Source: Asterias amurensis
Lineage: Eukaryota; Echinodermata; Asteroidea; Forcipulatida; Asteriidae
Assembly (NCBI RefSeq): GCF_032118995.1
Contig: NC_092656.1
Coordinates: 12,638,261-12,702,260, forward strand
Reading direction: 5' to 3'
DNA: 64,000 nt
Shown here: positions 1 to 64,000 of the stretch, piece after piece
How positions within the stretch are numbered: the stretch's first letter is position 1
How the letters are laid out: each line of letters starts with the position of its first letter
Position numbers and translations under genes: made by a program
Notes under the pieces: model-generated
Databases searched by the model: none
Told to the model about the DNA's origin: nothing
Seen by the model: the letters and a program-made list of their open reading frames with translations, nothing else

Positions 1-156
1 AATAATAATAATAATTGTTTGTCTCCTAGTGTAGCAATGGGGTCAAAAATCACTATGGAAGTTCTTACGGAACTTGGTAGTCTATCATTATTTACATAAA
101 ATGAATGGCTCGGGGACTGGTACATAAACATTGGAATAACTCATCGATTTAAGTGT

Positions 157-2137
157 CTACTCCGTTCCATCACCTCGCGGAGTTCTGCCTGGTGGCGTTG
201 TCGTTACGGCTTGCGTGGTTGTCATTGCTATCGTGGTCGTCATCGCTGTGGTCGCCACCGTTGTCGTTGTAGGGGGCATGGTCGTGGTCTTGACCGATGT
301 GGTGGCTTGAGTCGTAGCTTGAGTCGTCGTGGCTTGAGTTGTGGTCGGCGATGTCGTGGTCGTAGGTTTCTTACATGGATTCTCATTGCTGTCGTCTCCG
401 TTGTCATCGTCCCCGTCATCGCTGTCATCGTTGCCACTGTCACCGCACTCGGAACTGTCATCGCCGTCGCTGTCATCACGGACAATTCGCTGACGATTCT
501 TCATGCGACGGAACTTTCTCAGGGGGCGACTATCAGAGATCTGTGCTAAGAAGAGCGCTGTGAACAAAACAGGAATGTGATAGTATTATAAGACAAAATG
601 TCATATTTGGTTACAAAAGCTATACGTACAAAACAACTTTGGTGATCAAGCTGAAACAATTAAAACAAGTTTTTACCGGGTTACAGACCAATAAATGCTT
701 AGCCAGGTTGAGACTTAGCTTGAAGGTTTGAAACCAGGATGTGTAAGTTGAATGTCGTACCCATATTTTTTTTCTTTTCTTTTTTCTTTAAGAAGAGATA
801 CTGTCAGCGGGCAATAATCAGCTCACAGATGGCATCATAATAGGATTGAACTTAGTCAACTTAATATCTAGTATAATAACAGATGTATGGTTGACTCGTT
901 AATTCCGGCGTTCCGGCCTTGAAAGAAAGTACTCTGTTAGGGCAGTTCCCGAATTCCGGTTGTAATTAAACGGCGCTTCGGGTCTTACGCTTTGGGCTAC
1001 AAAAAGCGATTGTTAAACGGAAAATTAATTGACATTTTGTGGTTTTGTGCAACTCTCATGACAAAACACTGTCCACTATTTTGTAGAACCGAAATGGTTG
1101 ACTACACAACAAGGCGAACCCATTATTGCCGTATAATTCTAGAGGCAAAAATATTTAATGGCAACTTACTCATCAATACACACCGGTGTGTTTCAGTGCT
1201 TGAAAAACTCTATCCAAACAGAGAGGAATTTAAAGGTAATTTGCCCCTTTAATTCAATCGCAGAACATCCCAGTAATTATCCCCGTAAAGTTTGAAATTT
1301 CTCATTCGTACCCATTTCCGGGCCCCAATACTTTCCCCAAAACATTGATTCGAATATGAATTTAGCTGACTCAAACAAACACATCATTGAAAAGTTACAA
1401 ATTCTTATATGTTAATCTCAAAAACATGATGGCTAAACAGTTAAGATTTTTTTTTTTTTTTTTTTTTAAGATATAGGCCTAATAAAAACATGTGTTGCGA
1501 TAGTTTTTTCATTGTTATAATACATGTCAAAATCATGTTTGTTTTCATCGAATCATCATTGAGTATGAGAAGATGTGTCAATATTGCATTATTTCCCGAA
1601 TACCTTAAATGATGAACTGGTTGTTGTTTTCTACATGTTGGTTGACTGATCAGTTTCTAGAAAACAGTCCTATGATAACAGTTTTGGTTGTCAAAAATAT
1701 GGTTTAAAGGGTGTATGTACTTTTTGTAGGACAAACAACACAATGTCCAAAGATTTACACCAAAGTTACACAGTTTGAACATAATGATAGTAGAAAGCTT
1801 CTCTGAAAATATTACGTGCTGAGGTGCTGCAGTTTTGGGGTAATAAATAAAACAATGTCATGAAAATAGTTTTCGTCTCATGAGACGAACATTATTTTAA
1901 GCATTTGCAAACGTATTTTCATTACATTGTTTTTACTAATTTCTCAAAAACTAAGGCACCTCAGTAAGTAATATTTGAAAGGAAGCTTTCCACTACCATT
2001 ATCTTCAAACCCTGTAAGTTTAATGTAAATCTATGGACAATTTGAAAAAGTACCCAAATCCTTTAACTAAACAAAAATAATTACTTACTCAAAGCTGCGA
2101 CCAGCAAGAACGTTGTAATAATCTTAGCTGAAGTCAT
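157..2137 (-). CDS. Gene 1: secreted Asp-rich/Thr-rich protein with C-terminal RGD, two exons
   Basis: Exon 1 is 2089..2137 and exon 2 is 157..557, joined in phase 1 across a 1531-bp intron (donor GTAAGTAA, acceptor TTCACAG). The spliced product is about 149 aa. The junction completes a signal peptide, MTSAKIITTFLLVAALTLFL then A, with likely cleavage before QISDS. Next comes a basic stretch (RPLRKFRRMKNRQR), an Asp/Ser/Gly-rich acidic block of about 35 residues with two Cys, and a mucin-like Thr block (TTTQATTTQATTQATT) suited to O-glycosylation. It ends PRGDGTE, so an RGD integrin-type motif lies three residues from the end. Unlike the other cluster members it shows no membrane segment; it may be secreted, or a donor-like GAG/GTGATG just before the stop may lead to an exon outside the window. 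Acidic plus Thr-rich composition would suit mineral or matrix binding, but this is inference. No family was recognised. Confidence 0.72.
1706..2062. mobile_element. Palindromic MITE-like element, family G, in intron 1 of gene 1
   Basis: The ends are imperfect inverted copies: TTTAAAGGGTGTATGTACTTTTT on the left (18 bases shared) and AAAAAGTACCCAAATCCTTTA on the right. Inner segments also mirror each other, for example the AGTAGAAAGCTTCTCTGAAAA region against TTTGAAAGGAAGCTTTCCACT. There is no coding capacity. It lies between the two exons of gene 1, just inside the splice donor. Confidence 0.55.
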
Positions 2138-2269
2138 TCTCGTAGGTCAGTTTACTTCACGATTTATTTTCGTACCACAAATAAAACTCAGCGAACAGAA
2201 TTTGTTTTCCCACGTCCTGCTGCAGTCACTCAATCTTAATAATTAGAATCACAGGATTTAACATTCATC

Positions 2270-2278
2270 CTTTTATGC
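2270..2278 (-). promoter_or_regulatory. Putative TATA box of gene 1
   Basis: The minus strand reads GCATAAAAGG about 135 bases upstream of the gene 1 start codon. That would place transcription start near 2245 and give a leader of about 100 bases. The start codon context has A at -3. Confidence 0.4.
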
Positions 2279-3899
2279 TGATCCGTTGGTGTCCGTTTTG
2301 TTGTTATTTTGTTTTGTTCGTGGCTGTTAAGTAAATCGAAACTAGAAAACGTCACTGTATTGTTCCGTTGGCGAATACAAAAGCTGTCATGGCGGACGTT
2401 CGCTTAACAGGATGTAAAGTTCTATAGTACACCGTTCTGGTAAAAGTTAATTGACTTGTCAGATGCGCGTATGCTGATTCACAAAATGATTACGTCATGA
2501 TTTTTTTAAAACAGCCGTGGTTATTTAACGAATTAAAGTTAAAGTGTGAACTATTAAACGTGCCAGAGTTTCCAGAAACATGTCTTTTTATGTAAGTTCA
2601 TGCTAAAAGCTTAATTTTGGGGATGAAGTAAATAACATTAAAAATAGGTTTTAATCGGGCGTTCTAAAACAATTAAAGCAAACATAAATGTTAAAGAATG
2701 CAGGATGTATGAGGTAAATCTATAAAATATTAAAACTTGTTGCCGTGCACAAACAAATCAAGCAATAAAGGCATCGTATGAAACAATATAATACTATTGA
2801 AGTCTTATATGGCGCCGCTAATATCCACCAGACTAGGTACTCAAGGCGCTGAGTATGTACAAACTTTCAGAAAGATCTATAGGTTATTGAAGTGATGCAT
2901 TCTGAGACCCTATTATTTATAGCACCTTATACGGGTTTACAAGGTGCTACGGCGCATACAGTAGCCACAGCCAGGAACAGCGGGGCGAACCCCTTCTCTT
3001 TTCAATAAGTGAAATGGGTTATTTTACATGCGTTTCAACACACCGGACGCAACGGCCTTACGTCAAATCCGAATAAACGTTTAAACAAACAATCACATTA
3101 ACGTAATTTTCCTTAAACTAGAAATGTATTTTAATGTTGTTTGTCTGTATGTCCCTAATAAATATGCCTTTTTGAGTAAAATTAAAATAAAAAAATCATA
3201 CAGTTTATTGAAAATCAAGATGACTATGGTTAAACACAAATACTTATTGCAATATAATTATTATTAATCTGCTTAAATAACAACAAATAATAAGATGATA
3301 ATATGGTAGCATCGAAGTTGCAATTATTGTCCCTTTAAAGGCAGTGTGTACTTTTGGTATAATTGTCAACAGTATCCCATGCACAATGAGTAAACCAACA
3401 AACCTGTGCAAATTTGGGCTCAAACCAAGTTGCTTTAAGATGCCTAAAAGGGGGCTTTATGTCTGAAGTCTATCACGGATTCAATTTGAGGGTTGGACAA
3501 TCCTATTTCTCTACTACTGTAATGTCAGTTCTAAAAACGATTTATAATAATTTTTTAATCGATGTTTAAAACGATGGAGTTTTTTTCAGAGCAGGGTACA
3601 TTTCCAGTGCTCTTTTTCAATTGAGTGTTATTATGGTCAATAATGGCTGAAGAAATCACAGTGCTGGCGATGCTAGGGAGTTCATATTTGGAAAACAAAC
3701 CATTAATAAGAATGACAATATTCAAAACTCACTACATAATCGTGTGCAAACGATTGGTATTCTTAAAACAATGTAGACATTTGCTTTATCATTGATCATA
3801 GGCTTACTTGAGTCCTTGAATGGTCAAAGCAGGCTTGTGGCTGTACATGGAATTATGAACTGTCACCATGTTATTTCATGTGTGCACGTACCCTTCACA
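2279..3899. other. Upstream region of gene 1, no gene seen
   Basis: This is AT-rich non-coding sequence with no convincing open frame. Around 3337-3450 a segment starting AAAGGCAGTGTGTACTTTTGGTATAATTGTC resembles a decayed end of the family B repeat. Confidence 0.4.
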
Positions 3900-4079
3900 C
3901 AGCCGTCGATTTCACAAAGAGTAATAGGACTCGTCTTATCTCGAGTTCGGACGAGCAACTCGTCCTAACTAACTTAGGATTAATCTTAAGGTCTGCATGC
4001 TACAGTGCAGGGTTGGGACTCGTCCTAAGTCCTAAGATTAGTCTTAAGTTAGGAAGAGTTTTGTGAAATCGACGGCTGG
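3900..4079. mobile_element. Palindromic MITE, family D, copy 1
   Basis: It has perfect 16-bp terminal inverted repeats, CAGCCGTCGATTTCAC and its complement, followed by further mirrored blocks built on CTTATCTCGAGTT and CGTCCTAACTTAGGA. It is 180 bp long and non-coding. A second copy is nested in another repeat at 23625..23772, and single-end fragments occur near 32773 and 42088. Confidence 0.65.
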
Positions 4080-5177
4080 AGTAATAATTCAACGTTCAAC
4101 CTTTGACCTGCTGTGACCATTGAACTTGTGCCCCTGGTATAACACTACATTTCGAGTGTTCAATTTATAATAAGTTTATTTACTGGAACCTTTAACTCAA
4201 CATGGCAATACTTGATACTTTTAAAGGTAACAAGGCAACGGCGGTTTTATAGCCGAACATTCTTAATCTTAATTTAAAGGGTGGGAAGGGACAGGGTGGG
4301 GGTGGGATGGAGGTGGCGGGACGGGGATGGGGGGGGGGGCAGAACATTATTATGTTTGAGCACTAGACTGCATTTTGCATATGTTTATTATAAAATGAAG
4401 CAGCTTTTAATAATGAGGAAATTGGCGTCTTTAGGTCCTGGTTGCAGAGATTTGCCGGTAAAGTGTTTTTTTATCATTACCTAGTTCTGAGAATGCGCCA
4501 TTTTCCGGGAGTGTCTGTTTCCTGATAAGTCTGCTGCCACCATGTGTCTAAAAATGTAATAGTTGCTCTATTTTCATGGAGGGCTGGGGCGTGAGAAAAC
4601 AATAATATGTTCGACCATTACAATTCGAGGTTCTACTACTTAGAAGTGTATTCGATAGTTAATGTCATTTGACAAAATTTGTTTATCGAGTTGGCCAATG
4701 TGTTTCTCAATCATGCACCGTGTCCGAAGTGGCAGCTACGGTTACTGTTAGGCTTCAGCTAGATCACGGCGTCATCATGCAATGAAGTTTAGTAAGTCCT
4801 TAGCAACAGCGGAACAACAGGTAGCCGCAGCATTCAATTCTCATACGACAATACTACTCCCCGGAACACAAACAAGACTTTAAAGAGACGTTAGTCCGAT
4901 TACTTTTGAATTTGTGTATATGGTCTTCTAACACCGTTTAAGACATGAACTCTGACAGCAATGACCACCGATCAACATTGGGTCTAAAAGGACGTGTCCA
5001 ATTTAGCGGCTACAGCTACGGCTACGGCTAGATTTCAGCGTCGTCAAGCTTTGACGCAAGATACGTCCTTAGCAACAAACGTGGAAACAGCCATAGCCGT
5101 AGTTATAGCCGCCAATTCGGACTCGGCCTATCAATACTCATGCCACTCAATACTCATCAAGTGTCATGCCATACGAT
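4080..5177. other. Intergenic stretch between the family D element and gene 2
   Basis: No gene was seen. It contains a G-rich run (about 4279-4340) and two segments with similar GGCTACAGCTACGGCTACGG-type sequence (about 4730-4770 and 5008-5050) that look like remnants of a palindromic repeat. It forms the 3' flank of gene 2. Confidence 0.35.
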
Positions 5178-7520
5178 TTATGCTGGTGGTCCAGAGTTAG
5201 ATCGTCGTTGTGTATGCTTTCCAATCACAATAGCGATAACACCTACCAGTGTCACGGCTCCGATGGACGACAGCGAGATTGCAATACGGGTCTTGGTGGC
5301 GTCACTCAGCCCCTGTGAGGTTTTATCGTCTTCATCCTCTGTGGGTGGGGGCGTGGTGGCACCAGGCTGCTCAGTCGTGACCCCGTCAGAAAGCTGCTTT
5401 GCCTTTTCAGCAAGTTTGTTCAACTTGAGGTCAGTTGACTCGGTATCCTCTGATGCCTTGTTATCCACCGGTTCCTCTATGTCCATTGGTTCCTCTGTAC
5501 CCACTGATTTATTTTCATCCATTGGTGCCTCATTGTCAACTGATGCCTCTTTCTCCACGGGTACCTCTTCGACAGGGACCCCTCCGCTGGTGGTCATCAC
5601 GCTTGAGGATTCAAGTTCACTTCCCTCGGCAACCTCTGAGCTCTCATCATCAGCCTCACTCTGTTGTCCGATGTCGGCTCCCTGCTCCTCCTCGCTATCT
5701 GTGGTAACTCCGGCTGTCTGTGCAGCTCCTTCGGAAACTTCAGAGCTCTCATCGCCAGCTTCGCCCATCTCTGCTCCCTCCCCGTCACCACCAACCATCT
5801 CTGGAGCGTCCATACCCTCACCCTCAGGTTGCCCTCCATTGATAGCGATGAAGGGATTAGTGCCTCCCGCTGGGGTCTCCTCTTTCTCCTCGCCGCCCAT
5901 AACCGGCATACCTCCCGTTGATTCCTCACCATCAGCCTCCTCTCCTTCCATCTCTTCATTCTCCTCCCCAGCCTCAGCTGCCTCCGATTCGTCTTCTGGT
6001 TCATTTTGCTCGTTAGCCTCCTCCTCCGTCTCCTCCTCCTCCCCATTCTGCTCTGCGACAGCAGCAGCTTCCATGGCGGCACCTCCGGCCTCAGTGCTCT
6101 CCACGTCGCCATCTCCCTGACCGGTCATCTGTGGTTTGGGGACGACCTTCCCGCCGATGTTTCCGAAGAATACCCCCATCCCCTGCCGATCGACCTCTCC
6201 TGCCGTTCCACCGGCCGCGTTGTCGGTACCCATCTGAGCAGCTGCATCAACCTGTTCGTTGCTCTCGTCATTCTGGGCAAATGCTGTGCCTGGGGAGTTA
6301 CACAAAAAACATACGGATGAAAACAGCCTAATATATACAGTGATATTTTTCTTAAGAGGTTGAAGTGAATATTATTCAGTGCGCAAACATTCGTTTGTGT
6401 GTGAGTACACCACAAATAAATAATAAACGCCGATGCACCTATTTTAAAGTAGTCACAACTTTTTTTTAGTCGACATGTCTATACCATCAACTATTTTGTT
6501 TTCGTATGTTATCGTTTGTCCCTTTAATGACGTGTTTGTTTGTTTGTTTGTTTGTTTGTTTGTTTGTTTGTTTGTTTGTTTGTTTGTTTGTTTGTTTGTT
6601 TGTTTGTTTGTTTGTTTGTTTGTTTGTTTGTTTGTTTGTTTGTTTGTTTGTTTGTTTGTTTGTTTGTTTGTTTGTTTGTTTGTTTGTTTGTTTGTTTGTT
6701 TGTTTGTTTGTTTGTTTGTTTGTTTGTTTGTTTGTTTGTTTGTTTGTTTGTTTGTTTGTTTGTTTGTTTGTTTGTTTGTTTGTTTGTTTGTTTGTTTGTT
6801 TGTTTGTTTGTTTGTTTGTTTGTTTGTTTGTTTGTTTGTTTGTTTGTTTGTTTGTTTGTTTGTTTGTTTGTTTGTTTGTTTGTTTGTTTGTTTGTTTGTT
6901 TGTTTGTTTGTTTGTTTGTTTGTTTGTTTGTTTGTTTGTTTGTTTGTTTGTTTGTTTGTTTGTTTGTTTGTTTGTTTGTTTGTTTGTTTGTTTGTTTGTT
7001 TGTTTGTTTGTTTGTTTGTTTGTTTGTTTGTTTGTTTGTTTGTTTGTTTGTTTGTTTGTTTGTTTGTTTGTTTGTTTGTTTGTTTGTTTGTTTGTTTGTT
7101 TGTTTGTTTGTTTGTTTGTTTGTTTGTTTGTTTGTTTGTTTGTTTGTTTGTTTGTTTGTTTGTTTGTTTGTTTGTTTGTTTGTTTGTTTATAATTGACTG
7201 CACAAATCTATAGGAGGCAAAACCATGTTAACATTCAAAAGCAAACAATGCACTTTCATGATGTTTGATAAGTTTTATTATCAATGATGCAGGTGACCGG
7301 GTATAGCAAAATGACAGCTGTTTCGAAGAAACAACCTAATTTAAAAGCAAACCTTGCTCCTTCAATGTTAAAACTAAACAAATATGAGTGTAAATGTCAG
7401 CTGTCATGTGACTCATTATCAAGTGACTCATGGTCATGTGACTTATATATCTAAAATAAGACGACATTATGGCTCCGATGTTGATGTTGATGTTGAGTTT
7501 GTTTTCAAACTACAGAAAAA

Positions 7521-7556
<36 letters not shown>

Positions 7557-8480
7557 CCATTTTATCAAAATTGTTCACTAAAATAAATGTGCGCCATGGG
7601 AGGGCTTCTGTATGATATTAAACGAACATCTTCCTGAATATTTGTTGCAATAACTTCGTACACTAACCATTCCAGTTTTATATCAAGATTTTCGACAATA
7701 ATTTTACAATGATTTTAAAATATTGGTCGACAGTAAAATATTGGTCGACAGTTTTGTTTTCAGAATCACTTGCACATCCTCATAGTTTCTTGAATCAGCT
7801 TACGTTGAACAACTCATGGATAAGCACAACCATATATTTACTACCCCCCCCACCCCACCCCAACATATTTAACTAAGCATGTAAGCACAACACCTTGCTA
7901 AGCACAGCATCGAATTTTCCTTAGAAGTAACAGGTTTAACCTGCAAGCCAGAATTACATTGAGCTTGCATTTTTATGGCTGGTGCCGCACTCAATATTTG
8001 CTTAGCAAGTGTATGTTATATAAGCAGAATTTCTGCTAGACAGATTTATGAAGTTTATGCTGCAAACAAAGTAAATTTAATTGATACCTTACCCAAACAG
8101 AAAAAAAGCCGGGAAAGTTTTGGTGAAGATTTGACTTAAACCAAATTGTACATCAAAATAGACAGACAAACCGACACAACCCCAAACTATCAGCCTAGTC
8201 CCATTAAGTTTTTGCTTTTTGCCCAAAGGAATCTTTAGTTTTTATAACAGCTAACATTGCAATCGGAAGATCTGCTCAAGTAGTATGCGAAATCTTGCAT
8301 TTCCAAGATGGCTGCCATTTTCAAATAATTGTCTAAGTATATTCCCAAACGGCCGATGTTTCCACCAATCCATGATCCTAAACCGTAACAGAATAAATTA
8401 ATTAAAAGCTGAAATATGACTAACTTACCGATAAGAAGAACAACGATAAGAACAGACAATGCATTCATCTTAGACGCCAT
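5178..8480 (-). CDS. Gene 2: Glu-rich single-pass membrane protein, two exons
   Basis: Exon 1 is 8429..8480 and exon 2 is 5178..6289, joined in phase 1 over a 2139-bp intron (donor GTAAGTTAG, acceptor CTCCCCAG). The product is about 387 aa. Splicing restores a signal peptide, MASKMNALSVLIVVLLIGTA then FA, with likely cleavage before QNDES. Residues about 40-65 carry a GVFFGNIGG motif like the FF-x-[IV]-x-GG motif of genes 5 and 7. A strongly acidic ectodomain follows, rich in Glu, Ser, Gly and Ala, with a degenerate repeat of PMDE, PVDN and EEPMDIEEP type. The membrane segment is about residues 353-374 (IAISLSSIGAVTLVGVIAIV), with a short basic tail ending RRSNSGPPA. The start context is ACAATGG. 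The acidic ectodomain would bind divalent cations; a role in mineral or extracellular matrix is inference. The antisense frame is also open because of the biased codons and is not taken as coding. Confidence 0.82.
6533..7189. repeat. Perfect (TGTT)n microsatellite, about 164 units
   Basis: 657 bp of TTTG-type tetranucleotide repeat with no interruption seen, inside intron 1 of gene 2 and about 240 bases from the splice acceptor. All six frames are open across it, giving FVCL and TNKQ pseudo-proteins that are artefacts. Confidence 0.97.
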
Positions 8481-10983
8481 TGTAGCTAATATCGAGACGT
8501 CCTGAAGCCGGCTGAGCGAGAGAGAAAAAAAGGACCGAGAAACGTGGATGTCTCACACCGGCTGGGATTGTCGCATGCCCAAGGATGTATAGAATCACGG
8601 TACTAGCTGACTCACCGCAACGTGTTCCAGGCCCCCTTCACGTGAGAAGTTGACAGACCCTGTTTACCACAAAATGTAGTTGGGGTCATTCATACCACGT
8701 ACATTATTAAAATAAACTTGTGCTTATGCTTACTGAAAAATATAAAAGGCAAGCTTACGTCATGTTGTACGTTACGGTGACATCTTGGCATCGAAATGAT
8801 GTTTGAATTTCCGGTTCGAACCGGAAGAGACTCCATTAGAAAAATTAACTCCCTTGATGTTTTTAATTTTGGCCTGTAATTACGTCGAGCATTTTGGTTG
8901 GCTCTATGGTGTCATTAAACACAGACTGTGGCGTGAGATAAAAATATATCTTGGCAACACAGTTGCTTCTTGCGGTTAAAGTTGTTTTTAACAAAGACGT
9001 CGTTGACAGAATATAGGATGGGTCAATTAAGGACAATGGGTGGTGGACTAAAAGGTTTCAGTCAAGAAATCAGCAAGTGCCTAGAGGAAACCTTCAAAAC
9101 ATTTGTTTCCTTAAAGGGAAGACAACACGCTTAATTTTACAGACCTATCAAATAATATGTTAAGGTTATAGAGTGATCGCTTGGTAATTGGAACCCTACT
9201 GTTTGTTTAAATACAACTTAGCTGTAAGTATGATACCATAAAACTAACAGTGGACAATTTAGTTGAAAAGGTGTTCGTGTTTGTTAGATTATAGCGAAAA
9301 ATTGGGAGTTGTGATGTTCAAGCCGAAATCTAATCTGCAACTAGAATACACGATCTGAGAAACTGAACTGTCGGTAAAGGTTTTTTTTTTTTTCTTTCTT
9401 TTTTTTTTTCCGGGGGGGGGGGGGATAACAACATTAATATTTCCCAATAACCTTTCAACAGAGAAGCTCCTCAAATACAGTACACAAACAAAATCTGTGA
9501 AGCCACCTCCTCCACTCATTATGCGATGATTTTGTCTACACCTTCCCCGAATGATTTATTTTTAATTACGCCATCTGCCATTGTTTGTGGTTTTTTATTT
9601 CATTTCAGAGGGAACACTACTGGGTAGGAATTGTGCCAGCATGACCTTCGCAGTCAGTGAGATTTTATTTTGACAGCATAACGTTCTTTTAAAAATGCTA
9701 CTGAGTCTTTTATCATCAAAGTTATGTTTACTTAAACATACAAACAACAAAAAGTAATTCCCAACATGTTGGGTGGAATAACTATTTGTTGTTTGTCTGT
9801 TTTTGTTGTTGTTGTTTTTTACGCCATCTGCCATTTGAAGACAAAAGACTTTTGAAAGAACGTCATGCTGTCAAAGTGTTTTTATTTTTTATTTTTTATT
9901 ATCATTTTAACCAAAACTAGTCTAAACTGTAATAGTTTAGACGTGGTATAAACTTTAAATTTTATATAAACATTATAAAGAAGCTAAACAAATCGAGCCT
10001 TTACTGGAAACAGAATTCTCAAATTAAGTTGTGATTTCCTGGATACACGTGTTGTTGTTTTTTTTCCCGTCGAAATTACTGACAAACACAAACACATTAT
10101 TAATGTGGCGCTAACTTTCAACAGTTTTTGATTGAATTACTAGACGGAAACTGTTCATTCAGTTTGGCCTTAAACTCTAATCGAGGGACAGTTAACTTCG
10201 TGTTGAGCAACATTGAATGTCTCATTTTTGATTTCCTGATGTTTTCCCTTTAAAATCTGTGTTTATTTTACCTAAAATGGTTACAAGTTGCAATGTTTAG
10301 GTTTTGAAACAAACAAAAAGAGAGCTGATAGACCTCTTGTTAAGTAATAAGGTTGTGTAAAGTTCCGGTCATTACTCACTGTCTGACCCGACTTCCCGGT
10401 TAGTCGAGGTCAAGAGGTTAGATTATGTAAGGTGCAGTCTCGTGAAGAGTTTCTTTAAGTAGTGAGGTGTAAAAGAGTGCGGATTCATAATGTGCCCCGT
10501 GGGTTTGTTTTCTAACTGAACGGATTCAATTATTTATGTGTGGTGTCTGGCTCAAAGCTTTTGCCGACTTTAATTTGTTTGTCAAAATCAAAGACGGCCA
10601 CAAAGATGGCCGCCAAATTACGCCATGTATCTATTTATTCAAAATTGGAAACCTCACAATTAACTGGACACTTTCAAATAGTAGACACAAGTTAGACAAA
10701 AGTATCAATGAAGTGCGTCACCCCCCCCCCCCCCCAACCACCACTTCCAACCGGACTAAAGTTATTGCATAAAGTAAAACGAAAATGACAATCAAGAAAT
10801 GTAAATAGTATTCATAAATCGTGCACAAAGTGGAGAGTTGGCTCGCTCTTCGGTCACAATGGAATTTTACATTAGTCAAATTGTATCTCCCAGAAGAAGA
10901 AATTAGCTCGAGTAACCGGCTTTTAGATGTCTATGGTCCCCCCCCCCTCTTCGGTTGATATTAATGGTTGGGATTACCTAAAT
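8481..10983. other. Upstream/intergenic region of gene 2, no gene seen
   Basis: AT-rich non-coding sequence. A TATA-like CTATACATCC on the minus strand near 8587-8596 is about 110 bases above the gene 2 start and is only a weak promoter candidate. Around 9110-9385 a segment starting TTAAAGGGAAGACAACACGC resembles the family at 51290-51632. Poly-T and poly-G tracts occur at about 9378-9424 and poly-C at about 10720. Confidence 0.35.
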
Positions 10984-11364
10984 ACAGCGGACACTATTGA
11001 TAATTGTCAAAGACCAGTCTTCTCACTTGGTGTATATCAACATATGCATAAATATACAAACATGTGAAAATTTCAGCTCAATCGGTCGTCGGAGTTACAA
11101 GATAACTATGAAATAAAAAAGCACCCTTGTCACACGAAGTTGTGTGCTTTTAGATGCTTGATTTCGAGACCTCAAATTCTAAACTTGAGGTCATGAAATC
11201 AAATTCGTGGAAAATTACTTCTTTCTCGAAAACTACGTCACTTCAGAGGGAGCTGTTTCTCACAATGTGTTATACTACCAACCTCTCCCCATTACTCGTA
11301 ACCAAGTGAGGTTTTATGCTGATAATTCTTTTGAGTAATTACCAATAGTGTCCACTGCCTTGAA
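10984..11364 (+). mobile_element. Family B short element, copy 1
   Basis: It begins ACAGCGGACACTATTGATAATTGTC and ends CCAATAGTGTCCACTGCCTT, the inverted ends typical of this family. The centre holds a palindrome built on GATTTCGAGACCTCAAATT against its complement. It is about 380 bp and non-coding. At least a dozen related copies lie elsewhere in the window. Confidence 0.7.
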
Positions 11365-11647
11365 ACAACCGTTTTTAACCAAAACATGCATATTGAACCA
11401 CATCGGTATTATTAAGGGAGGCCATATCGTTTTGGTTTAGTTAAACATATTTACCCATCTACTCACTTAAGTCGTATAAATAATTTCCAAGATAATGTAC
11501 CAACTTTACAATAGCGTCAAGCGAAAAAAAAAAAAAAAAAAAAAAAAAACAATTTGTAATGAATCTTTTCATATTCACAAAATGTAGGTTTCTCATTGAA
11601 GTCATTGAAACCAACGCGAGGTTAAATGGTAAACTATTCTGAAACCA

Positions 11648-12039
11648 TTAAAGGAACACGTTGCCTTGGATCGGACGAGTTGGTCAAAACAAAAGCGTTT
11701 GTAACCGTTTTTTATAAAATGCATATATGGTTGGAAAGATGTTTTAAAAGTAGAATACAATGATCCACACAAGTTTGCCTCGAAATTGCGTGGTTTTCCT
11801 TCTACTGTGCGAACTAACATGGTCGGCCATTTATGGGAGTCAAAATTTTGACCCCCATAAATGGCCGACGTGTTAGTCGGCAAGGTAAAAGGAAAACCAC
11901 GCAATTTCGAGGCATGTTTGTGTGGATCATTGTATTCTACTTTTACAACATCTTTCTACCCATATGCATTTTATAAAAAACGGTTACAAACGCTTTTCAA
12001 AGACCAACTCGACCGATCCAAGGCAACGTGTTCCTTTAA
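11648..12039. mobile_element. Family A palindromic MITE, copy 1
   Basis: 392 bp and almost wholly palindromic. It runs from TTAAAGGAACACGTTGCC to GGCAACGTGTTCCTTTAA, with the centre at GGAGTCAAAATTTTGACCCC flanked by inverted GGCCATTTATGG. The flanking TTAA could be a target duplication as left by piggyBac-type transposases, which is inference. Open frames through it are by-products of the repeat. Confidence 0.8.
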
Positions 12040-14756
12040 GTAACGCACTTGTCATCGCACGCAGGGAGAATGACGAGATAAAATCTGCTTTTATACTTTC
12101 CTGTACGTCAGAGCTCCTATTTATAAAACATGATGAGTAACAAACATTTCTTATTATGAAAAGCCGACCATGCACATGTATGTGTATGTCTCTGATGTTT
12201 TATCCCCAAACCCACCATTGCAACCAAGTCCAAAATAGGAAGACCTAATTAGTGACACGGGCAATGTGTCAGTTTCCGCAAGTTAACAATTCAATTTATC
12301 AGCCACGGGTTTGAACTGTATTGTTACTGAAGACTTATGCAACTAGTTGTTGTTATGCAAAACAAGTAAATGAGCATCTCAAAATAGATTCACCGCCATA
12401 CTTTATGGAATGGAGACAAGGTTACATCGTACACTTGAGTGTGACTCCTAAACTAAAGACACTCCTAAACTCATGAGACTGCCAAAAAAGGATTGATGGT
12501 TCAATTCGTGTTAGGTGATTCGGAGGTCGCGGGTTCAATTTCCGCTATAGACAAATGTGTATGGCTTCAAACCCGCTTTTATTTACATTTACTTACTCAG
12601 TTTTCATCTTGTACTTTATTACTTGACAGAGAGACACGTAATTATAAAAAATAAAAAATAAAATAAACAAGTAGTTAAACATACCCATTTCATGTTTAAA
12701 TTGTATACAAATGGTTCATTCTCCACGACAGTAAGCGTTGAAAGTCGTTTATATTACAAATTAAGTACCGAATGTGTCTGAATTGTCAAATTTATCGCTC
12801 CCTGAGCGTTTTATTCGTTTTACTTTTTGCAACAATGTCCTGCAATTGTGTAACCGGGTTTTCAATATTTTCACTTGACCCAGATGGGCAATCGATCTCA
12901 CACTTCAAGAGGTTTGTCAGTTTATGTATATGGTGTATTACATAAAGTGCCTACACTGCCAGACACCGATTTGTTAGCCAAACACAATAATTGTGTAATA
13001 CTTATTATGTAATGTTCGTGTAACCGAAGTTTGCGACTTCAATGGAGGTTCCATTCTTATAACTATTGAGTTTTGTGCTCCCATCCAGTGATGTTCTAGT
13101 AAAACTCTAAAGCATTTATTGTTTATTTTTTATCTTATTTTATTTTTTATACACTTCTTCGTTTGCTTTACTGCTAAAGAAGTTCCAAAATGATTTAAAA
13201 CAGACAAACAGAATAAAACAAACATCGCTTTAACGTTTGTTAAGTTATTTTATTTAAATTTTTAAAACCTGCACGTTACTTTTCTTAAAATGAAAAATAC
13301 CAGGCAATTTTATATACACATTGTCAAGCAATTATGAATGACAATACAACTATTCTATACATTGATATTAACGATCATTTTGTGTATTTTGTTTTCGTTT
13401 TATTCATTGCTGTCCCATGCATCAACATAGGAGCATGGTCCAATCAGGGTTTGATTCATGAAGGCCATGTCACGCAAGCGAAAAGAAGCACTTATAATTC
13501 AGCATGCATTTTTGTCTTACTACCCTACTGTACATTAAAACAAATATAATGACTTTATCATGTGGATTGATGTTCACCCTGTCTGTAAATTGCCTTGATG
13601 ACATGGTCTTTAGAAATTCCTACGAATACCAATATGTTGTGCTGCAAAGCTCAGTGGATATGTGTTTTCCGGAATATTGTTGTAAACCTTTGTCCTGCGA
13701 GACGTTTCCATCCCCTAAAAATCTTCAGTTACCTTCACCCAAAATTTGCCCAACATTTACACGTTGGTCTAGACTGGTGTAGTATGGTACCGGTATCAAT
13801 TGGGTGAAATTGGAGCTACATAATTAATTAGGACCGGTCAACAGAGGCCGAATACGCGTGCTAGTGTCTTATGTAATAACTTGCCCTATCTCAAGAGATC
13901 ACAGGTTAAAGTTCAGTGCAATGAAATGACCTAAGTCAATGACCTTAGTCAACCAGTATTTTAAATTACAGTAATATGACATCTCATTCACCACGCCAAG
14001 GAGATTATTTTTTTTGAACGCATTTCCTTAAAATCTCTCAAAATTATTCCTGTTTGGAAAAAACAGCTTTTCATTTTTTTTTTTGAAAAATTTAAATAAA
14101 CGGACCGAAGGTAATAAACTGTTTCACGATCTAGTCCGCTATTTTGAGAAAGCGATATTTTAGTTTTACATACCTGGCTGTGTTCTATGTGTTCAATTCA
14201 AAAGAACAACACAATGGATTTAAGGGACCATTTTGTAGAATATAATTACATTCTACTTTAAAACAGTAATTTTTGAACAAACATTCTTTCTTAACATTCT
14301 AATAGACAAGAAAGCGCACAATCCAAAGGCAATGTACATATTTGTTGGCTTCAGTTACCATGTAATACAAGTAAATCTTGTTACGGGCAAAATTCTTCTG
14401 GTTTAGCTCTATCAAACTTCATCAATGACAATTGACAAAAGTAAATAATTACCTTTTTTTACAAGAGGTAAGATATAGCCAAGATTAAGTCTGCTAGCAT
14501 GTTTTTTTTTAAATGTTCGTTGATGTGCCCTCTTTTTTACAAGAACCTTTATAATTTTAGAGCAAAGTCTTAATGTAAACATTCCTTCTCACTTGGAAAT
14601 AAGTATATTTTTAAAGGTAAAAAATGTACAACAATTGTGTGAAATGTATCCAAAAGAATACACTTGACTGCATGTTTTTATGTTCGTAGAAAGCTAAGAC
14701 AACCAATTAAACGTCTGGTCTAGTACTCTAACTAAATGTCCGCAGAGTTTTTCTGA
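12040..14756. other. Intergenic stretch between family A copy 1 and gene 3
   Basis: No gene was recognised in 2.7 kb of AT-rich sequence. A tRNA-derived SINE-like head may lie at about 12485-12570 (GGAGGTCGCGGGTTCAATTTC resembles a B box). Short open frames at 13334-13807 have no recognisable domain or signal peptide with a splice donor. Confidence 0.3.
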
Positions 14757-14762
14757 TTTATT
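14757..14762 (-). promoter_or_regulatory. AATAAA overlapping the gene 3 stop codon
   Basis: The minus strand reads CCCAAATAAATCAG, so the stop TAA forms part of a canonical AATAAA. If it is used as the poly(A) signal, the 3' untranslated region would be only 15-30 bases. Confidence 0.4.
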
Positions 14763-17700
14763 TGGGGTCGTTGTTACGGGAGGTAGTTTTCTTAAAGAAT
14801 TTAGACACGCTAAACATAATGAAACTAATCAATGCACCAACTCCGATCGCTGCAGCAAACATAACCACCGCCATGACTCCCGAGCCTGGTATGCCGCTGC
14901 TTTCACTGGTCTCATTCGGCTCGTTAGGCGTCCCGACGCCCCCCTTGACTCGGCCTTCGTGATCCCCAACCTCGTTCCCAAGTACATTCGAGATGATGTT
15001 CAAGTTGTTACTCTCCTGTTCGCCAGACTCGATCGGGCTGTTGCGTACACCACCGGGGATGGCGTTGTCTTCAACAGACGTTGTCGTCTCGGCTTCTGTT
15101 GGTGTGACATTCATGATTTCATTGTCGACATTATCCCCCTCCTCCTGGTCAGTGCCAGGCTCCTCCCCTCCTCCCTGACCGACTTCACCGTCCAGGTCAA
15201 AATCGTTATCGTCCAACTCATGCCAAACCGTCGTCGTCTGAATGAGTATCGACTCCTCGGTATCGACACCGGATTCTTCGATCACAAAATCGGAGTCACC
15301 TGCACTGGATGTGCCGTAAGGCTCGGCGTTGTCGGAGCTGCTGAAAACTTCGCTTGACGGTTCGAGACTACTCGACTGCGAGAGAATATCCGAAGTCGAT
15401 GAGAACTGTGACGCTTCGGACTCGCCACCGCTTCCTTCCTGGTCTATGACGATTTCAGACCATCTTGGACTGAGAGCAACTCCGCCTGATACCAGCTGGG
15501 GAACTTGACTCCCAGAGCCTTCAGCTAAAGGGGCGGCCTGGAAGCATTGCACCAACACTGTCAATGGAAAAAAAAAAAAAACAGATAATGAAGAAGGGTG
15601 TTTGTTTTAGTTCGGTACACTGCAACATTGACACCATGGTGTTGATATACACAAATGTACTCCTTTCTGGATTAACGTTCGATTATTTTGTTGTGTATCA
15701 ATATTTGACAATAAACCATGGTGTAAAATGTGTACAAACCCCGTTCTGAACGCACTGCACTCGCCCTAACCCATTTATGCGTCAGGTTGACCACGAAAAC
15801 AAGTTTGTAAGAAATGCAATTTTAACTCGGATTCTGCGTATAGTTAGATCCATTTACTAACAAACTATCGGTCAATAATAACTCAGATCGGGTCAAAAGC
15901 CTCAAAGTTCCTGGAATCCTGGTTATTTGTAACACGCGAGTTTTGTACAGAGAGTAAGCGCTTTTGAGCCCCATTTATTATACAGTGAATATCATCTAAT
16001 ATTGCGTCTAGTATATATGAACCCTAATAAAAAAAAAAACCGCACATGGTAAACCACTTAATATTATCTGGGTTTAAAGGGAATACACACTATTGATAGT
16101 TGTCAAAGACCAGTGTTCGCACTTGGTGTATCTCGACATATGCATACTACAAACCTGTGGAAACTTCAGCTCAAATGGTCATCGGAGTTGGGAGAAAATG
16201 ATGAAAGAAAAAAACACCCTTGTTGGACGAATTTGTGTGTTTCATAGGAATAAACGACTTCTAGCTAGAAGTCTTTAGTGAGAAATTACCCCTACTTCAA
16301 AATCTATGCTACTTCAGAGAGAACCGTTTCTCACAATGTGTTATACTATCAACAGCTCTCCAATGCTCGTTACCAAGTCAGTTTTAAGTTAATATTTTTT
16401 TTTTAGTAATTACCAAACGTGTACCTTCCCTTTAAATCTCCCACTAAGCAAACCTGAAATTAAATTGTTCACGTTTTTCTTAATAATCTACTTTGGTTTC
16501 CGGTCTGGGATACTAGACATCCAGAGTGTTCCTTCCGAGGGTTCACCCGGACCAAACACTTTAATGTGGGTCATCAAAGGTTGGAGAGGAAATTAGCCGT
16601 GTGAATGGGGCCATTAAGTTTCAAAAAGCGGGATGTTGCAATTATTATTATAGTAGATCTTTCAAGCCACTTCCATTGTCTACAGTCCTGCAAAAGGATG
16701 AACCTAATTGTGATGTTGGCCTAGCTTTTAAGAAAGCCAGTTTTTGTTTTCATGGTCATCATTTTATGTTTTGCAAACTTATTGGGACACAATTCGTTTG
16801 TTGTATCGCCCGATTCTTTATCAAGTTGTAGTTTTAAAATAAAAACGATTGATTATAAACACAAAAATCAAAAAAGATTAATCTTAAAATAAGTCATTAT
16901 CACCATAGACATCACACCTTGCTTGAAGACACTGGACACTATTGGTAATTGTCAAAAACCAGTCTTCAACAGAGGGCGGTTAGGATGTAAACCTAAGTTT
17001 GGGGTGTCCCCCCCCCCCCCCCCCCCCCGTTCCCGCAATAATGACCTTGTTAATAAACTGGACGGAAATAACAATGAAACATCTAATAGGTATTTCCAGG
17101 TCTTGTGTATGACCTTTTGTGGACGAATTGGAACAGTAAACAATGTAGCTGTTCTCTGCAGAGCCGAACCAAAATCTGAAAATATATATAACTCCTTATA
17201 AGTATACCTTTTCTTAACAATTTGTTTACCATATGGGGTTGAACTCACATCAGCATGGGATGGAGAGTCACTATTTAAAAAAAAAAAAAAAAAAAAACTT
17301 ACTTTCAAGATTACCTTTTTATATACAAAAACTCTCGTCAGCACATTTTGTAGTTTTTCATATTTTGTAGTTTTTCATATTTTGGCTATTTCATAATGGT
17401 CGTAATTTCTCTAATAACTGTGTGAATTTCTGACAGGGCTTTTCTCATAATTTCTGGTCGACTAAAATTACTGGCATCTCGGGCCCAGAAGGTATTTCAC
17501 TTGTCTCTTCTCCCAGACCAACCTCCACTCGCAGTATACACGCCTTGCCACACCATCCCATCCCTTCTGAATCCGCTCCCAAGGCCGACCGATACTGTGC
17601 AATACTTGCCTTCTCCCCTCTTAATGCTCAACTTCTAAAATGCCTTGAACTGTATCATGCTTTGCAACCATTGTACTTATGATTATTCCAGTTCGAAACA

Positions 17701-19959
17701 ACTGATATGTTAATGCCTAATTAAGACAATCTACCCCGCCCTCTTTCAGTGTTAACTATCCTGCCTTTGTATGATCGTTGTGGGGAATTTTGTATTGTTA
17801 TCAAATTATGGCACTCGTTTCAATGGCTGGTATGTGAAATACCGTTACTGCAAATAGCACACCATTGCTCTAATCTTTTCAGATTATAGATAGGAAACAA
17901 AACTTTATACAGTTTGTAATTGTATATAATTTGTAGGAGGTGGGGGATACCAAGTATTGGCTGTGATATCATCAGATGTTTGATAATGAAGTTATTATTA
18001 TTATAATGATATGAACATCAGATGAACACGTCGTTTGTTATGTTGGTGTTCTGTCTTCGAACGTTGAGTGACCTTTTAGTGAACGATTTAACAAATGTTG
18101 TCTATCAAATCGAAATGTTCATCTATACGGTCACTGGAATGTTGCTTAAGGTCTCCGTCAACTCCAACCTCAATATGCTATGTTATTTTCCCAGAAATAT
18201 ACCACTAAGGATCGATGTGCTTATACAACTGTTCAACCAACCCTAGTCCATACTTGGTCTTATTTTAAAACAAACAAAACAAGGCGAAACTATAATTGTA
18301 CTGAACCAAGGAGGGTGCGAGATTAAACGGAAGTTGCCAGGCGTTTGCATCTGTTGATTCGGTTATGTTACGATAGCTTAATCAAACGTAACGAATAAAC
18401 AATAACATGTGAGGAACTTGTTCTAAATTTTGTTGATGGTGTTCTTACTAAAATCAGTTATTTATTTTATTATTACATCTTGTCTGTAGTAGAGTTCCTA
18501 AACGAAATGTAAAGCAATTATATACGGTGTTATGACAAATGCCTTTTATATAAATGTTTTGTTTTTGTTTTTATAATGGGGTTCCTTTTTTTGTTTAATG
18601 ATAGGGTGAATGAAAAACGTTACGTTGTATTTAAACACAGTGGACACTGTTGGTAATTACTCAAAATAATTATCAGCATAAACCCTCACTTGGTAACGAG
18701 TAGTGAGGAGAGGTTGACAGTATACAACATTGTGAGAAACGGCTCCCTCTGAAGTTACGTAGTTTTCAAGAAAGAATTAATTTTCCACGAATTTGATTTC
18801 GATACCTCACGTTTAGAATTTGAGGTCTCGAAATCAAGCATCTGAAAGCACACAACTTCGTGTTTCATAGTTATCCCGCAACCCCGAAGACCAATCGAGC
18901 TCAAACTTTCACTGGTTTGTTATTTTATGCATATGTTGAGATACGCCAAGTGAGAAGACTGGACTTTGACAATTACCAATAGGGCCATTGTCTTTAAAGA
19001 TACTGGACGCTATTGATAATTGTCGAAGACCAGTCTTCTCACTCTGTGTTTCTCAACATATTGCTTAAAATAACACACTTGTGAAAATTTGAGCTCAATT
19101 ATTGGTCGTCGAAGTTGCGAGATAATAAGAAAGAAAAAGAAACAACCTTGTCACACGAATTTGTGTGCTTCGGGATGGTTGATTTCGAAACCTCGTAATC
19201 TAATTGTGAGGTCTCGCAATCAAATTCGTAGAAAAAATTACTTCATCATCGAAAACTACGTTACTTCAGAGGGAGCCGTTTCTCACAATTTACTATCAAC
19301 AGCTCCCCGTTACTCGTTACCAAGTAAGGTTTTATGCTAAAATTATTTTGAGTAACCAATAGTGTCCACTGCCTTTTAATAGTTTTTACAGGTAACACGG
19401 AGACTATGTGCCTACATGGTTGTACACACAAGTTTACTATTTTTATTCTTAACACCATGCGAGGCTTCAAACATTAAACAACACAAATATTGACACAAAA
19501 AAATGAAAAGGGGGAAAGCTAGCATTGGGCTGTAGTATAGCTCACTCTGGTAGCATGTCGCCATGTTAAACTGGGGGTCGCGGGTTCAAGTCCAAATCTA
19601 GTCACTTTTTCTTTGTTCGACCCAAAATTATTTAAACGTTATTCATGTCTTGCGGTTGAGTTGGTTTATAAATAAGAACTTGTCGTTAAAACTCCCTTCC
19701 TGAGGTCTCTGAATCATGCTCACGTGTCGCGTTTCCTTACCCAGACGTTTCCCCATTTGCGTCATTCACTTAAATTTAACCCCCCATCCCCTTCTTACTC
19801 ACGCTACGCCCAATGGCGCTGACTGTAAAAGACTGCGTTAAGCATAGGGGATGAATCGCTAAAAAAAAAAAACGGTCAGCGTTGTTGGCTAATAAACATG
19901 CCAGACTTACCCATCAAAATCACCGTCACGAGGAGAGAGGTTTGTCCACGGGAAGACAT
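14758..19959 (-). CDS. Gene 3: acidic Ser-rich single-pass membrane protein, two exons
   Basis: Exon 1 is 19911..19959 and exon 2 is 14758..15557, phase 1, with a 4353-bp intron (donor GTAAGTCTGG, acceptor ATTGACAG). The product is about 282 aa. The joined signal peptide is MSSRGQTSLLVTVILMVLVQ then CFQA, with likely cleavage before APLAEGSGS. The ectodomain is rich in Ser, Glu, Asp and Gly (SSTSDILSQSSSLEPSSEVF; DDNDFDLDGEVGQGGGEEPG) with Asn-x-Ser/Thr sites such as NVT and NET. The membrane segment is about residues 243-267 (VMAVVMFAAAIGVGALISFI), then a basic tail SKFFKKTTSRNNDPK. Many Ser next to acidic residues would suit casein-kinase-type phosphorylation. The composition recalls the acidic, Ser-rich, membrane-anchored P16-type proteins of echinoderm skeleton cells, but no alignment could be made. 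The intron holds several family B copies and a SINE-like piece. Confidence 0.8.
16073..16437. mobile_element. Family B variant element (TTTAAAGGGAA ends), copy 2
   Basis: It runs from TTTAAAGGGAATACACACTATTGATAGTTGTC to TACCAAACGTGTACCTTCCCTTTAAA and lies in the gene 3 intron. A sister with the same ends is at 41549..41842. The interior shares the CCAGTGTTCGCACTTGGTGTATC and AGAACCGTTTCTCACAATGTG blocks of family B. Confidence 0.65.
16924..17030. repeat. Family B end fragment followed by poly-C
   Basis: GAAGACACTGGACACTATTGGTAATTGTCAAAAACCAGTCTTC is the left end of family B. It is cut off after about 50 bases and is followed by a run of about 20 C near 17008-17028. Confidence 0.5.
18636..19378. 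mobile_element. Two family B elements in inverted tandem (copies 4 and 5)
   Basis: The first copy (18636..18996) and the second (18997..19378) abut and lie in opposite orientation. The first reads GGACACTGTTGGTAATTACTC and later GAGGTCTCGAAATCAAGC; the second reads CTGGACGCTATTGATAATTGTC and GATTTCGAAACCTCG. Together they could fold into a hairpin of about 370 bp per arm. The pair lies in intron 1 of gene 3, about 530 bases downstream of its exon 1. Confidence 0.65.
19530..19625 (+). mobile_element. tRNA-derived SINE-like fragment
   Basis: GGGCTGTAGTATAGCTCACTCTGGTAGC resembles a tRNA A-box region, and GGTCGCGGGTTCAAGTCC is a good B box. It is followed by AAATCTAGTCACTTTTTCTTTGTTCGACCC, the same trailer seen after the tRNA-like piece at 30928. 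It is not a functional tRNA because the arms do not pair. Confidence 0.5.
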
Positions 19960-21410
19960 GTCGGCTCAATTCCTGTCCTATGTCTGGACCTCCCGAAGCT
20001 TTGAAAACAAAAGAGAGTTTAAGTGGGTCTCTACCACACCAAGTGTGGTTTATGGGTCGTCCACTTGACAAAAAAAAAATAGACGGTCCTTCCGCAGCTT
20101 GAAGTTTATCCAGAGCGCCTCACCGTAAACGAGACCTATAATCGAATTATAGTAGTCTCTTCATTATTGGGAGCGTAGTTTAGTTGCTGCTGTCGCTTGC
20201 CGGCCAGCAGAAGCCCCCCGAGTTAGGGTCCCACATCCGCTGTGTTTTGTTTTCCTGTCGGTTGATCTTGTCTTGCAGGCAGGCAGGAGTCCCCCCACAG
20301 TTTACGTAGAGTTAGAAGAGAGGTGGGGTCCGTGTAGAGTTGAGCACCTACAGGGGGCCGTCACGTCTTTAAGACAAGCTTCGGGGATGTGTTAAAGGCC
20401 AAGGAGCAAACTTATAACAACAGTCATCTGTTTCTGTCTTCCACCTTCACTCTCAACGGGTTAAGAGAAATATAAGAAAAAGAGGGAAAAAATAAACTTG
20501 AATGTCACATGAAGTGACCGATAGTTATATGCATAGTTCACGCGTCGGTCTCCTAAAGTCAGTTTGGTTGAAACTTCTATCGAATTTGTTCGATCAAATT
20601 TGACATTTCCCCTTATCTGTTTCAAAATGATCGATTGGCATTTATTAGGCTTTTTATGCGTCATGACAAACTGTGTCTTCACATGTTTGCTGTTCACAAT
20701 GTTTAGTTCAACTCAGTATTTTCTGCACAAAGTGAACCCACGATTAATGAGTAAGCTGTTGAGCTATCATGTTATTATTATTATTATTATTTTTTTTTTT
20801 TAATTTAAATGTTAATTATTGTTGTGACTTTTTACGTATATTTTCCTCGGTTCTTTGTTAAACAGTATTTCCAGACATGTTGGCCGTCAGGTCAGGTCAA
20901 TACGCCTATTAACAAGGGTTAATGGTTATTTTTCGTCGCAACAACAATAACATGTGTTTCTCTTGGTGTCTCTTCAATTTTTGTTTTGTTTTTACTCATT
21001 AGTTCATCCGCAACTCACATAATTAGTTTTTAGTTCATCTTTATACATTTTTTTTCACTCATATGTTTTTCTTAAAAAAAAAAAAACATACAATAAACAT
21101 CATTTTGGGGCTTGAATTTGGGGGTTCGCTCTGTTGTTATGTATAATACTTTTTAATTTATTTTAACTGGTATGTTTTCAATAATAAAAAACAATTATTT
21201 TTGTGTTACTTACAAATAAGTTGTTGACTGGTACCCGAATGTAGTCCGAGCTACAATCGAGAACAGGTGCAAGCGGGTTTATTTTGTATTTTGTTTTGCT
21301 CGGGTTATAATTCAGTCTACACATACACAATGTCTTACGAATAAGTTGTGGTTCTAATAAAGGTTACATTCTTTCTCTCACGGGTTTCCAATCAAATGTA
21401 CCACGTGGGG
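19960..21410. other. Upstream region of gene 3
   Basis: No gene was seen. The sequence above the gene 3 start is more GC-rich to about 20400, then turns AT-rich with TTATTATT runs. No strong TATA box was found; a weak CCATAAACC lies on the minus strand near 20045-20055. Confidence 0.3.
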
Positions 21411-21800
21411 TTAAAGGAACACGTTGCCTTGGATCGGTCGAGTTGGTCTTTGAAAGGCAGTTGGAACCGTTTGTTATAAAATGCACATGATTAGAAAGAT
21501 ATTTTAAAAGTAGAGTATAAAGATCCACACAAGTATTACTCGAAATTGCGTGGTTTTCCTTTTACCTTGTCGACAAACACGGTCGGCCATTTACGGGAGT
21601 CAAAGTTTTTACTCCCATAAATGGCCGACCGTGTTAGTTCGCAAAGTAACAGGAAAACCAGGCAATTTCGAGGCAAAGGTGTGAGGATCATTGTATTCTA
21701 CTTTTAAAACATCTTTCTAATCATATGCATTTTAAAACGAACGGTTACAAACGCTTTTCAAAGACCAACTCGACCGATCCAAGGCAACGTGTTCCTTTAA
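21411..21800. mobile_element. Family A palindromic MITE, copy 2
   Basis: 390 bp from TTAAAGGAACACGTTGCC to GGCAACGTGTTCCTTTAA, with the central inverted GGTCGGCCATTTACGGGAGT and ACTCCCATAAATGGCCGACC. Both ends include TTAA. Confidence 0.82.
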
Positions 21801-21926
21801 GCTTATCAGTGATGTTTCAAAAGGGCGTGGTTACTCGCTACTAGGGCGTGGTTGAGTATCATTTAAAGTTACTGGTCATATTTTTTGCCATACGTTTGTA
21901 TCGACTGGAACTGTATGGTTTTGCAG

Positions 21927-22187
21927 TCGTTGTTTTTGTTGCTGCTGCTGCTGCTACTGCTGCTGCTGCCGTTGTCGTTGCTGCTATCGTTGTCATTGTC
22001 GGTGTCACTGTCACTGTCGTTGTTGCTGTCACTGTCGATGTTGCTGTTGCTGTCCATGATGTTGACGTTGTCGCTAACACTGTCCATGCCATTGTCATTG
22101 ACGGTGTCGTTGTCGTTGTTGTTGTCGTTGTCGTTGTTGTTGTCGTTGTCGTTGTCGTTGTCGTTAACGTTGTCGTTGTCGTTGTCA

Positions 22188-22228
<41 letters not shown>

Positions 22229-22257
22229 CTTGTACTTGTCCTTGTCGTTGTCATTGC

Positions 22258-22301
<44 letters not shown>

Positions 22302-22313
22302 TTGTCATTGTTT
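21927..22313. repeat. Impure (GTTGTC)n-type microsatellite
   Basis: About 390 bp of GTT, GTC, GCT and ACT triplet mixtures that become mostly GTTGTC from about 22105 on. It translates as poly-Val, poly-Leu/Ser or poly-Thr in different frames, none of them believable as a protein. Confidence 0.9.
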
Positions 22314-22629
22314 TACAACTAAGTTATTCACTTTAAAACCATTGAGGCGACTGCAAAACAAACACAATCTTTAACTACATATAATATTTGACTGAAAGAA
22401 ATTTATTGCCATATTGTCACAGTTAATACAACGTTCCACAAATAAACTCTGTTAGCGTATTTGAAGTTATTTATTTCAGGTTCCACAAACTTGTTCTCTA
22501 ACCACTCGGTATTAATTGTTTGTTTACCCTTTAAGAAACCACCGACAATGACTGATTGACCAATACTTTTGAGCTGCTGGGTCCAAAACATCAAACCTGG
22601 GTGGGGTGCAGTAGCCCCTACTTCACTCT

Positions 22630-22845
22630 AAAACATTCATGGTCAGTGTTGACCTGGATCCTGGTTCAAGGGGGCCTGGCTCAATCCGGGTCAGGTTAAC
22701 CTGAACTGTTTTCTTTATTAACTGTGATCCAACTCGGGTTCTGCGTCATTTTGACCCCGTTTATAGATTCCGGGACAAAATGACCCAGTTCCCGCTTAAC
22801 AGAGCCAGGATACGGGTCAGTGCTGACCCGGTAGTTTTTAGAGTT
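22630..22845. repeat. Family F repeat, copy 1 (GACCCGG-rich)
   Basis: It contains inverted blocks such as GTTGACCTGGATCCTGG and CCAGGATACGGGTCAGTGCTGAC, and ATCCGGGTCAGG against CCCAGTTCCCG. Related copies with GACCCGG and GGGTCAGG blocks occur at about 32565-32700, 42230-42425 and 56525-56660. It is non-coding. Confidence 0.45.
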
Positions 22846-23596
22846 GTAGTTACTTTGATTTTGGTGTATTGTCACACCGAATACGATCATTGGTCTACAG
22901 CCGATAAGACTTCAAAATCAAGTTCGTAAACTATGGAGTTCGAACTCCAACCGTTTGGTCTGTAAGTATGGTTTAAGTATTCAGACCATGAACAAAACAG
23001 AAAAGGTAACTTATAAATGTGTCATAATTATGGAATTAGGTAGAGATGTTCGTGTTCTTAAATACGGGGCCAATGGAAATATTAATCTAATTTCCCCCAT
23101 AAACTGATGCACAAAATCGAATGTGTATTATACAGTGTTTCTATATGCATTGTCAAACATAGCATAATTACTTCACACTCATTTTATTATACAGTTCAAA
23201 CTGATACCTTTAAATTAGTTATTTGTACAATCAAAACACTATAATGTCAAAACCGACAATATTTTGACGATTTCCTCAACGTTAACACCGTCACAATAAT
23301 TATTAGCAGTGATTTTAAAAGTACGTCAATATTCACAGCGATAGTTTCAAAAACAATTATTCGTATTGTTACTATTTTTTTTTAAAAGTTGATGTCACAT
23401 TTTATTTCCCCTAAAAATTGACAACTCAATGTTAGCTTCAAAGTCTCATTGGTTTTTAACCATTTAGAGGTGCCCTTTCGCCCGATCACAAAATACTCGT
23501 TACCAGTGTATTAGGCGTGGAACGCGGTGCATAATGGCCTAGCATGCACCCCATTCAACAGTAAGGGCTTGCGCAATGGGTGCTTGCGAGAAAGGT

Positions 23597-23829
23597 ATGG
23601 GTGCGTTCGCTTAGCTTCTCTGGGGTGGGTTTCGCAAAGAGTTAGGACTAGTCTTATCTCGAGTTAGGACCAGTTACTCGTCCTAACTTAGGACTATCCA
23701 TGCAATTTGGATATCTCATAGGACTGGTCCTAAGTTAGGGCTAGTCCTAACTCTTTGCGACATCTACCCAAGGGTCGGCCCCGCAGTGCTCACTCGGGTG
23801 AGTCCGCGTGAAGAGCTAATCGAACGACC
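23597..23829. mobile_element. Family E palindromic repeat split by a nested family D element
   Basis: The outer ends are GGGTGCGTTCGCTTAGCTTC and GAAGAGCTAATCGAACGACC, which are inverted. Inside, a complete family D palindrome (about 23625..23772) runs from TTTCGCAAAGAGTTAGGACT to AGTCCTAACTCTTTGCGA. This shows that family D moved after the family E copy was in place. Confidence 0.5.
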
Positions 23830-24028
23830 ACACTCGCCTCTCGTGGTGACGGCATGCACCTCAGGTTGCTGGGGGCGACTTTGTAGGGGGCGACTTTGCA
23901 GGGGGCGACTTTGCCAGGGGGCGAGATGACTGACATTTTCCACAAGCAGGGCACTGGGCGCTGACCCGGGTGAGCCCCGTGAAAGCTATTCGAACGTACC
24001 GGGGCAGACACATTCTCATTACGGGTGC

Positions 24029-24175
24029 GTTCGATTAGCTTCCTCGGGTCGACCCCGGAGTGTGGCGTTTTCTTTTTCCAGGACGAACGTGTGAAGATAA
24101 TTACCCACGTTCGTCCTGGGGAAAAAAAACCTGCCACACACCGGGGTCGACCCAGGGAAGCTAAACGAACGTATG
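24029..24175. mobile_element. Family E palindrome, intact copy
   Basis: The ends are GTGCGTTCGATTAGCTTCC and GGGAAGCTAAACGAACGT, with long mirrored inner arms (GGGTCGACCCCGGAGTGTGG against CCACACACCGGGGTCGACCC; CCAGGACGAACGTG against CACGTTCGTCCTGG). It can fold into a nearly perfect hairpin. Confidence 0.65.
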
Positions 24176-25539
24176 ATACATTGACGGTGTGAAACCTGAA
24201 ATTAGCTTTGTACAAAATCAATCAAGATTTGCCAAAAATTAAATTACCATGTTCTTTTTTTCACCAATATCATATCACCGGCCGGTAATATCATTGTATC
24301 AAAACTGTGTAGCGAAAAGTAACCAGATCAATTTTCATTTACAGCTAAGATAAACTTATAACGTCTTTAAGAAAAATTATTCGATTTATATAATGTTATA
24401 TTTTACGTATTTCTTTTCTTCAAATATATTTATTTTTATCTTTTTCAATCCAATGGGCTACAGAAGTTCCTGTGTTAAATAAAATATTTAACTGGTTTCC
24501 ATACGAATTATTCAACCAGGATCCAATGACAACTTGTTATCGTGATTCCCATGCTAAAATATTGAAGTATTTATTACAGTAGTTTGGCGTCAATACAGGA
24601 TTGGTAAAGATCGATTTTAAGTTAAACAAATTAACTGATTATGAAGTTATTAAGAGAACCCTTTCTCTGTGCACTTCCATCGAGAAGTGATCTATTAGTC
24701 GGGAATTATTTGGAAAAACTGAAGCAAACCTGATTTATTCCAACCAAAATCATTTAGGCCTTAATGTGTATACTATTTACAATTACACATGATTGTAGAC
24801 CAGCATGCACCACATTCAACAGTTATTACTTGTACATTGGGTAATTGTGTAAAGGTCGTGGAATGTAGCTTCAGATTTCTCAGAAGAAAAACAAAACAAT
24901 GTCTTGTAAAATAATGTTTTCTATACCTTGTCAAGCAATGATATCGATGCACACTTCAATTTAAAATTGTTGGCCCAATGCAACTGACGCCATCACCAAT
25001 GATCCTAAAAGTGACATTATTATGTTGGTTGTTCAGTGCACATCATGGTCGATGCATGCTGAGCTTGCATTTTATTTAATGGTCTGTATTATGACTGCGG
25101 TTTTAAGTCTGGAAACTGAGGCAGCAAAATGCGTAGTATTTACGAAGTACTGCGGTTGTTGAAAATATATCATTGTTTACCCCAGAACATGTAAGTGTAA
25201 AAGCGTTACCGCGGTAACGCTTCTCTGGGTGTGTATTCCCATTTAGAGTTTAATTCCTGCTTGGACATTCGCTCCGGACTTTTGGCGATACAACATAAAC
25301 ACGACCACCATTTTGAAATAACATATTCAAAGGTTAGTTTCATTGTATAGTGTACCTACATTTTTATAGGATGGAAACATTTAAATGTTCTAACAACTAA
25401 AAGGCACAGCCTAATTTGCCTTTCACAAAGTAGGTTTTACTCCCAAAATTTCAAATTAAGTGCAAATTACAGCCGCATGTGACGTTGGTGAATGAGTTTT
25501 ACGTTCGTTATGAAATCAAAGGGTTTGAAAATTTTTCTC
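24176..25539. other. Intergenic stretch, no gene seen
   Basis: AT-rich sequence without a convincing open frame or repeat of the named families. A short perfect palindrome, GCGTTACCGCGGTAACGC, lies near 25203-25220. Confidence 0.3.
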
Positions 25540-25828
25540 CAAGTAGAATGTTTTGATCAACACAAAGTGGTTAGTAACACTTCAAAACTGCACAGTTGTA
25601 CGTTTATGCCGCAAACTTACCCGGTCGGCCACTATGGAGTGCAAATTTGGGCTCGACAAAATGGCCGACTGTGTTTCTTTGCGACGTGAAAGGAAAAACT
25701 CACAATTATTGCGAGGCATGTTTTTGCTGATCGCTATATTATTCTACTTTTAAATATTACACAAACTGTTTCAAACGCTTTTTAAAGACCAACTCGCCCG
25801 ATCCAAGGCAATGTGTTCCTTCAACACA
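25540..25828. mobile_element. Family A MITE, degenerate copy
   Basis: It keeps CCGGTCGGCCACTATGGAGT, AAATGGCCGACTGTGTT and the right end CCGATCCAAGGCAATGTGTTCCTT. The left arm is diverged or lost. It stands about 65 bases from an intact family A copy. Confidence 0.6.
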
Positions 25829-25892
25829 ACATTACATGTTAAACCCAATAGTATATTGTATGGATCGTTCATTTATACTCGAACGAACAATC

Positions 25893-26282
25893 TTAAAGGA
25901 ACACGTTGCCTTGGATCGGTCGAGTTGGTCTTTGAAAAGCGTATGTAATCGTTTGTTATAGAATGCATATGATTAGAAAGACATTTTAAAAGTAGAATAT
26001 AATGATCCACACAAGTATCACTCGAAATTGCGTGGTTTTCCTTTTACCTCGTCAACAAACACGGTCGGCCATTTATGGGAGTCAAAATTTTGACTCCCAT
26101 AAATGGCCGACCGTGTTCGTTCGCAAAATAAAAGGAAAACCACGCAACTTCGTGGCAAATGTGTGTGGATTACTGTATTCTACTTTTTAAACATCTTTCT
26201 AACCATATGCATTTTATAACAAACGGTTGCATACGCTTTTCAAAGACCAACTCGACCGATCCAAGGCAACGTGTTCCTTTAA
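25893..26282. mobile_element. Family A palindromic MITE, copy 3, next to the gene 4 stop
   Basis: 390 bp with ends TTAAAGGAACACGTTGCC and GGCAACGTGTTCCTTTAA. It ends 15 bases from the gene 4 stop codon, so any gene 4 transcript longer than that includes it in the 3' untranslated region, where it would fold as a long hairpin. Confidence 0.82.
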
Positions 26283-26297
26283 AGGTGTTGTAATAGA

Positions 26298-29200
26298 CTA
26301 CCCTTCGGCTGTTTCCAGTGGTAGACCAGCAATTGCAACCGAATCTCTTTGTGTGCTCATCTCGATTGTTTCATACCTTCCTCCTTTGTTGATCAGTGGT
26401 ACATTGGTACGGTTCTTTTTGATGAAGTAAACTCCAACAGCCGCTCCGGCTATCAGTGCGAGGCCCCCGAGTACGCCACCGACCGCCCCGCCGGTCATCC
26501 TTCCCGATGTGTCATGCTGTCCATTGACGTGGTTGACGATACCCCCTACGGTAACACTGTGATGGGTTTCGTCGTACACACCACTAGTACCGGGATTGAC
26601 ACCTCCTCGTCCCGTTCCCCCGCCGTTACCTGGCTGGTTTTGCCCAGGCAGGTTCGGGCTCTGTCCGCGTCCTGACGGAATCCTACCGTTCCCGTCAACT
26701 GGAAGATGTGTCAACCGATCTCTCGGGCTAGGAGTTGGTATTCCGACAGCGGTTCCCCGTCCAGCTGGAATGCCGAAGCCTGGCCTTCCGCCAGAGCTAG
26801 CAGTCCCAGTTCCTGATCCGGTAGAGCCTGATGTTCCGGTTCCAGTTCCAGTACCAGTTCCTGTACCAAAGCCGGTACCAGTGCCTGTACCCCTGCCTGT
26901 ACCTGTGCCGGTACCAGTACCAGTTCCGGTTCCACCGTAACCGCCCCTCCCAACAGTTCCACCATTGCCATAGGTGCCTTCTCCGCCAACTGACCCCTCT
27001 GACCCAAAATCCACACCGGGCCCGAAAGGCCCAACTGAACCTTCTCCTTCCATAGTTCCACCTGTGCCTCCTGTGCCTCCCACCCCTCCGGTCCCTCCGG
27101 TCCCTCCGGTCCCTCCGGTCCCTCCCGTCCCTCCGGTCCCTCCCGTCTTTCCCGTCCCTCCCGTCCCTCCCACTCCTCCCGTCCCTCCCGTCCCTCCCGT
27201 CCCCCTACCAGCTGCTCCTCCGACAGCTCCGGTTCCAACTCCCGGACCTCCAGTACCACCTTGCCCTCCACTACCCGTACCAGTAGCTCCCGTTCCCCCA
27301 GTTCCCCCAAAACCCCCAGTGCCCCCTGGGTAACCGGTTCCCCCGGTCCCGCTTGATGTTCCAGTGCCCCCGGTCCCACCTGTTCCACCGGTCCCGCTAG
27401 AGGTTCCAGCTCCTCCAGTCCCACTCGCAGTTCCAGTTCCCACAGTCCCACCGGTTCCCCCGGTCCCAGTTGTGGTTCCCGTTCTCCCAGAATCGTCTGA
27501 GGTACCAGTTCCGGTCCAACCCTTTTTCCTTTTGTTCGTTTCTGACTCTTCTGAACTCTTGCTATTTTCGTCTCCTTGTTGAGGAGCAAAGGGTTGTTTT
27601 TCGAACTTAACAGGTTCGGATGATAGAGGTTTATTCAATTTAGTCACAGTTGGTGGTAAAGTGACATTACCTCTATTGGTCGGGCTACCCGGAAGCCCGT
27701 AGTTCGGATTTACATTACCAGTGTTCACTTCTGGGGTTCCTGCTGCTGGCCCATTCACTGGGGTTCCCGGAACGTTTGGTGATCCAGAAACAGGATTTCC
27801 ATTCGGTGATCCAACACCTGGGTTACCATTTGGTGATCCCGAGGCTGGATTTCCATTGGGAGTTCCAGATCCCGGATTGCTGCCTCCCCCACCACTAGCA
27901 CTTCCATTTGTAACTCTAGGATCAGTCGCGTTTGGATTTGTGTTTGTCGTACCGGATATGGGATTTCCAGTCATGCCTGTACCCGAAGTTCCATTCGTTG
28001 TTCCGCCAGAGGTACCCCCACCAGGGTTTCCGTTAACCCCAGGATCCGGAACTCCAGCTTCTGTTCCACCACTTGAATTTGTGTTTGACGATCCGGATTT
28101 AGGACTTCCGTTCACGCCTGTACCTGAAGTTCCATTCGTTGTTCCACCACTCGAATTATTTACACCCGGATTATTGCTAGAGGTCCCCCCGCCAGGGTTT
28201 CCGTTAACCCCAGGATCCGGAACTCCAGCTGCTGTTCCACCACTTGAATTTGTGTTTGACGATCCGGATTTAGGACTTCCATTCACGCCTGTACCTGAAG
28301 TTCCATTCGTTGTTCCAACACTCAGATTATTTACACCCGGATTATTGCTAGAGGTCCCCGCTCCAGGGTTTCCGTTAACCCCAGGATCCGGAACTCCAGC
28401 TGCTGTTCCACCACTTGAGTTTGTGTTTGACGATCCGGATTTAGGAATTCCGTTCACGCCTGTACCTGAAGTTCCATTCGTTGTTCCACCACTCGGATTA
28501 TTTACACCCGGATTATTGCTAGAGGTCCCCCCGCCAGGGTTTCCGTTAACCCCAGGATTCGGAACTCCAGCTGCTGTTCCACCACTTGAATTTGTGTTTG
28601 ACGATCCGGATTTAGGACTTCCATTCAGCCTGTACCTGAAGTTCCATTCGTTGTTCCACCACTCGGATTGTTTACACCCGGATTATTGCTAGAGGTCCCC
28701 CCGCCAGGGTTTCCGTTAACCCCAGGATCCGGAACTCCAGCTGCTGTTCCACCACTTGAGTTTGTGTTTGACGATCCGGATTGAGGACTTCCGTTCACGC
28801 CTGTACCTGAAGTTCCATTCGTTGTTCCACCACTCGGATTATTTACACCCGGATTAATTGCTAGAGGTCCCCCGCCAGGGTTTCCGTTAACCCCAGGATC
28901 CGGAACTCCAGCTGCTGTTCCACCACTTGAGTTTGTGTTTGACGATCCGGATTAGGAATTCCGTTCACGCCTGTACCTGAAGTTCCATTCGTTGTTCCAC
29001 CAATCAGATTATTTACACCCGGATTATTGCTAGAGGTCCCCGCTCCAGGGTTTCCGTTAACCCCAGGATCCAGAACTCCAGCTTCTGTTCCACCACTTGA
29101 ATTTGTGTTTGACGATCCGGATTTAGGACTTCCGTTCACGCCTGTACCTGAAGTTCCATTCGTTGTTCCACCACTCGGATTGTTTACACCCGGATTATTG

Positions 29201-31330
29201 CTAGAGGTCCCCCCGCCAGGGTTTCCATTAACCCAGGATCCGGAACTCCAGCTGCTGTTCCACCACTTGAGTTTGTGTTTGACGATCCGGATTGAGGACT
29301 TCCGTTCACGCCTGTACCTGAAGTTCCATTCGTTGTTCCACCACTCGGATTATTTACACCCGATTATTGCTAGAGGTCCCCCCGCCCAGGGTTTCCGTTA
29401 ACCCCAGGATCCGGAACTCCCAGCTGCTGTTCCACCACTTGAGTTTGTGTTTGACGATCCGGATTTAGGAATTCCGTTCACGCCTGTACCTGAAGTTCCT
29501 TCGTTGTTCCACCAATCAGATTATTTACACCCGGATTATTGCTAGAGGTCCCCGCTCCAGGGTTTCCGTTAACCCCAGGATCCAGAACTCCAGCTTCTGT
29601 TCCACCACTTGAATTTGTGTTTGACGATCCGGATTTAGGACTTCCGTTCACGCCTGTACCTGAAGTTCCATTCGTTGTTCCACCACTCGGATTATTTACA
29701 CCCGGATTATTGCTAGAGGTCCCCCCGCCAGGGTTTCCGTTAACCCCAGGATCCGGAACTCCAGCTGGTGTTCCACCACTTGAGTTTGTGTTTGACGATC
29801 CGGATTTAGGACTTCCGCCCACGCCTGTACCTGAAGTTCCATTCGTTGTTCCACCACTCGGACTATTTACACCCGGATTATTGCTAGAGGTCCCCCCGCC
29901 AGGGGTTTCCGTTAACCCCAGGATCCGGAACTCCAGCTGCTGTTCCACCACTTGAGTTTGTGTTTGACGATCCGGATTTAGGACTTCCGTTCACGCCTGT
30001 ACCTGAAGTTCCATTTGTTGTTCCACCACTCGGATTATTAACACCCGGATTATTAGTAGAGGTACCTGTGCCAGGGTTTCCATTAACCCCGGGATCCGGA
30101 ACTCCGGCTGCTGTTCCATCACCTGGTTGTGTGTTCGTTGTCCCCGTTCCTGTTACCCCTGAGTCCGGAGCTACTCCAACTTTTGGGGTATTTGGGTTCC
30201 ATGATTGGATTATAGCGCCACCTTTTGACATTCCAGTGTCAGTTGCACCATTTGTCCTCGCGTTCCCGCCTTTTTGTGTTACACCAGCACGTCCGACTGG
30301 TTCTGTATCTGCCAGCAGTCCGTTTGTGACACTTGACCTCACAGTCGGCAAAATGACTGGTGTGGTTGGTTGAGCGCCACCAGCGTTACCATTAGTAAAT
30401 GCCATAATAGGCCCTCTCGGTAGAAAGCCTTTCTCTGTGTCTATACGTCCGACCGGCACACCAAAGCTGTGAGTTTTTCCTGGTGGAGGGGTGGGTGTCC
30501 CGATGTTGTCATTTGAGCCTGCTGTTGCGACTGTAATTAAATGAATAAAATAAACAAAATAAACAAACACGAACTAAACAAAGTATTGTTAAGTGACTTT
30601 CACCAACAAACTCCCCTTTTCAAGACTAAAAAAAAAACTATCACCCACATCTACCCCAAAAGGCAAAATAAAAACTATCGCCATGAGTTTATGTTAAGCA
30701 AAGTATAGTCACCTTGAATTTGATAACACTATTTTGAAGAAAAAAAAGTGTACAGTACACAATCAACTTAGAAGGTCAAGTTCACTTCATGAAGTTATCA
30801 CAAGTTAAAATATCATTTAGACTTCGAGAAAGATTCTTCTAGGGTGGAAACGTTAACTATGTTGTGCAAGTTAAAACATCGGCACCCCGAACAAAGATAT
30901 TGACAAAATAGGGACACTGCCAATATCGGGCTAGATATCTCAGTTGGTAGAGCGTTGGTTCGAATCCCACTCTAGTCAACTCTTTGTTCAACCTCAAAAA
31001 TCAAATTAAAATATCTAAAAAAATACTGGGGAAAAAATACGACGACGCTTGAAAAGTAGAATGGGTTAAAGTTCCCTCATAAGGAAAAAACTTGTGCACT
31101 GTTCCCCAACAACATACCTATCCGGGGAGTAAGAACAACCCTGCCATTAACAGGTGTCTCATTTACATTCATGAATCAACCTAAAGTCGCCCACTCAATT
31201 AATACCTTTCAAAAATTTCTACAAAAAAATCACAATCAACATTTAAAAAAGGTAACAAAAATGTATCATGTCTCTTACCAGACGCCAGACTGCAGACAAG
31301 GAACAACTTCAGCAACCAAATCGCCGCCAT
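26298..31330 (-). CDS. Gene 4: large Gly/Asn/Thr-rich repeat membrane protein, two exons, frame breaks in the repeat array
   Basis: Exon 1 is 31279..31330 and exon 2 is 26298..30530, phase 1, with a 748-bp intron (donor GTAAGAGAC, acceptor AATTACAG). The signal peptide is MAAIWLLKLFLVCSLASVAT then AG, with likely cleavage before SNDN. A unique region of about 130 residues follows, then about twelve copies of a 57-residue repeat (NGTSGTGVNGSPKSGSSNTN; GVPDPGVNGNPGGGTSSNNP), an 8-residue PNGNPxSG repeat, a Lys/Glu-rich spacer, Gly-Gly-Thr runs and Gly-Thr runs. The membrane segment has GxxxG spacing (AVGGVLGGLALIAGAAVGVY), and the tail is 40 residues with RYETIEMS. The frame is not continuous: about ten single-base gains and losses between 28620 and 29910 sum to -2. 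Flanking units are intact. Either the assembly is unpolished here or the gene is decaying. It is not collagen (no Gly-X-Y register). Intact length would be near 1400 aa. Confidence 0.75.
26815..27500 (-). repeat. Gly-Thr and Gly-Gly-Thr coding minisatellites in gene 4
   Basis: Two short-period arrays lie in the coding frame: a 6-bp GGTACC-like unit (Gly-Thr) at about 26825-26935 and a 9-bp GGAGGGACC unit (Gly-Gly-Thr) at about 27055-27500, with Val, Ser and Ala variants. They are open without a break in the coding frame. Confidence 0.8.
27990..30130 (-). repeat. 171-bp (57-codon) tandem repeat array in gene 4
   Basis: Copies of the anchor CCATTCGTTGTTCC start at 28132, 28303, 28474, 28644, 28815, 28985, 29156, 29326, 29498, 29668, 29839 and 30011. 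The spacing is 170-172 bases, against 171 for an in-frame unit. A shorter unit precedes at 27991. Variant marks (CCAATCAGATT, CCGCTCCAGG, CCAGAACTCCAGCTTC) recur together at 28985 and 29498, three units or 513 bases apart, so a block of three units was duplicated. Confidence 0.93.
30928..31010 (+). mobile_element. tRNA-derived SINE-like fragment lacking the anticodon arm, in gene 4 intron
   Basis: GGCTAGATATCTCAGTTGGTAGAGC (A box) runs straight into GTTGGTTCGAATCCCAC (B box), and TCTAGTCAACTCTTTGTTCAACC follows. The 5' GGCTAGA can pair with TCTAGTC, but the anticodon arm is missing. Confidence 0.5.
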
Positions 31331-31360
31331 CTTGGGCTTTATGTCTCGCCCGAGTTCTTT

Positions 31361-31370
31361 TTTTTATATA
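31361..31370 (-). promoter_or_regulatory. TATA box of gene 4, with a TISU-type start
   Basis: TATATAAAAA on the minus strand ends only 31 bases above the start codon, which predicts a leader of about ten bases or fewer. The start itself reads CAAGATGGCGGC, an exact match to the TISU consensus SAASATGGCGGC known to direct initiation on very short leaders. Confidence 0.6.
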
Positions 31371-31945
31371 TAATGTCAATGCTTATAGTAACAAGACATG
31401 AGCCCGTACACTGTCCCTGTCTTTAAAGCTAATTGCTAGCTTGATACAGAGGTTTGTGTTCTGAAGAAGGAGCGCAAAGTATGACAACACCAAGCCGAGC
31501 TTGCTTCGCCTGTCTTCCGTTCTGGTTTTTTTTTTTACACTGTAATACTTGATCGTGAGCCACAGACGCGTGATTCATGATCTATCCTTTTTAAGGTCAA
31601 GAAATGACTCGTCTTAAACTCGTGCCAGCAGTTATTTTTTTTTTTTTCCTTTTTGGAGTCCTTTTTTATATAAAGCAAGGCAAGCTTGACCTGTTAATTT
31701 GATATTTCGTGTATCTTATCATATCCAGGTTGAGCAGGTGGTAATTAATTGAAGCTGGGAGATATGCTGAGCGATTGTAATTGCTTCCGACAACTGGAAT
31801 GATTACAGGAGTGGTGTTTTAATATGAAATGAAGAAATAGTTTGGATGTGTCTTTTTTAGCGGTGACTAATTTGTACCTCATTTATCAGGGTGTTTCCTG
31901 GCTGGAACAGTTGATAAACAAATGTCTGTTTTAAAATACCACCTT

Positions 31946-32331
31946 TAAAGACATTGGACAATATTGGTAATTGTCAAAGACTAGTCTTCACAGTTAGTGT
32001 ATCTCAACATATGCATACAATAACAAAGCTGTGAAAATTTGAGCTCAATCGGTCGTCGAATTTGCGAGATAATAATGAAAGAAGAAAAAACCCTTGTGTC
32101 ACGAATTTGTGTGCTTTCTGATGCTTGATTTCGAGACCTCAAATTCTAAACTTGAGGTCTCGAAATCAAATTCACGGAAAATTACTTCTTTGTCGAAAAC
32201 TACGTCACTTCAGAGGGAGCTGTTTCTCACAATGTTTTATACCATCAACCTCTCCCCATTACTCGTAATCAAGTAAGGTTTTACGATGATAATCATTTTG
32301 AGTAATTATCAATAGTGTCCACTGCCTTTAA
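31946..32331 (+). mobile_element. Family B short element, copy 6
   Basis: It runs from TTTAAAGACATTGGACAATATTGGTAATTGTC to ATCAATAGTGTCCACTGCCTTTAA, with the central palindrome GATTTCGAGACCTCAAATTC and its complement. It lies about 0.6 kb upstream of gene 4. Confidence 0.72.
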
Positions 32332-32549
32332 TGATAGAACAACGAGAATATCCGCTGCATGAAACATTGTTGACAGAATTTATAAATGTTCATCAGATTG
32401 CTAGATTGAATGGGTAAAAGTATAGGAAACCTAATTTCGTCTTCAAATTATTGTCTACTTCTCGTTTGTTTCAATCTCGATTGGTGTAGACGAATGCCAT
32501 GTATACTGTGTGTGTTTTAATGGGACAAAACAAACGGCTATCTGCACTC

Positions 32550-32836
32550 CTAAAACAGAAAAAAAGGATCAGAATTGACCCGAAATCATCATCCCAGGGG
32601 CTTGACTCATTTTCGGGTCAGGCTTACCCCAACTCTGACACAAAATGGGTCAGGCCCCACGAGACCCGGATCCAGGTCAACTCTGTCCAGGGGTCGATTT
32701 CACCGAAACCTTTTTTTTTTTTTTTACTTCGGACAAGTTAAGTTCTGTAATCATACTCGTATTTTTACATCCAAAGTTAGGAAGCCCTAACTCGAGATAG
32801 GATTAATCCTAGCGTTTCGTGAAATCGGCTGCTGGA
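32550..32836. repeat. Family F copy 2 followed by a family D end fragment
   Basis: GAATTGACCCGAAATCATC through GAGACCCGGATCCAGGTCAAC belongs to family F (to about 32700). After a T run, AAAGTTAGGAAGCCCTAACT through CGTGAAATCGGCTGCTGGA matches one end of family D. Confidence 0.45.
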
Positions 32837-33537
32837 GTATTTGAGAGTGAATGGAAAACAATTACTAAAACATATTCAAATAACTATGGTAGACCGGGGT
32901 ACACTATGCTATTTTTGTGATGGGTGCCTTCCACCCCAAAGGCCGCCAAGGTTTAATTATAGCATTGACCTATTGGCCGATATCTGTCTTCAAAGACGAC
33001 GTGGTGTGATGGCGTCATTCCGAGCGTGATCAAACAGAAGATACCTAATCATTGCTATAACAAAACCTTAATTTGCGTTGACATTAGTAATCAATCAGAT
33101 TATGATCGGGGCATGATGTGAGAATGACTCGCCATGAACGTTCCAACTTAAACATCCGAACAGATGTAAAACTTATTGCGGAAACAATGAACAGGGTTTA
33201 ATCATTAATGCAAACAATAATTAAGCCGAAGGCCGTTGGTTGGTAAGCTTTTGCTTCGAATTTTTGTTATAGGTCTTTAAAAAAAGGAAAACTTCACATG
33301 TCGTTAAGCCGGGTTGCATTTTGATTCATTGATCTATTTTTAAATAAAGTTTAATTTGTTGCATAGTTATAGTGACACCCCCACTCCCCCCTCCCCCCCC
33401 CCCCCCCCCCCCCCTCACCCACCCATCATGCCACCCCAGCACAGCCCCAACACCAAACACACACATCGTATGACTTGAAAATCAACCAAACTTCAATTTG
33501 GTAACAAAGTGATGCTATATATGACATGTGTCTACTA

Positions 33538-34320
33538 AAGCCAGTGGACACTATTGGTAAATGTCAAAGACCAGTCTTCTCACTTGCTGTATGTCAACAT
33601 TATGCATAAATTAACTAACCTGTGAAAATTTGAGCTTGATTGGTTGTCGAAGTTGCGAGATAACTATGAAAGAAAAAAACCCTTGTCACACGAAGTTGTG
33701 AGCTTTCAGATGCTTGATTTCGAGACCTCAAATTCTAGACTTGAGGTCTCGAAATCAAATTCGTGAAAAATTACTTCTTTCTCGAAAACTACTCTACCTC
33801 AGAGGGAGCCGTTTCTCATAATGTTTTATACTATCAACCTCTCCCCATTACTCGTCACCAAGTAAGGTTTTATGCTATTAAGTATGTTGAGTAATTGCCA
33901 ATAGTGTCCCTGCTCTTAAGCCGTGTTGCATTTTTAATTCAATGATGACCTATTTTTAAATAAAGTTAAAATATGACATGTTTCTATTAAAGACCAGTAT
34001 ACGAATTTCGTCTTTGCCAAGCAAATGCTTTAAAACACACTTTTGAAAATTAAGCATTCGATTACTCAACGACGTTGCAAGAACATGTGAACGAAAAAAC
34101 ATCCTTAGTGCTGTGTGCTTGCAGATGCATGACAAAGACTTTCACGCCCGAAGCCTTTCTAATACTCAATTATGTCGTTAAAAACTTACTTCTTTTTCTA
34201 AATTATATTCTTCAAAAAATGTCGCTTCTAGCCATGTTTAATATTGTCAACAGCTCTCCTTTAGTCTTAACCATGCTTTTTAAATGTCATTCATTTTTTT
34301 TCGGAGTAATTACAAAAAAA
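33538..34320 (+). mobile_element. Family B copy 7 and an adjacent decayed copy
   Basis: 33538..33918 is a good copy (CCAGTGGACACTATTGGTAAATGTC to GCCAATAGTGTCCCTGC). 33985..34320 keeps only scattered matches such as TTAAAGACCAGT, AGTGCTGTGTGCTTGCAGATGC and GTCAACAGCTCTCC, so it is much older. A run of about 30 C lies at about 33385-33414. Confidence 0.55.
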
Positions 34321-35164
34321 ATAGACGATGAGGGCCTACCTTATTTTAATAATAATATCACCGTTTGCCAAGGGGAGGTTAGAAGTATGTTTCGAACTAA
34401 TTTCGTCAAATGTCCCTAACTTCCTGTACTCCTGGCGACCCCTTTACCCCCATCCATTAACCCCACCGTAATCCCCTGCATAGTCTCTTTATTTGGCAGT
34501 GATACAGGAGTGTCTATTTTTACCCAGCTTATATTAAATTATAATAACATCCTCCGGCGTCTTAGGATACTTTATTTCGCTTTCTTTGGCATTTAGATTG
34601 ATCCGGTACAAACATTAGAGCTGTCCCTTGACGAACATGGCTCAAACTTTCCCCCTTTTTAACGAGTTAGATAATTAAAGCATGTACTGTTTCCGCACTT
34701 CTTGACATATTAACTGGTTATTGTAACATACGTTTTAACAGCTTGGTGTTTATTTTTAGACTTCGTGAAAGCATTGCATTTTTCGTGATGGTGATATCTA
34801 AATTTAAACTATGGTCTGTATAAGGCTTGCTCTTTCACGCCTTGTTTAAACTGATAACTTTATGATGTACTCCAAAATAAAATTAACATAAATTAAGCTT
34901 AAAAGAGAAAATAAAATGCAAACTGCTTGCCAACAGACGGACCTGTGGTATAATGACCCGAGAAAGACTTTGCAAGGGTCGAAAAGTCAAGCCATTAAAA
35001 CATGTTTGCATTAAAGTAAAATGGAAACACAAGAAAACGGTGCATTTTCATGTCATGTAAAAATTACCTAATAATGAGGTATTCTCTTTTGTCTAGCAAT
35101 ACACTTGGACCTTGTTTAAACATTGAACTTTTTTCTCTACCTAATTTTGTCAGTTTTGGATTGT
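34321..35164. other. Intergenic stretch, no gene seen
   Basis: AT-rich non-coding sequence without recognisable repeat ends or domains. Confidence 0.3.
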
Positions 35165-35510
35165 TCCATAAAGCCATTGGACACTTTCGGTAAACAGTGT
35201 TTTCCAAGGCCCACACTTCGTGTATCACAACTTCTGTAAAAAATAACAAAGCAATAAAAAATTAGGCTTGATCGGTCATCGGAATCGGGAGAAAATAACG
35301 GGAAAACCGACCGTTGTTTCTGCACGTTTCGCCGTGTCATGACTTGTGTTAAATAAATCCGTAATTCTTGATATTGAGAATTTATATTAAAGCATTTCAT
35401 GGAATAATATTTCAAGAGAAGTCTTTCACCATTACCTTCTGTAAACCCAGTCAGTTATTTGTAAATCTGTGAACTTTATTTTTCTGTACCGAAAGTGTCA
35501 AATGGAGTCA
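35165..35510 (+). mobile_element. Family C short element, copy 1
   Basis: It starts AAAGCCATTGGACACTTTCGGTAAACAGTG and ends GTACCGAAAGTGTCAAATGG, giving inverted ends. It shares GGGAGAAAATAACGGGAAAACC and TTTCGCCGTGTCATGAC with copies at 49873..50235 (opposite strand) and 59196..59562. Confidence 0.65.
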
Positions 35511-36639
35511 AACAAGTTGTAAAAATCTTCACAACGATGAAAAATTGTCGTCACCATGAAAGAAAATTTAATTCATCCACTTTGTTTCAACTTAAATGGG
35601 AAAAGTGATATAATTGCCCAGCCCCTTACATCTTTTTGGCTCGCGGTTCGAATCTTAAAAGACCAGAACCTCCCCATGTAAATTGGATTTTCAATCCGTA
35701 ATTTATTGCGTAGTTGAATATTTTCCCACATCCAAACCGCATTCGAATACCCGAATACGTGTTAACAAGCACGAGTACAAGTTCCACCAAAACAGCACTT
35801 TGGTATCGGATACATCTCTGTGGACCCCGGTTCGAATCTCACCTTAGACCGGAGCCTCCCTATAATAAGTTGGGTGTTTCAGTCCAAAACTGTACGTGGG
35901 TTCTCCGTTGATAGCGAGTGGTTTACAAAACAGTTAACGTTGATGGTCAGCAACTGCTATGTTTCATTATTTTAAAAGAAGTCACTCCAGACCACTCGAT
36001 GGATAGATGATTAGCGATTTTCAAAAGTATCATAAAGAGAGTACGGGAAAAGTGAACAAATTCGAATGTCATGGATTGCAACCGAAGCTGCTACCTTGGA
36101 AAGTACGCCTGAGGCACTTTATTAGATGATGTGCATGGAACAATGGGTTCAAGCCTCATCGTCTACTCATCATCATGGAGTGCCACGAGGTCAAGTTATT
36201 AATCTTAGCAACGCACGACAAACTGACTGGCTGGACTGAACTCACTGGTCAAGTTTTTTTTTTTTCCAAAAGTGAAACAGGACTCAGCAGATTAAGGCTC
36301 TTGACCAGAGGTAAGCCACAAGTCCTTCCAGAATCTATTTTAGAATGTGTACCTGATCTATTTTTGAACGACAGGAAATTACTTTTAATTCGTTGATGGT
36401 TTGTGTGGAGTTAATAAAACAGTCAGATTGCTCGTGGCGGGGCACGCGCTTCAAATGCCGCCGGAATGGGGTGTGATGCTAGTAGAGGAAGCACCAATTT
36501 AAGTCTGAACTGTTCACAATTTACAAAACAGCATAACTTTCAAAGGAAAGTGTAAAACAGGTGCAAAATGTTACTGTGTCGTTTAAACTTAACTGATCGT
36601 AAAGCTCGCAGTTATTACTTTGACCACCATCATCATAAA
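35511..36639. other. Intergenic stretch, possible SINE remnants only
   Basis: No gene was seen. GCTCGCGGTTCGAATCTTAAA near 35640 and CCCCGGTTCGAATCTCACC near 35826 resemble tRNA B boxes and may be SINE remnants. Confidence 0.3.
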
Positions 36640-36940
<301 letters not shown>

Positions 36941-37569
36941 AGCAACAACATCAGCGACAACATCAACTACAGCAAAACTATAGTTATGCTTCATGAAACC
37001 AATTGTCACTTCAACAACGTACTTCAAGCGGTCAAATCTATTTAAAAAAAATGTGACTAATTCAAACATTCTAACCACAAATGACTGTTGTCCGAAGTAT
37101 ATCTCTCAGTGTCGTCATTAATGAAAATTATGAGCCCAAATGAAAAATTATTTTAATATCCGTTAGTCCAGCATAAAATTATGGCTGTGATTTTGTGGTC
37201 AACAAAGTATAACGTCATCGTGAAACTGCGTTTTTTTTTTCATTCAGGTACATGTAATGGATGGATTGACTCTTGACCTTTTCGAAACAACTCGGTGATT
37301 TGACTTCTAATCCGACATGGCTCCGTTTTCCTGTTTGAGTATTGGCCGGAGCCGCAGTGGAATCCGGGGTTTCGAAAAGGGTTTTAAACGCTCGATGACA
37401 TGTTGTTGCTGTTTTGTTGACGTGCAAGGTTTTGCGTGAGGGTGAGCAAAGCTGCTAAATATATAACAGTATTTCTTAGCCTAACTCACTATAGTCTTCC
37501 CAAAGTCCGAAACCCGATTTGGTTTGCCAAAAATGCCACGTTTAATTTTCAGTCAGTATGATCATGCTT

Positions 37570-37799
37570 AAAGACAAACCTGTGAAAAATTGAGCTCAAT
37601 TGGTTGTCGAAGTTGCAAGATAATAATGAAAGAAGTAAAAACACCCTGGTCACACGAAGATGGGTGCTTGCTTTCAGATGCTTGATTTCGATATCTCAAA
37701 TTATAAGCTTGAGGTTTCGAAATCAAATTCGTGGAAAGTTACTCCTTTCTCGAAAACTACGTTTTCGAGTGATTACCCAAAGTGTCCACTGCCTTTAAT
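37570..37799 (+). mobile_element. Family B element, internally deleted copy 9
   Basis: It starts within the family at AACCTGTGAAAAATTGAGCTC and ends CCAAAGTGTCCACTGCCTTTAA. The segment between GAAAACTACGTT and GAGTGATTACC is missing. Confidence 0.6.
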
Positions 37800-37988
37800 A
37801 AAATGCTGACAACTATCAAATACCGTTTAGGCGGTGTTCTAAAACAAATATCATTACATATCTACATAGGCTCCATTAGTCCATATTTATATTAAGCATC
37901 TGTGGTGAACTTAAACTCTCGTCTTGGTGGTGGGCAAACCTTACATTAACATTAAATAAATTGCTGGTCGACGAACAAGTTAAAAACA

Positions 37989-38376
37989 AAGACACTGGAC
38001 AGTATTGGTAATTGTCAATGACCAGTCTTCTCACTCGGTGTATATCAACATTATTATGCACAAGATAACAAACCTGTGAAAATTTGAGCTCACTGGTCGT
38101 CGAAGTTGCGCGATAATAATGAAAGAAAGAACACCCTTGTCACATGAAGTTGTGTGCTTTCAGATGCTTGATTTATAGGCCTTTAAATCTAATTCTGAGG
38201 TACCGAAATCAAGTTCGTGGGAATTTACTTCCTTCTCGAAAACTACGTTACTTCAGAGGGAGCCGTTTCTCACAATGCTTTATAATGTCAACAGTTCTCC
38301 ATTACTCGTTACCAACTAAGGTTTTATGCTATTCATTACTTTGAGTAATTACCAATAGTGTCCACTGCCTTTAAAT
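37989..38376 (+). mobile_element. Family B short element, copy 10
   Basis: About 388 bp from AAAGACACTGGACAGTATTGGTAATTGTC to ACCAATAGTGTCCACTGCCTTTA. It lies about 180 bases past the end of gene 5. Confidence 0.72.
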
Positions 38377-38413
38377 CACAAGTCAGTGTCTTTGTTTTGT
38401 TTTAAGATTTCAT

Positions 38414-38483
38414 AGGTTACTTTTTGTTTAATCCAGAAACTATCAGTTAGGTTACTTGTTGTTTAATCCAGAAACTATCAGTT
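38414..38483. repeat. 35-bp tandem duplication 3' of gene 5
   Basis: AGGTTACTTTTTGTTTAATC... at 38414 is repeated with one change at 38449 (AGGTTACTTGTTGTTTAATC). It would lie in the 3' untranslated region of gene 5. Confidence 0.85.
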
Positions 38484-38558
38484 TCTTTCAAATACATCTT
38501 CTTGAGAATATCCGCTAATCAGTCAACAAAATCGTATGCACCATGCAAGTTCTTATAG

Positions 38559-40611
38559 TTACGCAGAGCTTATGATGAATCTTGAATGCAGTTGACGTCT
38601 TTGACGTACAAGAATTGTGGCCACAAGTGCAAATACCCCAACGACAATAATGACAGCGACAATCACACCAACTGCAGTGCTAGCAGCGGTTACGAATCTC
38701 GCTTTGTTCCCTTCCATTATCTCATTGAAAACTTTGGGATCAAATTCACCACCAGCGATAAGTCCCGGAGCTTTACCACCGTCTATGTCAAAGAATCCAT
38801 TATTTTTCCGTCCTGATTTCGTGTCCGTGTTACCAGCTGACGGGGCTTTCGGTGACTGGTCACCGTTGAAATAGTCGTGTCCCCCGAAGCCTGCCAGGCC
38901 ATTTGACGAACCGCCTGATTTACCCGGGTCGGCATTGGCTCCCTCCACGGGTTGAAGTTGAGGGTCACCCATTGCTGCAGCGCCACCAGGAGGCTTGGTG
39001 CTCGAGGGCGACTCGCCGATGGGTACCGGCCCCAGGGCGTTTCCTCTGGTACCGAGGGCATTCGGCCCACCGTACGCTGGCTCGGACCATGGTGGCAAAG
39101 TGTCGTATTCATGTTCAATGTCATTGAAGAATCGTACGTTCCTATTGTCGGGTAGTGGACCACTCATTTGTCCTTGGATCAACCCTAGAAAGGCAGAACA
39201 AAATAAGACAATTGGACGTAAGATTCAAATATTGCGAAACCCTACCGTGGCCGTAAAACAACAAAAGTCATGGCAAGCGGTCTCACCGTCTTCCAAATAA
39301 TGTAATATGCTTATGTATGCGAGCTTTTATGGAACATTGTAAATACGGAGTAAATGTTGTTGTTACCATAGTCATTATAAAGTAATACTCCACAAGGGAA
39401 ACTGTCTGATTGGGTAGTTTTGTAATAATCTGGGTTTGAATAAAGAAAGAAAGGTGTGATTTGAACCAACGACCCATGTTTAAAGTATAGGCACTCTACC
39501 AACTGAGCTATCTAGCACTCAATATTATAAAATGGGCTGGCTTCATTTTCCCAGAGTCTTCAGCAGAAAATAATGTTTAAACATTGTGGCATTGTATTTT
39601 GGCTGGCAACCAATAATAACTGCATTAGTTTGTTGTGCTTACCAACCTGCTTTTTTGGCTTATGCAGCTCCGTGAAATAAACTTGTGTGAACTTGGTTTA
39701 ACCCTTGCTTCGTCAAACACGAAGGATTGTCTTATGACGCGTTGTCGGTAATATCATGGTGTTTTGTACCGGTATTGTGACATCACACCTTGCTAAGCAG
39801 TTAAGGCTGATTCACATCGTTAGATCGGTCTTAACCCTTTGTAAAATTAAGCTTATCTACAGAAAATCAAAAAGAAGTAGTTTCATGGCATAAACACAAA
39901 TCTGGCGTATTGGTCGAAACGTCGAGTTTCTACAGCGATGGTTTTTTTTTAAAACCACTACACCACATGAGAGAGAATCTGAAATAATTTATCGCAAATT
40001 TTTTGGATATTATCTCCATCTGAGAAAATTAAAATACTATAATATAAACGTTTTGGTATGATTACCACAGAACAATTAAATCGCGGATGATAACAATAAG
40101 CTTTCGTGTTGTAGCAGTACTAATAAAAACAATGTGTAATTCATACGTTTTAAAGGGAGTGTCGTGGCCGAGCGGTTAAGAGCACCGAATTCAAACTCTG
40201 GTGTTTCTGATCAGCAGAGTGTGGGTTCTAATCCCCAGCCGTGACACTTGTGTCCTTATGCAAGACACATAACCGTTGTTTCGTCCTTCGGATGGGACGT
40301 AAAGCCGTTGGTCCCATGTGTTGTGTAAAAAGAACCCAGTGCACTATTGAAAAGAGGATGGGTTCGTTCCGGTGTTCCTGGCTGGATTGGCAGCACATTG
40401 CGCCACATCACCTTGTAAACCATTGTATCCTTTGGCAAAAGGCGCGTCATAAATAGCTATTAAAGATTCGGTTACAAAGATGTCAGCATAATTTCTAAGA
40501 TTTTAATCAGCAAACAAAGATTTAGTTTCCCTACAGTAAAGCAAACATTTTGTTTATCAAATTGCATCAAAACTTACCCAACAGTGGAAGAAACACAACA
40601 AGTACCTTCAT
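38559..40611 (-). CDS. Gene 5: Gly/Pro-rich single-pass membrane protein, two exons, paralog of gene 7
   Basis: Exon 1 is 40578..40611 and exon 2 is 38559..39184, phase 1, with a 1393-bp intron (donor GTAAGTTTT, acceptor CTTTCTAG). The product is about 219 aa. The signal peptide is MKVLVVFLPLLGLIQG, cleaved before QMSGPL. The ectodomain has blocks shared with gene 7: FFND[IV], TLPP, SSTKPP, the PQL/GANADP/SGGSS run, FGxHDY[FY]NG and NGFF[DG][IV]DGG. The membrane segment is about residues 183-204 (VIVAVIIVVGVFALVATILV), followed by RQRRQ and a tail ending SRFIISSA. The best-conserved parts against gene 7 are the signal peptide, the GANADP block and the membrane segment with RQRRQ, so the pair arose by duplication. 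A SINE-like element sits in the intron. Function is unknown; a surface or matrix role is inference. Confidence 0.85.
39405..39520 (-). mobile_element. tRNA-like SINE element in intron of gene 5
   Basis: The minus strand reads GCTAGATAGCTCAGTTGGTA then GAGTGCC (A box), and later GTCGTTGGTTCAAATCACACC (B box), followed by TTTCTTTCTTTATTCAAACCC. The acceptor stem does not pair, so it is a SINE head, not a tRNA gene. Confidence 0.5.
40159..40470 (+). mobile_element. tRNA-Leu-type SINE
   Basis: 40159..40247 folds like a leucine tRNA: GTGTC pairs with GACAC, then GTGGCCGAGCGGTTAAGAGC, an anticodon loop TTCAAAC and the B box GGGTTCTAATCCC. The body has GTCCTTCGGATGGGACGTAA and GGTCCCATGTGTTGTG, the kind of conserved body seen in animal SINEs. 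It lies within the gene 5 intron. Confidence 0.7.
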
Positions 40612-40723
40612 TGTGAGTTGCTGTTTTCTTGAGTTGGACAATTGCAGCTAAATTTTTTCAAATAAGGTTTGTCCTGCAAGTCGCATAAACTTAGTATTGT
40701 GGCGACATGTATTAAATTACAGT

Positions 40724-40733
40724 TATATATAAA
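40724..40733 (-). promoter_or_regulatory. Putative TATA box of gene 5
   Basis: The minus strand reads TTTATATATAA about 115 bases above the start codon, predicting a leader of about 85 bases. Confidence 0.5.
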
Positions 40734-41548
40734 TGTCACGACAAAGACATTGACAATTACCCGGTAGAGACGAGGAACTGAATATTCAAAGTTCCGCACA
40801 CTGTAACTCTGTCAATTTAAAGTATATTTAAAAAACCATCTGTCACATTTCAAATTAAACAAATTAAAAGTTTGCAGAATTTAGCATATAGGTCTTGTCG
40901 CCCCCCCCCCACACACACACTCACACGTTAACCTTTTGAACATTCCAATATTGGGCTTCATTAAAGAAGGCATACAATCAGCAAAAGTAAAATTAAACTC
41001 GTTTGATTTCACCTGTTGCATCTTAATTGAAATCACTTAAAGCTTAAAGACGAGCGGCAACACCTATTAAAGGTACAACTTACTTGCTGTGAGCCTATTT
41101 TTCTATCTTTATTTGTCTCGTTTGTGGCACCTGTAAATCCATAATGGAGGTAGCTCAGTCAGTCTAAATGTATGTCTAGCATCTTTCTCAAATTCAAATT
41201 ACTGATGACAGTGTCGACCAAAAGTACTTAGCACTTGACGAAAGTGTTTTCCTATAGTTTTCATGCTGATTATGTTACACTGGTGAGTTATCACTATACT
41301 TGCTTAAACCGTGACCAATTGTCTGAGAAAACAACAGAGTTTGTCACTGTTACCAGAGATTTACCGGGGACAACTGTTTCGCTTCAGGTAGTATTATTGT
41401 TTTTAAACTACAGTGACATCTACATCTACATCTGTGATTCTGTGATTCAATTAATTCTTGTCAAAGCATTTCCAGCATCTAGACAAAGTGAGAAGACAAT
41501 GCAAGAATTTAAGTTTTAAAAGTAGGGGAAAAACTACAGAGAATTGTT

Positions 41549-41842
41549 TTAAAGGGAAGGTACACGTTCGGTAGTTACTCAAAACAAATATTAACTTAAA
41601 AACTGACTTGGTAACGAGCATTGGAGAGCTGATGGTTGAAAACATTGTGTGAAACAACTCCCTCTGAAGCAACGTAATATTTGAGAAAGTGGTTATTTCT
41701 CACTAAAATAATAAAAGACTTGTAGCTAGATGTCTTGTATTCCTATCTGAAAGCACACAAATTCGTCCAACGTATTTTATGGATATACCAAGTGAGAAGA
41801 CTAGTCTTTGACAATTCCCTAACGTGTACCTTCCCTTTAAGG
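41549..41842. mobile_element. Family B variant, sister of 16073..16437
   Basis: It runs from TTTTAAAGGGAAGGTACACGTTCGGTAG to CCTAACGTGTACCTTCCCTTTAA, with good inverted ends. The interior keeps CTTGGTAACGAGCATTGGAGAGC and AAGTGAGAAGACTAGTCTTTGAC. Confidence 0.65.
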
Positions 41843-41879
41843 AAATCCCACGAATCAAGGAACTGAAAAACCCAATCCA

Positions 41880-41960
41880 CGTAGTGCCCCCGGTAGGATT
41901 TGAACCGGGGCCTTAGAGGTGCAAGGCGAGGCAAGACACCATTACACTAGTCTGACAACA
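41880..41960 (-). mobile_element. tRNA-like sequence, probably a SINE head or tRNA pseudogene
   Basis: The minus strand has AGACTAGTGTAATGGTGTC (A-box like) and GGCCCCGGTTCAAATCCTAC then CGGGGGCAC (a good T arm and B box). The 5' acceptor strand does not match, so it is not called as a working tRNA. Confidence 0.4.
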
Positions 41961-42229
41961 TGGGACAAATCAAAATAGGACTCCACAGAGATGCTAAAAA
42001 CAGAAATTGTGTAGTGAAATTCACCAGAAGAATTACAAAATATATATATGTATACAAAAATAAGGGGAAAATGTATGGTTCCTTTGCGTAAAGTTCGTGA
42101 AATCGGCTGCTGATCTCTTTAACAAAGGAAAGCGAGATGATTGAAAGCTTGTCGGAAAAAAGAGTTGAAAAGAACGCTCAGTGATTTGGAGGCAAAAGAG
42201 CTAAATCCTAAAACGTCCCAATAATTAAT

Positions 42230-42425
42230 GACAAAATGACATGGGTTCCCATTGAGCCCGACCCACTCCCGTAAGCCCGAAAGCTGTGTCAAAATAGCCC
42301 AGAAGCAAAACAAAACGGGCGCAAAACCCGAGATGAAATCAAATTTTGGTTTTAAATCAATTTCCAGGTCAGCATGACCCAGAAATGAGTCAGGACCCTG
42401 TGGGACCCGGAACCTGGCACGAACA
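42230..42425. repeat. Family F repeat, copy 3
   Basis: It contains GAGCCCGACCCACTCCCG, GGTCAGCATGACCCAGAAATG and GTGGGACCCGGAACCTGGCAC, related to the copies at 22630 and 32565. A family D end fragment (CGTGAAATCGGCTGCTG) lies just upstream near 42092. Confidence 0.45.
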
Positions 42426-42723
42426 ACTGACGTCACCGTTCAAGATTTCCACCCGGCGTGAATATATGCACCTTTGACCCACTTTCATTTCACATACAGA
42501 TATGCAGCCAAATTATAGGGCGGCTGTGATAGGAGTGTACTACTTGGGCTTCTATGGAAAGCTCATGTCAATGCACATTTATTCAATGATTTCATTGTAT
42601 CCAATGAAATCACTGGATCTGAGTAGCAGGTACCTGTATTTGTTTGTTTATCCTTGCGGAACTACCCGAAACCTACCCTGATCATCTGATGTCACACTCC
42701 GTGGCTCGTGAATAACGCCAGAG

Positions 42724-44315
42724 TATGGTGGCCCCGACGGGACATCGCATAACGCAAACGTGTGCGCACACGTATGCAATGTCGTGAAACAAATCGCGAA
42801 TATATGCGCACACGTATACAATATCGTGAAACAATAGACTGTGCAAGTCTCGCGCAGATTTGAACTTCCGGGACCATTGTGGTCCCAACCTTATGGAGTT
42901 TTACGTTGGGGAGATTTTGTTTCGTCCAATACTTTAGTCTAATGTAGTTTATGACCATAAAAATGACATATGTTGTTAAAAATGTAATACTAATTAACAA
43001 CATATATAAAGTAAAAATAAAGTCAACATAATAACAAAGAAAAACCGATATTTAAACTTGACCTCAGGTCAGGTTAGTTGTAAAAAATTAAGAATTTGTG
43101 CCCATCTCCGGTCAAGAAACTTACGCAGACGCTTGTTTTGGCCGCGCGGGGTGGAAAGCCTTTTCATTGGTCGCTTGGGCGTCGGCTTCCTCTTTAAAAT
43201 GCGTCACGCGTTTATCTAACGCCCTTGCGACCATCGTGCGTCCGCGTATACCCAGCTTTTAGTAGTTTCACATTCGGGCGTAGATTTACAAAAGGGGTTT
43301 CAAAACATTTAAAATCAAACAAACATCCTTGTCCCAGAGTTTTGCTTGTGTCCATACATAGACTTTAACCGATAATTGTGTATGTGTTTAAAAAGCTAAC
43401 ACTTATTTAAACAAGCTCTAATGTGTATTTTTGTTGTTCAGATTCGGCATTAAGAATAAATTAAAGCAAAGATTTGATTCACAAAAAAATAAAGTTCTTC
43501 AGTTGTCGTGTTTTCTCGCTCCGGTGCGCGCGAGACTTGCACAGTCTATTCGCGAATATGTACGCACACGTATGCAATGTCGTGAAACAATTCGCGAATA
43601 TGTGCGCACACGTATGCAATGTCGTGAAACAAATCGCTAATTTGTGCGCACACGTATGCAATCTCGTGAACCAAATCGTGAATATGTGCGCACACGTATG
43701 CAATCACGTGAACCAAATCATGAATACGTGCGCACACGTATGCAAACTCGTGAACCAAGTCGTGAATATGTGCGCACACGAATGCGATTAGTTTTGCAAT
43801 GTCGTGAATTTTATTGCATAAAACAGCTGGCGCTACAGCAGGCTCCCTGTGTAAAGCATGTGTATACCCAGGAACTTGGCACCAGGCCAAGGAAAAACCA
43901 CACGCCTCGCTTGCCTCACAACAAAGACTACTGCTGCAATAACTACCGCTTATCTTACTGTTGGAAATAAACCCCCCAGATCGTTAGACATTTTATTCAA
44001 AGGTATGCAACATGGTATGCAATAAAATTCACGACACCGCAAATAATATTCGCAGACGTGTGCGCACATATCCGCGAATTGTTTCACGAGATCGCATACG
44101 TGTGCGCACATATTCGCGAATTGTTTCACGACATTGCATACGTGTGCGCACATATTTGCGAATTGTTTCACGACATTGCATACGTGTGCGCACATATTCG
44201 CGAATTGTTTCACGACATTGCATTCGTGTGCGCACATATTTGCGAATTGTTGCACGACATTGCATACGTATGCGCACACGTTTGCGATATGCGATGTCCC
44301 TTCAGGGCCACCATA
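42724..44315. mobile_element. Foldback-type transposon with 42-bp subterminal repeats
   Basis: It is bounded by inverted ends TATGGTGGCCCCGACGGGAC and GTCCCTTCAGGGCCACCATA and flanked on both sides by the 6-bp direct repeat CCAGAG (42718..42723 and 44316..44321). The left arm has about eight copies and the right arm about six inverted copies of a 42-bp unit (GTGCGCACACGTATGCAATG; TCGTGAAACAATTCGCGAAT). The arms end inside at exact inverted 20-mers GTCGTGAATTTTATTGCATA (43792) and its complement (44017). About 200 bp of unique sequence forms the loop. No transposase is encoded; the 42-bp period keeps several frames open. The plan matches foldback elements such as sea urchin TU elements, but unit and target duplication lengths differ from those I recall. 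Confidence 0.8.
42836..43547. mobile_element. 712-bp element nested in the foldback left arm
   Basis: Perfect 20-bp terminal inverted repeats AGACTGTGCAAGTCTCGCGC, themselves containing the small hairpin AGACT...AGTCT. It splits a 42-bp unit: GTGAAACA+AT on the left and AT+TCGCGAATATG on the right join to the normal GTGAAACAATTCGCGAATATG, giving a 2-bp AT target duplication. The interior is AT-rich and non-coding, so it would need enzymes from elsewhere. Confidence 0.78.
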
Positions 44316-44321
44316 CCAGAG

Positions 44322-45079
44322 ACCTGCCTCCAGACCGGAGTGCATTCTCACCTTTGAACTTCATGCATTATATTGCGAACTTGACAGCAATCTATGTTTT
44401 TGGCATGGAAAGCTCACGTCACAGCACGTATCCAATGCTATCATTAAATCCCACGGAATCACTGATCTGAGTAACAGGGACCTCGGGAGACCAGTCTGCC
44501 CGGAAACATGATTCAATATTAGACTTTTGGGGACTCTAGGTGGCAGCAGATTTCCATCTAAACTCACTGTTTTTAAACATGTGCAAATCAACAATTAAAT
44601 TGTAATTCTGCTGCAACCTAGTGTTCAAATTTCTCCAGATGTGAACTTCGCTCGGCCCCAGCGGCCAGTCTATCCAGGACCGCTGGGATGGGCTAAACGC
44701 TTGCACAGATTCTTGTCAATGAAGTACGTCATGTATGCAGTGCATAGAAATATGGCACAGTGTGAGTGTGATGCATGATGGGACTGCGCATTATAAAACC
44801 AATGACAGTGCATGGTACGTTTGCTAATCCCAGCGCCTTTGGTTAAAGTAAGGCGCTGGGGACGAGCGAATATGTGAATCTGGGGACGAGCGAAGATGTG
44901 AATCTGATTATGTTTTTTTATATTGCATTACTCTTACCTAAACTCTTATGAATGTTCACGCCCAGGTTGGGCAGTGACTATTAAGGTTTAACACTATACA
45001 GGTCTCACAGTTCGAAAAGTTCTTCTTTATTGTTTTAGTTAAAACCAGAACTGTCAGAACACATTGACTATACCGACAA
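44322..45079. other. Intergenic stretch, no gene seen
   Basis: It includes a tandem GGGGACGAGCGAA[TG]ATGTGAATCTG duplication near 44860-44908 and inverted CCAGCGCCTTTGG / AAGGCGCTGGGG near 44830-44860. No coding evidence. Confidence 0.3.
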
Positions 45080-46190
45080 TAAAAGGGAGGTGTATCTTTT
45101 GCCAAAAGCCCAGTATTCTCACTTAATTTATCGCAACATAATGCACAACGTAACAAACCACCCCCAAAATTGTCTTAATCGGTCATCTAAGAAATTATTG
45201 ATTGGAAAACACTCTTGTTACTCGGAATTGTGTGCCTTGGATGCATGAGAAAGGCTTTATTCTGAAGCCTGTACAGGTTGAAACATTGGGTGAAAAAAAA
45301 CACCGCTTTCTCGTACTAAAGGTGTCGTTTTTAACATTATGCTTTATTTATCAACAGCTCTTCGGTGCTCCTTGCGATACAAAATTGTAGAGCCACAGTA
45401 ACTTGCGGAGTATCTAACAAAAGTATACCCTGCCTTTAAGTCACCTAGATATTTACAGGCAGTAGACACTATTGTTTATTACTCGAAATAAGTATTAGCA
45501 TATAACCTTACATGGTGACGAGTAATGGGGAGAGGTTAGTAGTATAAAACATTGTGAGAAAAGGCTGACTCCCTCTAAAGTAACATAGTTTTCGAGAAAG
45601 AAGTAATTTTCAACTAATTTGATTTCGATACCTCAGATTTAGAATTTTTAGGTCTCGAAATCAATCATCTAAAAGCACATAACTTCGTGTGACAAGGATG
45701 TTTTTTTTCACTTTTATCTCGCAACTTCGATGATCAATTAAAGATGCTATGTCAGATTGTTGCCCGGCCCAAACATTAAAAATTGTATTGTTTTTTGAGT
45801 GAATGATATTCCGAAGAGTATCACCCGCTCTAACGAAAAAAGTTGAACTTTTATATTTATAGGTCAGAAACCATGACAAAAGTTTGAAACGTTTCTTATA
45901 AAACACATACGAATCGGCACGTGATATTGTCGGGATCCCGACAAAAACTAATTTTGAACACTTTATCTCATAATTGGTGGACTTTTCGAGTCTCAAATGA
46001 AAGCTGGTAACTTTCTCGACCCCCATCAAAATATCTATTGAATTAAAAAAAAAAAAAAAAAAAAATGTCATTCGGCCAAAAATCTTACATAGCATATTTA
46101 AGCTCAAAAATGTTCATAGGTTTATTATGTTATGCATGAGTTGAGATACACCGAGTGAGAAGACTGGTCTTTGACAATACCATCAGTGTA
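45080..46190. mobile_element. Decayed family B copy and an interrupted family B copy
   Basis: 45080..45440 keeps scattered family B blocks. 45455..46190 starts CAGGCAGTAGACACTATTG and ends AAGTGAGAAGACTGG-type sequence (GTGAGAAGACTGGTCTTTGAC), but is broken at about 45741-46095 by unrelated sequence with a T/A-rich tract, possibly a separate insertion. Confidence 0.45.
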
Positions 46191-46934
46191 TTAGACTATT
46201 CACGTCTGTACCATCTCGAATTGAAATACAACGTATGATCACCAGTTACAAAGTAAAAGGTTTTTATTTTATTTTTTCAACGGCAAACAGAAAAAAAAGA
46301 ATGAGAAAAAGACATTACACTGAAACAAAAAGCAAAAAGACAGAACAGACACTCTTTTCAGAAATGTGGTTTATGTTCTAATCAATACAACTAAAGTTCT
46401 AAGTTTACAAATACAACTATAACTAATTTGACAAACAAGAAATTGCTTTGAGCGCTTTACAAATCAATAAATAATTTAAGAAAACTTAGAATGACAACAC
46501 CGTTGTTTTTAAATTTAAATCATATTTCGGTCAACGAGACACATATAGTAACATTGTTTTAAAATTGATAATTATTTTTGTCGCGGTTCTCATTCGGACG
46601 GCATGGTACAGTAGTGTTTGTGCGAATGAGAGAGAGGGACTAGTTTTTCTGGGAGGGGTCACGTGGTTGCTGGACGCCATTTTGTCTCGAAATACACCAC
46701 AACCAAATGGGCGGACTAGTCTGGCACCTAGTATTCGCCAACGCGTTCTGGGGACACAAAGTTACATCTAATCGCAAGGTGCCGTTACTGATCCAATATA
46801 CGGCTCTGCCCTCTTCCTATTTTGCCTTCATTGTGCGCTTGGATTCTCAGAAATTATTGAGAGAATTCTACGGAGGTACTTCTGATCAGGAGGACAGCAA
46901 TGTGTGTCTTAGTGTGGGAACATTGGGAGAGAGG
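46191..46934. other. Intergenic stretch, no gene seen
   Basis: AT-rich to about 46560, then more balanced. No open frame with a believable domain. Confidence 0.3.
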
Positions 46935-47328
46935 TTAAAGGAGCACGTTGCCTTGGATCGGTCGAGTTGGTCTTTGAAAAGCGTTTGTAACCGTTTTTTT
47001 TTTATCAAATGCATATGGGTAGAAAGATGTTGCAAAAGTAGAATACAATGATACACACAAACATGCTTCGAAATTGCGTGGTTTTCCTTTTACCTCGTCG
47101 ACTAACACATCGGCCATTTATGGGGGTCAAAATTTTGACTCCCATAAATGGCCGACCATGTTAGTTCGCACAGTAGAAGGAAAACCACGCAATTTCGAGA
47201 CAAACTTGTGTGGATCATTGTATTCTACTTTTAAAACATCTTTCCAACCATATGCATTTTATAAAAAACAGTTACAAACGCTTTTGTTTTGACCAACTCG
47301 TCCGATCCAAGGCAACGTGATTCTTTAA
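46935..47328. mobile_element. Family A palindromic MITE, copy 4
   Basis: 394 bp from TTAAAGGAGCACGTTGCC to GGCAACGTGATTCTTTAA, with the central GGGGTCAAAATTTTGACTCC. Several end mutations make it older than copies 2 and 3. Confidence 0.8.
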
Positions 47329-47723
47329 CGTCTGTCCCCATAACCGTCTGGCAGCTAGCCTGGTTCCCTGTCTTTATCCGTAATACATGTACCGGTCTCA
47401 CAAACGCATTGGTTTCACTGGGTAGATTCATGCAATTGTGACACGACAGATGCGATTACCAGTTTTTAGCACAGCATGGATGCAAGGTCGAGGTCGATGC
47501 GGCGAGAAACTGCATTGGTCCTTAGGCCAGCATCTAGGTTTACCCACTAGACTGAATTGTGACGTCAGATGCAGGATATATCTTCTGACGTCATATTCGA
47601 GGCTAGTTATTTAAATAGCAGCCTAACTAAAATGTCAGATTCAGTCCATCTTAATAATAGTAATAACAATAACAAAAACATATCCACCCTGCTGGGTGTT
47701 TCTTCTTATTTTTTTTTTCTCTG

Positions 47724-47822
47724 GTTTGTTTGTTTGTTTGTTTGTTTGTTTGTTTGTTTGTTTGTTTGTTTGTTTGTTTGTTTTTTTGTTTGTTTGTTTG
47801 TTTGTTTGTTTGTTCGTTTGTT
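47724..47822. repeat. (TTTG)n microsatellite
   Basis: About 99 bp of TTTG repeat with two small interruptions (TTTTTTTG, TTCG), just 3' of gene 6. Confidence 0.9.
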
Positions 47823-47993
47823 TTTTGTAAAGTTTTTTGTTTATGTGATTGCAGACAATTACGCATGACCACAGTGGATGGTTTGCACAATATGTTAATT
47901 TGTGTAACTAGCTATAATGTGCTTACCATGGAGCAATGCTGAACAACCTATCAAAATCTCTGTGCTGAATTTTGGGGGTTTATATAAATTTGT

Positions 47994-48691
47994 TTATGCG
48001 GAGTTAATTAGTCTAGAATGCTTTCTTTTCCTGACTACGAAAAAAATGATAGCACCCACGGCAGCAGCAACTATTAAAGCAGCCGCCGCGATACCTGCTC
48101 CGGTTGCTGCACCCCCGCTGGCGGCTTTATCTTCCCCTTTCCCTTGACTTTTAAGGTTATTAAAGTGTCCACTGCCATGACCACCTGCACCCCTCATGCC
48201 CCCGTTGTGTGCCATACCCCCATGCATACCCCCGCCGGCCATCCCAGCGCCCAATCCGTTGTTACCGCGACGGACTTCAGCCGACGTTCTACCGGGATGG
48301 TATGGGGCTCCTGCAAAGCCACCCGCGGGCTCCGGAGCACCAGCCATGCCGAGGTCGTTCAAGCCGCCGTGCCTTCCCGAACTCGGTGCATGTCCTGCCC
48401 CTTGCATGCCACCTTGCATGCCGCCACCTTGCATGCCCTGACCCCCGCCGTTCGGACCGTGGTTTGCCCCACGTCCTCCAGCTCCATTGCCTGCAGCACC
48501 TCCGAAATAGTCTGGATTGATCCTTTCGCCAGAGGTTCGTCCTGGGTGTGTACCGGGTCCAGTGCCGATACCGATGCCTCCACCCAACTCTCCCGGTAGA
48601 ATGTTGCCGTTTTGCATGGTCTGTTGCATCAGTTTGTGGGCGGCTTCGTAAGTACCAACGGGGATGTCGCCCTCACCGATCCCATAAGGAC
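47994..48691 (-). CDS. Gene 6: Gly/Met-rich single-pass membrane protein, exon 2 only identified
   Basis: The exon starts after acceptor CATTTCAG in phase 1 (N|GT CCT TAT), as in the other cluster genes, and runs to a stop at 47994, giving about 231 residues. It begins PYGIGEGDIPVGTYEAAHKL, then a Gly-rich region with HPGRTSGERINPDYFGG and a second YHPGRTSAEVRRGNNG, and Gly-Met-Gln repeats (GMQGGGMQGGMQGAGH, GMAGGGMHGGMAHNGGMRG). The membrane segment is AGIAAAALIVAAAVGAIIFF then VV, and the tail RKRKHSRLINSA resembles the gene 5 tail. No signal-peptide exon with a donor was found between 48692 and 53500. It lies between paralogs 5 and 7 and probably shares their origin. Without exon 1 it could be a pseudogene, or the exon could be too diverged to see. 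Confidence 0.72.
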
Positions 48692-49872
48692 CTGAAATGA
48701 AACAAGTTGACAGGAGTTGCCATTTTGAGTTTGTGTGGCATTGGTGGTGACGGGGCTGCGCTACATACATAATTATTGCCAAATTAAATCATAATCATTA
48801 CACTTTAGTCAAAGACTCCAACAGTCAACTATGCATGGCCATGACATCAGGTAATCACTTTTATTTATGTTTAGTTAAGTCCAAAATTTGCAACAACAAT
48901 CAATATTTTAGAAATTGTAATTTCACAACCTCACTGTGATATTGCATTTATCAGAGAACATGATAACATAACAACATGATGGACATTATCTGAAACTCCG
49001 ATGTATGTGTCCGCGGTGACTAGTCATACTTTCATCTACTTATTAACTTCACACTGAGGAAATGGCATATTACCCCACCTTTTTTATGTTGGGAGTGGAG
49101 GATGGGGTGGGGGGGGGGTGTTGAAGCCGGTTCCCGAACCATTTTTAGTTTCCATTTATGTTAACTTACTGGGTTGGGTCCGCTGCTATTCAACATACGC
49201 AACAACAGAACATTTATTAGGGCCGTGTATTGTTTAGGGGGTGGGGGCAGACAACCTTTCATTATTTGACTATGCCAAGAGCGTAATCAGCTGAGGCCTG
49301 GTTGAGATTGGTTGATTTGGCTACAGGATATACCTATGAGTCATTTCAGCAGGAACAGGCCATATTTGTTTTTTTGACTTGAACTATCTTATGGAGCAGC
49401 GCCCTCACTAGACGTTAACTAATAATTTATTTATACTGGACACCCACCAGCATTGGTACCATGCACAAACAGGAGAATTCAATTGATTCTTCCTGGTAGC
49501 TATCTGTTACAACACCAACATGGTGTTACTCATCCCCATTACTAGGGGGGTTTAAGTGCGCGTTCCGCGTGAACGTAAACGTCAGAAAATGGTGTCGTTG
49601 AAATCTCACGTTTTTATCGTACGTGAGGTTACCATTTCTTTTTCACGTCAGGTACGTACGTGCGCGCAGACGTCATACATGAACATCCAAGTGCTCAAAG
49701 TGGTGACGTCACCTTCACATTGCTCGCGTAACGTGCAGCTACACATTCCTACTACATAGTTGGTGAAATTAACTCTGTGTCGGTGTTGTCACAAACGGTA
49801 CCAAGATAATCAGTTTTACACCTCGATTTATGCAGTGTAGATGTTACGAAATTTGACTAATTGGATCAGCCA
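48692..49872. other. Region upstream of gene 6 exon 2
   Basis: It would be intron or promoter of gene 6. G-rich runs occur near 49085-49125 and 49235-49250. A GC-richer patch at 49555-49745 is dense in ACGT motifs (CGTACGTGAGG, GGTACGTACGTGCGCG) with partial mirror symmetry. No coding evidence. Confidence 0.3.
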
Positions 49873-50235
49873 TTGGACCCTTTCGGTTCAGAAAAAAAAT
49901 AAAAGTTCACAGATTTACAAATAACTTAAAGGGTTTACATAAGGCAATGGTGAAAGACTTCTCTTGAAATATTATTCCATGAAATGCTTTACTTTTTGAG
50001 AAAACAGCAAAACAATACAAATTATCGTTAACGAGAATTACGGATTTATTTTTAACACATGTCATGACACGGCGAAACGCGCGGAAACAAGGGTGGGGTT
50101 TTCCGTTGTTTTCTCTCGACTCCGATGACCGATTGAGCCTAAATTTTCACAGGTTTGTTATTTGATATAGAAGTTGTGGTACACAAAGTGTGGGTGTTGG
50201 ACAACACTGTTTACCGAAAGGGTCCAATGGCTTTA
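49873..50235 (-). mobile_element. Family C short element, copy 2 (reverse orientation)
   Basis: It runs from CCATTGGACCCTTTCGGTTC to ACCGAAAGGGTCCAATGGC, inverted ends. Interior blocks (GACACGGCGAAACGCGCGGAAA) are complementary to those of the copies at 35165 and 59196. Confidence 0.7.
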
Positions 50236-50319
50236 AAATTGCTCTCAGGTTGAATATTTACAAGGAGGTGATTATACCTATGAAAAGGGGTGGATGTGTG
50301 GTGAGAGTAGAGGGTGTAG

Positions 50320-50885
50320 TTAAAGGAACACGCTGCCTTGGATCGGACGATTGGTCTATAAAAAGCGTTTGTAACTATTTTTTTTATAAAATGCATGTGG
50401 TTGGAAAGATGTTTTAAAAGTAGAATACAATGATCCACACAAGTTTGCCTCGAAATTGCGTGGTTTTCCTTCTACTGTGCGAACTAACACCGTCGGCCAT
50501 TTATGGGAGTCAAAATTTTGACTCTCGTAAATGGCCGACCGTGTAAGTCGATGTAACAGGAAAACAGTGCAAATTCGAGGCATGTTTGTGTGGATCAACT
50601 CGACCGATCCAAGGCAACGTGTTCCTTTAATGACTATGGACATTAAAGGAACACGTTGCCTTAGATTGGTCGAGTTGGTCCATGCAAAGCGTTTAAAACC
50701 GTCTGTTATCAAATGCATATGGTTTGGAAGATGTTTTAAAAGTAGATTATAATGATGCACACCATACAATGCCTCGAAATGGTAGGGTTTGCCCTATAGG
50801 CCGTGAACTAATACGGCACGCCATTTTGTGGAGTCAAGTTTTTGACTCCATAACATGGCCGACTGTGTTAGTTCGAAAATAAAAC
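50320..50885. mobile_element. Two family A elements side by side, one deleted and one truncated
   Basis: 50320..50630 has both ends (TTAAAGGAACACGCTGCC and GGCAACGTGTTCCTTTAA) but lacks about 80 bases of the right arm after GGCATGTTTGTGTGGATCA. Only 12 bases later, 50643..50885 starts another copy (TTAAAGGAACACGTTGCC) that stops shortly after the centre. Confidence 0.7.
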
Positions 50886-50919
50886 ATATCTTGGCGGGGG
50901 CTCGGGCTTTAAGAAGCCC

Positions 50920-51632
50920 TTTAAAGACACTGGACAGTATAACGTGGTAATTACTCAAAATAATTGTAAACATGAAAGTTGCTTGTTAACATTGGGAGCT
51001 GTTGTTAGTCCAAACGGCTCCCTCTGAAGTAAACTAGTTTTTGAGAGGAGCTCAAATATTTGTTACAAACTTACGGCCTGTAGTCTTGTTTTAGACATCT
51101 GAAAACATTTTGTGAATCTATGGTGTTTATCATTCTCTTGCAACTTCGACGACCGATTAAAACCTAGTTATGTGACATTTTATGTATATGTTGGGATCCA
51201 CCAAGTGTGAACAGAGTCAGAGGGAACCGTTTAAAACTAACAACAGCTCGCAATGTCTATGACAGTTACCAATTGGACCAGTGCATTCAAAGGCAATGTA
51301 TACCACTCGGTTTTGTTTAAATCGGCTAAGTCATAAGTACATTATGCAACAACACTGAGCATGTGAATTTCAAAAGGTGATCGCGTTATGAGATATCGCC
51401 GAATTTCCATGGCGAATAACGTCCACGCAGAAAAAAAGACTAATCTGCAATAGGAATACACAATCTGAGCAACGTTATTTACAGTAAAGCTTCTCAAATT
51501 CGAAGTGAAATTTCCCAAATTTAAAAATGCTTTATAGGCCTTAACTTAAACGCTGTACTGAAAGCTTCTGACAAAGTTTGTAATGTAATTTATGTTCAGT
51601 TATTACCAAATGTATATCCTTCCTTTACTACA
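50920..51632. mobile_element. Family B copy 13 and a following short element
   Basis: 50920..51290 has TTTAAAGACACTGGACAGTAT with blocks GGCTCCCTCTGAAGTAAAC and CTTCGACGACCGATTAAAAC of family B, somewhat decayed. 51290..51632 runs from AAAGGCAATGTATACCACTCGG to ACCAAATGTATATCCTTCCTTT, imperfect inverted ends of another family with a relative near 9110. Confidence 0.45.
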
Positions 51633-52041
51633 ATCTGGTTGTTTGGCTGTGCCCAGGATATTTCGGATGAACGGGCAAAAAAACAAAAAGAGTGAAAAAA
51701 AAAAAACACAACAAACAAAGATTTTGGTTCTGTCCACCTACAGGGTGTTATGTGTCGAGTTTGAAGAAGCTTTACTGTACTATCAAAAATTATGACTGGT
51801 GTACCGTTTCCTCTGCTACGCAATTATTATTATACAAAAACATGTTTGCTTAAGCAGCATAATGAAATTTCGGGACTTGACTGCCGAAACCCAGCAGTAG
51901 GTAAAGGAGAAATTTAAGGGTCAACTCATAAAAAAAAATTAAAAATAAAAATATGTTGATTCAGTAAGAGATGAATATCAATTGACAACAATAAAACAAC
52001 AGAAACAAAAACAATACAAAACAAATGCTGGTTAAATCTGG

Positions 52042-52431
52042 TTAAAGGAACACGTTGCCTTGGATCGGTCGAATTGGTCTTTGAAAAGCGTTTGTAACCG
52101 TTTTTTATAAAATACATATGGGTAGAAAGATGTTGTAAAAGTAGAATACAATGATCCACACAAACATGCCTCGAAATTGCGTGGTTTTCCTTTTACATCG
52201 TCGACTAACACGTCGGCCATTTATGGGGGTCAAAATTTTGACCCCCATAAATGGCCGACCATGTTAGTTCGCACAGTAGAAGGAAAACCACGCAATTTCG
52301 AGGCAAACTTGTGTGGATCATTGTATTATACTTTTAAAACATCTTTCCAACCATATGCATTTTATAAAAAACGGTTACAAACGCTTTTGTTTTGACCAAC
52401 TCGTCCGATCCAAGGCAACGTGTTCCTTTAA
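52042..52431. mobile_element. Family A palindromic MITE, copy 7
   Basis: 390 bp from TTAAAGGAACACGTTGCC to GGCAACGTGTTCCTTTAA, with a perfectly symmetrical centre GGGGGTCAAAATTTTGACCC. It is among the best preserved copies. Confidence 0.83.
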
Positions 52432-53582
52432 GGCATTGACAAACAAAAAACAAACAATCAAAAATATAAAACAAACAAAAACATTTCGAAAGGGTGGCGA
52501 TGGTGGCAGTGGGGCGTGGTGACGGTGGGTCGTTGGCGGCGCCCTTCTGATAAAAGGGATGCAAGAAGAACCGGTTACACAATACTAAGAATACTAATTT
52601 CACATTTTTATTCAATCAACACAGATGTTAGTACAAAACCTACTTCCAATCTCAACAAAGCGCTCCGTCTTTGTTAATCTTTTCTTCGTGTCATCAAACA
52701 AAAATATGTATTTCGGTCCACACCCTATGGGTGCCCCGCCTAACAAATTTCTCGCCCGACTGCTCTTTCATGAGGCATATTCTAATGGGTAGACACACTC
52801 ATTGCTGATTTAGAACTAAACAAAATGAAACTGAACCAGCAGAGGGCATTATGGTAGGTTTCTTTAGTTATTACTAATCAACCAAACATGGTCAATACCT
52901 TTTGACTAGCCAACGGGTTTTCAAATTGCTTGAGTAAAATACTAATTACTTTTTAAAAGAAACATGAAACAGCCTAAGGCTGGAAAGAAGGACTAGAAGA
53001 TATTGCGTCAAATTTTCGAAGAAATGAGAAATGAGAAACGAGAAATGTTGAGACCGTCAACACTCTTCAAACAGGCACTGTACAATCCCCTGACGTCTTC
53101 TACAGGGTGTGATACCCAGAAGACTATGGTAATGAACAAGGAAAGAGGAGCGCCATATAGTTTTACTTTGTAGTATGTTCAAGTTAATGTATACACATGA
53201 CTGCAATATTGGAGTTTTGCTTTTCAGAACCATTGTGCATAATAAATGTTTAAAAGTGTATCTAGAGAAATACACTTGTACGAGTCTAGTTCGATGGGAG
53301 ACTTAAACAATATTGATGCGACAAAAGAAATTGTCAAGACATGGTGTTTCCTCTTTGATTTGTACGGAAGCTCTTTAAGTTCAGAGCTGACTGAAGCCCT
53401 GTGCTTTCAAAATAACAGAGAGAAAGGCAATAATGTAGTAGGACATTACTGAAGAGATATCTGCATAAAATATTAACAACTCCTATCGCACACATCATGG
53501 GGATATCACGGAAGATAGTTAGAAAAAAAGCAAGACAGATTAAAGACAACGAAATTAAAGTTCAGATAATTGTTCATTGGTT
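52432..53582. other. Intergenic stretch 3' of gene 7
   Basis: No gene was seen. Around 52600-53000 and 53090-53160 there are matches to general animal repeat-like sequence, but no ends could be defined. Confidence 0.25.
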
Positions 53583-55146
53583 TTACACGGAGCCGATGAC
53601 CACTCTAGACTGGCGCCTTTGCCGAACGAGGAAGACAGCGACCAGTGCAAAGATACCAATCACGATGATGACAGCGACGACAACACCGACTACAGTTCCT
53701 GCAGCGGCACCAGCGTTTACCACTTCATTGGCGTTGGATTTATCTTGCATGTCTTTTGAGTCGTACCCTCCGTGAGCATGACCGGCCATGAGTCCAGGTC
53801 CCATATCATAACCACCGCCGCCACCATCGACACCGAAAAAGCCATTCGTTTGCTCACCTGAGTTTTGATTCGTGTTTCTGCCCCCAGAGGGAGCCGCGGC
53901 TTGTGGGGCTAGGACATCGGGGCCGGTTCCGCCATTGTAATAGTCGTGGGCTCCGAAGCCGGTCAGGCCACCCGATGAACCACCTGATCTACTCGGGTCG
54001 GCGTTGGCTCCTACAACGGCTGGGAGTTGGGGGTTACCGATCGGGGCGGCGCCATGGGGAGGCTTGGTGCTCGACTGAGATCCACCCAGTTGGCCACCGA
54101 CTGGTACAGCTTGCTGTGCAGCTCCTCCACCGACCCCTGGTGCAGGATGGGCCCGCGGTGGTAGGGTGCTGGTTGATTTCCCCACGTCATTGAAGAAGCC
54201 ATCTCTAGTGTTGTCATACCCTTGTCCTTGCATTTGAGCTGCAACCAGCCCTGTATCAAGAAAAGGGAAATAGCATTTCGGTTTTATTTATAACTGTTCA
54301 ACAGGTGTGTGTAATCGATTATGATAACAAGTTTTTTAGAAACACAAATAAAGCCCAATACGTGCCAAGACAACCCCTGCTGATGTTTTTTCATAAACGA
54401 AATCAATGTATAAGATGCAACAAAATCATTCACATTTTGCTGGGGGAAAAAAAACACATTATGATTTTATTAACAGGCACCCCATTCGTCTTCAATTTGT
54501 TAATGCAGAGACAAATAGGATGACTTACAAATGACTCGAGAAACAAAAACAAGAAATGACTCTTAAGCCCAATATCCTGACCGGAAGTAACTGCTGATTA
54601 GTTCAGAATTCCTTAAGAAGGAAAACTCCCATTGTTTCTATTTTAATATCGTTGATCTTTGTTATGACAAGAAGGATTGATGACGAGCTCAAGAAGGGAA
54701 CGCTTCAAAAGTTCTTAAAAGTTTCTCAGAGGAAGTTCAACTTTTAGAAGAAGCTAAACTCTTCTGATTAAGAACTAAACAATGACTGTCTCGAAACGCG
54801 CGAGTTGTTTAGAGAGTTGGTCGATGAAAGTTGCGTCTAGAAGAAGACGGCCGATAACATAACACCAAACTGAATACAAATCGTGCTATAAAACTCAAAG
54901 AGAAGTTTTTAAGGAAGTAATTACGACTTATCTTTCATTGAACAAACAATGTGTGCTTCTTTCTGAACTGTACGTAGCATTGGGTAAACCAAGCCAGCAA
55001 TGTTTAAAATCGGAACACAATTAAACTATCAGAGAGTAAAACTTTACTTCAAAGGTGTTTTAAAACAAGACGCTGAAAAGGCAAAGTCAGTCAATAAATA
55101 TATTAAACTTACCCAAAAGGGGGAGTAAAGTTAGCAGCATTCTCAT
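53583..55146 (-). CDS. Gene 7: Gly/Pro-rich single-pass membrane protein, two exons, paralog of gene 5
   Basis: Exon 1 is 55113..55146 and exon 2 is 53583..54250, phase 1, with an 862-bp intron (donor GTAAGTTTAA, acceptor TGATACAG). The product is about 233 aa. The signal peptide MRMLLTLLPLLGLVAA is cleaved before QMQGQG. Exon 1 is exactly the same length as in gene 5 and shares LPLLG. The ectodomain keeps FFNDV, STLPP, SSTKPPHGAAP, the PQL/GANADP/SGGSS run, FGAHDYYNGG and NGFFGVDGGGGG, with a Gly-rich insert (YDMGPGLMAGHAHGGYD) that gene 5 lacks. The membrane segment is about residues 198-220 (VVAVIIVIGIFALVAVFLV), followed by RQRRQSRVVIGSV. The start context is AAGATGA. Role unknown; it probably sits at the cell surface like gene 5. 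Confidence 0.86.
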
Positions 55147-55266
55147 CTTGAATTCGTCTTCGGAACTTTCTAATCTGTAGCCGGGTTGATTTTGTTGGTT
55201 TGAGGAGACGAAGTGTGTTTTTTTGCAGTTCAATCGTCTAATGCCGACTACAGGAATAACTGTATC

Positions 55267-55274
55267 TACTTATA
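55267..55274 (-). promoter_or_regulatory. Putative TATA box of gene 7
   Basis: The minus strand reads GTATAAGTAG about 120 bases above the start codon, predicting transcription start near 55240 and a leader of about 95 bases. Confidence 0.5.
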
Positions 55275-57892
55275 CATGCCGGCAGTGGCGCAACAAAGTA
55301 GTTCGTCCTGATGTCCTGCTGTGCGCTGATCCGTATGTAGGTTCTGATTGGCGTTAAGTCTTTCCGGAAGTAAACTGGATGACTGGGGTGTAAAATCAAT
55401 CCGCCCTATAAGGCATGCGTAAGCGATACTGGCCCACACGTAATACCCTTTTTTACATTGACGTATGTATAGTCATCTTTTTATAGCGCACGTCAAAGCG
55501 ATTAAAAAAACCTCACCCGTCACTAATAATAATACTTTAATTTTTAACAACTTTATGCGGTTGGTTTTGTTTCTTACGAATATGACATTTAGCCTTCTTT
55601 GAGACTCTGCTAGGGTAAAAATATCCTTCCCTTAATACTACGTTTTGGTTCCTATTGGGCAATTTGAAACAGCTTCTATTTTCTCACGAAAAGACATGAT
55701 GAAGACACAACATTCTGACATATCTGAAGTTATTCAAAACATTAATTCCGTAAATCTAAGATTTGTGCGTGTGCTATTGATCCATAATTTAAACATTTTG
55801 TTTTATTATTACTTTGCATAAAATTAACATTTCACAGAAACTCGAGTTTTGTTTCGTTTTTATTATATTTTAACCTTAAATGATGAGCGTAAAACAAAAT
55901 GTAGTCTGATACCCGAGCAAGATGCCTTTAGTGTAATTGGTTCTCTTTACCCACCACGTGTATGAACGTATATACGTACCTCCCAGGGTAGAGTTTGATA
56001 CTGTCCTTGAAAAAGGCAGCTCGGGGCTGTATTTATACTCCCAAGGGAGCTGAGAAAAGTCACACGAATGATACTTGCTCAATGATAGGGCACTATCCTG
56101 ATACGTCTTCGTAAAAATAAATGTGATATTTCAAGATCTAGTTATTATTATTGAATCATTTTTATTTAAATCAATAAGTGAATTAACTAAACAATGTCAC
56201 TTTATGTTTACAACTCCATTCTGCTGGAGCAATCTTATCTATACTTCTCTACACAAATCATTCCGATCAAAGCGAGGCTGGGTATTAAGCACAAACTCCA
56301 TGATCTCTTTAATCGCACATCTCACTGGGTCCAATTTCATAGAGCTGCTCAAGCATTACAAGTTGCTAAGCACAACTAAATCATGCTTACCAGAATAGCT
56401 TTACCTGAAAAACTACCATTCAAAATGTTCAACCTATGACTGGTATCCTGTTCATTTCTGCTCAGCAGACAGTATTGTTAAGCAAGCCCCTGACAGGGCT
56501 AAACAGGGGGGGGGGGCGGGGGCTCTGGGTCAGTAAAATTAACCGGAAGAAAACAAAGTTCAGACACTATAGAGATCACTAGTAAAAACCCAAATTGACC
56601 TGACATTAGTTTTAAGGAATAACCTTATTCAGGTCAATAAAATGACCCGTAAAAAAATCGAAGGTGACTAAACTGATTGTGTTGTTCGTTTGATAGTGAT
56701 TTGCCCCAAAGAATTCCCCAAAGTGGCATGTGCACAAACATCGTGCGAGGGAAAACGCGGATTCACTAGTGACACCTGCCCCCGTCAGATTTTATTGATT
56801 ACAAGTTCACTGGCTGGGAGTGATCAGCATCTCTTGGGGTCGTTCATGAAGTGTCATCCCCATGGCTTTTCAGGTGTTGGATTTTAGTTCATTGTCTTTC
56901 CTTGAGGAGTGACTGTTGCTTCTCAAGGCAAGGGCGGGATGTCATTTTGTTTGCTATCTTGGGGGAGTTTGATTTTACCTCGCCCTCTGGAAAGTTGATT
57001 CAAACTGATAAAAACAAATTAGAGAAAAAAAAAATCATCAAAAGACTCAAAAACAATACAGAAATGGGTGACTGTCTACGACTACGGCCATAACACCGTG
57101 GATTTGAGCGACTCGTCCCTTCATTGTGATCTTGAGACGACGACGAGGACATGTTGGGACACCGATCACAACACTCAAAACGAATCATCTCAAGCACGCC
57201 CATGTTTCAACACTTTATACTGGTCATAAACAAAGGTTTATACACACCCACGTGACGCGCTCTCCACCAATTGGAATAGCGAAAATGTCCGGGGTATTTG
57301 CGAACGTAGTATTTAGTTTCTACAACTAAAAGTGTTGAAATAGTTGGTGATTAGCGGTTAATTGATTCATCTGGCTTGGCAAAGCGCGTACAGTGTTTTG
57401 TTTAACACCTACAACCACAACCACCTCTTTCGGATTTGTTTTTTCTTTTTTGAAAAAGTAATTATTTTCAATCATCTTTTTTTTTTAACGAGGAGAAATA
57501 AGTAAACAATTGCGCCTTATACTTAATTAGAGCAACTCAAAAGCTTAATTATGAACAAAGCAACTGCATAATTGCTTAGCAGAATTCTATAAATACTTCG
57601 ATTTTATTTTTTGCCAGATCAGGATGTGTCATTCTATAGGCACACGTGTGGCGGAAATACAATGATTGTCCGGGGGTGGAATGAGGTGGCCAACTGGCAT
57701 TTCTCACTACCCCCCAGGTAAAAGATTGCTGTCAGACATCTGTGACGTAACATAGTAACTCACTTTTGCACCCTGTCTCGATGCATCATTTCCCCCTTTT
57801 GGATAGTTAATTGAGGGGGGAAGGTTATGAAAAGGTTATGATTATACGACCTCATTCCGGTCATGCAAATGTCACATCAGAGGGTCAGGAAA
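55275..57892. other. Upstream flank of gene 7, no gene seen
   Basis: AT-rich sequence. A family F-like segment (AATTGACCTGACATTAG ... CAGGTCAATAAAATGACCCG) is at about 56590-56655. A G run lies at about 56508-56520. Short open frames here have no recognisable domain. Confidence 0.3.
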
Positions 57893-58250
57893 TAAAGCCA
57901 CTGGACACCTTTGGTTATTGTCAAAGACCAGTATTCTCACCTGGTGTATTCCAAGTGAAGACTTGGATAAAATGTTGGGTACATTTTTGGTTTATTTTGG
58001 TAAATACATTAATTGCAAGGGAATAATAAAAGAAAAACATCCTGGTAACGTTTTCTCCGTGTATTTTCAGATACATAACATAATGCTTCAACTGGTGGGG
58101 GGCGTTAAGTTGAACATTATCTCTACCTCAAAACTTTTTTTTTTTTTTAAGGGAGCCGTTTCTCACAATGATAGCCCTCCATTGCTCGCCTCTAATGAAG
58201 CTTTTGTGTTAAGGATTATTTGTTAGTAATGTCCAATACAATTGACTACC
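57893..58250 (+). mobile_element. Family B short element, copy 14, decayed
   Basis: It starts AAAGCCACTGGACACCTTTGGTTATTGTC and keeps AGACCAGTATTCTCACCTGG and GGGAGCCGTTTCTCACAATG. The right end is poorly preserved. Confidence 0.55.
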
Positions 58251-59195
58251 TAACGATTAATACCTGAACAAGAGACGTATGGCTTTGTTCTTTGTTATAA
58301 ATGTGTGTCCTTTTTTGTTAAACTTGGTGTATAGCAAATAAATTCAAATATGAATAATTATTGCGAAGTCACTTCTTCTTGGGTAAGAAGGTTTTTAACG
58401 GAGTCGGAAGGAAATGTCTCTCTTCTTGCGGTTTTAATGTGAGTAGTTTGACTTGAAGTGAAAATACACTTATAAGTGTGACTGTACCGGTGATGACGCA
58501 ATTACGTCAAGAATAATGAACACAGCTGTCGATGACATTGACCTTCAAGAACTGGCTCCTATTTAAGTCACTCTTTCTGTATAGATAGAGTCTTAATTAA
58601 TACTCATAATGTTGAAAAGTGTCACTTCTTAGTTATGTATTACCATTATCTTAATCACCATTTTGTTACAACTGTAATATATTTTGAAAACTAGAATTTG
58701 CATATGTTCATTATTTTTTTTCATTTATAATCATTATTTATTATTTAAACAGTATTTTATTTTTTATTTTTAAACTAGTAATTGATATAATAATTGAGAA
58801 CTAAATCAATTATTATAAAAAAACCCATTAAAGTACCAATTTTAAAAACATTACCATTATTTATCTATTATCATTAGTTGTATCAGCGGGAAACTTGTTT
58901 CACTTGCAAATCCCACTAATAAGCCATGATGACTTCTATAATAACACATTGTTCTTTTAAGAACCGCTTGTTCTCAACTTTGCTACAGGCCGATGTCAAT
59001 CATCGCGAAACCTTGCAGGTTCGCCCTCACTTTAAAATCAGTAAACTTATTGCCGTCCTCTTTAGTGTGTTACTGACTCATCTAATAAACACCAATCATT
59101 GTCCTTTACCTTGAATAATAATTGCACCATCAACCGTCCTATATACCCTTTTTGGATTTATCACCACGAGTCCTTATTAAAATGGTCTATATGTT
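58251..59195. other. Very AT-rich intergenic stretch
   Basis: Contains no gene or repeat I can define; long ATT/TTTAT-rich runs at about 58700-58870. Confidence 0.3.
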
Positions 59196-59562
59196 TTAAA
59201 GCCATTGGACCATTTCGGTAGACAGTGTTGTCCAAGGCCCACACTGTATACCACAACTTATTTTAAATAACAAACCTGTGAAAATTTAGGCTCAATCGCT
59301 CATCGGAGTCGGGAGAAAATAACGGGAAAACCCACCCTTGGTTTCCGCGCGTTTCGCCGTGTCATGACATGTGTTTAAAATAAGTCCGTAATTCTCGTTG
59401 ACGAGAATTGATATTGTTTTGCTGTTTTCTCAAAAAGTGAAGCATTTCCTGGAATAATATTTCAAGAGAAGTCTTTCACCACTACCTTCTGTAAACCCTG
59501 TAAGTTATTTGTAAATCTGTGAACTTTTTTTTTTCTTAACCGAAAGGGTGCAATGGCTTTAA
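59196..59562 (+). mobile_element. Family C short element, copy 3
   Basis: It runs from TTTTAAAGCCATTGGACCATTTCGG to CCGAAAGGGTGCAATGGCTTTAA, 367 bp with inverted ends, and shares CGCGTTTCGCCGTGTCATGAC with the other two copies. Confidence 0.72.
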
Positions 59563-60070
59563 AATGACTCATATTTGATGTAAACAGGCACGTGACAAGA
59601 CGTACGTCAGCTTTGGAAAGTCTAACACATTATTGAGAAAAGTACTGCGGTTGTTGAAAAAGATATCACTTATAATGCAAACAAATTTGAAGTTAAGAAG
59701 CAATACTGACAGTGACATTTCTTATGTCGTGTATTCGCATATTATTCATCTTGCGTGGACAACGTTGTGAAAGGTTTTTCAACGTGACACAATTCTTCTT
59801 TTTCGGGAGATCGTCGGGTGCCCCCCCCCCCCCCCCTCAAGGGGATGGCGTAAATTTTAGACGTCTTTTGGACAGGGCCGACAGGATCAATACATTTAAG
59901 GTAACCATGGATACGCCTCGTGACTGGTTCCTCGCGTGGGACGCCTTTATATTTATAGGAATTTAATAAATTGTGATCTATTATTATTTCATTTTATCAC
60001 AGCATGCAAAAGAAAGATGTCATTTTCCTTTGTGCCGGTAACTCCTCGAGTCGGGCTACGTCCCGTAGCC

Positions 60071-61068
<998 letters not shown>

Positions 61069-64000
61069 GTTTCCAACAAGGGCCAAAGTTTTCAACTATC
61101 ACATGGGTTAAATCCAACAAATAAAAAGAGTTTTGAAAAAAAAACAAAAAAAAAAAACAAGGGGTTAGTCCAGCACTTTTTTCAAATTTGATTTAGGATG
61201 GAAAAAAAGAGGTAGGTCCTGTATCTGTATACATTTTGAACCAAAGTTTGGAGAAACAAAAAATAAAATAAAATTTTCATCCATTTTGGGACAAAATAGA
61301 AAACAGTCACAAGGGTAAATCCAGCGTTCACACAAAAATGTAGGCAGAAATCTATGAAGAAAAAAAAACGAGGGCTTAGACAAGCATTCTTATCCAATTT
61401 GAATCCATATTTAGAAAATCACAACAGGTTAGTCCAGCATTTTTTCTCAACTTGGGCCAAAACGGTTAACAATCACATGGGGTAAATCTAGCATATAAAA
61501 TTAAGGCCGCCGAACAACTAATAAAACACAGATTATATGGTTTGTTTCCAACAGGGGCCAAATTGCCAAGTATCACAAGGGTTAAATCCAACAAATAAAT
61601 AGAGTTTTGAAAATACCCACAAGGGATTAGTCCAGCACTTTTTTTCTTTCAAATTTGAACCCCCATCCCCCCCCCAAAAAAAAAAAAAAGAAAAAAAAAA
61701 AAAAAAAACGAAAACAAATCACAAGGTATGTTTCCAACAGGGGCAAAATTGCCAACTACAGGGTTAAATCTAACAAATAAATAGAGTTTTGAAAAAACAA
61801 AACACAAGGGGTTAGTCCAGCACTTTTTTCAAATTTGACCCACCATCCCCCCCCCCCCAAAAAAAAAAAAAACGAAAAAGAAAAAGAAAAAAAAAACTAC
61901 AAGGTTTGTTTCCAACAGGGGCCAAATTGTCAAATATCACAAGTGTTAAATCCAACAAATAAATATAGTTTTGAAAAAAAAAAAACACAAGGGGTAAGTC
62001 CAGCACTTTCTTTTCAAATTTGACCTACCATCCCCCCCCCCCAAAAAACAAAAAAAACAAACAAAAAAAAACAAAGAGAACACATCACAAGGTTTGTTTC
62101 CAACAGGGACCAAATTGCCAAGTATCACAAGGGTTAAATCCAACAAATAAATAGAGTTTTGAAAAAAACAAACCACAAGGGGTTAGTCCAGCACTTTTTT
62201 CTTCAAGTTTGACCCCCATCCCCCCCCCCCAAAAAAAAAAAAAGAGAGAACAAATCACAAGGTTTGTTTCCAACAAGGGCCAAAGTTTTCAACTATCACA
62301 TGGGTTAAATCCAACAAATAAAAAGAGTTTAAAAAAAAAAAAAAAAAAAACACAAGGGGTTAGTCCAGCACTTTTTTCAAATTTGACCCCCCCCCCATCC
62401 AACCCCCCCCCCAGTAAAAAAAAAAAAAAAAAAAAAAACAGAGACACCAAATCACAAGGTGTGTTTCCAACAGGGGCCAAATTGCCAAGTATCACAAGTG
62501 TTAAATCCAACAAATAAATAGAGTTTTGAAAATAAAAACAGAAGGGGGTTAGTCCAGCACTTTTTTCTTCAAATTTGACCCTCCATCCCCCCCAAAAAAA
62601 AAAAAAAAAGAAAACAAATCACAATGTTTGTTTCCAACAAGGGCCAACGTTTTCAATTATCACAAGGGTTAAATCCAACAAATAAATAGAGTTTTGAAAA
62701 GTAGAAAAGAGTGGGTTCGTCCGATATTATTTCTCCAACTGGGGCCAAATTTGTTTACAATCACATCGGGTAAGTTTAGCATTTAAGCAAATTTTTAGGC
62801 CGAACAACTTTGTTTCAAATTTGACCCCACAAATTGCTAAAAAAAAAAATAACAAGGTTTTTTTCCCAACTTGGGCCAAAATTTTCAACAACCACAGGGG
62901 GTAAGTCCATCAATTAAATACAATTTGTTAAACGAAAACAAGGGGTTAGTCCGACATTTGTATCCACCTAGAATCCAAAATCAAAAAGTCACAAGGGGTT
63001 GGTCCAGCATTTTTTTTTTTTTTTGTTTAACTGGGGCAAAAAATGTTAACAAAAAAAATTTAGGCCGATATCGAAGAAAAACACAAGAAGATAGTTTTGC
63101 ATTGATATCCATTTTGAATCCAAAATTTTGAATCAAAAATCGAAAAAACACAAGGGGTGTTAGTCCAGCATTTTGTCCCCAACTTGAGCAAAAACAGTCA
63201 CAAAGGGAAAATTCAGTATTTAAATAATTATAACATAGGCCGAATTAAAAATAATTAAAAAAAGCGGGTTAGTCCAACATGTTTATCAAATTTATAAACA
63301 TTTAAAACAAAATCACAAGGGGTAAGTCAGTATGTCAAATTTTAACCAAAATTAAACAAATCACAAAGGAGTAAGTCCAGCATTCAAATCTAACTGAGGC
63401 TGGAAACTATAAAGGTAGGGCCAGCATTTTTTACTAAATTTAAACCCATCAATTGAAAATAAATCGACATTGTTATCCAATTTTGGAAAATAATTTAAAA
63501 ATCCCGGTTGGTAATTTTAGCATATTTATTCAATTTTATCCTAAAGTTGAAAAGAAAAATTCTACCAGGGTAAACTCAGCAATTTTAATAAGATTTGAGC
63601 CAAAACCGATAAAGAAAACCACATAGAGTAAGTCTGGGCTTGTTGTCACATTTAACCCCAATTGTTATTAAAGTTAAGGTAGTCTGTATCGCTAACTAAT
63701 GTTGACTTACATTGAAAACAAAGCCACAAGTGGGTAAGTCCAGGAATTGTATCCAATTAAAAAACACAACAAGGGGTTAGAGTTCCAATTGTTTGTTCTT
63801 CCTATTTTAAACCCCCCAAAATAAATAATGAATAATCACATTTTTTAGTAGTTTGAGCAAGTGAACAAATCACAAGATCGACATTTGTATAAAATTCTGG
63901 GCGGAACATTTAGATTTTCATGTTTTTCTCAGCCCAATTTTATTATAAATGCTGTACATAAGGCCTACCCAATGAAATTGTATTTTAAAAATCAGGTCTC
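61069..64000. repeat. Decaying tandem satellite array, about 180-bp period
   Basis: GTTTCCAACAGGGGCCAAATTG-type starts recur at 61544, 61730, 61908, 62096, 62266, 62463 and 62630 (spacing 167-197). Each unit has two related halves: CACAAGGGTTAAATCCAACAAATAAA and CACAAGGGGTTAGTCCAGCACTTTTTT, then a poly-C/poly-A block of variable length. Beyond 62700 the units become diverged but CACAAGGGGTAAGTCCAGCA-like motifs continue to the window end. Open frames within it (Phe/Lys-rich) are not genes. Confidence 0.85.

Follow-up and report, generated by a model that had tools for sequence, protein, structure and literature searches.

Our analysis suggests, with a probability of roughly 0.6, that the locus described here is a starfish P16-type biomineralization locus, made up of about 12 adjacent genes on one strand that encode low-complexity proteins of the secretory pathway. 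The window (the whole stretch of Asterias amurensis DNA analysed, 64 000 nucleotides) contains six genes, and the flanking DNA contributes six more of the same plan and strand (G-84, G-54, G-37, G-17, G-13 and G-4); the whole cluster occupies ~140 kb of the minus strand of chromosome C9, from 12553246 to 12693406, and continues ~85 kb past the left edge of the window. An initial annotation had counted seven genes in the window. Its seven large low-complexity exons do all lie on the minus strand, but the count falls to six because the exon of 'gene 6' (g6) is joined to g7 in two database proteins, P0004 and P0005; a signal-peptide exon of its own was looked for and not found. The features in the window are as follows.

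2089..2137, minus strand: g1, candidate signal-peptide exon with a weak donor (score 1.7)
157..557, minus strand: g1, large exon; basic stretch, Asp/Ser-rich, then Thr-rich, without a membrane segment; no database protein behind the model
8429..8480, minus strand: g2, signal-peptide exon, identical to the start of P0012
5178..6289, minus strand: g2, large exon; Glu-rich ectodomain, membrane segment, short tail; model equals P0012 (A. amurensis); A. rubens P0014
19911..19959, minus strand: g3, signal-peptide exon, identical to the start of P0010
14758..15557, minus strand: g3, large exon; Ser/Gly/Glu-rich ectodomain, membrane segment, basic tail; model equals P0010 (A. amurensis); A. rubens P0011
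31279..31330, minus strand: g4, candidate signal-peptide exon with a good donor; no database protein behind the model
26298..30530, minus strand: g4, large region; Gly/Asn/Thr repeats, Gly-Thr stretch, membrane segment, 40-aa tail
40578..40611, minus strand: g5, signal-peptide exon, the same as in A. rubens P0001 save the last whole codon
38559..39184, minus strand: g5, large exon; short-kind P16-like protein; A. rubens P0001
55113..55146, minus strand: g6/g7, signal-peptide exon common to both forms (P0004, P0005)
53583..54250, minus strand: g7, large exon; read-through gives a 233-aa P16-like form with a membrane segment and RQRRQSRVVIGSV tail
53858 (last exon base), minus strand: internal splice donor of the g7 exon (AAAACTCAG/gtgagc), deduced from P0004 and, for A. 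rubens, from P0005
47994..48691, minus strand: 'gene 6', read as the other last exon of g7; rich in Gly/Met, with its own membrane segment and an RKRK tail

Five gene models are identical letter for letter to A. amurensis database proteins, three in the window (g2, g3 and the long form of g6/g7) and two flanking (G-37 and G-54). The models of g2, g3, G-37 and G-54 were fixed before the protein search that matched them; for g7, the signal exon and both acceptors had been found before P0004 was fetched, and the internal donor alone was taken from that record. Database proteins back 7 of the 12 genes (g2, g3, g5, g6/g7, G-84, G-54 and G-37), while the other five (g1, g4, G-17, G-13 and G-4) are supported by sequence only. 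A database protein search with 11 tagged genes, whose length range only full-length g4 exceeds, returned no protein for G-17, G-13, G-4, g1, g4 or R70 (70838-71514, right of the window). Genome queries with g5, G-37, G-54 and G-84 gave matches confined to the cluster locus, save one weak match on C12. No Pfam family reached the cut-off among the nine cluster-region proteins scanned, a set outside which G-17, G-13 and G-4 lie. The expectation that ordinary homology would serve these genes poorly is borne out by the names of their A. rubens relatives, 'glycine-rich cell wall structural protein 1.8-like' and 'sodium/potassium/calcium exchanger 1-like'.

The plan common to these genes is a split signal peptide followed by a low-complexity ectodomain, which across the cluster is Gly-rich, Glu-rich, Ser/Asp/Glu-rich or Thr-rich, and a single C-terminal membrane helix with a tail, found in 10 of the 12 proteins. 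In the window, a hydrophobic segment plus a tail with basic residues (13 to 40 aa) ends six of the seven units, as had been proposed, g1 being the exception. A phase-1 acceptor candidate is present for all seven large exons, and a mechanical search gave signal-peptide exons with good donors for g2, g3, g4, g5 and g7. The split phase-1 signal peptide stands for these five; the g1 donor is weak (a rival first exon lies at 3733-3799), and for g6 no signal-peptide exon was found. Likewise, a single large exon per gene holds for the exact models of g2 and g3 but not for g4, where a 57-aa repeat unit (171 bp, 12.5 copies) carries ten 1-base indels within 7 of 12 units, so that the frame is interrupted rather than one open exon, whether by real breaks or by errors of assembly.

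According to the recorded proteins, g6 and g7 are alternative 3' ends of one gene. Splicing donor 53858 to 48691 yields a 374-aa Gly-rich protein that reproduces P0004 exactly, and this long form is on record for two Asterias species (P0004 in A. amurensis, P0005 in A. rubens); the short form is matched by the short records P0007, P0006 and P0002. By computation the long form has a mass of 36.1 kDa, a pI of 9.7, a Gly content of 25% and a membrane segment at residues 343-362. In g5 the internal donor of g7 is absent (GGA in g5, GGT in g7), and the g5 ectodomain is identical to that of P0001 at 152 of 163 residues. The predicted structure of the 233-aa form has a mean pLDDT of 47, with values <50 in 171 of 233 residues and a confident membrane helix; from this low-confidence model, the ectodomain would appear disorder-like.

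The P16 plan consists of a signal peptide and one C-terminal membrane segment with a short basic tail, and g5 and the short form of g7 each display all of these elements. The two are closely related to each other, and probably also to P16, a skeleton gene of sea urchins. Sea urchin P16 (SPU_018408) and p16rel1/p16rel2 are described as skeletogenic membrane proteins, which the cluster resembles in plan and not by alignment to sea urchin sequence. Among the matches listed, the g5 and g7 P16-like searches gave Asterias and close relatives only, and a crude word filter found no sea urchin protein among those listed for cluster proteins. As no sea urchin sequence was recovered, P16-type membership is argued from publications and anatomy. 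Cheers and Ettensohn reportedly showed in 2005 that P16 is needed for skeleton growth. P16 is listed as biomineralization, transmembrane (PMC13200730 Table 3), and its category is termed highly conserved across four echinoderm classes in the available text of PMC5831733. In the accessible portion of PMC4750990, p16rel1/2 are expressed in larval skeletogenic cells of sea urchin, and the p16 of another starfish (blastx 6e-11 to Sp-P16) is upregulated by forced Alx1 and high in adult spines and plates; the same portion reports no in situ hybridisation signal for it at metamorphosis, and its authors urge caution on its induction. P16 itself was not found in sea urchin matrices, perhaps through lack of tryptic sites, 'P16' is absent from the main text of an Ophiocoma proteome, and p16 is not named among six biomineralization genes common to four Ambulacraria, including a sea star.

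The long form of g7 has a candidate counterpart of its own in sea urchin Sp-Hypp_2998/2999 (Glean3:18406/18407), an abundant Gly-rich matrix protein encoded beside P16. By description, not alignment, both are Gly-rich, basic, mostly disordered by prediction and of 36 kDa, their C-terminal membrane segments fall at almost identical positions, and both are tied to a P16-type gene. They differ in that the Asterias long form comes from the same gene as the P16-like form and has the signal peptide and first ectodomain in common with it, whereas the sea urchin papers describe neighbouring gene(s); unlike sea urchin P16 as described, the P16-like exon of g7 has an internal donor that leads to a second, larger protein. 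This shared-exon gene suggests how P16 and the neighbouring matrix protein could be related.

On the P16-type reading, skeleton-forming cells would express the cluster genes, and the ectodomains would face the mineral compartment and be partly shed into it. The acidic ectodomains of g2 and g3 (whole-protein net charge -75 and -37) would bind calcium, the Gly-rich ones of long g7 and g4 would add matrix, and splicing of g7 would decide whether its one promoter gives a P16-like product that is small and tethered or a Gly-rich one that is large and goes to the matrix. As a tentative extension, about which we are doubtful, the cluster might be an ancestral echinoderm skeletal-surface locus, holding some twelve jointly controlled genes for disordered matrix proteins, most of them tethered to the membrane. 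One of these, a P16 gene, would give the small P16-like and the bulk Gly-rich forms by a splice switch, and in sea urchins the two would have become separate neighbours. By analogy only, the vertebrate SCPP cluster is likewise a tandem run of disordered mineral-matrix genes; most of the starfish proteins, unlike those of SCPP, are tethered to the membrane, and the comparison is not meant to suggest kinship. The SCPP cluster is reported to have arisen by tandem duplication (PMC8870065, in part). The sea urchin spicule matrix (SM30/SM50) and MSP130 families are skeletal too, the former with low-complexity repeats. Spicule matrix proteins bear a C-type lectin domain, as the available text of PMC5460417 has it, and no Pfam match to that domain appeared in the nine proteins scanned. 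That text also describes the Patiria miniata skeletal proteome as lacking C-lectin spicule matrix proteins, similar acidic repeats and MSP130, although the genes listed for another sea star include msp130. A compact locus of ~12 candidates, seven of them with exact gene models, offers a testable list of proteins that may form sea star mineral matrix.

An unlikely alternative is that the clustered genes encode membrane mucins or proteins of the glycocalyx, podoplanin-like in plan and serving epithelium, adhesion or mucus, the P16-like pair being incidental neighbours. The Thr-rich g1 would suit it, as would sub-threshold matches of the G-54 and R70 tails to Podoplanin (E 0.003 and 0.09) and of g1 to Mucin (E 0.1), and on C12 a Thr-rich mucin-like frame outside the cluster carries a membrane tail of the same style. 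However, the majority of ectodomains are rich in Gly, Glu or Ser/Glu and lack the Ser/Thr/Pro character of mucins, none of the nine scanned proteins matched Pfam at cut-off, and the sea urchin proteins that the cluster resembles are skeletal, with expression restricted to skeletogenic cells in the available parts of PMC2614417 and PMC2527298.

It is distinctly improbable that the genes are unrelated secreted genes and merely neighbours, their phase-1 signal-peptide intron and one membrane helix being generic for short secreted proteins. Such an intron is common at the signal-peptide boundary of animal secreted proteins and is therefore weak evidence of kinship here. Common descent, proposed for an expanded family, is demonstrable only for g5 and g7 (48% identity; 78% DNA identity across 143 bases), no other pair among 13 exons matching in blastn at E 0.01. 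Among 12 membrane-tail segments (R70 in, g1 and G-13 out), 28 of 66 pairs reached p<0.05 under a loose shuffle and 12 of 66 under a strict one (11 of 55 without R70). The off-cluster C12 mucin control, which as second-best genome match to G-54 is a favoured control, reached 3 of 11, comparable to 11 of 55 within the cluster. Descent of the whole cluster from one ancestor was thus rejected as a reading of the tails; g5/g7 excepted, similarity did not rise above this control, which it should do in one tandem-duplicated family of ~12. A QNSGEQ motif common to G-37 and g7 was also discarded, since one or more matches of this kind arose in 82 of 300 shuffles. Nor were any upstream 7-mers of the cluster genes outstanding (best uncorrected p 0.049). 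TAATYNRATTA palindromes (Alx-type) occur no more than 600 bp upstream of the ATG in two of the 12 genes, g3 and G-17 (uncorrected p 0.005; five patterns tried), and their total over 244 kb is chance-like (3 observed, 3.7 expected). Against mere neighbourhood stands a same-strand run of ~12 low-complexity genes: a both-strand scan of the 244 kb gave 11 candidates on the minus strand (10 in phase 1) vs 1 on the plus strand. Another both-strand scan, also requiring a membrane segment, gave 15 minus and 5 plus rows, the latter at three places, of which one is antisense to g2 and one a simple repeat.

Simple repeats abound in the region, as do spurious long frames in either orientation, yet an artefact of chance open frames is scarcely credible for the locus, as database proteins of two species match the models and ectodomains are 92-96% identical in five A. 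amurensis/A. rubens pairs; it is refuted for g2, g3, g5, g6/g7, G-84, G-54 and G-37 and may still apply to g1, G-17, G-13, G-4 and the broken part of g4.

Rapid evolution, also claimed for the family, is supported for the g7 ectodomain alone, which is 78% and 66% identical to P0007 and P0002 where the membrane tail is 95% and 92% identical. The g2 comparison between Asterias species speaks against it, the tail (87%) being less conserved than the ectodomain (96%).

R70 was set aside as a cluster member, having no convincing signal-peptide exon; its tail reached p<0.05 in 0 of 11 comparisons under the strict shuffle and z 5.8 against g7 under the loose one. EGF frames lie upstream of R70 on the same strand, and it may therefore be the last exon of their gene.

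The initial annotation had counted seven separate genes on the minus strand of the window (g1-g7). Two database proteins, P0004 from A. amurensis and P0005 from A. rubens, however start with the g7 signal peptide, match the g7 exon as far as ...NTNQNSG and then pass into the g6 exon; splicing the donor at 53858 (AAAACTCAG/gtgagc) to the acceptor at 48691 reproduces P0004 exactly. At the sequence level, g6 and g7 are a single gene with two alternative 3' ends. Reading through the donor yields a short, P16-like form (233 aa) with its own membrane helix, found in P0007 (a 1619-base record that includes the signal peptide), in P0006 (919 bases) and in P0002 (a 17,507-base contig). The AlphaFold model of this form (P0007 together with five relatives) has a mean pLDDT of 47 and is confident only at the membrane helix; a disordered protein would be expected to give this result, but six sequences are a small input. 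g5 has lost the donor GT, reading GGA there, so it has no such splice switch at this position. P0005 carries the misleading name 'glycine-rich cell wall structural protein 1.8-like'.

The long form (g7 start spliced to the g6 exon) has 374 aa, 36.1 kDa, 25% Gly, a membrane segment at 343-362 and a pI of 9.7 (first 17 residues omitted from the pI). The portions consulted of sources including PMC2614417 and PMC2527298 describe a sea urchin gene adjoining Sp-P16 that encodes a 36-kDa protein with 30% Gly, pI 11 and a membrane segment spanning residues 337-357; in all sea urchin skeletal matrices analysed, this protein ranks with the most abundant. The two match by description and position, not by sequence alignment. 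In the available part of PMC4750990, Alx1 raises the level of a starfish p16 that is also expressed in adult skeletal tissue, and in situ hybridisation at metamorphosis is stated not to have detected this p16. We found no description of the starfish cluster or of the g7 splice switch in the literature, with most subscription journals outside the search.

A signal peptide split in phase 1 had also been proposed, and this largely stands: acceptor candidates leaving two leading bases precede all seven large window exons, and signal-peptide exons were identified upstream for g2, g3, g4, g5 and g7. The candidate for g1 is weak, and the same search gave no convincing one for the g6 exon. Applied to the flanking DNA, it yielded six more genes, each labelled by its distance in kilobases from the left edge of the window (negative coordinates); every acceptor chosen for them leaves a phase-1 join, and some are weak (3.8 for G-37, 1.3 for G-17).

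Flanking features (window coordinates)
About -85014 to -2891, minus strand: six low-complexity genes sharing the plan of those in the window (G-84, G-54, G-37, G-17, G-13, G-4)
70838-71514: R70, Thr-rich exon with a membrane segment and a longer tail

Gene predictions were fixed before the last protein search, whose query combined twelve tags of 22 aa drawn from eleven genes. Eight proteins covering five genes were returned.

Database proteins returned by the tag search
G-37: P0008, P0009
g3: P0010, P0011
g2: P0012, P0014
G-84: P0013
G-54: P0015

Where A. amurensis itself has a record (G-37, g3, g2, G-54), all four predictions equal it letter for letter, and the first 17 residues of G-84 are all identical to those of its A. 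rubens record. The tag search gave no protein for G-17, G-13, G-4, g1, g4 or R70, only full-length g4 falling outside the length range searched. A database protein thus stands behind seven of the twelve accepted genes (g2, g3, g5, g6/g7, G-84, G-54, G-37) and is lacking for five (g1, g4, G-17, G-13, G-4). P0014, the A. rubens relative of g2, is misleadingly named 'sodium/potassium/calcium exchanger 1-like'. The large exon of G-37 contains, at about -36.9 kb, GGTGAGCA at a codon whose position corresponds to that of g7's internal donor; with a donor score of 3.5 against 6.7 for g7, it is a possible second splice switch. Its use was not seen, both G-37 records reading through the site.

The window occupies C9:12638261-12702260, and in its coordinates the accepted cluster spans -85014 to 55146, about 140 kb, possibly with ordinary genes lying among its members. 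A both-strand scan of 244 kb, which counts candidates rather than genes, gave 11 on the minus strand (10 in phase 1; 8 accepted as genes) and one on the plus strand, and missed the accepted g1, g3, G-13 and G-17. Minus-strand candidates with acceptors at -104851, -34643 and -7689 were not accepted, the last re-using the G-4 signal exon. An earlier scan requiring a membrane segment gave 15 minus-strand and 5 plus-strand rows. The C-terminus of G-13 is a hydrophobic stretch that no basic tail follows, as in a GPI signal. A Pfam scan of eight flanking frames recognised, to the left of the cluster, C1q and PHAX and, to its right, two EGF frames plus a MAM frame just below cut-off; R70 was left out of the cluster and may be the final exon of the EGF gene on its right.

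Common descent, proposed for the seven window genes, holds for g5 and g7, which at 48% identity are paralogues as judged from their sequences; the other exon pairs compared among cluster genes show no DNA similarity. Resemblance between membrane tails loses its force because an off-cluster Thr-rich, mucin-like frame (C12:5144052-5144192), whose tail resembles that of G-54, scores against the cluster tails about as well as these do among themselves (3 of 11 pairs against 11 of 55 at p<0.05). Between A. amurensis and A. rubens, five pairs (g5, g7 long form, g3, g2, G-84) share 92-96% identity in the ectodomain and 87-100% in the tail; ectodomain identity is 91% to P0006 and 93% to P0009. For g7 the tail is the better conserved (95% against 78% for the ectodomain with P0007, 92% against 66% with P0002), whereas g2 is the opposite (ectodomain 96%, tail 87%).

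Two of only three TAATYNRATTA (Alx-type) palindromes in the 244 kb, a total that chance predicts, lie at 20139, 180 bp upstream of the g3 ATG, and at -15846, 212 bp upstream of the G-17 ATG.

The g4 gene contains a 171-bp unit in 12.5 copies (28008-30135). Ten one-base indels, all within 7 of the 12 complete units (units 0, 2, 9, 10 and 11 have none), are either genuine or assembly errors. A published PacBio HiFi assembly of A. amurensis measures 491.53 Mb with a scaffold N50 of 23.75 Mb (PMC10625585), and there is a second assembly (PMC11090083). A short-period repeat block at 43465-44508 has many open frames on both strands, and by eye its halves are inverted; long simple-repeat arrays at 6448-7227 and 60262-61188 produce spurious open frames on both strands.
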